Assembly (NCBI GenBank): GCA_033220425.1
Contig: CM065647.1
Coordinates: 5,084,001-5,148,000, forward strand
DNA length: 64,000 nucleotides
Source of the DNA: Lepraria neglecta
Taxonomy: Eukaryota > Ascomycota > Lecanoromycetes > Lecanorales > Stereocaulaceae
Direction: 5' to 3'
In this document: positions 1 to 64,000 of the stretch, one piece after another
How positions within the stretch are numbered: the first letter of the stretch is position 1
How the letters are laid out: every line of letters begins with the position of its first letter
Notes under the pieces: generated by a model
What the model saw: the letters and a program-made list of their open reading frames with translations, nothing else
Databases searched by the model: none
Told to the model about the DNA's origin: nothing
Program-made: the position numbers and the translations under genes

Positions 1-334
1 CTCAAGCTCTCTACAGAAAATGCAAATGCCATCGAACCCCAAGTCAACCATCCTAATCACGACTCGGCACTCTCAACCCGGCACTCTCAACCTTTGTGTA
101 CGGAGGCGCCGAAGATTGCTTCTAAGGATGACGAGCAGAACTGGATCATGCTCAGGAGAATGGACCGAGGAGCCAGGTTTTACTTGGAAGAGGGGAGAGG
201 AGTGCGCTCGTCTCTTGTTCGGACCGAGAGCTGGTTGAATGCCAATGTTTACTGACTTCCCATGACGGTACGCACGCACGCCTGGTGAGTGGTGCATGAG
301 GAATTTGTCATGAAACTAAGGACGTTCTTGGTCA
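1..334. other. Window edge, no supported gene
   Basis: Short overlapping ORFs on both strands have biased composition and no recognisable motif. This is probably the 3' flank of the membrane-protein gene that ends at 335 on the minus strand. Confidence 0.5.
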
Positions 335-1962
335 TCAATCTCCATCGTGTCTCCCGTAAAGTTTCGTCGAGTTGAACTCCACTTTCCCCGACCGCCTTGA
401 ACTCAAGCCAATGTGCGAGACATCGTCAGCTTGTGCATCATTCGAATAATACCTGATGCCTGGCTGCCTCCATAGCTCGTACGAGAGCTCGGCATCTGAG
501 TAGGCACAAGCCTCCTTTCCTAGCACTTCCGTCATGGCTTCCGAAAAGTCTGCTGCAGCTCGAAAATGGCCACGGACTTTGCGGCCGCTGCGACACAGCG
601 CGCTATATATATTGGCGTCTAACCAGACGATGTACATGCCGAAAGTCCAGACAATTTGGAGACATAGGACGATGTATACGAGTAGGCTTGAGAAACCCCA
701 TACGAAGTAATTTTCAGGAAGACATTCAGCCGCTTTTTCCATGAAATCCCCAGTTAGTGTATTGTTGTTGTAGCAATATGAAGGCATCAACCCTGGGTCA
801 TAGCTATCAAAGAAATCATAGTTGTGAAACAGGTAGAAGTGGCCTTCGAGAGTGAAATTGGTGGTGTAGTTGGAATCAGAGTTATAATCTGGTCCATTGT
901 CCATCTGACGATATGGACTCGTGGTGTTCGTAGCGTCATAAATCCTTATCCTTGCAGTGTTTGACACTAGAATTGTAACCATTAGTATGGTTTGAGGCCC
1001 TGGTAGAGGATCTTACGATTATAAAGACCGTAGAACATGGGATAGGCTGAGGGTATATTCTCGGGTATGTTCAAAGGGTCCCCTCCGTTTTCTTGTGGCA
1101 TTACAACATTATATTCGTGGACTGGAGGGCCTGGGACTATAGTCCCGTTTTGTAGACCGATAAGAGCTCCCCCCGAGACATTGTAGCAGGAGGTCAGGAG
1201 GGAGTTATCGGAGGTCACGAAAGTATTATCGTTCATTTTGAACCCAGCAAGGGAAGGCGTCAAGTAGCCCGCCGTAGCACTCATCAGAGTTGGAAATCCA
1301 AGAATATATACTGTCGATAAGCAGAACCAGACGAGAAAAATCTTGCTTCGGTATCCTTTGGTGTGATAAACAGCCTTAAGAGCATACCAGAGCGAGAAAA
1401 GCGAGTTCGTATCAAAGATCATCGAGGCATACAGTCGGTAGGACATTGGCGTCCCTTCCAATTGACGTGTGAGTCCGTCCATGAACCCCTTGTATGCTAT
1501 CCAGGCCATCACGAATCGCCCGCCGGCACCGACAAATAGTTGCCATATCACATCGATAGCTTTAGCCTGGGTGAATGTCAGGTGGGTGGCACCACGCATG
1601 TTGATGGTGAATGCACCCTGTACAGAGCTTCCACTTCGGACTTGCAAGTCACAGGATACAGACTTGCTCAGTAAGTCAGAACTTTGTGCGCCTGGTAGAA
1701 AGTACCAAATGTCGGAAGCAAGCACGCTGAGACCGACCACGATGACCAAGGTAAGGAGGCCCATCCAGAAGGCAGAGCGGACGACATGGGTTGTAGATCG
1801 GAGGGGGAGTGTTCTCGCGGGTAGTCTCGAGGATGGACTGGTCCAGTCATTGTTGAAAGGGGCTAATGTAGATGTTTGACCTGTCTTGCTTTGCTCGAGG
1901 AGCTCGAAGGAGTCGTCGTTATTGTCGTTGTCCAAGCTGACACCCGAGTACCTAGGCATCAT
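335..1962 (-). CDS. Multi-pass membrane protein, unknown function
   Basis: I read two exons, 1017-1962 and 335-966, joined by removing a 50-bp intron at 967-1016. The intron has a GTAAGA donor, a TACTAAT branch site and a CTAG acceptor. The splice restores one frame that would otherwise be broken by a stop next to an ATG, giving 525 aa. The N-terminus is hydrophilic and Asp/Asn-rich. A strong hydrophobic segment follows at about residues 65-85, more lie around 140-165 and 200-235, and the last clear one (LLVYIVLCLQIVWTFGMYIV) is in the second exon. Several N-x-S/T sites lie between segments, which suggests an extracytoplasmic loop. The cytoplasmic-looking tail is rich in charged residues. The layout resembles fungus-specific integral membrane proteins of unknown role. 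I do not recognise a family and assign no function. Confidence 0.75.
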
Positions 1963-2505
1963 GGCAGAGTATGTTAGCAGTGGGTTGAAGCATCATGAGG
2001 CGATCCTTGAGGATTCTTCATGTTATGTTGAAGGTTTCCGAGGCTGAGCATCGCGCCGTTGGCGGTGCGGCACAGCATCCCTGCAAGGCAACCTTCCACT
2101 CTGTACTATACTTAAACTAGACATGATTGCCCTTGAATGTGATCGACGTTAATACTCATGTACCATGACCTATTCTCTCGTTGTCTTCGAGGCATCAATA
2201 ATTTTTATGTTAAAAGAGAAAGGAAAAGAGCGAGCAACTCGACCAAACGGGAAATGCCAAGAATCTTGGCAAACAAGCGCGTCAACAAGCACCTTTCGTC
2301 CAAATCTTAATAATATAATTGATAAACACCTCAATGTACAGTACGCTCCCTAAACGCTGGACCAGCAACTGAATCTTTGCCATATCCTCGTACGGTGTGG
2401 ACTCACCATACTCCTATTCGTCTCTTCTCACCCTTTCGCCCTGAGCATTGGATACATATTGATCAGAGTGCCTTCTTCTTCCCAACTTTCGATATCTCTC
2501 GTGCA
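1963..2505. other. Intergenic region upstream of membrane protein
   Basis: This stretch is the upstream region of the membrane-protein gene and the 3' flank of the permease. Small ORFs here have no support. I see no repeat. Confidence 0.5.
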
Positions 2506-4855
2506 TCATCTGATCCAGCTAATGAAGTCTACAACCGCTCCCAATTTTCCATGCCGTATTCTTAGAAGGCTAGTACCTGTTTCGTCGGGTACGTCGGTTG
2601 GGAACCACTTGTCCCTGAAAGAGGAATACGGCCTGATTTCTGTCTTGTACACGAACTTGTATACCAGGTACACGCCAATGAATAAGGCTGACTTTTCAAG
2701 GCGTCAGCAGGTTCCACAAACTCTGCTCCAATTGGGGATGTATGACTTACGCCAAGATAAGCCGCGACCAAGTCCACTATTGAATCTTCCTTTGTGACCC
2801 CTTGTGTCTTTGCGCAGAGGTCATAGACTGCGCCCCATCCAAGGGACAAGAGAAGGAGAGTGCATAGGACGAGCCCGATGATTGCCCACATCGGCTGCCA
2901 GTGGGCTCTGTAATGCCTGTCCCGATAGTCTGACCTATTCCGATCGATTGTGTTTGGAAACAGCTTCATCCTACATTCCGTCAGCCACCTGAAAAGAACG
3001 GAACCGGAGCCGATCTTACCCTTTCCGGAACCGGAGAAAAGCCAGACATTCGCTTGCATAGATGCAGAGCATAGGACCGGTATAAAGGCGACTAAACACG
3101 AAAATAGGCTGCTTGAGAGATTAGCGCTTTTCAACGAGGGGAAGAATCCCTTGAGAACCTCTTCGAATGCGGTCTTCGCAGCTCCCACTACCAGAAAAGC
3201 CAACAGCCCAGGTACGAAGCTTAACAAAATGGCTGCCAGAGGCGTATGACCGTTGTTTGTCCGGCCGATGGTGTTTCGAATGCCCTTGAAAGAGCTCCTT
3301 CGCGCAAGGAAGAACAAGGTCCGACTGGACACATAGAGTGCAGAATTACTGATTTAAATTAGCCTGCGAGCTCTACAATAAGAAGTGGTAAACTTACGCG
3401 GCAGTAAGGGCCGAGAATAAGAACGCACCATTGAGGAACCCAGGAAGACCTGTGATTCCAGCGTCGTGAATGACAATTACTTGTGGCGACCTGAGAGCCG
3501 TGGTGATACCATTCAGGCGAGGTGATGAAAGATAGTCCACATGCGGATGAGGAAGCCTCGGATCTAGATAGTTGATGCAAAGACCGACAAGGAAGATTCC
3601 CACGAGATACAACGTCACAGGCATGGTGTACATGTACCGAGCAGCTTTAGGCAAGTCTCGGCGAGGCGATTCCGCTTCCGCTGCTGTCACCAAGACAATC
3701 TCACCGCCCATAAACTGGAACATAGCTATGGTCAAGCAAGTCCTGGATTTTATCAGTCCGTCCCGGATTTGTGAAAGCACAGAATCAACACTTACCACAC
3801 GGCAACAATTCGACCTCCCGTCCCAGAAAATGCAACATTAGCTTGAGTAGCGGGCAATGTGGAGGTCATGTTCTCAAACTCGAAGAAGCCAGTGGAACTA
3901 TACCCTGGAGCGATTTGAAAATCTGGAACAATTAGCCCGGGAGGAGCAGCAGACGACAAGCAACTTACTGCTATAGATTTTATTTGGGCCCGCTGTCGAC
4001 GCAATGTCAGCATTTTCTACTTGGGTCTTGCGGTGAGACCACACACCTCCAGCTTTGACCGCAATCATACAAATACAGACGAGCAAGATAAGCAGGATCT
4101 TGAGCCACTTGAACGTCCACTCGAGATTGCCATAGAGCTGATTTCCCATGAGCAGTGTTCCCAACACTTTTCTCAGGCACTTACTCGGACGCCGCATACG
4201 TTCATCAAAACGATGAGCATAAGGAGTACAAAAGTTGCTCCAGACACGCCAAAGCCTGGGCCCCAGTATTGCGTGAACATCGCGGCGGCGACCGTCAGCG
4301 TCACCATACTCATACAATTTGCCAGCCTGATGCTCTGATTTAGTAACGAAAAACATGACGATGAAGGAGTGAAATTGGCTTGTTTACCAATACATAGTTC
4401 CAACGGCAAATCCAAGGGCTTCGTCGACGAAAACATCAGGATAATCCATGATAGCCCCTTTAACAGGACGGACAGAGACCATCTCTGCCAGAGAGCGCAT
4501 CACTGAGAATATCACAAGCCCAGCGAAGACAAATGCAATAAGAGCTCCCACAGGCCCGCCCATGGCAATAATCTGGCCTGAAGTCTGGAACAAGCCTATA
4601 CCTACAGCACCAGAAAATGCGATACCTACTTCGTGTAAGCAAGGAATGCCGCTTGGAATGCTGCTTATCTGAAAAGAACTCACCAGTGATGTGGTGCCTT
4701 TTGAGGCGGCGGTCTAAGCAATCGTATCTGAAGACTTCGTGACTGAATCTTTCTATTAAGGCTTCATGAGGCGGTTCGCCCGAGGCAGCTTGAGGAGGCT
4801 TGCTTTCTTCCTCCTTGACCTCTTCCACGTCGCTTATGGCGTTGAGGGGTGCCAT
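2506..4855 (-). CDS. Amino acid permease (APC superfamily, fungal YAT type)
   Basis: A probable plasma-membrane amino acid/proton symporter. Hand splicing gives nine exons (4684-4855, 4388-4625, 4185-4326, 4047-4137, 3969-3992, 3796-3922, 3398-3742, 2751-3348, 2506-2691) and 640 aa, with all phases consistent. The N-terminus carries LKRHHITGIAFSGAVGIGLF, the family's first-helix signature. It is followed by a GGPVGALIAF segment, an SLAEMVSVRPVKGA motif, the VDEALGFAVGTMYWL region, and later GGEIVLVTAAEAESPRRDLP, all typical of fungal amino acid permeases. About twelve membrane segments are expected. The C-terminal cytosolic tail includes PYSSFRDKWFPTDVPDE. Introns are 46-61 bp. One exon is only 24 nt. 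Substrate cannot be read from sequence. The last exon boundary is the least certain, because a weak extra intron near 2545-2580 is conceivable. The gene diverges from the 5312 gene, with 456 bp between start codons. Confidence 0.88.
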
Positions 4856-5311
4856 TACCTGTTCACAAATCTGGATGAGGGTACGTGAGGAAAGTTGTAC
4901 TTCTGGAACGTCTTAAGCTCAGCAAATATCTCTTCGCTGTTTTGGGTATTTATGGTTGAGCTGATAACGCCGGAATCCAAGGGGGAAGCCTGCTTTTATT
5001 GTTGCAAGGCACACTGCGCTAAGTGCACTCTGCATGGCGAGCACGCTCTCTGCACTCAGCCTTCTTGGCACCACCTTGCATTACTCTGAGCCGAGCCTAT
5101 CACGCGGAGTGCCATCTTTTGCAGCTTCGCTTATTGATAGGCTCCGCAGAACGGTGGCTTATCAAAGTATGCAAGGCAGCAAGCACAGCCCCCGGCGCTA
5201 AGTGCAGCCCTATTCGAGCCCTTTGGAAGGCACCCTGCGAGCCCCGCGCATGGCGACGACTTATTCCAGACCAGCGCTCCTTGATACCACAATCATCGTT
5301 CTGCATCACAA
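4856..5311. promoter_or_regulatory. Shared divergent promoter region
   Basis: These 456 bp lie between the start codons of the minus-strand permease and the plus-strand four-exon gene, so both promoters must be here. The stretch is CT- and GC-rich. It contains GCGCTAAGTGCA-like words twice (near 5016 and 5199). No TATA box or named factor site is clear. Confidence 0.45.
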
Positions 5312-8216
5312 TTGATGTCGACATATACCGAGATGATCTTCGCTCAGGCGTCCGAGGGTTACAGATCCCCTTTACGTGGTAGCATGGCTAGTTCAACTCT
5401 CGGAACTGTGTCCCCACCTCGTCTGTCACAAGACCTCATTGCGTCATTCACCACGAACAAGAGTACCTCTACCCGCCAGCTCTATGATTTACGATTGGAA
5501 CTTGATCATCAGTGCTTACGACTTGCCGCCGGTATCAACCTGGACCCGCAAGAGGATGCGACTTCAGATGTCAACTCGGTCAAGGAGTTGGCTGTATTCC
5601 TGTCCGGCGCTCTCAATCAATGTGGATTTCCTGGTAGATCTTTGTTTGAGACAATCCAATTGCGGGCGTTGATATCATCTCTGGCCCTGTTGCATCACCT
5701 TGGCGTCACTACACTTGCTACAGAGACCTGGGACAAACTCAAAACTGACAACATTCCCGCTCGATTCCAAACAATCGCCTTCCAATCAAAGTCCAAATCA
5801 ACACTTGCGGAAAGAATACGTTACGCGCCAAGTATCTATCTCGTCCAACTTGCTTCGCAATACCTCTCATTTATCCGTCGCGGCGACTCGAGTTTGCCGT
5901 CGATCGTTGGTCCTGCCATCAAGCTTGTCTTCGCAGGCATTGCAGTGGTAGGCGAAATTTGATCTTGGAAATTTCCCTTAGCAGTGTATTGACTAGTCTC
6001 AACAGGGTCTCGGCCAGTATAATCACACACAACAGATACTAGAAGGCCTTAATCAGCTTTTCGCGTTAAGGCAAAGGCCGCAAACTAGATATGAGGCGCT
6101 TTGTGGATTACAGGAGTACACTCGACTCGCTGCCAGCCTAACACGAGAATCAACTCTCATACCCGATGAAGCGCAAGTGAGAGAAGCGGCCGCCGTTATA
6201 GTCTCGACATTGTTAGATAAGCTAGAAGACATTCTGGCGAAAGAGGACGAGTCCAACCCGCCTAAGCTTGGGGGACAGTGGCCTCGGACACTCGCAACCT
6301 GCCAGCGCGGACCACCTGACTTGGACCGGGGATGGTACTTCTATGGAGTACTGGATTGCGCATCGCAGCTTACATCCCTTGTTGATCCGGGAACGCTGCG
6401 AAAAGGATTCGTGGATAGGATAGAGCAATTGCTCTTTGAAAGCGAGACCCCTGAGTACCGATGGAAAGCTGTCAGTGTCCCCTTTCAGTTGCGAACGGAC
6501 ACGCGAGGCAGTGATTACAGTGCCCTGCGACTAATTATTGTCTCAGATCGAAGTACTCTTGTCTTGTTCCTACACACGCGAACAGCAGTACGAGAAGCTG
6601 AGGAACGAATTGAACAAGTCACTCAGGGGCAATGCCACGAAGCCTAGGCTCAAAGAAATTCAGAAGACTCTAGACGCCTCGAAGGTCATTCAAGAGCAAC
6701 TAGATAGCGATGAAACCGCTGGCCTGAGATTCTGTGTATCGGCACCACTGGCATATGAGGACCAAAATCTTCGCCAGGACACTAGCAGCAGTCAAAGCAT
6801 TGAGGGGCTGGGTTTGAAAATTTTAGACTCCATCACGTCGAGCTCGAGCGTTGAGAGGACCCCAAGAGCAAATTCCAGTGCAAATTCCATTGCAAATTCC
6901 AGTGCAAACTCCAGTGCAAACTCCAGTGCGAACTCGGGTACATCGCAACTTTCATGGCAAGAAAACGACTTGCCCAGGTCCAGAGTCCAAAAACCGCAGA
7001 CATTTACAATCCAATTCCCAAAGAGCGGCATACGTAAGAGCACTCATCAGCCTCATTCTGCCGGGCTCTCGGAAGACTGCAGATACGCACTGTTCTACAA
7101 CGACACCGAAATTGCTCTCTTCGATTTGGGCGATCTCCAGAAAAACCCAATCCCCACGCCGGCTTTTCCAAGGATCTTCAACAAGCAATACAAAGACGAA
7201 TGCGTTTTCAACGTCGCACTCTCTGCAAGGATCCTTTTCGTTGTCACTAACAGACGCATGATTACTATTGACATCACCAAGGAGCCAAAGGATTCGGAGA
7301 TCGACTCGAATTCTCACGGAGCGGATTGGGATCCTAGTGGACTTGCATGCTATGAGAGCTCTGGCCAGATAGTGCTTCTACTCGGACAGTGTCGAGGCAA
7401 CCAAAAACGCGGCTTCCAAGGCCAAGTCAAAGTCTTCAAATGCAAGGTCGACAGCCGCGCGAAGCTGAAATATTGCTCCACCATATCTCTACTGGACCAT
7501 GACTGGCCCAAGATCCTTTGCCATGAGGCGAAAGAAAACATAGTGACCTGCATTACCGGAATCCAGAACAAAGTCTTGGCTTGGAAACTCGAAGATGACC
7601 TCTCAGTGTCGACCGAGATCCTGAATTTTCAGAAGAACAAATATGAAGCAGTGAGTGCAAATCCCCTCATTTCTTGACGCGTCCATCAGTACTGATCCCT
7701 ACCCCATAGGAAACGGAAGAAACGGGCATAACATCGGCTTCGATATACAAATCGCCATCTAGTCGCCTCTACGTCCTCTGCGGTACAGCCCCGTCGACAG
7801 AACGATGGAGAAACGAAGGTGAATGGTCTTTTATCGTCCCACTCCCTCTCCCGTCACAGACTACTCCGCCGACCCAAATAGTCCAACCCCCAAAGTCCAC
7901 CATTCACAACTTCGAACAATTCGAACAGCATCGAGCATTGTTCGGCGGTTGCGTCTCTAGCCAGCATAACATCTTTGCCGTTCTGGAAAAGACGGGTAGA
8001 GTCTCTGTATTGTCGCTTGATGCCCACGAGATATCTGGCGTCCATAGTGCGCAAGACAATACAGAGTTACTATCGACCTCTACTTCTACTTCACTGTGCG
8101 AACAGAAGCGGTCCGGAACATCAAGGTTGAGGTTTGAGCCTGAGGCTGAGGGTGGGAGGTTGATTGCTGTTGATGTGAGAGGGAAAGTTGTTGTCACTGA
8201 GTTTATCAAGGATTGA
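5312..8216 (+). CDS. Large fungal protein, possible WD40/beta-propeller C-terminal half
   Basis: Four exons (5312-5947, 6006-6470, 6547-7650, 7710-8216) splice in frame through introns of 58, 76 and 59 bp, giving 903 aa. The first two exons are mostly helical and Leu-rich. The middle has a low-complexity Asn/Ser/Ala tract (near residues 475-500) encoded by six 12-bp repeats. The C-terminal half shows repeated beta-strand patterns such as DCRYALFYNDTEIALFDLG, ILFVVTNRRMITIDI and NIFAVLEKTGRVSVLSLDA, which look like blades of a WD40/YVTN-type propeller. No exact WD dipeptide series is present, so this is inference. Start codons at 5312, 5315, 5333 and 5384 are all possible; MASSTLGTVSP at 5384 is a plausible alternative. 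Cellular role unknown. Confidence 0.7.
6868..6939 (+). repeat. Six 12-bp tandem repeats in coding sequence
   Basis: Units of the form GCAAATTCCAGT are repeated six times with single-base changes. They encode an A-N-S-S-type tetrapeptide repeat inside the 903-aa protein. The unit length is a multiple of three, so changes in copy number would keep the frame. Confidence 0.85.
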
Positions 8217-9991
8217 TCTGTTCAACATGACGTATTCATTCAACACGTATTGGGGGGCCTCTTTTGATTTCGAGACAGTCGAAGACGGAATGATGAAGGG
8301 AGTTGGATTATCGGGTGACTGTGAACAGACTCCCGATCGGAATAGGGGTGCTAAGAAATCCCGGCCAAAGAACAAGGAGAACCTCGCTACCTCCTTGATG
8401 TTGTGGTGACCAAAAGGTTCACCATCTATCATCAGCTCCTTCGCGACTGAATGCTCGAACGTAAGAACCTTGACCATTCGGGCACCGCAAGCTCGAACAT
8501 ACCAATGAACATCGCGGGAGGGTCGCTGTACTCGATCTGAGTTAGTGGGTAGACCTAGAGGTACTTGAATAAGGCTAGATACCAGCGATTGAGATGGCCT
8601 GATTCTGAAGGCATGGGGAAGGGAGTAGGACCCAAATTGATGGGTGTTGAGAGGCGAGATTGAGGAAGCCTCAATTTGTGCGTGTCGAAATATCAACATC
8701 ATCTTTAGCTTCATAATTACAGTTAAAGTTACAACAAAATATCGGTCACCTTAGCTCGGTGGTTCAATTCCATTTCCATCGTTTGACTGATATTCACTAC
8801 AGACCTGACTTGACCACTGTCGTCCGTTGACGACAGGCTCGGCAGCGCCATCCGGTGCCGCATGTGAAATAGCCAAAGATTTGGCCACTGTCTGCTGACA
8901 GGCTTGGCAGCCGAAATAACCAATTTCGTCACATCAACGGCGATTATCGCAACCTCAAGTGTCAAGATTTATCAGGGAGAGTCAGGATCATCAAATAAGT
9001 TTCTTCCAATTATCCCCTTCAATTCCGAACCACCGAGCTATTGACGGGATCAATTATTCACTTTCTTTCTGTCATCTTCCTCCGTCTCCTTTTGGTTATC
9101 CATTTTGGGAACTGACTTGTAGGTTTCATCACATTAGGACCACGACGCGCGGGGAATTTTTGTTCGGTGCAAGTCTGGCTATAGTTAGCATCTGAGTGTC
9201 CAATGGCTAGCTGAATGCGCGACTTGGCAACTCTTGAATAGGGAACATGCCTTCTTTAATTCTGTGACTGCTATCTTTGCCAATTTGCTAACAGCAATAA
9301 CGTCTCCCAACACTGACAGGGGCTATCATGTTCAATGATGCTCTCGGCGGTGGTATAGTTCCAAATGCAAGGATCGCAGGGCTTGTGTAGATTTTCAAGT
9401 GAGAGGTTGGGCTTCAGCCTGATGGTCGCATCTTGGCATCCGCATCCTACGCTCCAAGCGGCTTAGTGAAACATGCGTGGCTGTCATTGATAGGTAAACC
9501 CTGCATGTATATGCATAGCGGTCTACCTAGTAGATCATTCTCGTGCCTGTAAGTACCTAGTGGAGCGATGATGTGGCGCATAAGTTCCCCAAAAACTTAA
9601 CCTGCATCTCTCCTTCCACTAGCGTAGATGCTGTAGGGCCGTTCACGACTGTTCTATATGCATGACCACGATGCTCCATAGGGGCCTTCCACGCCTTTGG
9701 TTGGGACTCCAAACCTTGAATCGTCTCCACAGATAGAGCCTGCCGCCTTTCCTATTTGCCAAGCGAACGGGCAGGAGACAACATCCTTTCTCTATGGGGC
9801 AGTAGCGAGAAAACTTTGCAGGAGCGTCGCCCCAACCCCCCGAGGGTCTACGTGTGAATCATTGAGACTTCCCATCGTTTTCTTGGCCCCTGAAACATCG
9901 TAGCGAGTAGGATGACAATAGGCAAGTTTTGATTTGCAAGGCAAGGGACTTCGATTTGTAACAGCGGCGCTGTGATTGGTCGATACTAGTA
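8217..9991. other. Long intergenic region before the transposon
   Basis: About 1.8 kb with no supported gene. A 198-codon antisense ORF (8121-8714) overlaps the end of the upstream gene and looks accidental. The stretch contains a 14-bp inverted repeat pair (8752-8765 and 9027-9040) enclosing two related hairpins. From 9200 to 9990 I see nothing. Confidence 0.5.
8752..9040. repeat. 289-bp segment bounded by a 14-bp inverted repeat
   Basis: TAGCTCGGTGGTTC at 8752-8765 is exactly inverted at 9027-9040. Between them are two related hairpins: stem CTGTCGTC/GACGACAG at 8817-8836, and stem CTGTC/GACAG at 8888-8901. Both are preceded by CCA and followed by GCTYGGCAGC. It could be a small non-autonomous element, but no clear target duplication is visible. 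Confidence 0.45.
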
Positions 9992-10046
9992 TTGACCCCA
10001 CAACCGGCAGGACCCTACAACCGGCAGACGCTAAGCCTAGTTAGGC
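9992..10046 (+). repeat. Left terminal inverted repeat
   Basis: This 55-bp arm matches the reverse complement of 12354-12408 with two mismatches. It carries two copies of ACAACCGGCAG. Confidence 0.93.
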
Positions 10047-10116
10047 ATAGTAGTAAACAAATACCATAAACAATTCTATTCGAATTGCTCCATATCACCC
10101 ACTCAACTCCACCATT

Positions 10117-12070
10117 ATGGCCACGTCAACGCTCCACAAGCCCCTGGACCCTCTCCCAGATCTAGCCGATGACGAAGACCTCCAGACAGGTCCTCCGGAG
10201 CTCCCAAAGGAGCAAAGAATCCTGTTGGCTCTGCACTTTTATCACAAAGTTGTTAGCACCCCACAAGCCGAACCTATTTGCCAGATCGCTAGTCGCTTTC
10301 AGATCAGTCGGAGTACTCTACAAGATCGGATTAAAGGGGCAAGATCAAAGAAGGAATACGACGAGGAACGGCAATTACTATCGCCAGCAGAAGAAGCTTC
10401 TATCGTGAGATAGATAATATAACTCGGCAAATGGGGGTGGCCACCAAGGCTTATTCAATTGCGCTCTATAGCTCAGTAAATGCTTCAGAAAAGAGGCTAT
10501 ACAAGAGATCTAGGATATTATTGGGTCGATAAGTTCTTGTATCGCTATCCCGATCTGAAAACGAAATTCCTCTCGCCCATAGATAAGAACAGGAATAATA
10601 CCGCCAGTGACCCTGCAACGATAGCTCATTGGTTCGAGCTCTACATTACAATAAAGCAGAAGTACAACATAGAAGACCAGGATACATACAATATAGACGA
10701 GAAAGGCTTCATGCTTGGAGTCCTAAAGAAGGTCAAATACGTTATCTCAAAACATACTATCCAACCACATATCACTCATTGCGGCAATCGGGAATAGGTA
10801 TCTCTCCTTAAGCTCATCTCGCTCGACGGAAGACTCCTTCGGCCCTAGATCATCTTTAAAGGAAAGCAACAGCAAGTAGTCTACTGGGAAGCACTAAGTA
10901 AAGAGAAGGTCTGGGGTCATATTGCATATAGTGAGAACGGCTAGACAGATAACGAATTAGGCCTACTTTGGATAAAGGAGTGCTTCCACGAATACACGAA
11001 GCGAGAAGGCTTGAAAGATAAATACAGAATACTTATATTCGACGGCCATCAATCTTACATCTCAAATGAAGCTATTGAGTTCTGTGAGGCTTATAATATC
11101 ATCCTTTTATGCCTTCCTTCCCACTCTACGTATCTACTCCAACCTCTAGATGTCTTATTCTTCGGACCTTTGGCCAATATATATCGAAAGCAGCTGTTGG
11201 AAGTCACGAGGTTCGCTACCCATGTTTCGGTAAATAAGGCAGAATTTATCGAATGTTATTGCCAAGCGAGGAAAGTAGTAGGCAGGGAGGATATGATCAA
11301 AAACGCTTGGAAGAAAGCTGGCTTATCTCCCTGGGACCCCAATATAATCATCGGAAAGCTCCCTGTCAATATCGATATCAGTATTCGTCCAGTTACACCA
11401 TCTAAAGCCGGGGTCACTATTAACAGCTTCAAAACGCCTACCAATGTCCAGTAGATACAAGACCTCCTTCAAGCCATCGGAAACATCGATCCTCGAGTAG
11501 AGAAGCTAGGGAAAGCCGCTATCTATACTGCCTCCTTCTCGGAAACTCAAGAGAGCGTTAATGAGCAACTGATAAGAGCTAGTCAACGAAATCAGAGGCG
11601 TAAAGGCAATAAGCAAGGTACTTACGGTAAAGCCCGAGTTATAAGCTCAGAAGTCGTCCAAGAGAGGTTACTTGCTAAAGAATAGCGAGAGAAGGAGGAT
11701 ACTTTAAGAAACTAACAGAAGGAAGAAGCAAAGGAGAAGAAGGCACTAGATAAGATCCAACAAGCGAAGAAGAAAGAAGAAGCCAAAATATATAAGCTTA
11801 TCAGTCAAGTAAGAGTAAGGGCTCGAAAAGATAACGAGAAGAAGGCATTTACTGTATTAGGATTCATCCGCTATCTATTCGAGCTTCCAGAGCCTCCAAT
11901 AGTAATACCAAAAGTACCCCGAGCGACAGCAATCACGACTCGCCGAGCATATATATCAGACGCATCACCGAGGACGGAGCAGCCAGTCCCTGAGCGAGAG
12001 CTATCACCTACTCCTGTAGCTACGCAAGGAGGTCGGATCATTAGGAAGCCACGGCGACTGCTGGAATAGA
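10117..12070 (+). pseudogene. Broken pogo-type transposase (HTH_psq plus DDE_1, DD35D)
   Basis: The start at 10117 opens a 98-codon frame with a helix-turn-helix of the psq/CENP-B type (ICQIASRFQISRSTLQDRI). It ends at a stop near 10411, where a small deletion also shifts the frame. The catalytic part reads in one frame from about 10480. It shows NIDEKGF (first Asp near 10696), IFDGHQSY (second Asp at 11041) and QPLDVLFFGPL (third Asp near 11149), with 35 residues between the last two, as in pogo. Three in-frame TAG codons interrupt it, two of them where the family has Trp (NRE-W-VS and SENG-W-TDNEL). More stops lie downstream in the charged C-terminal region. TGG to TAG changes are what RIP produces. 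The copy cannot make a full transposase; its ends could still be mobilised in trans. Confidence 0.9.
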
Positions 12071-12353
12071 AGCTATACTCAAATAGGAAGGAGGTATTGT
12101 AATCGCGTTTTCAGGCCTGATTTCGAATTCGATTTGCGATGTGATATAGCAAGCACATTCATATATTTGAGAATTCGGGTGGATGTGCCACACTATGTAT
12201 CTAAGATATGGCTATTCTGGATATCAGGGCCTCTTTCACTACTAGTCCGCTGCCTCCGAGTATGTTGTAGAGCCCCAATTCGGTCAGTTCGCTATGCAAT
12301 GTCCTTGAATGGAGGTGTTTATGTGGACAACATTGCTAATTTTTTAGAAGTTT

Positions 12354-12408
12354 GCCTAATTAGGCTTAGCGCCTGCCGGTTGTAGGGTCCTGCCGGTTGT
12401 GGGGTCAA
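12354..12408 (-). repeat. Right terminal inverted repeat
   Basis: This is the 55-bp inverted partner of the left arm. It ends GGGGTCAA immediately before the TA target duplication. Confidence 0.93.
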
Positions 12409-12622
12409 TACGAGTACCTTTGCCAAGACGGCGCTAGCGAAAAGCAACTCTAACCGATGAGGCTCTCTTGCGCATAAAGAGCCTCCGATTTTCCACAGCT
12501 CTTTCCTCTCCCAACACCTTTTCATACATTCTCAAGCTCATAGAAACACTCAGACACACTCACAGATACCGTACATACCTCAAAACATCCACAGAAAGCA
12601 TCAAACCCCAAAAAGCCACATC

Positions 12623-13113
12623 ATGACCAAGCCGACCACCTGCTGCGGCCGCTCTAGCGAAGCTTGCGTCTGCGCTTCCCAGGCCAAGTGCTCCTGTGGC
12701 AAGCAGTCTGCTCTCAACTGCAACTGTGAGAAGGCAAAGACGGAGAACACCGTTACTGGCGCGAGATGCTCATGCCGTAAGTCAACCTACTCTTCCAAGT
12801 GTTGCTGCTTCGAACCCTCTTCTCGAGCTTCGTGTCTGCTTTACAACATGCCTTTACTAACGTATGTTCGTTCACTAGGTGCCCGTCCAGCTGGCGAATG
12901 CACCTGCGACCGTGCAGCTACTGAGAACTCCAAGGTCGCCGGATCTACTTGCTCTTGCGGCGCCCGTCCTGCCAGTGAGTCACCTCTTGTGCAGCCCCAT
13001 TTCAAGTAAAACAATCCTAACAGCCTACAGATGCCTGCAGCTGCGAGAAAGCTTCTGACGGCGGCCTCCTCCCCACCGAGACCGACTTCACCACCAAGAC
13101 AGCTGGTGCTTAG
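12623..13113 (+). CDS. Cysteine-rich metallothionein-like protein
   Basis: Three exons (12623-12776, 12879-12974, 13031-13113) encode 110 aa. Cysteines occur as CC, CVC, CSC, CNC and CTC clusters arranged in diverged repeats, each with a CxC pair, a short linker containing ENT/ENS, and a second CxC (for example RCSCRARPAGECTCDRA). The C-terminus (GLLPTETDFTTK) is Cys-free. This pattern matches a family of small fungal Cys-rich proteins described as metallothionein-like or copper-resistance-associated (CRD2-like; I believe DUF7871, from memory). Binding of Cu(I) or Zn(II) in the cytosol is the likely role but is inferred from composition. The two introns (102 and 56 bp) fall near repeat boundaries, so the repeats probably grew by duplication. 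The transposon ends 215 bp upstream of the start codon, within the likely promoter. Confidence 0.85.
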
Positions 13114-13893
13114 AATCCCTCTTCACTACACACTTAGGAGCACATTGCATAGCTAAGGCGAACGGCATACGGAAAGGAGTTTTATGGCTTTTACTCTGGC
13201 ACGACTATACCATGATGTTATTTGGCGGAAAGAATTTTTGCTGCGGAGGGGCATATTGCATGCATGGAAGGTGCTTTGCATGACAGAAACTTGCTATTGC
13301 TTGCTAGAGTTTTAGTCTAGCTCTACAGTGACACTTGAACACAGGTTCTCAAACTCATGCTGTTCGGTGATTTTGCAGTTCGCTTGCCAGATCAATCCCC
13401 TGCCCCCTTCCTGAATCGTCCTTTGAGCGCTAGAGTAGGACAGGTCAAAACATGCCAAGACCCTTCGTTGACGCTAGCAGCGGAGACCGTCAATCCACCG
13501 CAGAGCTTGTTTCCTGGACCCCTCCGGTTATAGGAAATAGAACGCTCTCTAATGGCAACAAATACCATAATTCCATTACACTAATCTCCCACAAGGCTTC
13601 ATCTTGACCCCTCGATACTCTAGGAACCCTCTGACATTCGAGACCTTCCGTTCAGGATCCACCCAGATCCAACCCTCAGAACTCGACAGCCACCAAAGGC
13701 GGAGCGGAGCACGTCAGCCCCTGTCCCCCATTTCAAGCCAAGCACCGTTGAGCTCAGAGGAGGTCAACAGAGCAGCTGGCAACCAGCAACACCAACCACA
13801 CCTCCCCTCCCCAAAGCTGGCGCAACCTCCAAACTGGCGAGCGCTGCGGCAGCCGGCTTCCTGGGCCGGTCCACATCATCTAACAACACCTCC
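13114..13893. other. Intergenic region and AP-2 alpha 5' leader
   Basis: About 780 bp between the Cys-rich gene and AP-2 alpha. The frame of AP-2 alpha stays open upstream of its ATG back to a TAG near 13621 but contains no further ATG. The apparent ORF at 13604-13951 is in another frame and is low-complexity leader sequence. Confidence 0.5.
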
Positions 13894-16870
13894 ATGCGTG
13901 GCCTGGTCCAATTCATCGCCGACCTACGCAACGCCCGAGCCCGCGAGCTAGAAGAAAAGCGCATAAACAAAGAGCTAGCGAACATACGGCAGAAGTTCAA
14001 AGACGGCAACCTCAATGGTTATCACAGGAAGAAATACGTGTGCAAACTGTTATATATTTACATCTTGGGATGGAATGTCGACTTTGGGCATTTGGAGGCG
14101 GTGAATTTGATATCTGCGAATAAATACTCTGAAAAGCAGATTGGTTATTTGGCTGTTACGCTGTTCTTGCATGAGCAGCATGAGTTGTTGCATTTGGTGG
14201 TGAATAGTATAAGGAAGGATTTGTTGGGGCATAATGAGTTGTTTAATTGTTTGGCGCTGCATGCCATTGCGAATGTGGGGGGTAGGGAGATGGGTGAGGC
14301 GCTGAGCGGGGATGTACATATGCTGCTCATTTCACCGTACGTATGAACTCGCCCAGGAGAGGGATGACGGCTGACACTCGCAGGACGTCGAAAGCATTCG
14401 TCAAGAAGAAGGCTGCTCTCACCCTGTTACGGCTGTACAGAAAGTATCCAGGAATAGTGCAACAAGAATGGGCGGAACGAATCATTTCCTTGATGGACGA
14501 TCCAGACATGGGGGTGTGCCTTTCTGTCACGTCCTTAGTGATGGCCTTAGCCCAAGATCAGCCGGATCAGTACAAAGGTGGGTATGTCAAGGCGGCGCAA
14601 CGGTTAAAGAGGATAGTCGTGGACAACGACATTGCGCCGGACTACTTATACTACAAGGTTCCTTGCCCATGGATACAAGTCAAGCTGTTACGGTTGATGC
14701 AGTACTATCCTCCATCAGGTCCGTATCTATCAGTTCCGATTGTTCGTCCATTGCTAACACGCATACAGAAGATACACATGTCCGAAGTCTTATTCGGGAG
14801 TCATTACAACAAATCCTACAAGAAGCGATGACGATGCCAAAGAACGTACAACAAAATAACGCCCAGAACGCCGTCCTCTTTGAAGCCATAAATCTTGTCA
14901 TACATTTAGACACAGAACATAGCCTCATGGTCCAGATCTCCTCAAGACTAGGGAAATTCATACAGTCACGCGAGACCAACGTGAGATATTTGGGACTGGA
15001 TGCTATGACACACTTCGCTGCTCGAGCGGAAACGCTGGATCCGATCAAAAGGCATCAAAATATCATCATTAATTCGTTACGAGACAGGGACATCAGCGTT
15101 AGGCGGAAAGGCCTGGATTTGCTGTACAGCATGTGCGACCCAACGAATTCGCAGCCGATCGTTAACGAGCTCCTGAAGTATCTGCAAAGCGCGGACTTCG
15201 CAATACGAGAAGAGATGGTCCTCAAAATCGCTATCTTGACTGAGAAGTACGCTACGGACATACAGTGGTACGTGGACATATTGTTGCGGCTCATCGCTAT
15301 GGCGGGTGATCATGTCAGCGACGAAGTCTGGCAGCGAGTCATCCAAATCGTGACCAACAATGAGGAGCTGCAAGTGTATGCTGCACAGAACATTCTTGAT
15401 TATGTCAAGGCAGAGCAATGCCACGAGACGTTGATCAAGATCGGAGGATACCTGCTGGGCGAGTTTGGGCACTTGATTGCCGACACCAAAGGCTGCAGTC
15501 CAATTGAACAGTTCTTGGCTCTCCAAGCGAAGATGATGGGCTGTTCTTCTAGCACAAGAGCAATATTGCTTTCATCCTTTGTCAAATTCGTCAACCTCTT
15601 CCCCGAAATCAAGCCACAACTGCTGCACATCTTCCGAGCTTATAGCCATACGTTGGATTCTGAGCTTCAACAAAGGTCCTGTGAGTATCTCACGCTCGCC
15701 ACATTACCGACGGACGACCTCCTACGAACAGTCTGCGATGAAATGCCACCCTTCCCCGAACGAACATCAGCTCTTCTCTCCCGCCTCCACGGCAAACATG
15801 CTGGCACAGGCGACAAACGCACTTGGATAGTCGGTGGCAAGGACGCTAATGCCGATTCCACAGAAATTCTGCTCACCCAATCTACCGGCCTGAAACGCTC
15901 CTTCACCCCTACAGCCAATGGGACGCTCTCTACAACCAATGGTACCCATCCAACTACCAACGGGACATCCGCCGCCACCACAAACGGGACGCATGGTCTC
16001 GAAGACGTCGAACAAACTGCCCCACCCAAAGTACCTAATCTCGCGTCCGCTGCTCATCTATCCCAAGGCTGGGAATTTGGCTATCGCCGCCTTCTCTTCT
16101 CCGCCGAAGCTATCCTCTACGAGGATGCACAAATCCAAATTGGCGTGCGAAGTGAGTACCGAGGCTCCATGGGCTGTCTAATCCTCTACTTCACCAATCG
16201 CACTTCCACCGCCATCGGCAGCTTCACCACCACCCTCGACAACCCTAATCCCACAGAACAATTACGAATCGACACCAAAAGCCTTCCAGATTCAACGATC
16301 CACTCAGACGCCCAAGCACAGCAAACAGTAATGTTTGAAGCCAAAGGCATCTTCTCCCTCCCTCCCACAATCCGTGTCTCCTACCTCGCCGGCGCTTTAC
16401 AAGCACTCACTCTCCAGCTCCCAGTTGTGATGCACAAGTTCATGGACGCAGCTGACCTTACAGCCGACGACTTCTTCAAGCGATGGCGGCAGATTGGTGG
16501 TGCGCCTCGAGAGGCTCAACGCGTCTTTGGTCTTCAAGGCGGCGGCGGAGGGAGGGTTATGGGTGACGCGGCATGGACGAAACGGGTGGCAGAAGCTTTT
16601 GGATGGGGGGTCTTGAGGGGCATAGATCCGAATGAGAAGAATGTCGTCGGGGCCAGTGTGCTGCATACGGGGCTGGGGAAGCTGGGGTGTCTGTTAAGGC
16701 TAGAACCGAATTGGGAGACCCAGGTTTGTTTCTTGGATTACACTCTATGGATCTAGGCTGACAATGCCTAGTTATACCGTATCACGATTCGAGCGACGGA
16801 TGAGAGCGTACCGCCTGTGCTTATGAAGATGATGGAGGAAACATATTCGATGGGCGTGGCTAGGGATTGA
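13894..16870 (+). CDS. AP-2 complex subunit alpha (alpha-adaptin)
   Basis: Large subunit of the AP-2 clathrin adaptor, acting in endocytosis at the plasma membrane. Four exons (13894-14336, 14384-14718, 14769-16723, 16772-16870) give 943 aa, the usual adaptin length. The start MRGLVQFIADLRNARAREL and the following INKELANIRQKFKDG and KKYVCKLLYIYILGW are the conserved opening of alpha-adaptin, which holds the PIP2-binding basic residues. The trunk of helical repeats runs to about residue 640. A hinge rich in T-N-G-T repeats follows (about 655-700), then the C-terminal ear (WEFGYRRLLFSAEAILYEDA onward) ending YSMGVARD. Introns are short, with canonical sites. I chose the ATG at 13894 because it matches the family start exactly and no upstream ATG exists in frame. 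Confidence 0.95.
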
Positions 16871-17345
16871 AAAAGCATGGACTCAACGGTACAGAAAACA
16901 GTACACAGTGAAGAAGTCTGGAGACATGAATGTATGAATGGCGGTGGATACTAAACGAGGGAATGCATTTACGGTGCATTAGGCGGCAATAGCGTTTCAC
17001 TTCTGGGCACAATCATAGCATTACTTGGTTTTACTTTAGGGTGTTGTGTATATACGGAAGCAAAGAAGATTTTGTATTAAATTGGTGTGTATTTTGAGAA
17101 ACTTTCTACAAAGGACAATTCTCTTACCTCACAGTGTGCTCGTTAAGGTATTTTCGGACTGTATGCTGTCCACGAATCATAGTGTCCAAGTAGCCCTTTC
17201 AAGCGTATATATGTGCATCTCACACGTCAAGGCGTTTCATGATGCAAAGCTTTATTGATCCTCACGTAAGCGTAAGCTACTTGCTAAAACTACGAATAGT
17301 AGCGCTTTCGCTTTTGCCCTAGCGCTCGCAACCCTTCCTCTTCCT
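16871..17345. other. Convergent intergenic region
   Basis: This holds the 3' flanks of AP-2 alpha (+) and eL13 (-). It is AT-rich with short ORFs only. No gene is seen. Confidence 0.5.
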
Positions 17346-18421
17346 TTACTTCTTCGTAGCAGCAGCCTCCTCGGCCTTAGCCTTCGCCCTCTTCTCCCTC
17401 ACCCCAACTAACCGCGCCTCACTCCTCGCCTCCCTCAACTTCCTATACGCACCACCCTCAATAGGCTCCGGCATCTCGCTCCTCTTGACCTCAGTGACCG
17501 CCTCCAGCTTGCCCTTGTTCAAAATAGGCATGACATGGTGTGCTTTCCTCGAGACCCTGATATCTCCATTCTCGTGCTTAGCGATCTCGTCTTTTGTGGA
17601 GTCGAGCTTCTTGTGTTGACCGGTACGACGGGGGAAGAGAATGATGCGCTCGCGGTAGGCCTTTAGGCGGGTGACGTTTTCGGCTAGGGATTCCATGGAG
17701 AGGTTGGCACGGCGGGGGTCGACTGATATGCCGATTGTGGGGGCGAGGGCGCGGGGGATGCCTGCTTCCTGCAAAGAGAATACAAAGTCAACTTCTGTGT
17801 CTGGAGGACCGTAGACCGTGGTGAGAGTGTCAATGGAACAGGTCTTGAGAGTGGACATTCCGATGGTCTCTGTCACTTTCGAAGTCTAGTACAAATTTGC
17901 TTACCTTGAGTTCAACGAGCGAGAATCCACGGCCGGCGCGCACACGACGGTTGTATTTGATGGATGGGCAGCGCACTATAGGCTTGAGCTTGTCGACTGG
18001 GCGAGGAGCGAGGGCTACGGCTTTGGAGAGACGGGCATTGCGGCGGCGGGATTTGCGTCCGGGCTATGTATTCAATATCAGCATGCCTCCCCATTATTTG
18101 TCCCGCCTTAGAGCTTGTGGATGTAGGTGGAGGTGGGTGGAGGTTGGAGGTTTGGTTTTGGAGGTGGTGGGGTTTTCGTACCTGGTCGAAGTGGGTGCGG
18201 ACACGACGCTGCCAATCCTTGCGAAAATCTGTGGGATATCAGTATGTTTTCTATCGTGTTGGGAAGCCAGAGGGTGGGCGTACGGTTGTGCTGTATCTGT
18301 TGATTGTGCTTGATCGTCTATGAGAGGTTGCATTGTCAGTCAATGTCCTTCCAGCCTCCATTGCTTCCATATACGGTCTCCAGTCCATCGAAGAGCCTGC
18401 TCAGAGGGATATGCTTACCAT
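17346..18421 (-). CDS. rpl13: 60S ribosomal protein L13 (eL13)
   Basis: Structural protein of the large ribosomal subunit. Five exons: 18419-18421 (the ATG alone), 18285-18318, 18182-18228, 17905-18063 and 17346-17768, giving 221 aa. The spliced N-terminus [21 protein letters not shown] followed by [18 protein letters not shown] is the eL13 signature. [20 protein letters not shown] and [20 protein letters not shown] follow, and the C-terminus is Lys/Ala-rich. Introns are 100, 56, 118 and 136 bp, longer and more numerous than in neighbouring genes, as is common for fungal ribosomal protein genes. The single-codon first exon explains why a simple ORF scan finds only the last two-thirds. I looked for C/D-box snoRNA signals in the first intron and found no convincing C box. 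Confidence 0.93.
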
Positions 18422-18876
18422 TATGACGGTTGACGATCAGGTTGTGGGCGTTGTCGTGCTACTCGCTAGCAGAGGTGATGTTTTTCGAGGTTTCGGTAAA
18501 GGCGATCTTAGTGCGAAGTGTGAGAGCTCGCTTAAACAAATCTTGGCGTCCTTCATCCAAGATTGTAGATCTAGGACTATATGTTGAGGGCAAATTGCGA
18601 ACCCCTGATCAACTTCACTCCAAATGCATGACTGAACTCATTTAAACCGTCTTCTATTTTCTCCTGTTCTACACACAATGAAGCCTTTCTATTTTCCTCG
18701 CCCAAACTCATAATCCAAGCATATCGCAAGCCAGCTATGAACAAGTCTGCCGGATATGTACAGCATCACCAAGAACATTGAAGAATAGAAGCGAAGAGTG
18801 GCAATGCATAGCTGAAGGTGAAATCGTCTTGAGAAAGCAACTCCTCTAATACTCGTGTCACACTTCAACAAAACTT
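18422..18876. other. eL13 upstream region
   Basis: 455 bp between the eL13 start codon and the stop of the coiled-coil gene. A CT-rich stretch near 18660-18690 is the only compositional feature seen. It contains the eL13 promoter. Confidence 0.45.
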
Positions 18877-20403
18877 TTAATGCCCGGGACTGGGCCAGCT
18901 CTTGATGCCCAATCCAACTCGTGCTGATCCAGAATCAGCCATTCGGGCCTTCTTGCTACTTCTCACAATCTCATCGTGCGAGCTGATATCACCTCCTCGC
19001 TTTGGCGAAGCCTCCATTCTTCCTAGGCTGGGCTTCTTGACGTGACCGAATAACTTGGCTTGCATCAACTTGGATGAGTCGGGTGTATGACTCGGTGCTG
19101 CACTTCTCTCGTTCTGTGGCGACTCCAGTGAGCGACGGAGCATACTGGCTGCCAATTGGCTTGCCTGAGATCCGGGTAGATCTTCATCAACGAAAGGGTC
19201 GCCCTCGTTATCAGTCACAGATATCGTGCTGTCTCGATCCTCTCGGGCACGAGAGTCTTCATGGTAGGCGAGTTGGGTGCCAGGTGCGGAGAAGCTGACT
19301 CGATGGTCTGTCATAGTGCGATCACTAGGAGTGATCATAGGGTTGTCTGCGGTGACCGGCCTCGATTGATCGGGCGTTTGCGGAAGAGATGATAAAGAAT
19401 GAGCACCTCGCATATGCTGGTGTTGTATCTTTCTCGGCCTTGGCGGAGTGGGCGTTGCTGGAACGCTACTGGCTTGTCTATTAAGGTAGTCGCCCGCAAG
19501 CAGGAGATTGTCGATCGGATCTTGACTGCCAACAGTCTGGTTATGCTCGTGAAGTTGCCTGCCGTGTGTAGCAGGTGTTCTGGGTGTACCCTTGTGCAAA
19601 GGCGTGTTGTACTCCAAAATTGGTGTGCCATTAATCGATATCGCGCCGCTTGACTGCATCTCGTTCAGGTGATCCCGGTTCTCTTTGATACGTTGACGAA
19701 GTAGGTGAATGGTCACCTTCAAATCCGCATTCTGTCCGTCTAGCTGAGCGATGATTTTCTTCGACGATCGCAGACGCTTCTCCAGGATCGTATTTTCAGT
19801 TTGAAGCTCCCGGCAGTGTGCCAAAGCAAGATGGAGGTTGCGTTGCATCGATGCCTGAGGAGATCGAGGGCTGAAGCTGATACGATGTACTGGGCTGCCT
19901 TCCTGCAGGACTTGAACCTCCCGTCGGGTGGCTTCATGCTCCACTTCGGCTCGCTTTGCCGACTCCTCCGTCTCAATTGCCAACAAATTGTGTTGGAGCT
20001 TTGAGTGAGCGGCTGTCACCCGAGCTTCTCCAAGCGCGGGTAGTAATTCAGAAACGAGGCGTCGCAGTTCTTCCTCGTTCATCTTCTCGACGGATTCCAG
20101 ACTAGGCACCTCCCCATATAGCCCATTGGATGTTATGGGTGGGCCAGTCTTCAAGGTTGCAGGAGGAGACGCGAGCGAATGTTCTCCTCTGCCGGGGAAT
20201 TTGGCCTGGGTTGATTTTGCCAATGGTTTTGGTATTTGGGTTGAGGGTGGTGGTGTTATGGCGAATGCTCGAGCAGGATAGCCCAGCTGGGCATCCTTGT
20301 CGCTGCCGTCTTTAGCACGCACAGGACTAGTCGAAGGTCTTGATCCGCTCCGGCGCATTGAAGACTCGGGTCTTGGGGTTCGTGGAGCTGCTAAGTCGGA
20401 CAT
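18877..20403 (-). CDS. Coiled-coil protein, Ser/Pro-rich, unknown function
   Basis: One uninterrupted exon of 508 aa. Residues 1-100 are Pro/Ser/Thr-rich and disordered-looking. Residues about 105-260 form a predicted coiled coil with a central break at SPVHRISFSPRSPQAS; the helical parts include EKMNEEELRRLVSELLPALG and NADLKVTIHLLRQRIKENR. The C-terminal half is again Ser/Thr/Pro-rich with many SP/TP sites and basic clusters (for example SSKKARMA near the end), suggesting phosphorylation and possibly nuclear localisation. I do not recognise the family. Its start lies 595 bp from that of the divergent LRR gene. Confidence 0.75.
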   Translation of the reverse strand: MSDLAAPRTPRPESSMRRSGSRPSTSPVRAKDGSDKDAQLGYPARAFAITPPPSTQIPKPLAKSTQAKFPGRGEHSLASPPATLKTGPPITSNGLYGEVPSLESVEKMNEEELRRLVSELLPALGEARVTAAHSKLQHNLLAIETEESAKRAEVEHEATRREVQVLQEGSPVHRISFSPRSPQASMQRNLHLALAHCRELQTENTILEKRLRSSKKIIAQLDGQNADLKVTIHLLRQRIKENRDHLNEMQSSGAISINGTPILEYNTPLHKGTPRTPATHGRQLHEHNQTVGSQDPIDNLLLAGDYLNRQASSVPATPTPPRPRKIQHQHMRGAHSLSSLPQTPDQSRPVTADNPMITPSDRTMTDHRVSFSAPGTQLAYHEDSRAREDRDSTISVTDNEGDPFVDEDLPGSQASQLAASMLRRSLESPQNERSAAPSHTPDSSKLMQAKLFGHVKKPSLGRMEASPKRGGDISSHDEIVRSSKKARMADSGSARVGLGIKSWPSPGH

Positions 20404-20998
20404 ATTGCTGTCGCTGTAGAGAGTGGATGATGGATCTTGGAAGGATGTTGCCAGAGTGTACTCTGATCAGGAAACTGGAAAGTGTTGCACAAGCTGTTGT
20501 GGGTTCGTTGCTAGGCAGCCTGGACGGCTTATCTGTCGATTACGACGCTGAGCTGTGCGGGGTTCGAATGCAGAGCGATAGAAGCGAGAGGAAGCTGCGG
20601 CGAAAACGATAGTATGCGCGATCCTAAAGAAGGATGCGAGAGGAGAGCTGGTCTCCTGCTGGCGCAAGGTGCATGTCGAGGAGGTTGGGGAGTCTGTTCT
20701 GCAGCAAGGTTGTCCGCATGATCAGGCCGAAGATGGCTGGGCCGGTGTGTTGCGGGAGACAGCGCTAGACCGTGCCCCAAGCCACTAGTGCCGTTGCAGG
20801 GGTAACAGATAAAAAGGGTCAATATAAGACTTGTGTACATGCAGCTTTGTGTTGCACATTCAAAAGTAATGAGACGCATGAATGATGATTTTGACATTAG
20901 AATTCATCAAGAATTGTGCATTGGTGTAGTAATGCTAACTTGAAGCCTGTGGACCCTTCAAATTCATTTTCTGCCTTTATCCAAGGGACTGGCATACC
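20404..20998. promoter_or_regulatory. Divergent promoter region, coiled-coil and LRR genes
   Basis: 595 bp between divergent start codons. ORFs inside are short and composition-driven. No specific factor site is recognised. Confidence 0.45.
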
Positions 20999-23977
20999 AT
21001 GGATCAACCTCCCAGTCGCCTGTCCAAGCCATCCGGTCTACCACGAGTGTCTAGGCTGCCTCTTCCCCGTGGGTCTGAGAAAATAGTACCGCTCAAGGAT
21101 CCCGTCAGACAACCCTTCACAGGTCGGGTTTTGCCAGGAAAGGCAACTCGAGATGCCTTCAGAGATACAGCATTTACAAGAGAAGAGGCAGAACCTGTCG
21201 ACCAAGCAGCGTGTCAGACAGAATTCCGCTTAGCAGGGCAGATTGATTCAGCAATTGACCATACAACTGAAGTTGACGCCAATGCCTTACCCAAAGCACA
21301 CACGCAGCATCGGAGACCCAGACCTTCCTTGTCAGACCGGACAATTGAGACTCTCTCACAGATTCCCCCATCTCCCTCACCACGAAGACGGAAGTCTAGC
21401 TTCTTAACGTCAGAAAGTCCTTTTCAACCTTCCTCACGGCCGACATCATCCCTGAGCAGATCTCGACCGAACACCAGTCATGGGCAGTACCCGCCACTCC
21501 CATCCGGCTTCCCAACTTCTAGGCCGGCATCTCCAACCAAGCGGCCTCTGGTACCATCTACTGGCAATCAGATCCCCAACGTGACTCCAAGCAAAAGAGC
21601 CGTCAGCTCTTATGTCCCAAGGAGTCTGCCCCATCGTGCTTCTAATGCTAAGCTTCGCAGCAATGTGGATTCTACGCCATCTAAGACAAGACCCTCAAAT
21701 TTTGGCAACAGTACCCTGACTCGAAACCCGGCGGATGGTGTTCCAAAACCGGCATTTAAGCAAGTAAGTGGGAGCAAAACATTAGCTGCAAGACCGTCCA
21801 AGCCCAGGCCATCTGTCCAGGAAGCATTTGCCAAGCCTCTGCCAAAGACGACTAGAATTACAAGAGACAAGCCTGGGCGAGCGCAAAGAAAAGTCTCGCC
21901 TACGTTGTCAGGGGATTCTGCGGATACTGCTAGAACGTTTTCGCCATTTTCGAAGAAATCCTCCCAAACTCCTTCTAAATCTACTGAGGCAGCATCGTCC
22001 GGTATCACACAATCACCAAAGTCTTCAGCTGCCCTCCGTGAGACCATTGCCAAAGCCAAAGCCGCACGACGAAATACCAGTAAAATTCTGGGCAAGAGCT
22101 CTACCGCTAACAAGCCTAGCACTGAAGACTTCCCAGACATTGAGATTGGGGGTAGCAATGAAGGCCTCTTGAGAAAGCGCATAGCGTCTGCTAGGACTGA
22201 TGGACGGCTCAACATTGCGGCGCTTGGACTTACAGAAATGCCAAGAGAAGTCATGAGCATGTATGATGCAGGAGCGGGAGACGGAGCCTGGTACGAAAGC
22301 GTCGATCTAGTGCGACTTATTGCTGCAGATAACGAGCTTGAGTCTTTGAAAGACGAGATATTTCCTGATGACACTGCAGCATCGCATAGTGCGGACGATG
22401 ACTATCAGGGCAACTTATTTGGAGGTCTCGAAACGCTTGATCTACACGGTAACCGATTGAAGGCAATCCCAATAGGATTGCGGAGGCTTGATCGTTTGAC
22501 GAGACTCAACTTATCGAAGAATAGGCTTGGCAATGACTGTCTAGAAGTTGTCAGCCAGATCGACTCTCTTCGAGAACTACGGCTAGCCGAAAATGTCCTC
22601 GAAGGCACATTGGGTTCTGAGCTTTGCAACTTGAAGAGATTGGAGACTCTTGACGTTCAGGATAACGCCCTTACTGGTCTGCCCAGTAACTTGGACGAGA
22701 TATCCAGCCTTCGAGCCTTGCATGTCGGTGGGAACAGATTGGCCTCATTGCCCTTTGAGTGTCTGCTCAGCTTACCACTGGTTGAGCTAATTGCTGCGCG
22801 AAATAGATTGAGTGGGTCATTATTCCCGACCAGCGTCGACGGGTTGTCCCAGCTGAAATCTCTGGATGTTGCCAACAATGCCCTTTCATCGATTACGGCT
22901 AACGGCGCGGTTGGCCTTCCTGCACTACAGTCTCTCAACGTCACCGAGAACAGGCTCACAGACTTACCCGATGTAACGGGTTGGACAGAGCTCATGACTT
23001 TAACCATAGGAGGCAACAAACTGTCTTCATTCCCGGAAGGCATTACTTCGTTGCCGAAGCTGAAGGCGGTCGACTTCAGCCGAAATGACATTAAGAAGAT
23101 GGATGAGCGTTTTGGGCTCATGGACAGCCTGACAGTACTGCAAGTGGCGAACAATCCGTTGAGAGAGCGCAGATTCCTGACTATGGAGACTGACGAAATG
23201 AAACGTGAACTGCGAAGTCGCCTCCTCCCCGCCGAGTCTACAGAGGCTAGGAGCGAAGACTTGATCAGCTATTACGGGTCTGACTCTGTCGCTGGTGGAA
23301 ATCCAGTTACCTCTAATCTATGGCCCGTCAAAGACGGTGGCGTCTTGGATCGTTCGTCCACCAATCTCAAAGCCATCGATCATTCCGACCTCGAACCATT
23401 GGTGGAGGCGAACGACATCAAAACCCTCATCCTTCATCAAAACCTGCTGCCCCAGATACCCCAAGCCATAGCGGTCACTGGCCATTCTCTAACGGCTCTC
23501 GATATTTCCGATAATAAGCTCTCCGGCGCTAGCTACCTTCCTGACTTCCTCGAGCTACCAAAGCTCAAATCTCTGAGCATTTCTACAAACGCCATAACAT
23601 CGCTGTCTCCATTGCTCGAAAGTCTGTCAGCTCCTAAGCTAGCCGAGCTGAACGTGTCCCGCAACCATCTCACTGTTCTACCCAGTCTACGGGACACTTT
23701 TCCATGCCTAGTGTCAATCTTCACCTCAGACAACAGCATCTCAGAACTCCAAGTCGAAGCCGTTAGGGGTTTGCAAGTGCTGGATGTTAGCGGGAATGAG
23801 ATTGGCCAGCTGGAGCCTAAGCTGGGCTTGTTAGGTGCTGAAGGCTTAAGGACACTGCTGGTAGGAGGGAATCGTTTTAGAGTGCCGAGAAGGGATGTGG
23901 TAGACAAGGGAACAGAAGCAGTGCTAGCATATCTAAAGAGCAAAATACCGGACGAAGAGATGCAAGGGCTGGGGTAG
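20999..23977 (+). CDS. Leucine-rich repeat protein (LRRC40-like)
   Basis: One exon of 992 aa. The first ~380 residues are Ser/Pro/Arg-rich and probably disordered. The segment LLRKRIASARTDGRLNIAAL then opens an LRR array, with repeats of the form LxxLDLHGNRLKAIPxGLRRL running to about residue 730. A linker precedes a second LRR block (IKTLILHQNLLPQIPQAIAV onward) to the C-terminus. This two-block layout, with the GRLN-LGLTEMP opening, resembles animal LRRC40. LRR arrays bind proteins, so a scaffold role is likely, but no partner is visible. No membrane segment or signal peptide is seen, so it should be intracellular. Confidence 0.88.
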   Translation: MDQPPSRLSKPSGLPRVSRLPLPRGSEKIVPLKDPVRQPFTGRVLPGKATRDAFRDTAFTREEAEPVDQAACQTEFRLAGQIDSAIDHTTEVDANALPKAHTQHRRPRPSLSDRTIETLSQIPPSPSPRRRKSSFLTSESPFQPSSRPTSSLSRSRPNTSHGQYPPLPSGFPTSRPASPTKRPLVPSTGNQIPNVTPSKRAVSSYVPRSLPHRASNAKLRSNVDSTPSKTRPSNFGNSTLTRNPADGVPKPAFKQVSGSKTLAARPSKPRPSVQEAFAKPLPKTTRITRDKPGRAQRKVSPTLSGDSADTARTFSPFSKKSSQTPSKSTEAASSGITQSPKSSAALRETIAKAKAARRNTSKILGKSSTANKPSTEDFPDIEIGGSNEGLLRKRIASARTDGRLNIAALGLTEMPREVMSMYDAGAGDGAWYESVDLVRLIAADNELESLKDEIFPDDTAASHSADDDYQGNLFGGLETLDLHGNRLKAIPIGLRRLDRLTRLNLSKNRLGNDCLEVVSQIDSLRELRLAENVLEGTLGSELCNLKRLETLDVQDNALTGLPSNLDEISSLRALHVGGNRLASLPFECLLSLPLVELIAARNRLSGSLFPTSVDGLSQLKSLDVANNALSSITANGAVGLPALQSLNVTENRLTDLPDVTGWTELMTLTIGGNKLSSFPEGITSLPKLKAVDFSRNDIKKMDERFGLMDSLTVLQVANNPLRERRFLTMETDEMKRELRSRLLPAESTEARSEDLISYYGSDSVAGGNPVTSNLWPVKDGGVLDRSSTNLKAIDHSDLEPLVEANDIKTLILHQNLLPQIPQAIAVTGHSLTALDISDNKLSGASYLPDFLELPKLKSLSISTNAITSLSPLLESLSAPKLAELNVSRNHLTVLPSLRDTFPCLVSIFTSDNSISELQVEAVRGLQVLDVSGNEIGQLEPKLGLLGAEGLRTLLVGGNRFRVPRRDVVDKGTEAVLAYLKSKIPDEEMQGLG

Positions 23978-24216
23978 ACGAATCTTAGACGTCCTTTAGC
24001 CTCTGAAGTACATGACGAACGCAATGAAGTCACCTAATTGATGGATATCTCTATAACCGTAGTCTTGCTTTGCTGGAGTTACGTCGCGGAAAGCCAAAAT
24101 CCCATCCCCGCAAAAAGCAACCCTGCAATCTTCAACATCTGCCATTTTAATTTTCCCGAGTCGCGGTGGTTCTTTTCTTATAGTCTTTCTTTTTCAGTAC
24201 CTGCAGACAGTATACG

Positions 24217-24990
24217 ATGCCACCTCGCCTTCTCCACCGGTTTTCCCATCCTTATCGCCTCTTCCACATCTCCGCCCGTCTTCGCCTCCAAGACCGCCCT
24301 TCCACCTCCACCCTCTCCCAGGGCGCCGACGACTACTACGCCCTCCTACTCCAATCTAGCACCCCAACCCCAACAGCAAAAAAAACCGTCAACCGCGCTC
24401 GTGCCCCGAAATCTACCAACCCTTCTTCCTCCAGCAATGTCCCTCCTCCCTCCTCAGCGACCCCCGCGCAAGATTCAGACAAAGCCCCTGACAACCGCAT
24501 CCTCTTCTCTAAAGAAACATCAGGCCCGAGCCCAAAAATGCGTGGATTAGCGAGAGCAGAAAAAGGACTTGAGCGCCCCCCAGAACCAGACAACTGCTGC
24601 ATGAGCGGCTGCGTAAACTGCGTTTGGGATGCCTACCGCGAAGAAGTCGAAGAGTGGGCTGCTGCGCGACGGCGGCACGATAGGGGCGCTACCGCGAAAG
24701 CTGCGGGGAGTCGGAGGGGGAGGAGTGGAGGGATTGGGGAGGGCGTTGTTGGAGAGGGAGAGGATGGGGGTGGGGTTGGGGATTTAGATGAGGTGGGGGG
24801 ATTGAGTGGGTATGAGGGGATGGATTTGAGTGGGGACGATGAGGGAAGGCTTTTTGAGGGCGTGCCGGTGGGGATTCGGGTGTTTATGAATACGGAGAAG
24901 AGGATCAGGGAGAGGAAGGGGGAGGATTGGGAGAGGAGCTATGAGGGGAGGAGTATTGAGAGTTGGAAGATGGATCAGAGGAAATCGTGA
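24217..24990 (+). CDS. Mitochondrial oxidoreductase-like domain protein (OXLD1-like)
   Basis: One exon of 257 aa. The N-terminus (MPPRLLHRFSHPYRLFHISA) is Arg/His/Ser-rich and lacks acidic residues, like a mitochondrial targeting peptide. Residues about 125-150 carry the oxidoreductase-like N-terminal motif PEPDNCCMSGCVNCVWDAYR, with the characteristic CC-x3-C-x2-C cysteines seen in OXLD1 and yeast YPL107W. The rest is Gly/Asp-rich, and the C-terminus is charged. The biochemical activity of the family is not established, and the name does not prove redox function. The DNA base composition of the second half is strikingly purine-rich on the plus strand. Confidence 0.82.
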   Translation: MPPRLLHRFSHPYRLFHISARLRLQDRPSTSTLSQGADDYYALLLQSSTPTPTAKKTVNRARAPKSTNPSSSSNVPPPSSATPAQDSDKAPDNRILFSKETSGPSPKMRGLARAEKGLERPPEPDNCCMSGCVNCVWDAYREEVEEWAAARRRHDRGATAKAAGSRRGRSGGIGEGVVGEGEDGGGVGDLDEVGGLSGYEGMDLSGDDEGRLFEGVPVGIRVFMNTEKRIRERKGEDWERSYEGRSIESWKMDQRKS

Positions 24991-25173
24991 AGGCGGGGGA
25001 TTAGGGCTCTAAGTTGGATGGGCGGGCTTGGGAGATACGAGGTGGAACGTTGCAGGTGTGTCGTGGAGGGAGAGCAGACGGTTACTTCGAGGAAGAATTG
25101 GCGCGATGTTGGATTTATTGCACTTTTACAAATTGCGATATCATACAGCGCCTCAGCTGGGTATATAGCAACA

Positions 25174-25592
25174 TCAATCGACATCAATCCCCTTACTCTT
25201 CAGCTCCTTTCTCGCAACCTCAATCTCCCCCATTAACTCGTTGTAGGCCTCTGGTACATCGTTGAATGTGAAGACACCCCAGCCCAGCTTGAAGAGGAGG
25301 TAGGAGCCGAAGGAGACGAGGGCCCAGAAGGGGAACTGTGTGGGTTTGTTAGGATGGAGATGTAGCCTGTTGGGGAATGAGGGAAGGGAGAGCATACGAC
25401 TGGTATGACTTCGTCTTGTATCGTCTTGGTAGAGGGTATTATATGGAGGAAGCAGGCGAGGTAGAGCTGTGGAGATGATGGGTCAGCCATGGTCTTGACT
25501 AGTGAGACGCATTGGGGGAGTTGGAGGGAGTTTTGGGGGCTCACTGAAGAGGCCAGCAATGCTAGTGAGACGGTTTGTTGCGCGCGTGTCAT
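25174..25592 (-). CDS. dpm3: Dolichol-phosphate mannosyltransferase subunit 3 (DPM3)
   Basis: Small ER membrane subunit that tethers the DPM1 catalytic subunit. The complex makes Dol-P-Man for N-glycosylation, O-mannosylation and GPI anchors. Three exons (25545-25592, 25398-25466, 25174-25335; introns 78 and 62 bp) encode 92 aa, the usual length. Residues about 5-30 form the first membrane helix (MTRAQQTVSLALLASSLYLA), and the second contains FWALVSFGSYLLFKLGWGVF. The conserved C-terminal cytosolic helix FNDVPEAYNELMGEIEVARK followed by ELKSKGIDVD is the family hallmark. An in-frame ATG ten codons upstream (25622) is possible but would place a charged stretch before the first helix. The start lies 237 bp from the divergent armadillo gene. 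Confidence 0.9.
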
Positions 25593-25829
25593 GATAGGCA
25601 GGTGTCGAGCGGTGGGCTTCAAGTCTGGCTATTGACGAATCTCAGTGGCTCTCTACTCTCTGCAGTTGTAGCAATGTTTTAGTCGTTGCCCTGAATACAG
25701 TAGAGGCTTGGGGGCTTTTTCCAGCACCCCTGGCATCTTCTTGCATTTCTTGGCAACAGTCGCCGAGGTTTTGCCGGCGCTGGACCCTGTCCTCCGGGAT
25801 CGAGGCTGTAAACCTTTCAAGTTTCACCA

Positions 25830-27986
25830 ATGTTTGAGTTATTGACCGAACACTTTGACAAATTAGGGATTCAAGACCATGGCTCTGGTGTCGACGGCTG
25901 GCGTGACAAGTTTGCCCATGCTGACGATGAAGGGGCGGATCGCCGTGAAGCCCTGAGAATCGTAGACTATATCCTTCAACTACTTTACGTGGATAAAATC
26001 GAACTTGAGACTGCGACCAGAATCCTTGCAGATGGAAGCCGAGTAGAAGAGTGGCGGCTTCCCTTCGGCGATGAAGGCATTCTGGACTTCTACCTAAATT
26101 GTCTTACCAGAGTTAGGGGCGGCCACAACGAGCCGGAATGGACGTCAGATGCTCTACGCTTGATTGGAAATTGTTGTGCTGATCTTGGTTCGTCCTATGA
26201 AGAAAGTCATTACTGCTATCCACTAAAACGATCGCTAGATGCAAACCGAGAGCGTGTACTCGCCAAAATTGACCTTTCATTTCTGATCGCGAAACTCGGG
26301 AGTGATGACCAGGTGGACCTGACCATTGCTGTCCTATGTAATCTCTGTTTCGATTATGGTACGAGGTCGAAAATACTGTCCTAGCCCTTCTATATTGCTC
26401 TGTCCGTTTGCTCACGATTACTAGAGCCAGCGCAGAAAGCTGCGAGGGCTCACCAACTCTTCCCCGCTATTATAGCCCTTATCGACCGCAAATATCTGAG
26501 TCAAGATCTTTTTAGTCGAGTTTGTCAGTTGTTGGAATTCGCCATCGATGAGTGTAAGTCCAGCTTGATGGCTCTTTTGTCAGGGTCTTAACGTGACAAT
26601 CTGTAGTCGATCCGGGATTATGCCCTGACAATTCAGTCGCAATTTTCTACAAAGCCATCATCCCACGCGATCTGGAAGTTGAGGATCAAGTGTCTTTGTC
26701 AAGATCCATCGTCGCTTTGCTGAAACATGAGCGTTTCCAGAGGCTTGCAATTGTTCAGGATGACATGGCTCTGTGTCTTTGCCTGATCATCTACTCATAT
26801 ACGCAAAATCAGACCACTGTCTCGGATTTGACGTTGCTACTTGGCCCTATAAATCAAAAAACACAAGAGACTGAGGACGAAGAACAACTGTCTGCCATGA
26901 GACAGTCCCTATTAGGTGTCATCTGGGATCTGTCTGCATTGCCTGAGTTTGCTGTTCATTGTCCTCCCACGTCAGATTGTATCCGCATGCTTGTCGCATG
27001 GCTTCGGGCATCGGAATCACAACGGCAACTCTGCGCTTGCTACGTACTCCGCAATCTCGCTTCCTCGGACGAGGCTTCCATCCAGATGGTTCAGCATCTT
27101 CATGTTCACGAACCATTAGTTGAGCTCCTCAGGACGACCGCAGATGTTCCTGTCCTTGGAGAAGTGCTCAGGCTGCTCAAGAATCTCGCCTTGCCTGTGG
27201 CTAATAGAGAAACAATTTGCTCAGGACGAGGAACAATGGATACAATCACTACCCTCTGGTCACAACTATTCCTGCCGACATTGCAACATGCGGCTGCGAG
27301 CCTAATAAGACTGCTTCTGAAAGGGTGTATTCCCAACATACACCTGTTTCTCCGAGGTTATTCAACGGATCAGGATCTTGAAGACACGGCTTGGGGCCAG
27401 TTGTCTCGTCTGTTTGCTCTCTTCGAAACGTCTAAAGACCAAGCCACTAAGGTCGAGATGGCGCGCATTCTAATCGAAACATGGCGGACCGTCCATCTTC
27501 AAGATCCTGAATCTGAAGCCTACAACTTGATCCCCTGGAACATGGTAGTTCAGGCTGAAAAAATGCACGCTAATGTTGCCGCGCCCGTGGTCTGGATGAT
27601 TATGGAGGCTGGGAACCCCTCCCTTGTGACGGAAGGATGGTTCGGGTTGACCCTTATAGCCAGTTCACGCGAGGGTGGTGAGGTGGTGTCGAGGGCAATT
27701 TGGGAGGATGGGGCCCCTTATGGGGCCCTTGCTTTGTTGAGGAGAACGACCGGAGACCAGGATTTGGAATCAAAAGATCGGGCTAATGCTCTCGTTTTAG
27801 TGGATAAACTCTTGCAGCACGAGGTATGTATACACCAGTCTGCGGCGGATAGACGATTACTGACGGATTTGCTAGTATGGCAACCCTAGCCTTGACGCAA
27901 TCTTGCAGCCGCTCCTGAAGAACTCTACAAAATTCGAGGTAGATAAAACTGTGGCATCTACCACACAAGAGGTCAAGAAACCTTGA
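25830..27986 (+). CDS. Armadillo-repeat protein, SmgGDS/Rap1GDS1-like
   Basis: Four exons (25830-26358, 26425-26553, 26607-27823, 27876-27986) encode 661 aa with consistent phases. The whole protein is alpha-helical with armadillo-like repeats. Examples are IAVLCNLCFDYEPAQKAARA, LCACYVLRNLASSDEASIQM and LGEVLRLLKNLALPVANRET, where the pattern LRNLA/LKNLA-x-NR is typical of SmgGDS (Rap1 GTPase-GDP dissociation stimulator) and related fungal proteins. If correct, it would act as a chaperone or exchange factor for Rho/Rap-type GTPases in the cytosol. Another armadillo protein is possible. The last exon was chosen because it restores frame with a GTATGT donor and a TTGCTAG acceptor. Confidence 0.7.
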
Positions 27987-28747
27987 ATACTACGCCAAAG
28001 TTGCTCCCATATCTGAAGAGCATGCTTCGGTGTACTCAAAAACTATGTGCAGAGCGAGTTATATCAGGTCACATCCCCTTGGAGTCGTCCTCAGCCCACA
28101 TCTTCTAGGCCGCTTTGCAGCAATCAACCAGGACTGAAGTCTATCATTCTTGTGTTCTGACTTGCTCACCAATCGCGTGACTGGGTTTTCTGACCCATGA
28201 ATCCTGATCCGAGTCTTGCCTCAGCATTTATGAAGCTAAGTATGGCAACTTTAACACTTTCATGCATTCAATTTTGACACGGTCTCGGGACTAGCAACCT
28301 GCAATTCCAACGCCGAGGCACTTCGCGACTGGGATCATTATTCAAGCCCTTAAGAATGGCCTTTCCCATATCATGCAATAATTTTCCTAGCAACTGTTGT
28401 CGTCAAATTTTGGCTCGATTCTCTCATGGCATTGAATATCTTCGTCCTGGCTCTATAGGACTACAACCGTGTATGGCCGACCTGTATGTGTCCCAAATTT
28501 CAAGTTTCTGTCAAGGGGACTTAACTACTACTTCATGACCTCTTCCTAGGAAATGACTGAGTCATGTTCAGGTTCTGCATGCTATTAAATTGCTTCTATA
28601 GACAATTGATCCAAGCTTGATTCTGGAAGATCAAAGAACCGCACGCTATTAACAACTAAAATCCTCCCGCCTCAACTACCGCTTTCCTCACAATTCATCA
28701 GATGATGCTCCATCACTCAATCCAACCCCCCTCTCCAAACACTTCCC
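27987..28747. other. Intergenic region
   Basis: About 760 bp with no supported ORF or repeat. It marks the change from the conserved gene block to the accessory region. Confidence 0.5.
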
Positions 28748-29320
28748 CTAATAACGCTGATAAGGAGGAGGAGGTCCCCCATACCCCCCATTCCAACCGT
28801 ACCCACCACCACTCCTCGGATATCCCTCCTGCTCATACCTCTCCCACAACCGCTGCTCCTCCCTCCTCTCCCTCTCCCTCCTCGCCCCCTCCGCACTCTC
28901 CCGCTCCCTCCTCTCCTGATCCTCCCGAGCCTGTATCTGAACAGACTGCCAGCACCCATCCTCACAGAACGCATCAATCCTCACCACCGGATTCGTATTC
29001 CGACAAACACCTCGAATCTCGCCATCAAGATACTCCTCAAGCTGCTCCAGCGAGTCGATGGTGCGATTCGCATTTCCGCTGCCACGGCCGAAGAAGTCTT
29101 TGTAGTCGGCTTTCAGTTGGTCGATGCGGTAGGTGTAGTTGGCGTTGTCGCGGTCGTCGGTGCGGTAGTCGCGGATGCATTTTCGGGTTATGGATATGTC
29201 GCGGCGGAATTCTAGGAGCCGAGCATTGTCGTCGATGCAGTCGGGATAGTTGTCGCAGCCTGGGGCGGGGTTTTTGATTGTGTGGCCACACCTATACTTG
29301 GCAATGTCGTACCAGCACAT
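28748..29320 (-). CDS. Cysteine-containing protein of unknown function, paralogue 1
   Basis: One exon of 190 aa. The N-terminus MCWYDIAKYRCGHTIK and the spaced C-x6-C (CDNYPDC), then a helical region with RKCIRDYRTDDRDN and YKDFFGRGSGNANRTIDSLE, precede a conserved FCEDGCW motif near residue 120. A long Glu/Arg-rich coiled coil follows, and the C-terminal tail is rich in Gly, Tyr and Pro (GGGYGWNGGYGGPPPPYQRY). The N-terminal Cys/His pattern (CWY-x7-C-G-H, later C and C) looks like the small zinc-binding N-termini common in filamentous-fungal hypothetical proteins, but no named domain can be assigned. A paralogue lies 0.56 kb upstream on the same strand. Confidence 0.72.
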   Translation of the reverse strand: MCWYDIAKYRCGHTIKNPAPGCDNYPDCIDDNARLLEFRRDISITRKCIRDYRTDDRDNANYTYRIDQLKADYKDFFGRGSGNANRTIDSLEQLEEYLDGEIRGVCRNTNPVVRIDAFCEDGCWQSVQIQAREDQERRERESAEGARRERERREEQRLWERYEQEGYPRSGGGYGWNGGYGGPPPPYQRY

Positions 29321-29880
29321 GGTGGTGGAGTGGGTTTGATGGATTAGGTATGGGTTTGTTAAAGCTTGATGGAGGTTGGAGTCAGATGTGAGAGGTGGAG
29401 ATGGTTGTTGGAATACGTTTGGTTTCGCGGAGGTGCTTGGAGGTTTTATGGCTTCTGAAAGGATGTGTTGCGCTGAGATGTGGCAAGTGAGTTATGTGTC
29501 ACTGAAGAATGTCGCTCGACCTCGGTGTGAAGGGCTGTGTTGCTTCGGGTATATGTGTTCTGATCAAGAGACGCAAAGACGATGCCGGAATGACAAAGAG
29601 GGGAAAGCTGTCTGCCAAAGAGGTTTTAGCTGATGAAGGTCAGCACTCTGATTTGCACAGATGCACTGACCAAGCCTATTACACACAGGATGTCATGGGA
29701 TATTAAAAGAAGGTTATCTAGCGGCTAGTGATACAAATTTGCCTCTCAATAGGTGGATCTTTTGGTGGTGCCACTTGAGAATCTAGAACTCATATTGCTG
29801 GGCAACTTTTGAAACGGCCTCAGTGGTGATGGTGAGGGGTGATGGTTATTCCAAATTCAGACAGACATTAATAACGCTAT
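29321..29880. other. Spacer between paralogues
   Basis: 560 bp with no supported gene. It contains the promoter of paralogue 1 and the 3' flank of the frameshifted paralogue 2. Confidence 0.45.
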
Positions 29881-30407
29881 TCAATCGCCTCCAGATCTCC
29901 GCTCCTGATCCTCTCTCACGCCTCTCTGATACTCCATCTGATCCCTCTCCCACTCCTTCCACCTCCTCGCCCACTCCTCCCTATCAATCTTCTCCTCAGC
30001 CTCCCTCTCCTCAACCTTGGCCCCCTCCCAACACCCATCCGGACAAAACCAATTACTCTCCCACCTCTTCTTAACGCTCAAACAACTACACTAATCTCAT
30101 ACTCATAACACTCCTCCAGCTGTTTGAGCGATTCAAGTGGTTTCCCCGTATTGCCAATTCCGTAGCCGAAAAATTCTTTCTTTTGCTTACAGAGCTCGAC
30201 CATGCGATTGCCGTAGTCGGGGCTGGTGGCGATGGAAGCGTTGGAGGTGTTGTGGTCACGTATGCATTTGCGGGTGAGTGCGAGTTGTTCTTTTAGGATT
30301 TTGAGGGTGAAATTGGCTTCGATACAATTTTCGCTGTTGCAGGCTTGGAGGAGGAGGAGCTTCTGGCTGTGGCTGCATGCGTGGGTTATGACTTCATATT
30401 GGCACAT
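29881..30407 (-). pseudogene. Frameshifted paralogue 2 of the 28748 gene
   Basis: The N-terminal frame (30078-30407) reads MCQYEVITHACSHSQ then LTRKCIRDHNTS, KKEFFGYGIGNTGKPLESLK and QLEECYEYEIS, aligning throughout with paralogue 1. It stops after VVV. The missing C-terminal part is in another frame (29881-30081) and contains FCPDGCW and the Glu/Arg coiled coil. The distance between the shared EI and FC-DGCW motifs is 44 nt here and 45 nt in paralogue 1, so a single-base deletion near 30080 explains the break. An intron is unlikely because paralogue 1 has none there. It may be a pseudogene, a truncated protein, or a sequencing error. Confidence 0.75.
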
Positions 30408-31356
30408 GGTGGTTTACGGGGTTTTGTAGTATGGATGCGTGGAAGCGTGGATGCGTGGAGATTTGGCTTGTGAAAGAGCTACAGGTGGGCTTGCAGGTAC
30501 TGCTCAGAAGATTTTTGGTCGGAGAATATGTTGGTCGGACTGTGTGATTTGATCGGAGCATGGGGAGTGGTAGAGAATGTCTTTGATGGGTTTTATATAG
30601 TACGAAAGAAGGCGAGATCGACTCGTGGTACGTTAAGAAAGTGAAGGTGTTGTCGATGATTCACATCACCTCCAATGACCTGGATCTCAAAGGTACGCCA
30701 TTGCGCACTTGAGGTCTCGAGACAAGGGAAAGGGGCTTAGCCCAGCGGTTAGTGGGAGAACACTAATCACAAGTCCAATAATAGCAGCAGAAATCTCATC
30801 GCTACTGACCTAGAAGTTGAGACGCTGTCGTCGAGTAGTTTATTTATAGAAGACTCTGCTCTTCGTATCATCAATACTTTCTTAATAAAGTGAACTGCTG
30901 GATCCGGAGAATTTACGAATCCTGAAGTCTTTTCTCAACACCGCCCAACATGCTCGACTTCCAGGCGCGTCAAGTAAGACAATTGTACGCTCGATAGCTC
31001 AAATTTGGGCTTCTGGGTTCCTTGTCTTGTAGGGTCATGGATGGGACTGTTCTTGAATAGAGGGGACTTCACTGCAGTATAAGGAACGCATAACATACAG
31101 CAGTTTATCTTTACCAAATGATGACATATATAAAAGATATAGGTAGCGACAGTGATTTATATAAGACAAAGGTAAAGCACCATAAAAATTTTGTTGAAAA
31201 AGACTTCAAACCAACAGCTTGCAAAATTGAAATAGCTGGTACCCATATCCTCGCTTCCCATGCAAATTTGATATCAGTCCTCCAGAAATTTAGTGCAAAA
31301 CAATCCCAAGCCAGCGCTATGCATAACTATAACAACCAGAATCCCAATGCAAGTCT
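30408..31356. other. Intergenic region
   Basis: About 950 bp. Short ORFs only (for example 31118-31360 +), with AT-rich stretches near 31100-31200. No gene is supported. Confidence 0.45.
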
Positions 31357-31863
31357 TTAGTCTTGTGTCTTCAAGGTCCTGTCCGGATTGAGGAATGGTT
31401 CAAGCTGGCCGGTATCCTTGAGCCTAGCGTAGACCTCAGCTATTGAGATCAGCAATAGGCGCCTTTACTTCGAGAAATATCGTACCGCTTGATAATTTGT
31501 TCGTTCTGACTCATCCATGCGTCGTATACCCGTTGTGCTTCTGCTTCCCAGTGGGCGCGATTGCAGTACCTGAATGTGGGTTAGTGTTTGCTTCTGAGAG
31601 TCATGTCATTTGACATACACGGAGAGGTAGATAGCTCTATGGTCTTCCCGCCCATGGTACTGCACCCCTATTACGAAATGATGGCAGGGTAACGGGGTGC
31701 CTCCAACTTGTCCACGCATATGTTTTATTATGTAGCCGAGGGTCTCGTCGTTTGGTACTTGGCCATTGGCGTTGCGAATATAGAGCTGGACGGCACATGC
31801 AATTTGGCATTCGTATCTCGAGAACGTATGGTTGTTTATCGTAGCCTGAGTTGCTAACGCCAT
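31357..31863 (-). CDS. Array gene A, small protein family of unknown function
   Basis: Three exons (31619-31863, 31486-31569, 31357-31423; introns 49 and 62 bp) give 131 aa. The N-terminal block has FSRYECQIACAVQLY, then NDETLGYIIKHMRG, the conserved PLPCHHF, and HRAIYLSVYCNRAHWEAEAQ. The second exon ends IIKR, and the last exon starts LKDTGQLEPFLNPD. This copy has an extra intron, with an ideal GTATGT donor, just before the conserved HWE motif; the other six copies read through. The last intron sits at the same phase-2 position as in every other copy. No signal peptide, membrane segment or known domain is seen. It is the most diverged member and lies at the left end of the array. Confidence 0.68.
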
Positions 31864-34345
31864 GGCGAGGAATTTTTTAGATTGTTGGTAGTTTGAAGAT
31901 CGCTTGCATTTTTATTGTGTTGGAAGACCAAGTGTACTTAAAATAAGAAAGCTTGAAGCAGGCAAACCTAACACGTATTGATCACATCGCTGAGCTGACT
32001 TCTATGACAGGCGTCCTGCCGAAGGATTGTGCAAGGCGATGAAAGGATGCGAGCTGAACGATCATGTATCGGGCGATGTAGATGACAGGGAGAGACATTT
32101 GGAACGTTTTTAACGGATGATGATGATGCTCGTATATCCGTGAGAGCCCCTGAGCCCATGGTGTGGTCGATAAGCTATGCTGGACGCCTTCGTGATAGCA
32201 AAGGAATCGGCATCGGCATCCACTTGGGGGCAGTGTATGATTAATGAAACATCAGGGACAGATACGCGCAGAGGAATGGACATGAATCGGAGCTAATGTG
32301 AAAAAAATATAGGTATGATGAAGCGCTGGAAGGATTCATGGTCCTGAGCAGTCTTCAGGCAACTGGAGAACATCAAACTCGGAGAGTTTGACAACAAGAG
32401 GAAGCATTGTGAATGCGGCACATTAGACACGGGAGATAGGCTTCTTGGAATGAATATTTGAAGATCCTTAAATAGGGAGGCAAAATGTAATAGTCGTGCA
32501 GTGGCAATTTCGAAAGCCCCGAATCATGGAACGAATCGAGTTGCAGCCGAGACGTTATCCAACAGAAGTTTACGTCGTAAGAGTGGGGATGAGACAGTGA
32601 GATGTCATTCGAAACGTTGCACGTCAGGGACCGAGATAGTGTGTATGCAAGGTACGGCGCGGATTCAGGGTCGCAAATTGGCCGCTTAAGCGAGGTCGCT
32701 TTTTTGTCGCAAGGAGAGCCGCAGGGCTGAGGCTGATTTTGAGGAAGCTGTGACACGTCGCAGACATGTGACAGTTGTTGCCAAAGTGTGTAAGCTTACA
32801 TGAATGTCGCAAATTCGTGTCAGAACAAAGTCTTTGCTAGGGACAAGGCTGGCCAATCGTACAACGTAGGCATGTCCATGCCGGGATTTTGGCGTAGAGT
32901 CTTCTGGGGTTGTCCGAATCCTGCTCTCATAATTAAGCAGTCTGAAGGAACTGGAGGTTTCAAATACAATGGGGTCCATAGGAAGATTATGACACACCTT
33001 CTGCGACATCGAATTTCTACCCCGTGCCATCCCTCGAAGCTGTCGAAGATCTTTCGACATCCCTGTTGATAGGTAAAGACTAGCGAAATGAGTTCAGGTA
33101 GCCCTGCGCCTTCATGGTGAATGCCATTGGTGATAAAGTGCAGTGGTTGCTAGCAGGCGGGCACGAGCTTGCATCTGGATATTTCAGTCCCGTCGAAGGG
33201 GAACCCACAGCTAGACCCAAAATAGAACGCTGAAGAAACATGGTGTTAGAATCCTAGAATGCCTCAATTCACCCAAAGCCAAGAGTCAATAAATCATAGG
33301 AGGGTAAGAAGGAACAATTGAGGCAAAGTGGAAGCGGGAGCTTCGTGAGAACATAAATGTTACAAAAGGCCGAGTAGCATAGCACCTGATCATCCAATTT
33401 ACCGTGAATATGGTGTAATGTTGTGGAGACCGGCCTTCTGCATTCCAAAAATTGCTACAATTAGATCCGCACGGAGGAGAGGCAAATCACTGGATCCTTT
33501 AAGTCTTGAACGCCCATCGAGCAAATATTCAAGCTATATATAGAAGAGTTGCTGCAGAGGGAAGAAGGCGGAGCAGACGTGGATGAGGCAGATAGCCAGA
33601 TCAATTGATGCGCATGAAGAAAAGAATTTCCGTCTCATTTTCGGGGTGGCTTAGGTCGTGGGAAGGTCACCCTTCGGCGGAGGAATTCTCTTTGCGGGCA
33701 AATTAAAGAGAATGAGGTACGCAACCTTGAGAATAGTATCAACAGAGAGAAGGTGCGAGGCATTTTCTGCCAAGTTGTCCACTTTCACATTTGATTAGCG
33801 TTGCTGACGTAATCAAAATGCCAAGACTTCGAATGCCAAGGCCCGTTGTAGTTGAAAAAATCTGAAGTCTTCTGTCGCCCGAATTTGTCTTGCCCAACGC
33901 AAGCTTTGAATATACAAGAATTCTGACAGTCTATTTGCCTTGAGGTCATCAACATTGAAATAGTCGACAAGGGCTTGAGGCTCAGAAAGTGCCTGTTCCA
34001 AGGGGTCTACTGAACCAGGCCCTTGGGCAATATCGCTGTGACAAAGTGATACTTTGGCTCTACGAGAAGCCAACATGATATAGTTCCTGAATTCTGTCAA
34101 TATTATCCCAATACTGGATACATTAAAATGCACTATAGTGTTTGTCTTATCAAATTATTGCACATGACTTCTGAAAATCCAACTTGCTTATCCCATGCTT
34201 AATTTCATCTACTTTGAGATTTGACATGATTTTACGTCAATGCCTTTCCTAGTTTTCCTCTTGCATATATTAAATGACCATCTCAACAGCTTCAAATCCA
34301 CTCAACCATTGAACCTACAAACCCCGTTCTAGGTGTAAGATCAGG
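31864..34345. other. Gene-poor stretch after copy A
   Basis: 2.5 kb with no supported gene. A 106-codon minus-strand ORF at 33813-34133 has protein-like composition (FLYIQSLRWARQIRATEDF) but nothing to confirm it. A short word at about 32188-32205 (CCTTCGTGATAGCAAAGG) recurs near 41140, hinting at shared ancestry of inter-copy DNA. Confidence 0.4.
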
Positions 34346-34894
34346 ATGGCCACCTTTCTCACCTCACCCACGGAAATGCGCTTTCAAATTTACAAGGAGC
34401 TTCGTATCTTTGAATTTCAAAGCAATTACATCATCAGTACCGTTGAAAGATACCCGAATCAGTTCCGGCAGCTTCCGATTCCATACTTCAATTCTTCGAG
34501 TGAACAAACAAGTCAGCAACGAAGCACTGGAGATCTTCTATGGCTCAAAAACATTCAACATATCAGCAAATATCAGCACACAACTTCTTCCAAGCATGAC
34601 CCGCTATCGTGATTCACATCCGCAGCTGTACCTCTATCGCAATATTCGAAAATTCCGTCTACAAATTTGTCCACTTTGCTTTCTTCCGCCTGGGAAAAGC
34701 ACGCCTAAGTGAGTCTGGAGCTCATAGCAGGCATATTGAGTCAGCTGTCTGTGTTTTCCGAGAGAATTTGCTATCTCAGTGAGGAATCTCCAGGATCTGG
34801 GCTGTCGGGGAAGCTGATCAAGCAAGGGTTGGGTGAATTCTGGGAACACGTTATGGCAATGAGAGAGAGGGAACTTTTGAAGACGTCAAAGTGA
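34346..34894 (+). pseudogene. Degraded F-box-like gene
   Basis: Frame 1 begins MATFLTSPTEMRFQIYKELR, like the F-box-type start of many fungal proteins (LPTELRxxIYxxL). About 100 bp later a different frame carries SILRVNKQVSNEALEIFYGS, the motif that usually follows in the same proteins (ILRVNRQIxxEAxxIFYGxNTF). A third frame after 34712 continues with helical sequence to a stop at 34892. The gap between frames is too short for an intron, so small deletions are likely. Such F-box-like genes are abundant and expendable in filamentous fungi. Confidence 0.55.
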
Positions 34895-35453
34895 TCATGG
34901 CGATCGATGAAAGGGGCAGGGGGGTGTTTTTACTGTAACGCTGAAGCGGTTTGTTAGGGGATGATCTGGTATGCTCTGGGGCTTACCGTGTGGGATCCTC
35001 CACCAGGATCCATTTTATTAGAACTTAATGCTTTGTAGTTTTAATTTGTGATTAGGAGTAGCTTTTCATACACAAGAGACCCCAGTATTTCCTTGCACCG
35101 ACCCTTTTAAAATAAACGTGCAACGTAGAACCTTAGCCTGTCCAAAGGATTTATCGAGCCCGCAAATGTTCACCTACTGAAAGAAATGACAGAGCGTAAT
35201 TATTTCGGCATGCGGGACCCTTCCAGATTGCAGGAAAAGCCCAAGCCGTTTATTCCAGATCGAACCCGACTTGTAGTCTTTTCATTGGTGAACGCTCCAA
35301 AAGCCACCTGAGCAAGCTAGGATTGTTGGGCGTCCACTTCGATGCAAGAAGCCGAATGTACGCTATGGAAATGATGGATGATCTCAGACATTACGCATCG
35401 CAGACAGGGGTCTCTAGGCACTAGGTAGCGGTTGAGCAATTAAAAGAGCCATA

Positions 35454-35740
35454 GAATGTCTCTGATTATGGAAGGAGCCTTGGATGATGGTCATTGTGCA
35501 TCGCTTGGGACTAGCCAGCGGCATCGCGGCAAATCCAATTCGTTAACGAATAAGAGCCGGTGGAAGTGATCAAAAGCGTCATTTCAGGTGGTGGCCATGA
35601 CAGATGTGCGCCAAGACCACCGAGGCTCGCCCGAAAGATTTGCAAGGATGATTTTGAGGCTGGTGGCTGCGTCCAAAGACAACACTAAATGTCTCTGGTT
35701 GTGGAAGGAGCCTTGGAAGGGTTTCATTGTGTAGAAGGGT
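35454..35740 (+). repeat. Diverged direct repeat, about 234 bp apart
   Basis: ATGTCTCTGATTATGGAAGG and its continuation GAGCCTTGGATGATGGTCAT near 35455 recur near 35690 as ATGTCTCTGGTTGTGGAAGG and GAGCCTTGGAAGGGTTTCAT. The right copy runs directly into the MITE. Confidence 0.6.
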
Positions 35741-35820
35741 TCACCCCCCAACTGCGCAACCCAGTCAGCCCTATAGGGTTGCGAACTTGGGGGTTTGCGC
35801 ACTGGCGGGGTGAACCCTTC
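35734..35820. mobile_element. 87-bp MITE-like element
   Basis: GAAGGGTTCACCCC at the left end is exactly inverted at the right end and flanked by TA on each side (35732-35733 and 35821-35822). The inverted similarity continues inward through TGCGCAA and GCAACCC, so almost the whole element can fold into one imperfect hairpin. TA flanks suggest mobilisation by a Tc1/mariner-type transposase. The ends differ from those of the 2.4-kb pogo element, so that element is not an obvious parent. Confidence 0.75.
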
Positions 35821-36614
35821 TATCGCTTATCCAGGGCGTCGCTAGCTCTTTGACCGCTCCTTCCAATCATTCCCTCTTCTGCACCCGGACAGTCTCCTGC
35901 ATCTGCACAAAAACTAAACTCAGCGCTCCAGGCTCCTTGTGATACTTGTACGTCTGCCAGGCTAACCTCGATGGTCTTGACCTACATCTGTGATGTCTCC
36001 ACTCCTGGCCACCAACAGTGCAATTTCGCTGTCGCATGTGATGAATCCACCAATCTCAGGGAAGGCTCAACGCCTTACCTTTAAAGTTCCCCTTCTGGTA
36101 TCTTCCGTTGATCCCCTCTTTGTGAGATGGCGACTGTGTGACACACTATGAGGTGGCCTATTCTCCTTCTGTAAGATCAGAAAGCGCTGAGCAGCGAATT
36201 TTCGCCTAGGATCCCAGCTGTCATGCTCTTATCGTCCTGTCTATGAACCCCATGCACGTGCATCCATGTCGAAAGGCCGGCAGGAGATCATGTCCCGTGG
36301 ACGCTCGAATCCGAACAACGCCATAATAGTTACGTACTTTGTTTATCTACACCTCCTCGTAGCCTCTTAGCCATAGAAAGACATTGTGTGACGGGGTTTG
36401 TGCAGCTTACGAATTACATTGAACCTATGAGATGACCCACGAGATGAATTTCATTGTCGTCTATGCTAAACGACAAGTTAGCCTCCTTGGGCCCATGCAT
36501 CTTAGAACCAAGACAACTTCAAGTGCAAAGTTTCCCCTTATTTAAATCCAGGTCGAGCCCACCAATTTAGACCACAGTGACTTTCCAAACTGTTACACAC
36601 TACTCTCGCCTATC

Positions 36615-37058
36615 ATGGAACTCTCAGTCAACGGCCAAGCCTACTCAACATACGAAGCTCAAATCGCATGCGCCCTCAAGCTCCACATAAACACTGAGGA
36701 CGGTCCACTGAGTGACGAGACGATTCGCAGCATCATCGGCACCATGCGTAATGGTCTAGGAGCAGAGCCCATTCCATGCCATAATTTAGTCTCCGGACTT
36801 CAGAATAGCTCGGATGCTTCGCATAGGGCAATATACGACGAAGTGTGCAGCAATAAGGATCACTGGGAGCCAAAAGCAAAGGAAGTCTATAGGAAATGGT
36901 GGGATATGCATAGCGAGGTTGTCCAAAGGTGATTACATAAGTTTATTCTTCAACTAAATTGCAAAGAAACTGAGACATGCTGTAGGCTTCATGCTAGTGG
37001 AGAAATCTCGCAGTATCTACACACGGGCGAGAGTCCTTCAGGCCTTGAAGGAATATGA
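36615..37058 (+). CDS. Array gene B, small protein family of unknown function
   Basis: The only copy on the plus strand. Two exons (36615-36928, 36986-37058; intron 57 bp) give 128 aa. It is the clearest representative: MELSVNGQAYSTYEAQIACA (residues 1-20), then DETIRSIIGTMRNGLG (34-49), EPIPCHNLVSGLQ (51-63), HRAIYDEV (70-77), HWEPKAKEVYRKWWDMHSE (83-101) and VVQR, where the phase-2 intron falls. Exon 2 encodes LHASGEISQYLHTGESPSG. Cys19, Cys55, Trp84 and Trp95 correspond to the most conserved positions in the family. The protein is predicted mostly helical and soluble. Without the splice it would end at QR with a stop two bases into the intron. Confidence 0.75.
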
Positions 37059-40000
37059 AAGGATGCAGGTAGCTTGGATGAGACGAGATTGATTACGAAG
37101 GCGAAAACTGAACAAACAAGGTCTTGATTTTTGCTCGCGAATGATGTAATTAGGAACCTCCTAACAATTGAGATAAAAGATGAAAGATCATTGTCCACTA
37201 AGCATCCAAATTCTAGTGGAAGTGAGACGAGACTCCCTTTACACTCTTGCTGGAAGCTGCGTCAGCTGCAAGGCCAGTAGGTCAGGAGAGCCGTAGGTGT
37301 ATAGGTCACTGACTGGATGAAAAAGCTAGATTTGGTATACTTTTCGGATGCGTGAGGATTCACAACGTTTACTAGTAATCAGTTGGTCATCCACAGTTCA
37401 GGCCTCAATTAATTCCCTCGCTCATAGGTCTAAGGTTCTGTTCTGATACCTCCAAATGGTAGTCATTAGTCATGTCATACTGGTAAGTAGTTCGATTTTT
37501 GATTTGCCGGAGATGATTCTTCATTTCTAGCCAAAAGAATAGCCGCGAGATTTATTGAGTGCATGCACTGCATGATGCCAGGTGGTATCATTTCGGTCGA
37601 CGCTCAAAATACTGCAGAAAGGTATAAAAGTGAACGGCGTCTAGGACGAATATAGTCGGCTCGATTATCGTGGCTGGGGGCGTTGCTAGCAAATCTGGGA
37701 GAGACTAATATGGAACGGTCCTCGATCCATGCCAAATCGTGAGGTTATGAATCCTTCCGTTGTGAAAACGTGGCTGATGTGCACTGGGACTTATAGTCGG
37801 AGGTTGGTGGCGTTGATCTGTCCAAATGCAACAGCCTGCGCGTTGTTAGCGAAGGTGTGGGATGGCAATTACCTGGTTGCAAGGCCAATGAGTAAGCACC
37901 AGTCTTTCGATCATAAGCCCTTGATGGGTTGTAAATGGTCTCCAAGTTCGACTGCGTGGCGAAGGAAGACAGGATTTTCCATGTCTGCCGCGATCCCTAT
38001 TTAGCGAGTCAAAGCTTGCTCTTCTCCCGCTTGAACGCCCAAGGATCATCCCGGTGGCGCGAGTTGTCATAATTTCTATCAATGATAAGCCTTCGATGAA
38101 AAGGTCCAAGAGGATCATATCGTTCCTTGTCAGGAAATCTAGGCAGATGCGATCTTGAGCTTCATCATTCATGGTGAAGTAGGCTCTTTCTCCTTAAATA
38201 AAATCAAGAGAGGAAGGAAATGCCTCAAACAATACGCTCAGGTACCTCTAGGTTAGAATGGTCAGCTAGTCCTTCGGGTACCAAGAGCGTAGCTCATTTG
38301 AGAACAAGGTCGGTCGATCATTATTGGCTCAATTTCCTAACAATTTTAAGCGACCCAAGCACAAGCCTTACGAATCATGTCGACATCTCCCGTTGACTTC
38401 TTGCATTGGGGTTAACTATTCCATCTACAGTTAGCTGCTCGAAATGAAATCGAGCAGCTAACCGAAATCAGTCTAGCCGTTCGGTTATAGATTAGCAATA
38501 AGTCGGTGTAAATTATCCACCAGTCTATCCATCTAGGGTGTCATCCCACGCTGCTTTACCCTATCAGCTAGCAACCCTGGACCTTGGTAGGCCCTAGAAC
38601 CTGCATTCTTGCCAGCCGATGTGATCAGGACAAGTTGCGGACATGAACAAGCCTCACGGAGTAGGGCGACTCGAGTCACTAATACACAAAACAAGAAGAT
38701 CAGACCCTTAAACGTGTTGGTATTTGAACTCTTCTGATTTGGGCTTAAGGGGAAAGGGGGAGACCGCCACCATCATGTTCAATCCGCAGCTCCTATATAG
38801 AACCCATGGATCTTGCAGCCTTGTCTTTGCAAATTTCCTGAATAGTGCTGCGTTTTCCTTTTTCGCACCGTCTGTTAGGAACCGCTTTTTCTCCTGCAAT
38901 CCACATGCAAGCAATCGATGGCGTTTGACAACGGCGCGCGCTTGATAGTCTTCAAAGTTTAGTCTAACGTATCTCACCTTCTGACGACGACCTCCGTTCG
39001 CATTACCTGAGACTCATGGACTCATCTATCACCCTCCAACCTCCAGAAGGATGACGAGAGAGATGCGAGGGTATGATCAAGGGTACAATGTCAGTCAGAT
39101 CTCTAAAGCCTTGGCACAAGAAATTGAACGAGCGAACACGGGAGCTCATATGCCTCCTCTCGACTGTCCATTAAATATTTTGCAGCTGAGATCATTTTTA
39201 AGACGTAAGAATTCGTCGCGTGAGCACGGATGACGCTAGATGGTTGGATGAAACATACTGGGCCGGACAGAAACAGTGGCGACAGGCGGGAAGTTGGAGA
39301 GGATAATCGACTATGGAGTCAACCTCGTGTCACTAATTGAACCCAACGGCAGCAAGAAGACTACCCTAGACGCTTTACCTATTTTCAGTTCTTGCCTCCC
39401 GAAGCACTGGCTCAGGAAGTACGAGAATGATAGCAAGGAACATGAAAGAAGCAACAGAGTTACAGAAGAACATGAATAGCGCTGGCAACATTCAAAAACG
39501 GTGTTGGAAAGGACTTGGATAAACTGTGAGACAATATTGACGCAGGATGATTATTTGAGTAACGAGAGAAAGCAACACGACTCATCATGAAAGGTGGTAA
39601 AATAAGCGATACTGGGATGGCTCCAATGAAAAGACGCAGTCACTCTCTATCGACGGCCACAACTTCACGAGAACCCATGACATACCTTTCCAATTGGTAG
39701 GGGGCATTGCTTCCTTGATGAACTCTAGTGCCTCGCAGCGAGATTCTCCAGCTATGAGAGGATCATTGCTGAGTTGTTGGGGGGCTTCTCAGCTTTCAGT
39801 CTTGACCCGCAAGTCGGAGTCTCGGACTTAGGTCCAAGCTAGCACAGAACGTGCCTCTGCCTTGCAGCAGGGCCGCATGCAATCAAAGCGCCCATGCACT
39901 GACCACACCGATGACGTTATTCGCTTAGCCTCTAATAGCCAACGAAGCACAGGCGATATCAGCGACTCTGACTGCGAATGTGCTCTGAAGGGAGTAGAGT

Positions 40001-40193
40001 GATCTGACAAGGCCTTGAAGTGCGCGAATATTATTCATTATGTATGGTACGTAGCAGGAGCTTTAGATTGCAGAACTTCCACAACATAGAGACCTTCTCC
40101 CGCTTACAAGCAACCAGAATCCACGCCTCCCTATCCCTTTTGTGGTCTCCACTCTCGTATCCACTCCTCAATGCGGGCGACCTGCCTCCACCA
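37059..40193. other. Gene-poor stretch between copies B and C
   Basis: 3.1 kb. Short ORFs only. It contains a 13-bp-stem hairpin at 38430-38462. No supported gene. Confidence 0.45.
38430..38462. repeat. Perfect 13-bp-stem hairpin
   Basis: GTTAGCTGCTCGA (38430-38442) and its exact inverse TCGAGCAGCTAAC (38450-38462) enclose a 7-nt loop. A second, smaller inverted pair (TAACCGA and TCGGTTA) begins inside the right arm and closes near 38488. Confidence 0.8.
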
Positions 40194-40615
40194 TCACCCG
40201 TAAGGTCTGGAAGGCCGGTCCGTGTTCAGATAACTCATCGAGTTCCCTTGAGATCTGAGTCTGCATCATGATTTAGCCTCCAGCAGCTCCTGTTCAAATG
40301 CCATCAACTATACCTCTCGACCAACTGACTGTATGCGTCCCACCAACTCCGATAAGCTTCTCGTGCTCGAGGCTCCCAAGAAAATCGGTCGTTGAGGATG
40401 GTGGCGTATATATTGCGGTGGGAGGCATGAGGACTTTGTCGCAATGAGGAGACCAGATTATTGCAGGAGATGGGTTCGGCGCCGAGGCCATTACGCGTGG
40501 TGGCGATTATAGTGCCGAGAGTCTCCTCTGAGACCTGTGTGTAAAGTTGGAGGGCCACAGCCAGACTCAATTCGTCCGGTAGATACTCTTGGTTGTTGAT
40601 GTGGTGGAGAGGCAT
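40194..40615 (-). CDS. Array gene C, small protein family of unknown function
   Basis: Two exons (40314-40615, 40194-40260; intron 53 bp) give 122 aa. It starts MPLHHINNQEYLPDELSLAV, the most altered N-terminus: the usual YEAQ-x-AC block is DELSLAVAL, lacking the first conserved Cys. The rest is typical: SEETLGTIIATTRNGLG, PISCNNLVSSLRQS, HRNIYATILNDRFSWEPRAR, EAYRSWWDAYSQLVER. Exon 2 reads LRSQGNSMSYLNTDRPSRPY. An upstream in-frame ATG (40630) exists, but the chosen one aligns with the other copies. Confidence 0.72.
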
Positions 40616-43069
40616 GGTGGGTAGTAGCAATAGCGAATCTTTGTTAATGACATGGAAGGCAATTTGACAAGTAAAACCAAAGGGAATGCCATGTACTTAA
40701 AGGATGCGAGCGGCCATGTTGTGTTAGAATACGAGACCTGAAAGAACCTGGTCACTGAATCACAGGGTTCGGTCGAGCCTAGAGAATGCTGGAGTAAAGT
40801 AAAAATCTTGACTGCCATTCGATGGTTGAAAGGATTGGAAAATTACAGGGGGTAGACCTGAAGGGAAGAAGAAAGTGTTCTATCAACTGATCTATTCTTA
40901 ACGCCTAGGAACCGGGGACCTAGAGTTGAAGGAGGCCGAGTTGATGCGTGGTGGGCTACCTCAGCAGCAGTGTTGGCTTACTGCGCTGGGAAGGGTCTCT
41001 ACGCTTGGAGTTGCTAATCGTCTTGTGCGTTTTCCAATTCATAGATTAAAGGAAGGCGACGCTGCAAGGGAGAAACTCTGTTAGAGCCCCCATCAAAATA
41101 GATCTGCGAGTGCAAAGCCATTGATACGACCGACGCTCAGACACTTTCGTGGTAGCAAAGGTCTAGAATGTAACATGAATCTTGACGATGTAAACCGCAG
41201 TGTCTCTGGTAATTGTGGTCATTAAGTTCAGGCTAGCTGATGGATTGTGAGGACCGACGGAGCAATGTTAGCCCAGGGGTAGCAATAGCTTCCACTACAA
41301 GCAAGTCTTGTCGGTGAACAAAAATCTTAAACTTGCCCCATCTTGACTTAGCTCGGGTCCAGACTTGTCACCATTGCATGTAATATCGAGGTCAGCCAAT
41401 AAATTTAAAGTTAAAACTCTTTTCCCCGTGGCTCGATTTATCGACCACTACATGGTGGCAGTAATGACGAGGATCTAATATTCCACGGACCAAAGGATCT
41501 AGTTGAGCCTTGACGGTAAGGGAGTCAGCCCTAAACACGTGGCACAGAACCAGAATCTTGCTTCGGGCTGTAATAAAATCTTGGGTACAGCTAAGCCATC
41601 TTCCGAAGTTCCCCCCAGGGGCCACCAACGGAGCAACAGCCTCATCCGGGCTGCTGGTAACCTTCATCTCCCATAACCCAAAGTCAAAGTTCATCGACGC
41701 CGTGTGAAGTGTGCTCTTGGATGGACCAGTGAACTGCCAGAGTATAATTTTTGGACCGAAATGGCGGTGTGCATAATTTCCCGATTGCTGTTTTCCGGGT
41801 GACTTGTAGGAACCAACCTCCAGAGCGAGATATCCAATTGCGTGCCCCGGGACCTTCAATGCCAGAATAAGTGAAATAGCAGGGCGCGCCCAGATTTAGA
41901 CTTCGTTACGACTTTGCGTCTCAAGGATGAGGAACCGCACGATTCGGGGCCAAGGCCGAGGCTATCGAAAGTCACAATAAAATGGTCTCTGCCCTTCTAG
42001 ATCTCTAACAAGCCACAATAATTAAGCACAACACGACTTTTCAAGCAGTAGACTCCACCAGCTGATAATCACTTGAGACGTATTAGCTTCTTTTGCCGAA
42101 GAAGTTCTACCTTCTTACTGAGAGATCTTCAAGCTCGATGGTTTGGCGAGGAAGTGATGAGGATCAAAAAGCTTTTAGGCGAAACGGTTAAGGCTTTTGT
42201 CTATTACACGAGCAACTCAAGGAGCGCTCGCCAAGAACAGGATCGCAGAGTACTCTGAAGCGGAACAGGTAAAAACGTAGGCTTGAGGCTCTACGTTCAG
42301 ACGGAACATCCTTTGGCGGGCAAATCTGACCTCGATTGCATCTTGAGCCGGGTCCGACGCGTCTTTGGTCAGCCGAGATTAGCAGAACCACATTGAATCG
42401 AGATGTGGCTTGTTCTAGTGCTGCCAAAGGTCCTCTTGTGGGACCTAAGGAACCGAAGGAGCTGAAGCTGTGGTAATGCACTGTTGGGTAGTCATGCATG
42501 GCGCTAAGGCAGGGGCGATGGTGCTAATCAAACCCGTCACACCATCACCAATTCCATAATATCAAGATCACGTACTTTCTTTCCAAGCACTATCAGCATT
42601 GTTTCCTTACTTTGTAATTCGGTGATGATACGACTGTGAAAGTGGTGCTGGTTAAGTTTTTCTTTTCGCCCAGACGATTTGGTTGGACAGCTGACTAATT
42701 GATTACTCATCACTTGGCACCTGTTGACCCGGATCTCTAAGGGAGTTCGCATTTCTATCATGATCACGGAATCTGAAATGCTGAAGTATATCGCGTGTCT
42801 GCATTGTCCAAGAGACGGTCGATGCCTACTCCGTTGGTCGCCTAAGCTACACGATGAATCCATTGCTTTCTTCAGAAAAAAATCTTCAAGTGTCGAATTG
42901 ACAAAGGGCTTCCTCGAACCAGCGAGTGTGCCGTGCCTGCAAGGAAAAGCCAAAGACCACCTCAACCCAAGCACCCGAAATGTTCTTTCTCAACTCCTGC
43001 CACCATGTCTCCGAGCAGGCAATCTGCCCTGATCCAACTTCAGCCGTGTTTCATCCACCTTGCAGCCGC
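40616..43069. other. Gene-poor stretch between copies C and D
   Basis: 2.5 kb. ORFs at 41392-41859 (-) and 42537-42974 (-) are long by chance standards but have no recognisable motif or homologue within the window. I see no clear repeat. Confidence 0.4.
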
Positions 43070-43483
43070 CTAAAAGTACTGATGAAGCTCTCCTCGGGTT
43101 TGGAGTCTGCAAGTATGTCAGCTTACCGCTCTAATGAGCCGCAGATCATCCAGTTATGTCATGATGCACCTTTGCACAGCCTGGCTGTTGGCGTTCCACC
43201 ACCCGCGGTGGACCTCTCGCGCTTCTCGCTCCCAGTATGCCCGATTGCTGTTGACGGCGACCAATAGTGTGCGGCAGGGGCCGTTGGAGCCTTGCTGTAT
43301 TGCTGACACCAAGCCGCGGCAAGGTACCGACGATGTCCCGAAGCCATGTCGAATGAAACTTATGATACTGCCCAACGTCTCTTCGTTGACGGTGTAACCT
43401 TCCGAGTTGGAGTATAGTCTCAGGGCACATGCCAGCTGAGCTTCGTACTGCGAGTACTGTTGACCGTTGATTGAGAGCGCCAT
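43070..43483 (-). CDS. Array gene D, small protein family of unknown function
   Basis: Two exons (43170-43483, 43070-43106; intron 63 bp with a GCTGAC branch site and TTGCAG acceptor) give 116 aa. The order is MALSINGQQYSQYEAQLACA, then NEETLGSIISFIRHGFG, SVPCRGLVSAIQQ, NSNRAYWEREAREVHRGWWN, ANSQAVQR. The short exon 2 reads LQTRGELHQYF. The 5' flank of this gene is alignable with that of copy E for about 1.5 kb. Confidence 0.75.
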
Positions 43484-44945
43484 GTTGCCCGAGGTTGTGA
43501 CATTCGAGCTGAGGCAGACATTGCAAATATTTATATAGCCAACTGGAGAAAGGGACTCCGCAGGAAGCCAGAGTTATTTGAAAAGGGGCTCGCCAATGGT
43601 ATGCCCGATCACAACATTAATTCAACTCTCTATCAGACTAATAGATCCATTGGAGGTCAGAAAGTCTCTGGGTAGAGTAAAGGGATGAAAGCTGGTGCTG
43701 CTGAACAGATCGGCAGATTCAAGAGTCTTGCGTACAAATGAAAATTAAAGGGGCTGCCGCAAAGATTACGGTATTAGTTCAGCTCTGGAGCATATTACTC
43801 GACTCATTGGACGATGCAGAATTCCTCATCAAAGCAAAAAGTTGGGGCAAAATTCGAGACTGAACGATCAAACCTATTGCGATGAGGCTTCTAGGTATTA
43901 CGTCTCGGAGCGGCCGACTGCTTGAAGAGTTGATCGAACCGTCCGGAGTAGGCGAGATTGATCTACAGCCATGGAAGCCTGGGAAATGAAACGGATCAGC
44001 AGCATAGGACGAGTCAAGGAGCACAAAGCTCGTATAGCTGCAATGATCTCCCGAACCTGGGACGGAGGGGCCGCTTTTGGCACGGTGAGAGTGCCATCGT
44101 TAACCAACACGTTGAAGGAAAGAAGCTGTCATCATCATAGAGACTTGGCCTTCATTGGACCTAGATCAGGCGGCCAGTGATGCGAGCAGTAAGAGATACG
44201 AATAATAGGAGATGCAATCCATGCATTCTTTTTGGTAATGTGAAGGCTGAACACTCCATGGAGATATAGCATGATTCGCTCGTACTCTTCTGTCATCACC
44301 TGATTGGCAAGTCTAAATGACCGAACCCTGCAAGAGCGAAAAGCTCAAAGTTCGTGCTGAAGCTATTGGGAGAATGTGAAGCAAAGCCTGCCACTGGCTG
44401 GTCGGAAACCAACGTTCTCCTAGGCATCCACGTCTCCACTCCTCTCTTTATCGATGCTTCTCCTCCGTGTTCGCAGACGGGAGATGGGAAAAGATGAGCT
44501 AATAACGGAGCTGAATGACAAAATGACAGACAAAATGCCCGATGCACCCGGGCTATTGAATTCGAACGCAACGCCTAGAGAGTGATGTAAGAATCTCGGT
44601 GTTTGATACCAAAGACCAGGTCGAGGGTGGCTCCCAATTTGTTGATCAAATTATAGAACCTGCAGTAGAGTTCAGGCGCATGCCGTCAGCCTTGAGGGAT
44701 ATCAGCCAACCGCAAGGCAGAATCCAGCTGCCATGATATACTTAGAATCGAATTGGGGAACTTATCCGCCGGTGTCGAGAAGGTAGTAGAGTCACGGCTG
44801 TTCCGATAGGTATCGTGGTCTGGTATGACAGTATTACCCCAGCCATACATGCAAGCCAAGGCAAACCACCAGCGTCCCGAAATCCACAGACTATTCCCGG
44901 TCCGAAGCTTTAGAAGCATTCTTAGTATCTAAGCCACCTCCAAAA
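43070..44945 (-). repeat. Diverged segmental duplication, left copy (gene D unit)
   Basis: Matching landmarks occur in the same order at 43563/48074 (around TGAAAAGGGGC), 43621/48131 (CAACTCTCT to CCATTGGA), 43872/48226 (ACCTATTGCGA to CTCGGAG), 44370/48674 (AAGCAA and ACTGGCT) and 44922/49154 (CTAAGCCACCT). The offset falls gradually from about 4.5 to 4.2 kb, consistent with an old tandem duplication plus indels. Confidence 0.75.
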
Positions 44946-47583
44946 GCCTTATAGCGCCTTTTATGGGCGTTCTATGCCCCGTGCTGCAAGCCTTATCCGT
45001 GGCCCATTCAAAGTATCGAAAGAAGGCAATTCAGGCAACCAGCGCTTGAAAACGCGCGTTCGAGCGAGGTTTGCCTAGATTGCCAGTAGAGTGCTTGATG
45101 GTTCGCCAACTTTACTGACCTGAAGTAATAACTGAGCGCTTAAAAAAGGCCCCACATGGGCTCCAAGACTCTCTAATTTTGGAATATTCAGTTGGGATGC
45201 AAGCCAACGTCATAAGGGGTGTAGCATGACTACATGCTTGAGTTTCAGGAACGATACATGGTTCTCCTTGCCCAAGGGATACAACACGGGAGGACCCTGC
45301 AAGTGCTACCGATTATGAGACATATCTCTTCCGCTCCTATCCAGTATTAGGCTGTCGTCGGATGACACGTGTGATCCAAGACCACTCATTCCTAAGTTCG
45401 ACGGATAATTGTGCGTGGAATTTTGCCTTCCAATCTGGTCTGAGCAACATAGTTTACAGAAACCGCCAGATAACCCACGGGTCCTGACTCAGTGATTGTT
45501 TGCTCTGCGTTCCCATTAGACACTGAGCTTCCATAATAATTCAGTACACCAAGGGAACTATTTTTAGATAGATCGATGATGGTAGTCTGTGCGCTTCAAT
45601 TGGCAACCAAAGTACTAAGCCCACTTTCGTGGCTTGTGGAGGGAATGAGTCTTCATGACACGCAGAAACGAGGCACGAGAAAATATAAAGAGTTTTTTAG
45701 CGCTGCAGTAGGCCTGTAAGACGCTCGTTGGGTACCAACCCACGCGCTAATGCGGGGAGGGCTCATTGGTACCCAATTAGCTTCTTTGCGCGATACATCA
45801 AAAGCCATCGACCAAGGGAGTTTACTCTTGTCTTTTCCAAAAGGAGGCTGTGTTGTGATGTATGGGGTTGTCTTGGTCGAGATTCGCATCGAGTGTACTA
45901 AGGATGGCTTTGGACGGGTCCTCGCTACCAAAAGAATGATTTCCAGATCGGAAGAAAATTTAGACGCTTCAACAGTCTTTGAAAACCCAGCTCGCTGCAA
46001 ATGGTGACTAAACCTCACAAGGCTATTTCAGTGTTTTTTTCTTGATAAAACGACTGCTGAGTATCATTTGTTAGGCACCTTGACGGTAAGCTCATGTCTA
46101 AGGAAGACTTGCCTCAGCTCTCTAGAAATCACACTAGCGGGTATCGTTGCTTTCTTGGTAACGTCTGCCTGTTCTGAAAAGGCCGCATTTGTGGAGTGTT
46201 TTCTAGCACGGCCTAGTAAATGCATGTTAACCAAACTCAACAAGCAAAAGAACAGTGACATAATTTGCGCATACATGACGAGGATCTGGGAGACAACGAC
46301 AGGAACAAAGAAGACAGCACACATCGATAAGACCAAAGCTGAGGGGAAGTAGAGACATGACTACCCCAAGAAAGCACTAACCCCCAACCCCCAACAATCG
46401 TTGTATGCTTACACACATCAGAGGGGCTGTAGCTTGTCCATCATCGTATCGTGACTTCGAGTTGGCATCTTGTCCCAAACTTTGATTGATCTTCTGTTGT
46501 TAGTAAGAATGAAATTTCCATGGAAATCTTCAAGGCAATACGACGTGCGTGGCTCCCCGCCTTCCCGTAAGCTGGGGCTCACAGGGCAAATGTAATGGAA
46601 TGTACGCGGTTTAGCTCGCTCACGGAAGAGCTGTAATGCTGTAGGACCGCAAGAGAGCCATCATGCAAAACCTAAACGCTCCAACTGAAGAAGGATCAGA
46701 CAGCGCGCGGTCACGCTGTAACGAATGGTTCTGTTCCTGATTCCGTAATAGTTACCTGAAATGAACACCTTTAGACTTAATTGGCGTTACGATCGGGCTT
46801 TTAAGGAGACGCTTCTGTTTCATCCCATTACGTGATATACTCAATGGATAGCAATGCACTCGCTTGTGCGAGCATGGGGAGTTGGTAACCAACCGGATCG
46901 CAAGGCATCTTTGCTTACACGCTCAGATCATAGGTGGGTTCCTCGGATCACCGACCACGTGCGGAGAAGCATCTTTGCTCAAACAGAGTTTGGTCTAAGC
47001 TTTAGTCCTAAGACCAGTTCCGAAAGACCTTGTTGAACGTGAGCAAGGACTTGCAAAGACCTATCTCGTTTACCAAGTGGTTGACAGCTTTCAGGCCCTT
47101 ACCGACCTCAACAAAAGCATGTGACCATTCAATTTGCCGCTCTGGCCATTGCATCACTTGAACTGAAGTCGTTCAAGCTGCCACCAAAAGCTCAATTGCG
47201 AGCCATTGACCTTGCTACGGCGTCTAGGTACGGGAAGATCTCATCCGCGGTTCTCTCATTACACAGGAATGAAATTTGGGTCTTAGAAGTCCTCTTGCTT
47301 TGCATTGGACATTCTTTGATTCGCTTTTCAACCGCGTTTGATAGAAAAACAAAATCTCCTGTCGGACTAACATTTTGAACATGAAGATATTGCACAGCAA
47401 TTCGGACCACATCAGCCTAACTCGAGCCAGCGAGTACACTCCATCTCTGAAGAAAAAATAATATCCATTCAAGCAAGCCCCAGACACCCTTCTCCATTTT
47501 CATACCCTTTATACCGCCTGAGCCCAACGGAGGCGATTTGAATATTTCAAATCCCATTCGTGATTGTCCACCTAGTTGGTGTG
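43484..47583. other. Inter-copy DNA, includes the D half of a segmental duplication
   Basis: 4.1 kb with no supported gene. From 43530 to about 44945 it is colinear with 48060-49180. An ORF at 46064-46336 (-) begins with two hydrophobic stretches but stops after 90 codons with no recognisable family. Confidence 0.45.
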
Positions 47584-47980
47584 TCAGAGATTCTCGAATA
47601 GTGTTCCTTGAAGATGCAGTCTACAAGGAGTTAGCATGGTGCATCAGCCCATATAGAATAGCGAGTGGCTTTGTGGCCTACTTCTGGACAAGCTGGCTGT
47701 GAGCATCCATCCAGTCACGATAGACTTGTCTTGCCTCGCGCTCCCAGAAAGGCTCGTTATTACGGACGCCAGCAAGTAGATTGCTGTAGGTGACATCCTG
47801 ACTTCGTTGTAGCGTGCGGACGAAGTTGCCGCAAGGGAGGGGGGATGAGCCGAGACCGGTTTTCATGGTGGCGAGGATGCTACCTAAGGTATCATCAGAC
47901 AAGTTGAGGTATAGCTTGACAGCGCAGCCGACTTGAGCTTGGTACTGCGTGTAATCTTGACCGTCGATTCGGAACGCCAT
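47584..47980 (-). CDS. Array gene E, small protein family of unknown function
   Basis: Two exons (47682-47980, 47584-47620; intron 61 bp, donor GTAGGC, branch GCTAAC, acceptor TTGTAG) give 111 aa, the shortest copy. It reads MAFRIDGQDYTQYQAQVGCA, SDDTLGSILATMKTGLG, PLPCGNFVRTLQRS, NNEPFWEREARQVYRDWMDA, HSQLVQK, then exon 2 LHLQGTLFENL. The donor is the weakest of the family, but splicing gives the same phase and the same Leu-initial exon as the others. It is a sister of copy D by flanking homology. Confidence 0.72.
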
Positions 47981-49185
47981 GTTGCTGTTTGGGGTCTGTG
48001 GCGGAACTTGAATGAGCTGAAGCAACGCACTCTGAAAGGATTATATGCTCAGGCAGTTGGGCGTTATTCGAAGGCAGCCAGAAGTTTGTGAAAAGGGGCA
48101 ATCCAATGGCATGGCCAAAAGGCAGCATCTGTACAACTCTCTGGGACGCTGATGGAGCCATTGGATATCGAAGACCCGTTGATCAAAGCAAGAAGATTAG
48201 GGGGGATTGGAAATTGGATGTCCAGACCTATTGCGAAGACGCTCCAGGTACGATCGTATCTCGGAGATGCCGAAAGGAGAGTCCAACAGATCATTCGACG
48301 AGGTTATGCTGATTAGAGCCATGAGAACCTAGGAGATGATGCAAATCAAAGTCGTCGAGGGGCAGTCAGGGGTAATCCACTCGTACGGCTTGAACGATCG
48401 GCTGTACCTGACATGAGTATGGTCTTTGATAGGGTACTAACACGATCACAGAAGTGACACGTTGCTTCAACAAAGGCACTATAATCGCAGGTCATGGATT
48501 TTGCTCGAGCTAGGGCATAGTAGTAAAGACAGCCATGCCTGTCAAGGCATTAGATTGGACAATATAGAGACATATCTTGCAGAGTCCGTATTTGCTTGAG
48601 CACTGTTCAGTTCGCAAGTCTCAGTGGACCGCAAGTTTGTGAGATTAGAGGAGTCAACGTTAGGCAGAAGCTCCTGAGAAGGTAAGAAGCAAGCCTGTTA
48701 CTGGCTTGCCATTGATCGTCAACCCCGGAGGTTGCCCTTTTTTAGTACAGCTCTCTCTTAGCTTTTCACATATGAGCGATTGACACAAAGCATAAGACCA
48801 CGAGGAAGTCGGCATTGCGCGGCTCGACTATCGAACATAAGCGTCTATAATAAAATCCATTCAACAGGGTTAGCTCGGAAGAAAAAACATATAGAAATCA
48901 GACTCTTACTTCAGCCTTGAGCAATAGAGAGCCACTGAGGATACAAAACCGATAGTCTGATGATTGGAACTGGATTTGATACCGAGGAAGTGGGGTTCTA
49001 AGCGCCCTTAACGGCGTTCCCGAAAACAGCTAGCGTTCTTTTCAAGAAACCATTCGCCAGGAATTGATGCGTGCCCTGAATCTTACGTACATACCGTGCT
49101 ATTTATCAAGCCACTCATTATGGCATTCGTAATCGGTGGCTTCGGAGCTAGGTCCTTAGTCTCTAAGCCACCTAAAAATGTCCTC
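47584..49185 (-). repeat. Diverged segmental duplication, right copy (gene E unit)
   Basis: Partner of 43070-44945, same orientation, with the landmarks listed there. Confidence 0.75.
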
Positions 49186-51801
49186 ACTGTAAATAGCCTA
49201 TCTCAAGCCTAGATTCTGTTTGCCTGATCCCGCCTTTCTGTATAACGGCGTCAGAACGGTTCGCAATCCAGGGGAAGAGCCTCGTTTCACGCTATTGAGG
49301 CTGATTTCCATGCCTCTACTTGGGTAGTGCCTGGAGGGTCCGTTGTGGCTTGATGATTGCAGAAGGGGGCTCCGAGAATGCTGTGGGTCTAGCTGTAGGC
49401 TTTGATATTGCCGATTTACGACTCATTGGCTGGCATCTCACTAGGCAGTAGAGACGACGCGCTCGAGACGACACCATAGATATTGGGCATCCGAAAGTGC
49501 TATACGAGCTTGATGTTGACTGATGACGAAGAAGAGACGGGTTTGGGGGTATTACCGATTCGGATGAGCCTCGAGCATCTACACTCATGCCCACACTTAG
49601 CTCGTAGAGTATTTTGACGGATCTACACAACTCGTCCCTTGTCTTCAATGCTCAACTTGAAACTCCATTGGTGGAGTCAGTTGAGTCACAGGCATGTACT
49701 GTGGCTTAAGAAATAAGCTTCCTTTTGGCACCGTAGGATCTGAGATAGGGGTCCTGTTGTAGAAAGTCTGTACAATTGATATGTTTGATGCTATTATTAG
49801 TAGTTTGACCAGGTTGCAACGACGTCCTAAAGATCATATGGAGGGGATTTGACAAATGCGGTGAAGCCGAAGTCCACATCCCATTCTCCCCTTGGATCTG
49901 AGAATTTTATGCAGTTTGAAGCAAGAGGAAGATATCGGTGATTGGTCGCTTAGACACATTCGTCAAGAATAGTAGCCACTGACGGGGCTTATACTTTCGC
50001 CTCCAGTTGCAGGAGGTTCGCAATACTTTCTGGCGAACTGGTTCAAGGCAGACTTAGGCTAAGAAATAACGCATGTCTTTCGAGGAGCAAAATTGGGCGC
50101 AACAATGAGCTGAGGGACTAGCATAAGTTTTGCTTAAGTGTCTTACAGTGAAATATGGAGATGGAATAGGATTGGAAGGGGAATTCACTCATGGGGGCTG
50201 TGCATCGCTTATGCAAGATTTAGCGTATTCATGGATTTCTTGGCATTCCAATCCATCGCATCCCCCATACAATTTACATGCAAAACACGACAATCAACGA
50301 TATATCGACATATAAGCCATTCTGCCGTCCCAATTAAGTAAATATGAAAGCCCCGGTTACTATTTATAGGCTAATCCATTGTGTTGCAGTCTCGATATTG
50401 ACGCCTCTGCATGCGGACTTAATCTTTGCAGTAATAGCAACATAGTCGCCTACTGCATGAACACTGTCTCTAGCATTGTCAAGCTCTAGGCGTAGAAAGT
50501 CCGTAATGAAATTATCCTTCAGCCAATCATCTTCTCCAATAGCATTATCCATTTAACCCTGCTCCCTTGTTCCTTAGTCTGCGTTATTAAGGAGGCTCTG
50601 ACAGAATAAGTATATGGATTTTTCTGCCATTCTTCCAGGTTATCTTCTTCTTCTCGTAATCTTCTGTCTTCTGGATCCGTTAAGGGTGAGCTGTCCCTAT
50701 TATCTTGTTATCCAGCCCCCTGACTAGCTTGATTGACTACTTCTCCTTCTCCTTCTCCTACTCCTTCTCCTTCTGCCGGTCTTGGTCTACCTTTATAACC
50801 TTGTTCCCTGAGTGCCGCCGCTTCCCTTCGCTCCGCCGCAGCAGCCTGCTGGAGAAGAGTCTGCGTTTCTCCTGAGTAGCTTTCTTCTTCTCAGCCTTTG
50901 AGAGGGCCTGACTCATAGTGAGTCGCCGACTTGCTAACGGTGGACCCCAGGTTTTTCGTATGGGCTTGGGGGCGCCTGGCGCCCTACCTTCTTTTTGCCT
51001 CCACCATTCCCACTAGCGGCAGTACTGTTCTCCGGCTAGTCGTCAGCGAATCGCACCGCCTTAGGGGGACGATTGCTCTTCCGCGCAGGTTGCTGGGGGC
51101 CGGTAGGAGGGGTGGGAGGGGTTATCCCAGGTCGAGAGGAGCGCTGTCCAGGCATTACAACACCTTCGTATTCGTGTACAGGCGGTTTCTAGGCTTTAAA
51201 GTTGATATATGGTGGATTATATGGTGATTTATCATGTTTTGCATGTAAATTTGTATGGGGGATGCGATGGATTGGAATGCCAAGAAATCCATAAAATCAT
51301 GAATACGCTAAATGGCTTTCCGGGCAACTAATTAGGCTGTAGAGAAGCTAAAAGATGGTACGTGGATCATGCAGCTATCCGTCAGACCACACTTTCGGGA
51401 TCCATCGCTTGCAGAAAAGTTCACGTTCCTGCTACGGAGTAGAATTCCGGTCATAGCACCTAGCACCGTTAGCATCCTAGAAGGCAGATCCACCGCTACC
51501 TATGCCAGGACCCAAATGTCGAACGGGCTCATATCGATCTTATTCTCACGCCATCACGTACATAATGGTTACTTAACATGAAACGGACAAGCTTAAAGTC
51601 GAGAATGCCCAGACGCAGCTTACTACCTTAGAATCCCGTGATCAGTAATCCCTTGATTATTGCTAGCCTTACGCTCTTGTAGACCCGTTTTTTGTCACAC
51701 TGTCTCTAGGACCAAATCTGATCGCCAATCGAACTTGTCTGAGTGCGTCGTCCGATGTTTGATTCCTGACAGCATCGGATGTCATTTGCGCTGTCCGAGG
51801 C
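47981..51801. other. Gene-poor stretch between copies E and F
   Basis: 3.8 kb. The first 1.2 kb is duplicated DNA related to 43530-44945. An inverted-repeat element occupies 50219-51313. No other gene is supported; the ORF at 49316-49648 (-) has no recognisable feature. Confidence 0.45.
50219..51313. mobile_element. 1.1-kb element with long terminal inverted repeats
   Basis: The left end (from 50219, ATTTAGCGTATTCATG onward) and right end (to 51313, reading inwards in reverse complement) match over roughly 80 bp with a few indels, including GGCATTCCAATCCATCGCAT and TTTACATGCAAAACA. The inside holds a CTCCTT-rich simple repeat (near 50730-50780) and minus-strand ORF remnants rich in Lys/Glu (KAEKKKATQEKRRL). 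It looks like a non-autonomous or decayed DNA element. No clear target-site duplication is visible, so the exact boundaries are uncertain. Confidence 0.7.
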
Positions 51802-52243
51802 TCAATTGTGTACCGTTGACCTCGTAGCTGCTTCCAAATAGGGGCTGATCGCTTGCTCTTCATTGAGTCTGCATCATAAGTCAGCATGCTGCATATACTG
51901 GCTGCAAGTAAAATATAGTGACATGCCTTTGGACAATCTTGCTGCACCCATTCATCCAGGTTCGATATGCTTCTCGTGCCCTGGGTTGCCAGCGTGCCTC
52001 GTTATTGATAACGGCCTCATGTATAGCGCGATGGGGGGCGTGCAAGCTTTGCGGAAGTGCGGAAAGTAAGGTATGGCATAGAACGGGTCTTGAACCCAGA
52101 CCTCCTCGCATGAAGCCGATGACGTGGCCAATCGTCTCGTCGCTCAATGTGTAGATATCTGAAGGCTTTACGTATAGCTTCAAGGCGTATGCAATTTGGG
52201 CCTCGTAGTCCGAGAATGTTTCGTTGTCGTAGGAGAGGGTCAT
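51802..52243 (-). CDS. Array gene F, small protein family of unknown function
   Basis: Two exons (51927-52243, 51802-51868; intron 58 bp) give 127 aa. The donor is GCATGT, so this is a GC-AG intron; the acceptor GATGCAG equals that of copy C. It reads MTLSYDNETFSDYEAQIAYA, SDETIGHVIGFMRGGLG, PVLCHTLLSALPQS, HRAIHEAVINNEARWQPRAR, EAYRTWMNGCSKIVQR, then exon 2 LNEEQAISPYLEAATRSTVH. The first conserved Cys is Tyr here. If the intron is retained, translation runs 14 more codons to a stop, so an ORF scan gives a wrong C-terminus. An ATG 35 codons upstream is in frame, but the chosen one matches the family. Confidence 0.72.
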
Positions 52244-54005
52244 GGTGGCGGTGATGGTGGGTATAGTAAGATTGCCTGGGCAAAGGATGAGTGTCTGCTT
52301 GTTATGCGGCTGTCTCGATCCGAGGACACCAGGTAAGGAGGATTGCAAGACTGGAAGGCAGTTTGGGTAAGTACTGCAAAATGACGGTTAGAGAACGAAG
52401 TAGGGGTGAAGTAAGCAGTGAAGTACATCAATTGAGATTCGAGAGACGTCGAGTGTGTGTGTTTACGGGCTATTTCAAAGGCTGACGCTCGACTTATATG
52501 TTAGGAGCCTGAGCCTAGGAGAATTCACTTATTATAAGTGATACCTAGTCTCAAGAGTCAAGGTTGAGTTTTTTCGTTGAATGAAGTAGTAGCGCTGAAG
52601 TAGAACGTTAGAGGTACATGGCTCGAGCAGCAATTAAGTATCCTCAACTGCATTTGGCAGGATGCGGCTAGTGCGAGCACATCAGAGGAGGCGTATCGAC
52701 TGCAGTGTTCTATTGTGGGAATCAGGTCGAAGGTTCCGAGTAGCGGATTTCAATCCGAGCAGTGTCCACCAACAATATAGCGCCTTGTTAGTTCCAGAAC
52801 AGCTACGCGTGTACTCCTCCTGGGGCGTCCCAGCATCAAGGCCACGAAATGTGGCCGCACCATGGTGGAGATATTAGAATGATTGTTGCTCAGAATGGAT
52901 GACTAAGGAGAATGACTCGACTTGGGGGTTCCGATCAGGACGAGGTTGAGCTCTTGGTGGTGTTTGATATACAGGCCCATAGTGAGAACGATGTGACGTG
53001 CACAGGGATGCTCTAGGTGCAGTTCGGCGGCTAATGCAGCTGCAACGGTCCGCTGCATACATTACCCAAAGTCATGGAGGCGAAAGATCGTCACCTATTG
53101 ATGGATCGCACTGATTTTTAAGGGGTAGCTTTTCACAGTGGAAGATGGCCAACCTCTCAAGCCAGTCCGAAGGCTTGCTCGAGTGATTCAACGTATAGAG
53201 CCGAAGTAGGCAGCTGATATCGATGCGCCCAATTGGGTAGAGTGCGGGCACGACCAAGAATAAATTCGTAAAGCTGGCATTATCGGGCACAATGATGATC
53301 TCCATATCTCTCAAACGTAACGACTTTCGCAAGGATGAGGTAATGTGTGACGGCGGGAAAGACCAAGCGAAGGATACTAGACAGGCACCACCATGGAACA
53401 TAAGCAAAACCGCCAATGGTCCATCGACAGCGAATGGTCATGGGCACCAACATCCTTGTGGGCCTCTCAATTTGAGCTGGGTCCGTGCACGTAGGCAGAT
53501 TCGGAGAATGATCAGCGGTATCATCACAAGAATCCAAGGGCTGAGACGACAAGGACGCGCATGCCATGATAAAAGAACGGAACAGGCCGTTGAGTACGCA
53601 TCCTCAGCCTTAGATCAAACAACCCTAACAGTAGGTCGGCGCCAGCGGCAACGGCAAATTTCTATAGTGCAACGGGAATGGCGGGAGTGCAACCTTGAGA
53701 ATTCAGATAAACCAGTAGTTCATGCTTGCCAGGGATGTTGGCAACCTGGCTAAGATTTGTCCTAGAACCTTTCACGGATGCATTCAACTCGTGGCACTTC
53801 GGCAGTGGGGACAGCGAAACGTGGGATTAGTCCCCTTAATGTGACTTCCCCAATGTAACTTCTCCGTGACGTCGTTTCAGCCTTGATGGTAGATCTATAT
53901 TTGGAATCGTCACGTTCCATTTGGCGCTGAGCTGGGTAAAGTTTGGATACTGAAGGAACAGCCCTATATTGTTATTGGCCAATGCCGTCCGGATTCCTGT
54001 GTTTT

Positions 54006-54104
54006 GAATTGCTCACCGCTCAAACGATGGAAGCCTTGAGTTGAACCAGTTTGTGACGGGAAGGTGATTTCTGAGTCGTTCGAATTGCTCACCGCTCAAA
54101 CGAT
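54006..54104 (+). repeat. Exact 23-bp direct repeat
   Basis: The 23-bp word that starts GAATTGCTCACCGCTC occurs at 54006-54028 and 54082-54104, 76 bp apart. Confidence 0.85.
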
Positions 54105-54193
54105 AGAACCTTCTAGGCATTCGATTTTGACGTCTAGAATTGCCGAGAGTTGGTTTTGCCTTGCTGCTCGAAATTGCCTGTGTCCTGGAACAC

Positions 54194-54283
54194 TGCCAAT
54201 CAAGATCCCAGTATCATTAATCACAATAGAGCACAATTTGCCAATCAAGGTTCTAGCATCACTAGTCGCGATAGAGCACAGTT
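54194..54283 (+). repeat. Two 45-bp tandem units
   Basis: Units beginning TGCCAATCAAG and containing ATAGAGCACA lie head to tail at 54194-54238 and 54239-54283, diverged by several substitutions. Confidence 0.75.
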
Positions 54284-55185
54284 CTCCGGCTTCAATTTTA
54301 CGACATTTGTGACTTGTGTCACTGGTATCTACAATATCAATTGCTGTGAGAAAGGGGAAGAATTTTGGGAGGATTTTTATCAGATCAGATTGATAAGGGT
54401 AACCTGTAACTTTCATCGGATCCGCTGCTTAGCGCCGAGCTCGTCGGCCGAGGTACTGTAGGTCTCGAACATTTTGATATTGCCAGCAACTGGAGAAAGA
54501 TATCATCAACATATTGATGTATTTCCTTCATGAATCTATCTCAAGAGGAGTAATCAAGGAAAGTACTAGGGTTTGGAGAACACATACCAACTTAAGGGGT
54601 TTCTTGCTACATTGTCGAATTTGGAAGATGGAATTCAACACCAAAAGCAAGTCTGAGCCGAGCCTCAGGTAAAGGCCACGTTGCGACTTGCATGCAGAGG
54701 TTGTAGCAGCACACTATCTGAGTCGGCAGTGCAAATCGCGTGGTTTAGGGTAGCCTCCGTGCTAAATAGAGAGCGCCAACAAGGCTGACAGTTAGTTCGT
54801 AGCCTGTTCGTTGTGTAGGGTAGCCTTGATATCTTGTAGAGCTCGTCGACAAGATCATAGCCTGTTCACATGAACCTGATCACAATGAACAAGGCTATAG
54901 CCTGATGCCTCATTCTAAGGAATTTGATCACTAGGACAATGCTATAGCCTTAATCCGCTGTTTACATATTGCTGGCAGAAGGATCCAAGGCAAACACAGA
55001 TCTAAAAAGAACCTTAGATCTAGATACAGTGAATCAGATTCATCCTGACCAGGCAGGTTGTAAGATACAGGTATCCATCTGATCGAGCCGCCTAGAACCT
55101 TCATCATCCACTCCAACTCATCTAACCGTATCACCAACCACTCCCTTGTGCCCTTCCAGTGCGGCCCACCTGCCCAGCTTTAAGC

Positions 55186-55645
55186 TCATCCCTGTGTTCT
55201 TGAATGATCATCCGTGTCTAGGTATGGGAGGATCTCTCCTTGGGCATTGAGTCTGCGCACTGTATCAGCTTCCTTCACTAATGAGATGACCTTTGAACTG
55301 TTCGTAGAGTGATGTCTGGAGGAAGCGTTGGGTCGGGATTTGATACCTTTGAATGGCCTGGCTGTGCATATCCCACCATCTGCGATAGACTTCCCGAGCT
55401 TCAGGCTCCCAGTGGGCTCGATTGTTGTAGACGGCGAGGTAGACATAATGATAGAATGGGTGGGAGCTTTGCTGTAGTGCAGTGACCAGACCCAGACAAG
55501 GAATGGGCTGTGAGCCGAGACCTTCTCGTATAGTGCTGATGATGCTGCTTATGGTCTCATCGTTGAGGGCACAGTACAGCTGGAGCGCGCAAGCCAGCCG
55601 AGCTTCGTATTTGGAAAACCGTTGACCGTTGTGGATGACTTCCAT
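55186..55645 (-). CDS. Array gene G, small protein family of unknown function
   Basis: Two exons (55347-55645, 55186-55252; intron 94 bp, the longest in the family) give 121 aa. It reads MEVIHNGQRFSKYEARLACA, NDETISSIISTIREGLG, PIPCLGLVTALQQS, NNRAHWEPEAREVYRRWWDM, HSQAIQR, then exon 2 LNAQGEILPYLDTDDHSRTQ. This exon 2 is closest to the family consensus. The intron is open in the reading frame for most of its length, so an ORF scan extends the protein with unrelated sequence. An upstream in-frame ATG (55777) would add 44 residues with a hydrophobic stretch, but no other copy has such an extension. Confidence 0.74.
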
Positions 55646-57530
55646 GCTGAATAAAAGATATAACGAAGGCCCTAACGGTGGGTGGAGTATTTTGGAAAGT
55701 TGTGAAAGAAGAGGGTGGAATAGTTTTGATAAAGCTGTTAAGATTGAAAGCAAGTGGCACCTATTTAACGAGTCCATGGAAGACCTCCGAGAAAGCCATG
55801 ATAGCCGAGATCCACAAACCCCCGAGAACCTGGTCGCTGGCTAATCTAAGACCCGAGCGTGCTCCAAGTTGAGCTGACCCCGATCCACGAAACGCCAGAG
55901 CAATCTCGGATGTCACAATGTCGACTAAAAACTTGAGGCTTTCCAAGAAGGATCCCGAGTGGCGCCGTCAGTAGTCAAAGAGATAGTCGAGACTCAAAGG
56001 CACAACCGAGACCTATGAGCGGCCACATCTGGCGACGGGCTTCTTGCAGTACGCTAAGAATTGTAGTGCATTGGGCTGGGTCGGCCGCAGCTGATGTGAC
56101 ATTTGATGCATACAGCAGCTACGGTTAGCTAGCTACCGTAATTGCGGAGGGGAGAGATCGTCGCTTACTCGGTAGTCATAACCCATACTTGGACTTAGAG
56201 GTCATTGTAACTGAAGAATCTCTTGCATAGACTCTACAGAGGCGGAGTTCGACTACAACTGATGTCAGGTGCAGGAATGCGCGGTTCAGGCATCCAATTA
56301 CGCGGTCATGGAGCAAAAGTACCGACAACAAAGGCAAAGGGACGGTAATTTAGGACGCTGGCCTCCCAAAGGCTTGGCTGGACATGTGGGCCATCCCCGG
56401 CGGGCAGTACCCGGAATTGAAGGCAGTCTGTCCAAAGCACATGTACATCCGTCACATTTCCCCTGGGATAGCCCTTCGAGGTCTAAAGCTTCTGGCGCTC
56501 AAACTCTAAGGCGTAGATGTACGTAGAGAAGAGGAAGGAGTATAGCGTATCAAATGAGTCCGAGCTCGGTACGAGATGTAGGCATGCTGCACAGCCAGAT
56601 TGTTGAGCGGGCAACAAATGGACAATCGAATCAGGTGGCAAAAGCCTTCCGTCACAAGATACCTTAGTCTAGGGTCGCGGCGACGGGCGTGTCCGGTTTT
56701 TACCCAGCCGAAGAGCGCAGAGGCCAACGAACTCATTAGCGCAAATGTGGCGTTGGGCTCCCGCTCAGTAGCCAAGCATTTTGCGACGAAACTCCACAGC
56801 CCCATAATTGTCAGGCTTACGGCCCCCAAAAGAGTTTGGAGTCATTCCTTAGGACCTTAAGTGTTGGTCGTGATTGCTGGCACGTACCAGTAGATATCAT
56901 CTTGGAGCCTACCTTTCGGTGAACAACGCATGACCTTGCTAATCTCCCGCAGCCTTTGCGGATTCTCCCTGAGGGATTGGGCACAGTCTTGGATATTGTT
57001 GCTCGCCTTAGTTAGTTGCTTGCATGGCGTAATTTCCCGTTGTCGATCTTTATCCTCGAGTAAGAGCGATTATTGGCCAGAAACAGTCACAGCCTCGTAC
57101 TGAGCATTGACGCCGCTTTGACAGTGATACCCACCTAAATGACAGAGTCTTATGGCAAAAATAGTGGCAAATCCGAACTGCGGACCTGAGCTTCGATGGT
57201 AGTAGATCAAGTCAAATTGGCAGATATCATCACCTCAGGCTGTGAAGAATCTGGTATCGTCCTTGAAAATTGTGGCCAGAAAGGATTCAGAAACCTTGGA
57301 TAGATGGCGCCCGTACATGCCAATTTTCCACTCGCATCCGCTGTCATCTTCAGATGTTTGCATTAGTGATACACCAAAAGCGCGTCTCATTTAGGCTTGG
57401 GCGTTGCACCGCAATAGCACAATAGATGCGCAACAGGCATTGTCAAAAGCAAGCTCTTCAGTGATCTCACCAAAGTTGATTCATTGCTCGTATTTCGATT
57501 CGTATATACGCATTCACAGCGCCATGCTCT
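55646..57530. other. Right flank of the array
   Basis: 1.9 kb with no supported gene and no further family copy that I could find. Short ORFs at 56269-56526 (+) and 56506-56829 (-) look accidental. Confidence 0.45.
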
Positions 57531-59594
57531 TCACGTTGGGAAAATTAGTGTACATACCACACGAATAGCCTCGAGCGCTCCTCGGTCCTTCACCAACAGA
57601 TCAAATGCCTCGTCTATCTTGCCAAGTTCGGCTCCTCCCTCTGTTCGTCTCCACGTATCTGGGAAGCTCGCTTTTGCCGAGATGTTACCTTCAACCTCGC
57701 CATCGTTGTTGATCGAGATCTTCCAAACGAAATCGAGGGCAACAAGATTGCGTGAGAATGTAAGTTCCTGCCGGCCCAGATGCGAGACAAGATTCGACGA
57801 TCCGGTTCTGCCTGTGATACTTTTGTTGGGTAGTAGTGCCTTGAACTCTCGCTCAGACTCCATGAAGCATTCCGCACGCTCCCTAGATATTTCAGAATAG
57901 CGCCCAAAGGCTCTTCCAATAGCTGATAAGTCTGTGTCTTGGGGACAGGCTCGTAACCATCTCCCGAGCTCTCGATCGGCCCAATGACTTATCTCCAGTA
58001 CTTTCAATTGCGTGATCGCCTGTTCCGTGACATTCATCGTGACCTGTAGCCTAGCTTGAAGGAGCTGCTGGGAGAAGGAGAAGGCGAGGTCTTGGCGCTG
58101 TAGAAGGATCTCATCAGGTGTGGAAGGAAGCAACCTGACATTCGTAATGTTGATATCGAAAGGAGCAGTGCGGTCTTCCTGCAGATTCTCCGTACTCGAA
58201 GATTGAAGAGCATCCGGATTGTGCACAGAAGGAGGGTCGGTTTTTGTTGGGGGAGTGGAGTTTGAAAAGGGCAGGAAGTGAGCCAGGCGCTGCGCGAGAG
58301 ATTGCCGTACTGGGAAAGTCGAACAAGGCTCGTGTAAAGAATCTACATTTCTACAGACGCGGGTCAGCCTGTCGTAGTATTGAGCAAGCAAACTATTGAC
58401 TCACGGTCTCGGTTCGGCAGTGTCTTGACGCATTGAGTCCAGGCCTGCCTGAGTTTGATCTGTGCTCTTGGCTGCCTTGTATTGCAACATTTTTTCTCGT
58501 GAGCGCATGACCTTTGTGCTTCGCGTTGAGACATCCTTTTTCAGCTTCGAAAGCTCCTTGATTTCGTTGCTATCTTCCTGTTGCCACTTGGATACAAGCG
58601 TCTGCCGAATCAAGCGATCTTCTATGTCTTGAAGCTGCTTCTCTAGTCCGGCCAAACTTTCTTGCATCCTAAGCTCTTCAGCCTCTTCTAGTTTGGGAGG
58701 TGGTCGAGGCGTCTTGGCTATGAACACTCGAGGTCCGAGATTGGACAGTGGAAGGTTCACACCAGAGGCTGGCCGTTCAGGGTCGCTGGGTTTCAGTGGC
58801 GAGGATCTTGCAACAGCCGTGCCCTTCTTCGGTCGTCGACTGGGGCTACTAAAGAGCAGTCCTTTCAGCGATTTAGGTGGGGCTTCAAGCCCAAGGTGGA
58901 CAGGAGTCGAAGGCAAACTAGGTTCGCCATCTTCGCTAAAGCCCATTCCAGATACCGCACGAGCAAGTCCCCGATGTGTTTGTGTAGAGGGTAAATCTGG
59001 GCTTTGGCTTGCGTGTGGTCCACCATTTGCGCCGACGAACTGCCCTCCAGTATCAGGTTGGCGTGGTATGGGTGCCTGTCCATCCGCGTATGTAGCTTGG
59101 ACTCCATTGGCTTGCTCTCTTACTTCTTTAGGCGGCGAAGCTCCTGGATGTGGGAAAACAAGTGGACGCGTGCTTTTCAATGGCGTGTACTCCTTGCCAG
59201 GAGTTCGTGACCTGCGCCTTGGTGTTGCTCGTAGTCCTTGCCTATTCGCGCTCCAGACGGATACAACACCGGGCCCATTTACCGCGTTCCTGGGTTCCGC
59301 CAATCCTGCACTTGTATCCTGTCGTGTATGCCCATTCATGCCATCTCTTTCCCTAAGTCTCTCGCTGTCGGATCCTTGGCTTCGTGGCCGCTGCGACTCG
59401 GACGCGTTGGATCGAGGTAAAAGTTTGGGATTGAATCGCGCAAGGCTAGCTTTCGTCGGCGACATGAAAGACGCCCTCCTGCTAGAGCTTTGCTCGCCAT
59501 CTTGAGAGATCGGACGTATCTGTGTGTTTTGCGCGTTTACTGGGACTGAGGTCGAAGGTGATGTCTTTCGGCGCTTGAATGGCGCGGTATCCAT
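57531..59594 (-). CDS. Conserved-looking fungal protein with central coiled coil, function unknown
   Basis: Two exons (58405-59594, 57531-58350) joined through a 54-bp intron (GTGAGT donor, GGCTGACCC branch, TGTAG acceptor) give 669 aa. The N-terminus MDTAPFKRRKTSPSTS is basic and NLS-like. A disordered Ser/Pro/Arg-rich region with SP and TP sites follows to about residue 300 (KGLLFSSPSRRPKKGT, LGPRVFIAKTPRPPPK). A coiled coil covers about 305-375 (LAGLEKQLQDIEDRLIRQTL, VSTRSTKVMRSREKMLQYKA). The second exon encodes a folded-looking alpha/beta domain ending AFDLLVKDRGALEAIRVVCT. Nuclear location and a chromosome or kinetochore-type role would fit this layout, but I recognise no family and do not assign one. 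The extreme C-terminus might use a further intron (GTATGT near 57550). Confidence 0.75.
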
Positions 59595-60062
59595 TGTCGA
59601 GGGGCTCTGTGTTGTGATACTTGAAGCGCATGTTATTTTCCAATTGCTTTTGCATGCTCCTTAATCGTATCCTTCTCTCATCAAATACTATGTTTGGTGT
59701 TGGTCCTGGCGCATTGGTGGGACGGTCCGGGTGAACAGAGTTCTATCTAGCCGACGAGCCTTGGCTTGAGGGTCGCGCTGCTCTTCCTCCTCACATCTAC
59801 CTACATCTACCCCTCAAAATACAGTGATGCCTCCTCTCCTGAGTATTGACAGTAGCACTACATTGCTCATTACAATTCAACCAAGCTTGAAGCAGTAAGA
59901 TTCGTTCAATTTTGACAAGACTATCTAACAGGCTTTCATCACGCCGCTGTGCTGTGTCACCGTGTCGTTTCTTCATAAAAGGCATTCCTTCGTATCCTTG
60001 ATGGGTGCTGTACGCTACTCGACAAACGCCCAACGCCATTGAAGCGTCTTCTCCCCAAGCCA
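59595..60062. other. Intergenic region
   Basis: 468 bp containing the promoter of the 57531-59594 gene. The ORF at 59797-60066 (-) has no support. Confidence 0.45.
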
Positions 60063-60815
60063 TCATGTTTGCCGCACCCTGTCTCCCTGCCCAGTCCCCC
60101 GGAAGAGCTCTTCCTCACTCAGACGTCTGTCCACCCCAAACCCGGGTCCCAGATCCGCTAAATTCCTGAAGTGTATGTCCAAAACCCGCTTCCGGGCCTC
60201 TGCGGGCTGTTGCTGAAAATTCTGGAACTCTTCTTCTGTCAACTCACGTGTGCTCTGTTTGGCGTGCACGCATGCTTGCTCAACGATGTAGGGTGGTAAA
60301 GGTCGGGATACCGTGCCATATACAATGTCTCCCAGTTCTTGGGGTGGATAATTTTCTGCATTGTCTTCTTCCAATTCTACTTCTCCATATCCGATCGAGG
60401 TGCCTTTTGTACTAGCTTTCCCGGTGGATGAAGAGCCCGTGCTGGGCGTCGAACGCCCATTCCCTTTTTGTATCTCCATAGAAGTGCGTGTAGGCTCCCT
60501 TTGCTTGTATTGTTTCAGTGACCGGTGCCACTTTTCTTCCTCTCCTTCACTCCTTCGCACTGATTTGACTGAGTTAATCGCTTCTTCGTCTAACTTGTAT
60601 GATGTCGATGGCTTTGTCCTACTCTTTTTCTCAGGCTTTCCTACATTGCTTCTTTGTTGATGTCTTTCGGAGGTAAAGTTCGTTGAGTTCGGGCTACAGT
60701 TATAAGGAGAAGACTCGAGTCGTGCGTCGCCAGAACCTACGAAGCTCACGTCGCGCGAGTGTGCAACAGGGCCTTGAGGGGGTAGGGTGGGTTTTGAATG
60801 TCGATTTGATGGCAT
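60063..60815 (-). CDS. Hydrophilic fungal protein, unknown function
   Basis: One exon of 250 aa. The first ~150 residues are Ser/Thr/Lys-rich and disordered. An acidic patch (YGEVELEEDNAENYPPQELG) leads to a better-ordered C-terminal part: IVYGTVSRPLPPYIVEQACV, then TEEEFQNFQQQPAEARKRVL and FRNLADLGPGFGVDRRLSEE. The block IVEQACVHAKQSTRELTEEE looks conserved-type. No signal peptide or membrane segment is seen. I do not recognise it. It is transcribed in the same direction as the preceding 669-aa gene. Confidence 0.62.
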   Translation of the reverse strand: MPSNRHSKPTLPPQGPVAHSRDVSFVGSGDARLESSPYNCSPNSTNFTSERHQQRSNVGKPEKKSRTKPSTSYKLDEEAINSVKSVRRSEGEEEKWHRSLKQYKQREPTRTSMEIQKGNGRSTPSTGSSSTGKASTKGTSIGYGEVELEEDNAENYPPQELGDIVYGTVSRPLPPYIVEQACVHAKQSTRELTEEEFQNFQQQPAEARKRVLDIHFRNLADLGPGFGVDRRLSEEELFRGTGQGDRVRQT

Positions 60816-61642
60816 TGCTTCCGGATTGGGCCGCCCGAATGGGCGATAGTATATTCTTTATGTTTTAACGGGGGTTGCCAACTCAATTGAGCGTCCTCAG
60901 TGGCTGTTGTGGCCGCTGAGAATGACCGCCATCTCCTGCTCGTCAGCTAAGAGATGATCACCGCAGGTTCTTATCAGAAGAAGATGTCCTGGGATACCTG
61001 CGTCTTAGTATCAATATAAACAGATAGTGACCAAGCTAAGGCCATATCTAGAGTGTGCTTAACAATATCCTGAGTCCAGACTTTTCCATGCTGAAACCCA
61101 ATCGCAACCTTTTGACGCATTTACTTAGTCGCGGATACTCCCCCACACAACCAAAATAAATTTAGCTCCTTAGAACGCGGGCGTGACACCCGCAGAATTA
61201 GCGTACCACCACGACTAACAAACCGGGCGCAGGATCGGTTGCCGCTACCAGCAACCCTGCAGACACCAAAATGCGGCTAAGCAATCTTTCTTCTAATAAC
61301 AGAATGGGTTTTAATGCCTGTTCGGGCAACTAATACCGAATCGGGTAGTCATAGGATGCTTGGCATCAACCATCAAACTGGGCCGCCATTGCGCACCATA
61401 ACTACTATTGATCTATAAATCCGATTATAACACTTCCGCTGACCAACTTTTGAATTAGATAATGCGCTTTCAAATGCCACTCGAATCTACTAATTCTGAT
61501 AGAAAATGCGGATTATATACTGTTTTAAAGAAAATACACTGTTTTTCTATAGCTGGCTTGGCGGTCTTGGCATGTTTATATTTCTTCCTGATTCTGATTC
61601 TGATTCTGCAACTTCTGTAACATCGACGTTAACGCTATTAGT
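60816..61642. other. Intergenic region, left flank of the unusual ORF
   Basis: About 830 bp with no supported gene. From 61130 on it is irregular in composition, with short hairpin-like words (GGGCGTGACACCCGC near 61179). It may be part of an old mobile element. Confidence 0.4.
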
Positions 61643-62716
61643 ATGTCTCAAATCACCCTACACGGGGCCTATACATCGAAAAGATCAATAGGGCAAGCTA
61701 CACGTCATTCTAAGAAGCGTGCTAACGCTGAACAGCACCGTACTACTAAGCTACTAGAATCTCAGGAAGCCCTTGCCTCTCAGCCACCTCCTCAGCGATA
61801 TCCTTTGCCTCCGCCTCATTTACGCGTCCAGAAGCAGCCCCCGGTGCAGTATACAACTCCTACATGGACGGTAGAAGGTCGCATGCATACCGCCTATGCG
61901 CATTATTGGTATGAGACACCTCAATTCCATTCCTGGGACCCTACTCGAGAACCTGAGCCTACGAATCGACCTCGCTATGATGTCTCTAATTTGAGGCAGG
62001 GAGGCAGTGGATGTATGTCAGCGCGGGCGACTCAAGAGATGTTTCAATTACATCATGAGGAGGCAGAAAGACAATGGTTTAATGATATATACTGGGTAGA
62101 GGCAGACGATATCTGGAATACTGAGGTGGAATTACTGAGCAATCGGTATGATATCAATGAGCGAATGGACCAATTAGAAAAGCGCCTTTTTGACCAAGAG
62201 GTGGGCTTAGTCGATAAGTTGCTACAAATCCACCTACGCGAAGCCTGGGCACCTGAAAGACATGATCTTTGGAGCCATTCAGAACTGCAAGAAGCTTTTC
62301 GAATGGGGTCTACTACACCGGTGCGGCGGAGACTGATTCGGAAAGAGGTCTACAATTTCTGCAAGCCGTTCTGCCTACATAATCATACTCTAGGCGCCAC
62401 TGGCAGAGAATATGGCCCTAAGGAGCAAGAAGACGACGATGATTGGCTGAAGGCCTATTGGGATAAGGAGCTAAGAAAGGGTGAATGGTATAAACATGAG
62501 GCTTACACCAGAAATGAGCCTAGGCTCAGGCTTATGCGTCTGCGTACTTCCGCGCCTGATATTAATGTTGCCAGCGAGCCTACCAGCGAGCCCACCAGCG
62601 AGCTCACCAAAAAGGCTCCCACCAAGCCTACCACCAAGCGCAACCGCCATACTAAGCAGCAGCCTCGGCGGCAACGGTATCAGCAAGACCGGTATAATTT
62701 GCGGCGACCTGGCTGA
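61643..62716 (+). CDS. Trp/Arg/Glu-rich protein, possibly mobile-element associated
   Basis: One uninterrupted frame of 357 aa. The N-terminus is basic and Gln/Pro-rich (SQPPPQRYPLPPPHLRVQKQ). The middle is rich in Trp, Tyr and Glu (TAYAHYWYETPQFHSWDPTR, RQWFNDIYWVEADDIWNTEV) and helical (NERMDQLEKRLFDQEVGLVD). The C-terminus holds short SEPTSEPTSE repeats and a very basic tail ending RYNLRRPG. No domain is recognised. The setting (no neighbour gene, irregular flanks, a perfect hairpin and AT-rich tract downstream) suggests an ORF carried by a transposable element, but no terminal repeats were found. The open frame over 1 kb argues against chance. Confidence 0.55.
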   Translation: MSQITLHGAYTSKRSIGQATRHSKKRANAEQHRTTKLLESQEALASQPPPQRYPLPPPHLRVQKQPPVQYTTPTWTVEGRMHTAYAHYWYETPQFHSWDPTREPEPTNRPRYDVSNLRQGGSGCMSARATQEMFQLHHEEAERQWFNDIYWVEADDIWNTEVELLSNRYDINERMDQLEKRLFDQEVGLVDKLLQIHLREAWAPERHDLWSHSELQEAFRMGSTTPVRRRLIRKEVYNFCKPFCLHNHTLGATGREYGPKEQEDDDDWLKAYWDKELRKGEWYKHEAYTRNEPRLRLMRLRTSAPDINVASEPTSEPTSELTKKAPTKPTTKRNRHTKQQPRRQRYQQDRYNLRRPG

Positions 62717-63170
62717 ATATGAGGTGGAGCAAGAGCGTGGGGATTCTATATACCGATAGGCGGGGTGGCAAGCATGACGGCGGGCAAGTATGGCGGCGGG
62801 CAGGGTTCTGTCAAGATAGCGCTAAGCCTCATACGGAATATGAGTCAACTTCGAAAAGTGCGGGGATCGATTTTTCAGCGAGGCCTGATGTTAGGTTCTG
62901 AATCGATTTTTTTCGCATGGGGTTAATAGCTATTCGGCACCATCATCGATGGCAGCGAACATACATCAACGCTTGAAGATATCAGCCAATGGGCTTGCAG
63001 GCTCATGGATATAGGTTATATCACGGCCCCGGTGTGGTTTCTTTGTAAATATTCGCGATGTTACTATCATATAACCTCGCCGTCGATAGGTGCAAAAACG
63101 ACCATTGCGCGGACAAGTATTAGCCCTATACCAAGCCCGACTTTATGGCGCGCGTGTTCAGCCAATTAGG

Positions 63171-63207
63171 ATTTCACAGGCCTCGCACTAGCGTAGGCCT
63201 GTGAAAT
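63171..63207. repeat. Perfect 13-bp-stem hairpin
   Basis: ATTTCACAGGCCT (63171-63183) is exactly inverted at 63195-63207 around an 11-nt loop. AGCCAA words lie just outside both arms (near 63160 and 63213), but in the same orientation, so they do not extend the stem. Confidence 0.8.
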
Positions 63208-63289
63208 ATTTAGCCAACCGGCGCTGATTCCAGACCCGAGAAATAGCCGAGCGCGCGTGTATCTTTATATCCTAGACCCGCCCATTAGT

Positions 63290-63425
63290 ATTAAAATCTT
63301 ATTACTTTAATAACTTTAGCTATATTAGAATTAGGGCTTAACTTTATATATATAAAATATACTATAAATAGAGGGCTTTCTAATTCCGCTTAAATTTCTA
63401 AATTGAGTATAAAATAAGCGAGATA
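63290..63425. other. AT-rich tract
   Basis: About 135 bp of mostly A and T with TATA runs, in contrast to the roughly balanced composition around it. It is consistent with RIP-decayed repeat DNA. Confidence 0.55.
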
Positions 63426-64000
63426 TAGCCGTTTTTACGGTAATCTTCTGTGAAGATTACGGGCACTCAATTGTATCCTTATAGAAAGCAGCTATGGACG
63501 AGTCTTGTCACAACAGTTCTCAGAACAATTGTCGTCATGAAATCCAACCGAGAGTTTCGTTGCTGGAGTCCACTACGACCGATTCGTACTCATTGTGAAC
63601 CTGCAAACTTCTTTGCAATTCGATGTCTAAAGTGGACTTAGAATGCGGACGCTTGTCTAGGCCCGAGTAAAATGTTACGAAAGCCACGAGAGAGCCCATG
63701 TGTAGTGCCGTTGTCGGTGTAACTTTCCGCTTTGCTCTTCAAATTTCTCTCTTTGTGTAGCTTGTTACATTTTTGGCTAAATATCACAGCTCCTGTCGGC
63801 TCAAGGCACAAATTTACTTTACACTTGCCATCTTTCACCTCTCTCTAAGTTGCTGGACTTCTTTCCTGCAATGTGTGTCCGGTGTGTGTTGGCAACCTTC
63901 GAAAAATGCTGAGTCGAGAGACTGCCAGTATAGACTGTTCGTAAACTTATTGGTGGCTCCTTTTTGTTTCGAAAGTGATTCGAGGTACGCCTCGCTGGCG

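Follow-up and report, generated by a model that had tools for sequence, protein, structure and literature searches.

A seven-copy array of a small-gene family and a larger relative in the genome of Lepraria neglecta

The 64-kb window, that is, the whole stretch of DNA analysed here, contains seven small, related genes between positions 31357 and 55645, which raises the question of what these genes are, whether they are still functional and how their products might act. The sample was one 42.0-Mb assembly of 11 contigs that includes the window; its spliceosomal introns and genes point to a filamentous ascomycete. A preliminary description had placed seven genes of 111-131 aa in this interval, and this was borne out: seven ORFs with the described motifs were found in all frames of positions 30000-57000, and the outer ends were identical (31357 is the end of gene A and 55645 the start of gene G). 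The gene models were spliced at GT-AG sites, with GC-AG in F, and six of the seven genes are encoded on the minus strand, B alone being on the plus strand.

31357..31863, minus strand: gene A; exons 31619-31863, 31486-31569 and 31357-31423; 131 aa
36615..37058, plus strand: gene B; exons 36615-36928 and 36986-37058; 128 aa
40194..40615, minus strand: gene C; exons 40314-40615 and 40194-40260; 122 aa
43070..43483, minus strand: gene D; exons 43170-43483 and 43070-43106; 116 aa
47584..47980, minus strand: gene E; exons 47682-47980 and 47584-47620; 111 aa
51802..52243, minus strand: gene F; exons 51927-52243 and 51802-51868; 127 aa; the intron requires a GC donor
55186..55645, minus strand: gene G; exons 55347-55645 and 55186-55252; 121 aa; used as the query for structure prediction

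The array copies are 33-55% identical to each other at the protein level, and A-G belong to one family, far above chance. The most diverged copy is A (33-41% identity to the others), which also has an extra upstream intron of 49 bases. When B was used as the query of a genome tblastn search, the other six array copies were recovered at E values from 2.0e-14 to 4.4e-32, together with a further copy on another contig.

Contig C8 3534316-3534720, minus strand: copy H, the eighth stand-alone copy; tblastn with B, E = 3.0e-20

Searches with G, H and A, and with a consensus built by hand, recovered the same loci, except that A was absent among the matches listed for H; the H search returned one more weak match, on contig C3 (E = 0.047), that contains two stops. 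Copy counts from these searches are lower bounds, giving at least eight stand-alone copies. Long ORFs lie on either side of H, and we take a 1014-aa ORF close to it (L023 6192-9236) to resemble an aspartyl-tRNA synthetase that carries an additional domain fused at its C-terminus. Decayed further copies within the window were also considered and rejected, as a six-frame HMM scan returned only the exons of A-G and five rows at E >1.

All eight stand-alone genes share one intron, 48-94 bases long, in the same codon and in phase 2. The interrupted codon encodes Arg throughout A-H except in E, where it encodes Lys. A promoter motif common to all eight was not detected, since 8-mers were present in at most three of the eight upstream regions, the same as in shuffles, and the order of duplication received support at none of the six inner branches. 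On the whole, these genes appear to form a genuine family that is so far uncharacterised.

Age and constraint of the copies

Rapid duplication had been proposed for the array, but synonymous changes between the copies proved to be near saturation: among the 28 pairs of A-H, dS was infinite (saturated) in eight and 0.86-3.12 in the other 20. Nei-Gojobori counts gave pN < pS in every one of the 28 pairs. The dN/dS ratio was 0.16-0.56 in the 20 pairs with finite dS, values that are rough since dS is near saturation and that, as averages, could mask a few fast sites. With synonymous divergence close to saturated and pN below pS throughout, the array is old and constrained, i.e. an old family under purifying selection, in agreement with the earlier proposal that the proteins are under selection.

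In a self-comparison of the DNA, the matches between copies fell within exon 1, most of them stopping a few bases from the exon edges, and none covered an intron. D and E were an exception in that two weakly similar upstream stretches were detected besides exon 1 (48069-48165 versus 43559-43654, 70% identity, E = 4e-4; 48182-48273 versus 43828-43917, 71%, E = 0.005), indicating that at least one duplication took upstream DNA along. That such likeness has persisted between copies of this age may reflect shared regulation.

These data bear directly on whether A-G are decaying pseudogenes of a formerly active family, which we regard as extremely improbable. The codon-usage scores of A-G are low (0.00 to 0.12) and overlap those of other ORFs, F requires a GC donor, and transposon-type repeats lie inside the array, all of which would fit decay; the overlap in codon scores, however, is attributable to the weak codon bias here. 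Furthermore, all seven frames are open at near-saturated divergence, whereas a neutral simulation that ignored indels left the first 300 coding bases of G open in 11.9% of runs at 0.2 substitutions per site, 3.8% at 0.4, 2.1% at 0.6 and 1.3% at 1.0. The presence of the conserved intron in every copy and the excess of pS over pN in all 28 pairs also argue against decay.

The domain and a larger relative

The preliminary description had found no domain that could be named, and this still held after searches of Pfam, NCBIfam and PADLOC, none of which gave an acceptable match for the family members. The Pfam-A gathering cut-off was reached by no member, the best E values being 0.071-0.19, for one member each. 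A PHROG_6463 profile (HTH DNA binding protein) matched residues 32-79 of copy D at E = 0.0049; the likeness is limited to this segment of D, the profile matched none of the other eight members, and the match, probably due to chance, is treated here as a lead.

A weakly matching relative of the family was found elsewhere in the assembly as a 322-aa ORF, which tblastn detected with A (E = 0.01), the consensus (E = 0.02), B (E = 0.05) and G (E = 1.5) as queries, and which was missing among the matches listed for the H search.

Contig C1 3662057-3663514: gene X; spliced protein of 467 aa, start codon and splice sites chosen by us; domain at about residues 202-322

With the domain of X as the query, the reverse search recovered B (E = 0.008) and A (E = 0.05). 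An HMM built from the eight spliced stand-alone proteins scored X at 33.9 bits (E = 2e-8, 14,000 proteins assumed), against a maximum of 8.8 bits among 2,000 shuffled versions of X. Judged by this profile score, X carries the domain of the array. In the HMM alignment its intron coincides with the array intron in both column and phase; a MAFFT alignment gaps that end otherwise, so that the common position depends on the HMM alignment. X is diverged, with 22-26% identity to A-H, and is four times longer than the array proteins, its domain being ~11 residues longer. Although X and the array genes share the domain and the intron phase, X alone has long flanks: a P/S/T-rich N-terminus with basic clusters and a net charge of +10 over 200 residues, and a Q-rich C-terminus. 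A P/S/T-rich N-terminus combined with a Q-rich C-terminus is a composition seen in many nuclear regulators. X had no Pfam match, and no second domain was recognised in it. About 5 kb from X lies an ORF that we take to resemble ribosomal protein S6.

In the MAFFT alignment of A-H and X, seven residues (numbering of G) are invariant in 9/9 sequences: A20, T31, G44, C50, W79, A83 and W90. The shared motifs described previously thus correspond to a real conserved pattern, but the letters YEAQ, DETIG and HWEP themselves are variable. The first full codon after the conserved intron encodes Leu in all eight stand-alone copies (L101 in the numbering of G), and the residue at this position in X depends on the alignment.

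AlphaFold2 prediction for exon 1 of G with the nine-row alignment gave a compact fold of a beta-hairpin and five helices (pLDDT 91.2, pTM 0.82), the C-terminal tail being outside the model. Mean pLDDT was at least 90 in four of the five G models and 69 in the fifth. When X was placed first, the best model reached a pLDDT of 88.9 and the other four 54.6-60.2; with only one of five scoring high, the prediction for X is less reliable than that for G. According to the predicted structures, each array protein is a single compact domain followed by a short tail encoded by the last exon. Foldseek and VIA-align found no significant structural relative in the PDB, so that the earlier statement on the domain also survived the structural comparison; the weak rows included several HTH proteins. 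A CUT/POU-type domain was considered and dropped, as its sole support was two insignificant Foldseek rows with TM scores of 0.32 and 0.33 of the query. The likening of a tail motif to the CUT consensus is our own assumption.

The net charge of the domain ranges from -6 to +2 across the members, i.e. near neutral or acidic, and would therefore suit protein rather than nucleic-acid contacts. Hydropathy was the only basis for assessing secretion and membrane insertion, and it agreed with the earlier reading that signal peptides and membrane segments are absent. The highest 19-residue mean in A-H was 0.93, which indicates no membrane segment, and the top 10-residue mean near the N-terminus (1.74, in C) lay within the first predicted helix and not at the start of the protein, leaving no hydrophobic N-terminal core.

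Possible roles of the stand-alone copies

The preliminary description had listed effectors, self-recognition factors and regulators as possible functions, marked there as speculation. The existence of X, as judged from its sequence, tilts this list towards a regulator or interaction role. Our preferred, still tentative, reading is that the family represents an intracellular helical interaction domain and that the stand-alone copies may form pairs with X-like proteins or compete with them. The array would then be an old set of functional genes with two exons (three in A), each encoding one copy of an intracellular domain. By binding X or one of its partners, or by competing with them, the stand-alone domains would behave much like microProteins towards their larger relatives, and divergence would have tuned the array copies. 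This reading draws on the presence in X of the domain with the same intron phase, on the nuclear-regulator-like composition of X, and on the neutral or acidic charge of the domain, its confidently predicted compact fold, the missing hydrophobic N-terminal core, the signs of selection and the conserved intron. We counted against it the divergence of X, the weakness of the single-sequence matches, the fact that no second domain was recognised in X, the less secure X model, and the weak HTH-type resemblances, which point elsewhere.

Those resemblances could mean that the domain is a divergent HTH-like DNA-binding module and the array a set of small transcription regulators that bind DNA directly. 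This appears unlikely, because the profile match occurred in only one of nine members, Foldseek gave no significant row, the top VIA row for G was a non-HTH protein, and the charge range of the domain does not favour DNA contacts. The proteins might instead act outside the cell or against other individuals, as unconventionally exported effectors or as self-recognition factors kept diverse in an array, and they are indeed small, diverged, multi-copy proteins with no known domain. We consider this quite unlikely: the N-terminus does not resemble a signal peptide by hydropathy, the average pattern is purifying and not diversifying (although a few fast sites could be hidden), and the domain is common to X, an intracellular-looking protein. 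A small enzyme or a redox or metal protein built around Cys50 would explain why this residue, which is located in the loop preceding the third helix, is identical in 9/9 sequences. However, the invariant columns contain no second Cys and no His, Asp or Glu, the invariant Trp, Ala and Gly residues look structural, and no enzyme family was matched, which makes a catalytic or redox role highly improbable.

For the preferred interaction reading, the closest known analogue is the way in which microProteins act. As summarised in the abstracts consulted, microProteins are single-domain relatives of larger proteins, and the described cases come from plants and animals (PMC6003976, PMC4807768). The likeness to the array lies in small size (111-131 aa, with one compact predicted domain and a short tail), and in having a larger sequence relative encoded in the genome, here X (33.9 bits versus at most 8.8 for the 2,000 shuffles). 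Interference with a larger complex, in contrast, belongs to microProteins, whereas the array is known here from its genes and predicted fold, and no long array of microProteins was seen among the cases described there. Should the array supply competitors of X, a fungus would possess an amplified system of the microProtein type; no such fungal system was found among the literature matches listed, which is not proof of absence. The full combination, an unnamed domain family with one larger nuclear-looking protein and eight old stand-alone copies maintained by selection (seven of them arrayed) that serve as microProtein-type regulators, with a fold absent from solved structures, is improbable when taken as a whole.

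The array itself counts as an orphan multi-copy family; fungal genomes hold many of these, and the surprise is therefore moderate. Even so, the invariant residues, the confidently predicted fold and the lack of a Pfam entry make this domain a well-defined subject for structural and deletion studies.

Surroundings of the array

The genes are separated by six spacers of 2.5-4.8 kb each, and three of these (A-B at 32000-36500, D-E at 43700-47500 and E-F at 48200-51800) were searched against the genome. Two of the three contained repeats.

35743-35823, in the spacer 32000-36500: short palindromic, MITE-like repeat; relatives on several contigs, further repeats alongside
50218-51313, in the spacer 48200-51800: transposon-like element of ~1.1 kb; terminal inverted repeats of ~100 bases, 83% identical; related pieces on C1 to C8

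The D-E spacer (43700-47500) consisted of 3.8 kb of single-copy DNA with no recognisable gene, which is unexpected in a compact fungal genome. Decay by RIP was rejected, as the composite index was negative in all 32 bins. The surroundings had been called decayed; the repeats in two of three searched spacers agree with this, but the lack of a RIP signature and the single-copy third spacer do not. Base composition and RIP indices of the array stretch showed no departure from the remainder of the window, and the idea of an accessory island accordingly found no footing in these measures.

Pfam searches with ten other ORFs of the stretch gave no match above the curated cut-off. It is thus plausible that, as previously described, A-G are the only convincing genes here, but codon usage hardly discriminates genes from other ORFs. 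At 34278-34709 on the plus strand of the window, two overlapping frames resemble one gene with a broken frame and have a weak Pfam match to DUF7730 (E = 0.097), below the cut-off. To the left of the array on the minus strand (28748-29491 and 29887-30407) lies a second small family, for which Pfam gave no match (190 residues tested) and the genome search no copy beyond this place; it consists of an intact ORF starting MCWYD and an adjoining relative with 31% identity and one stop.
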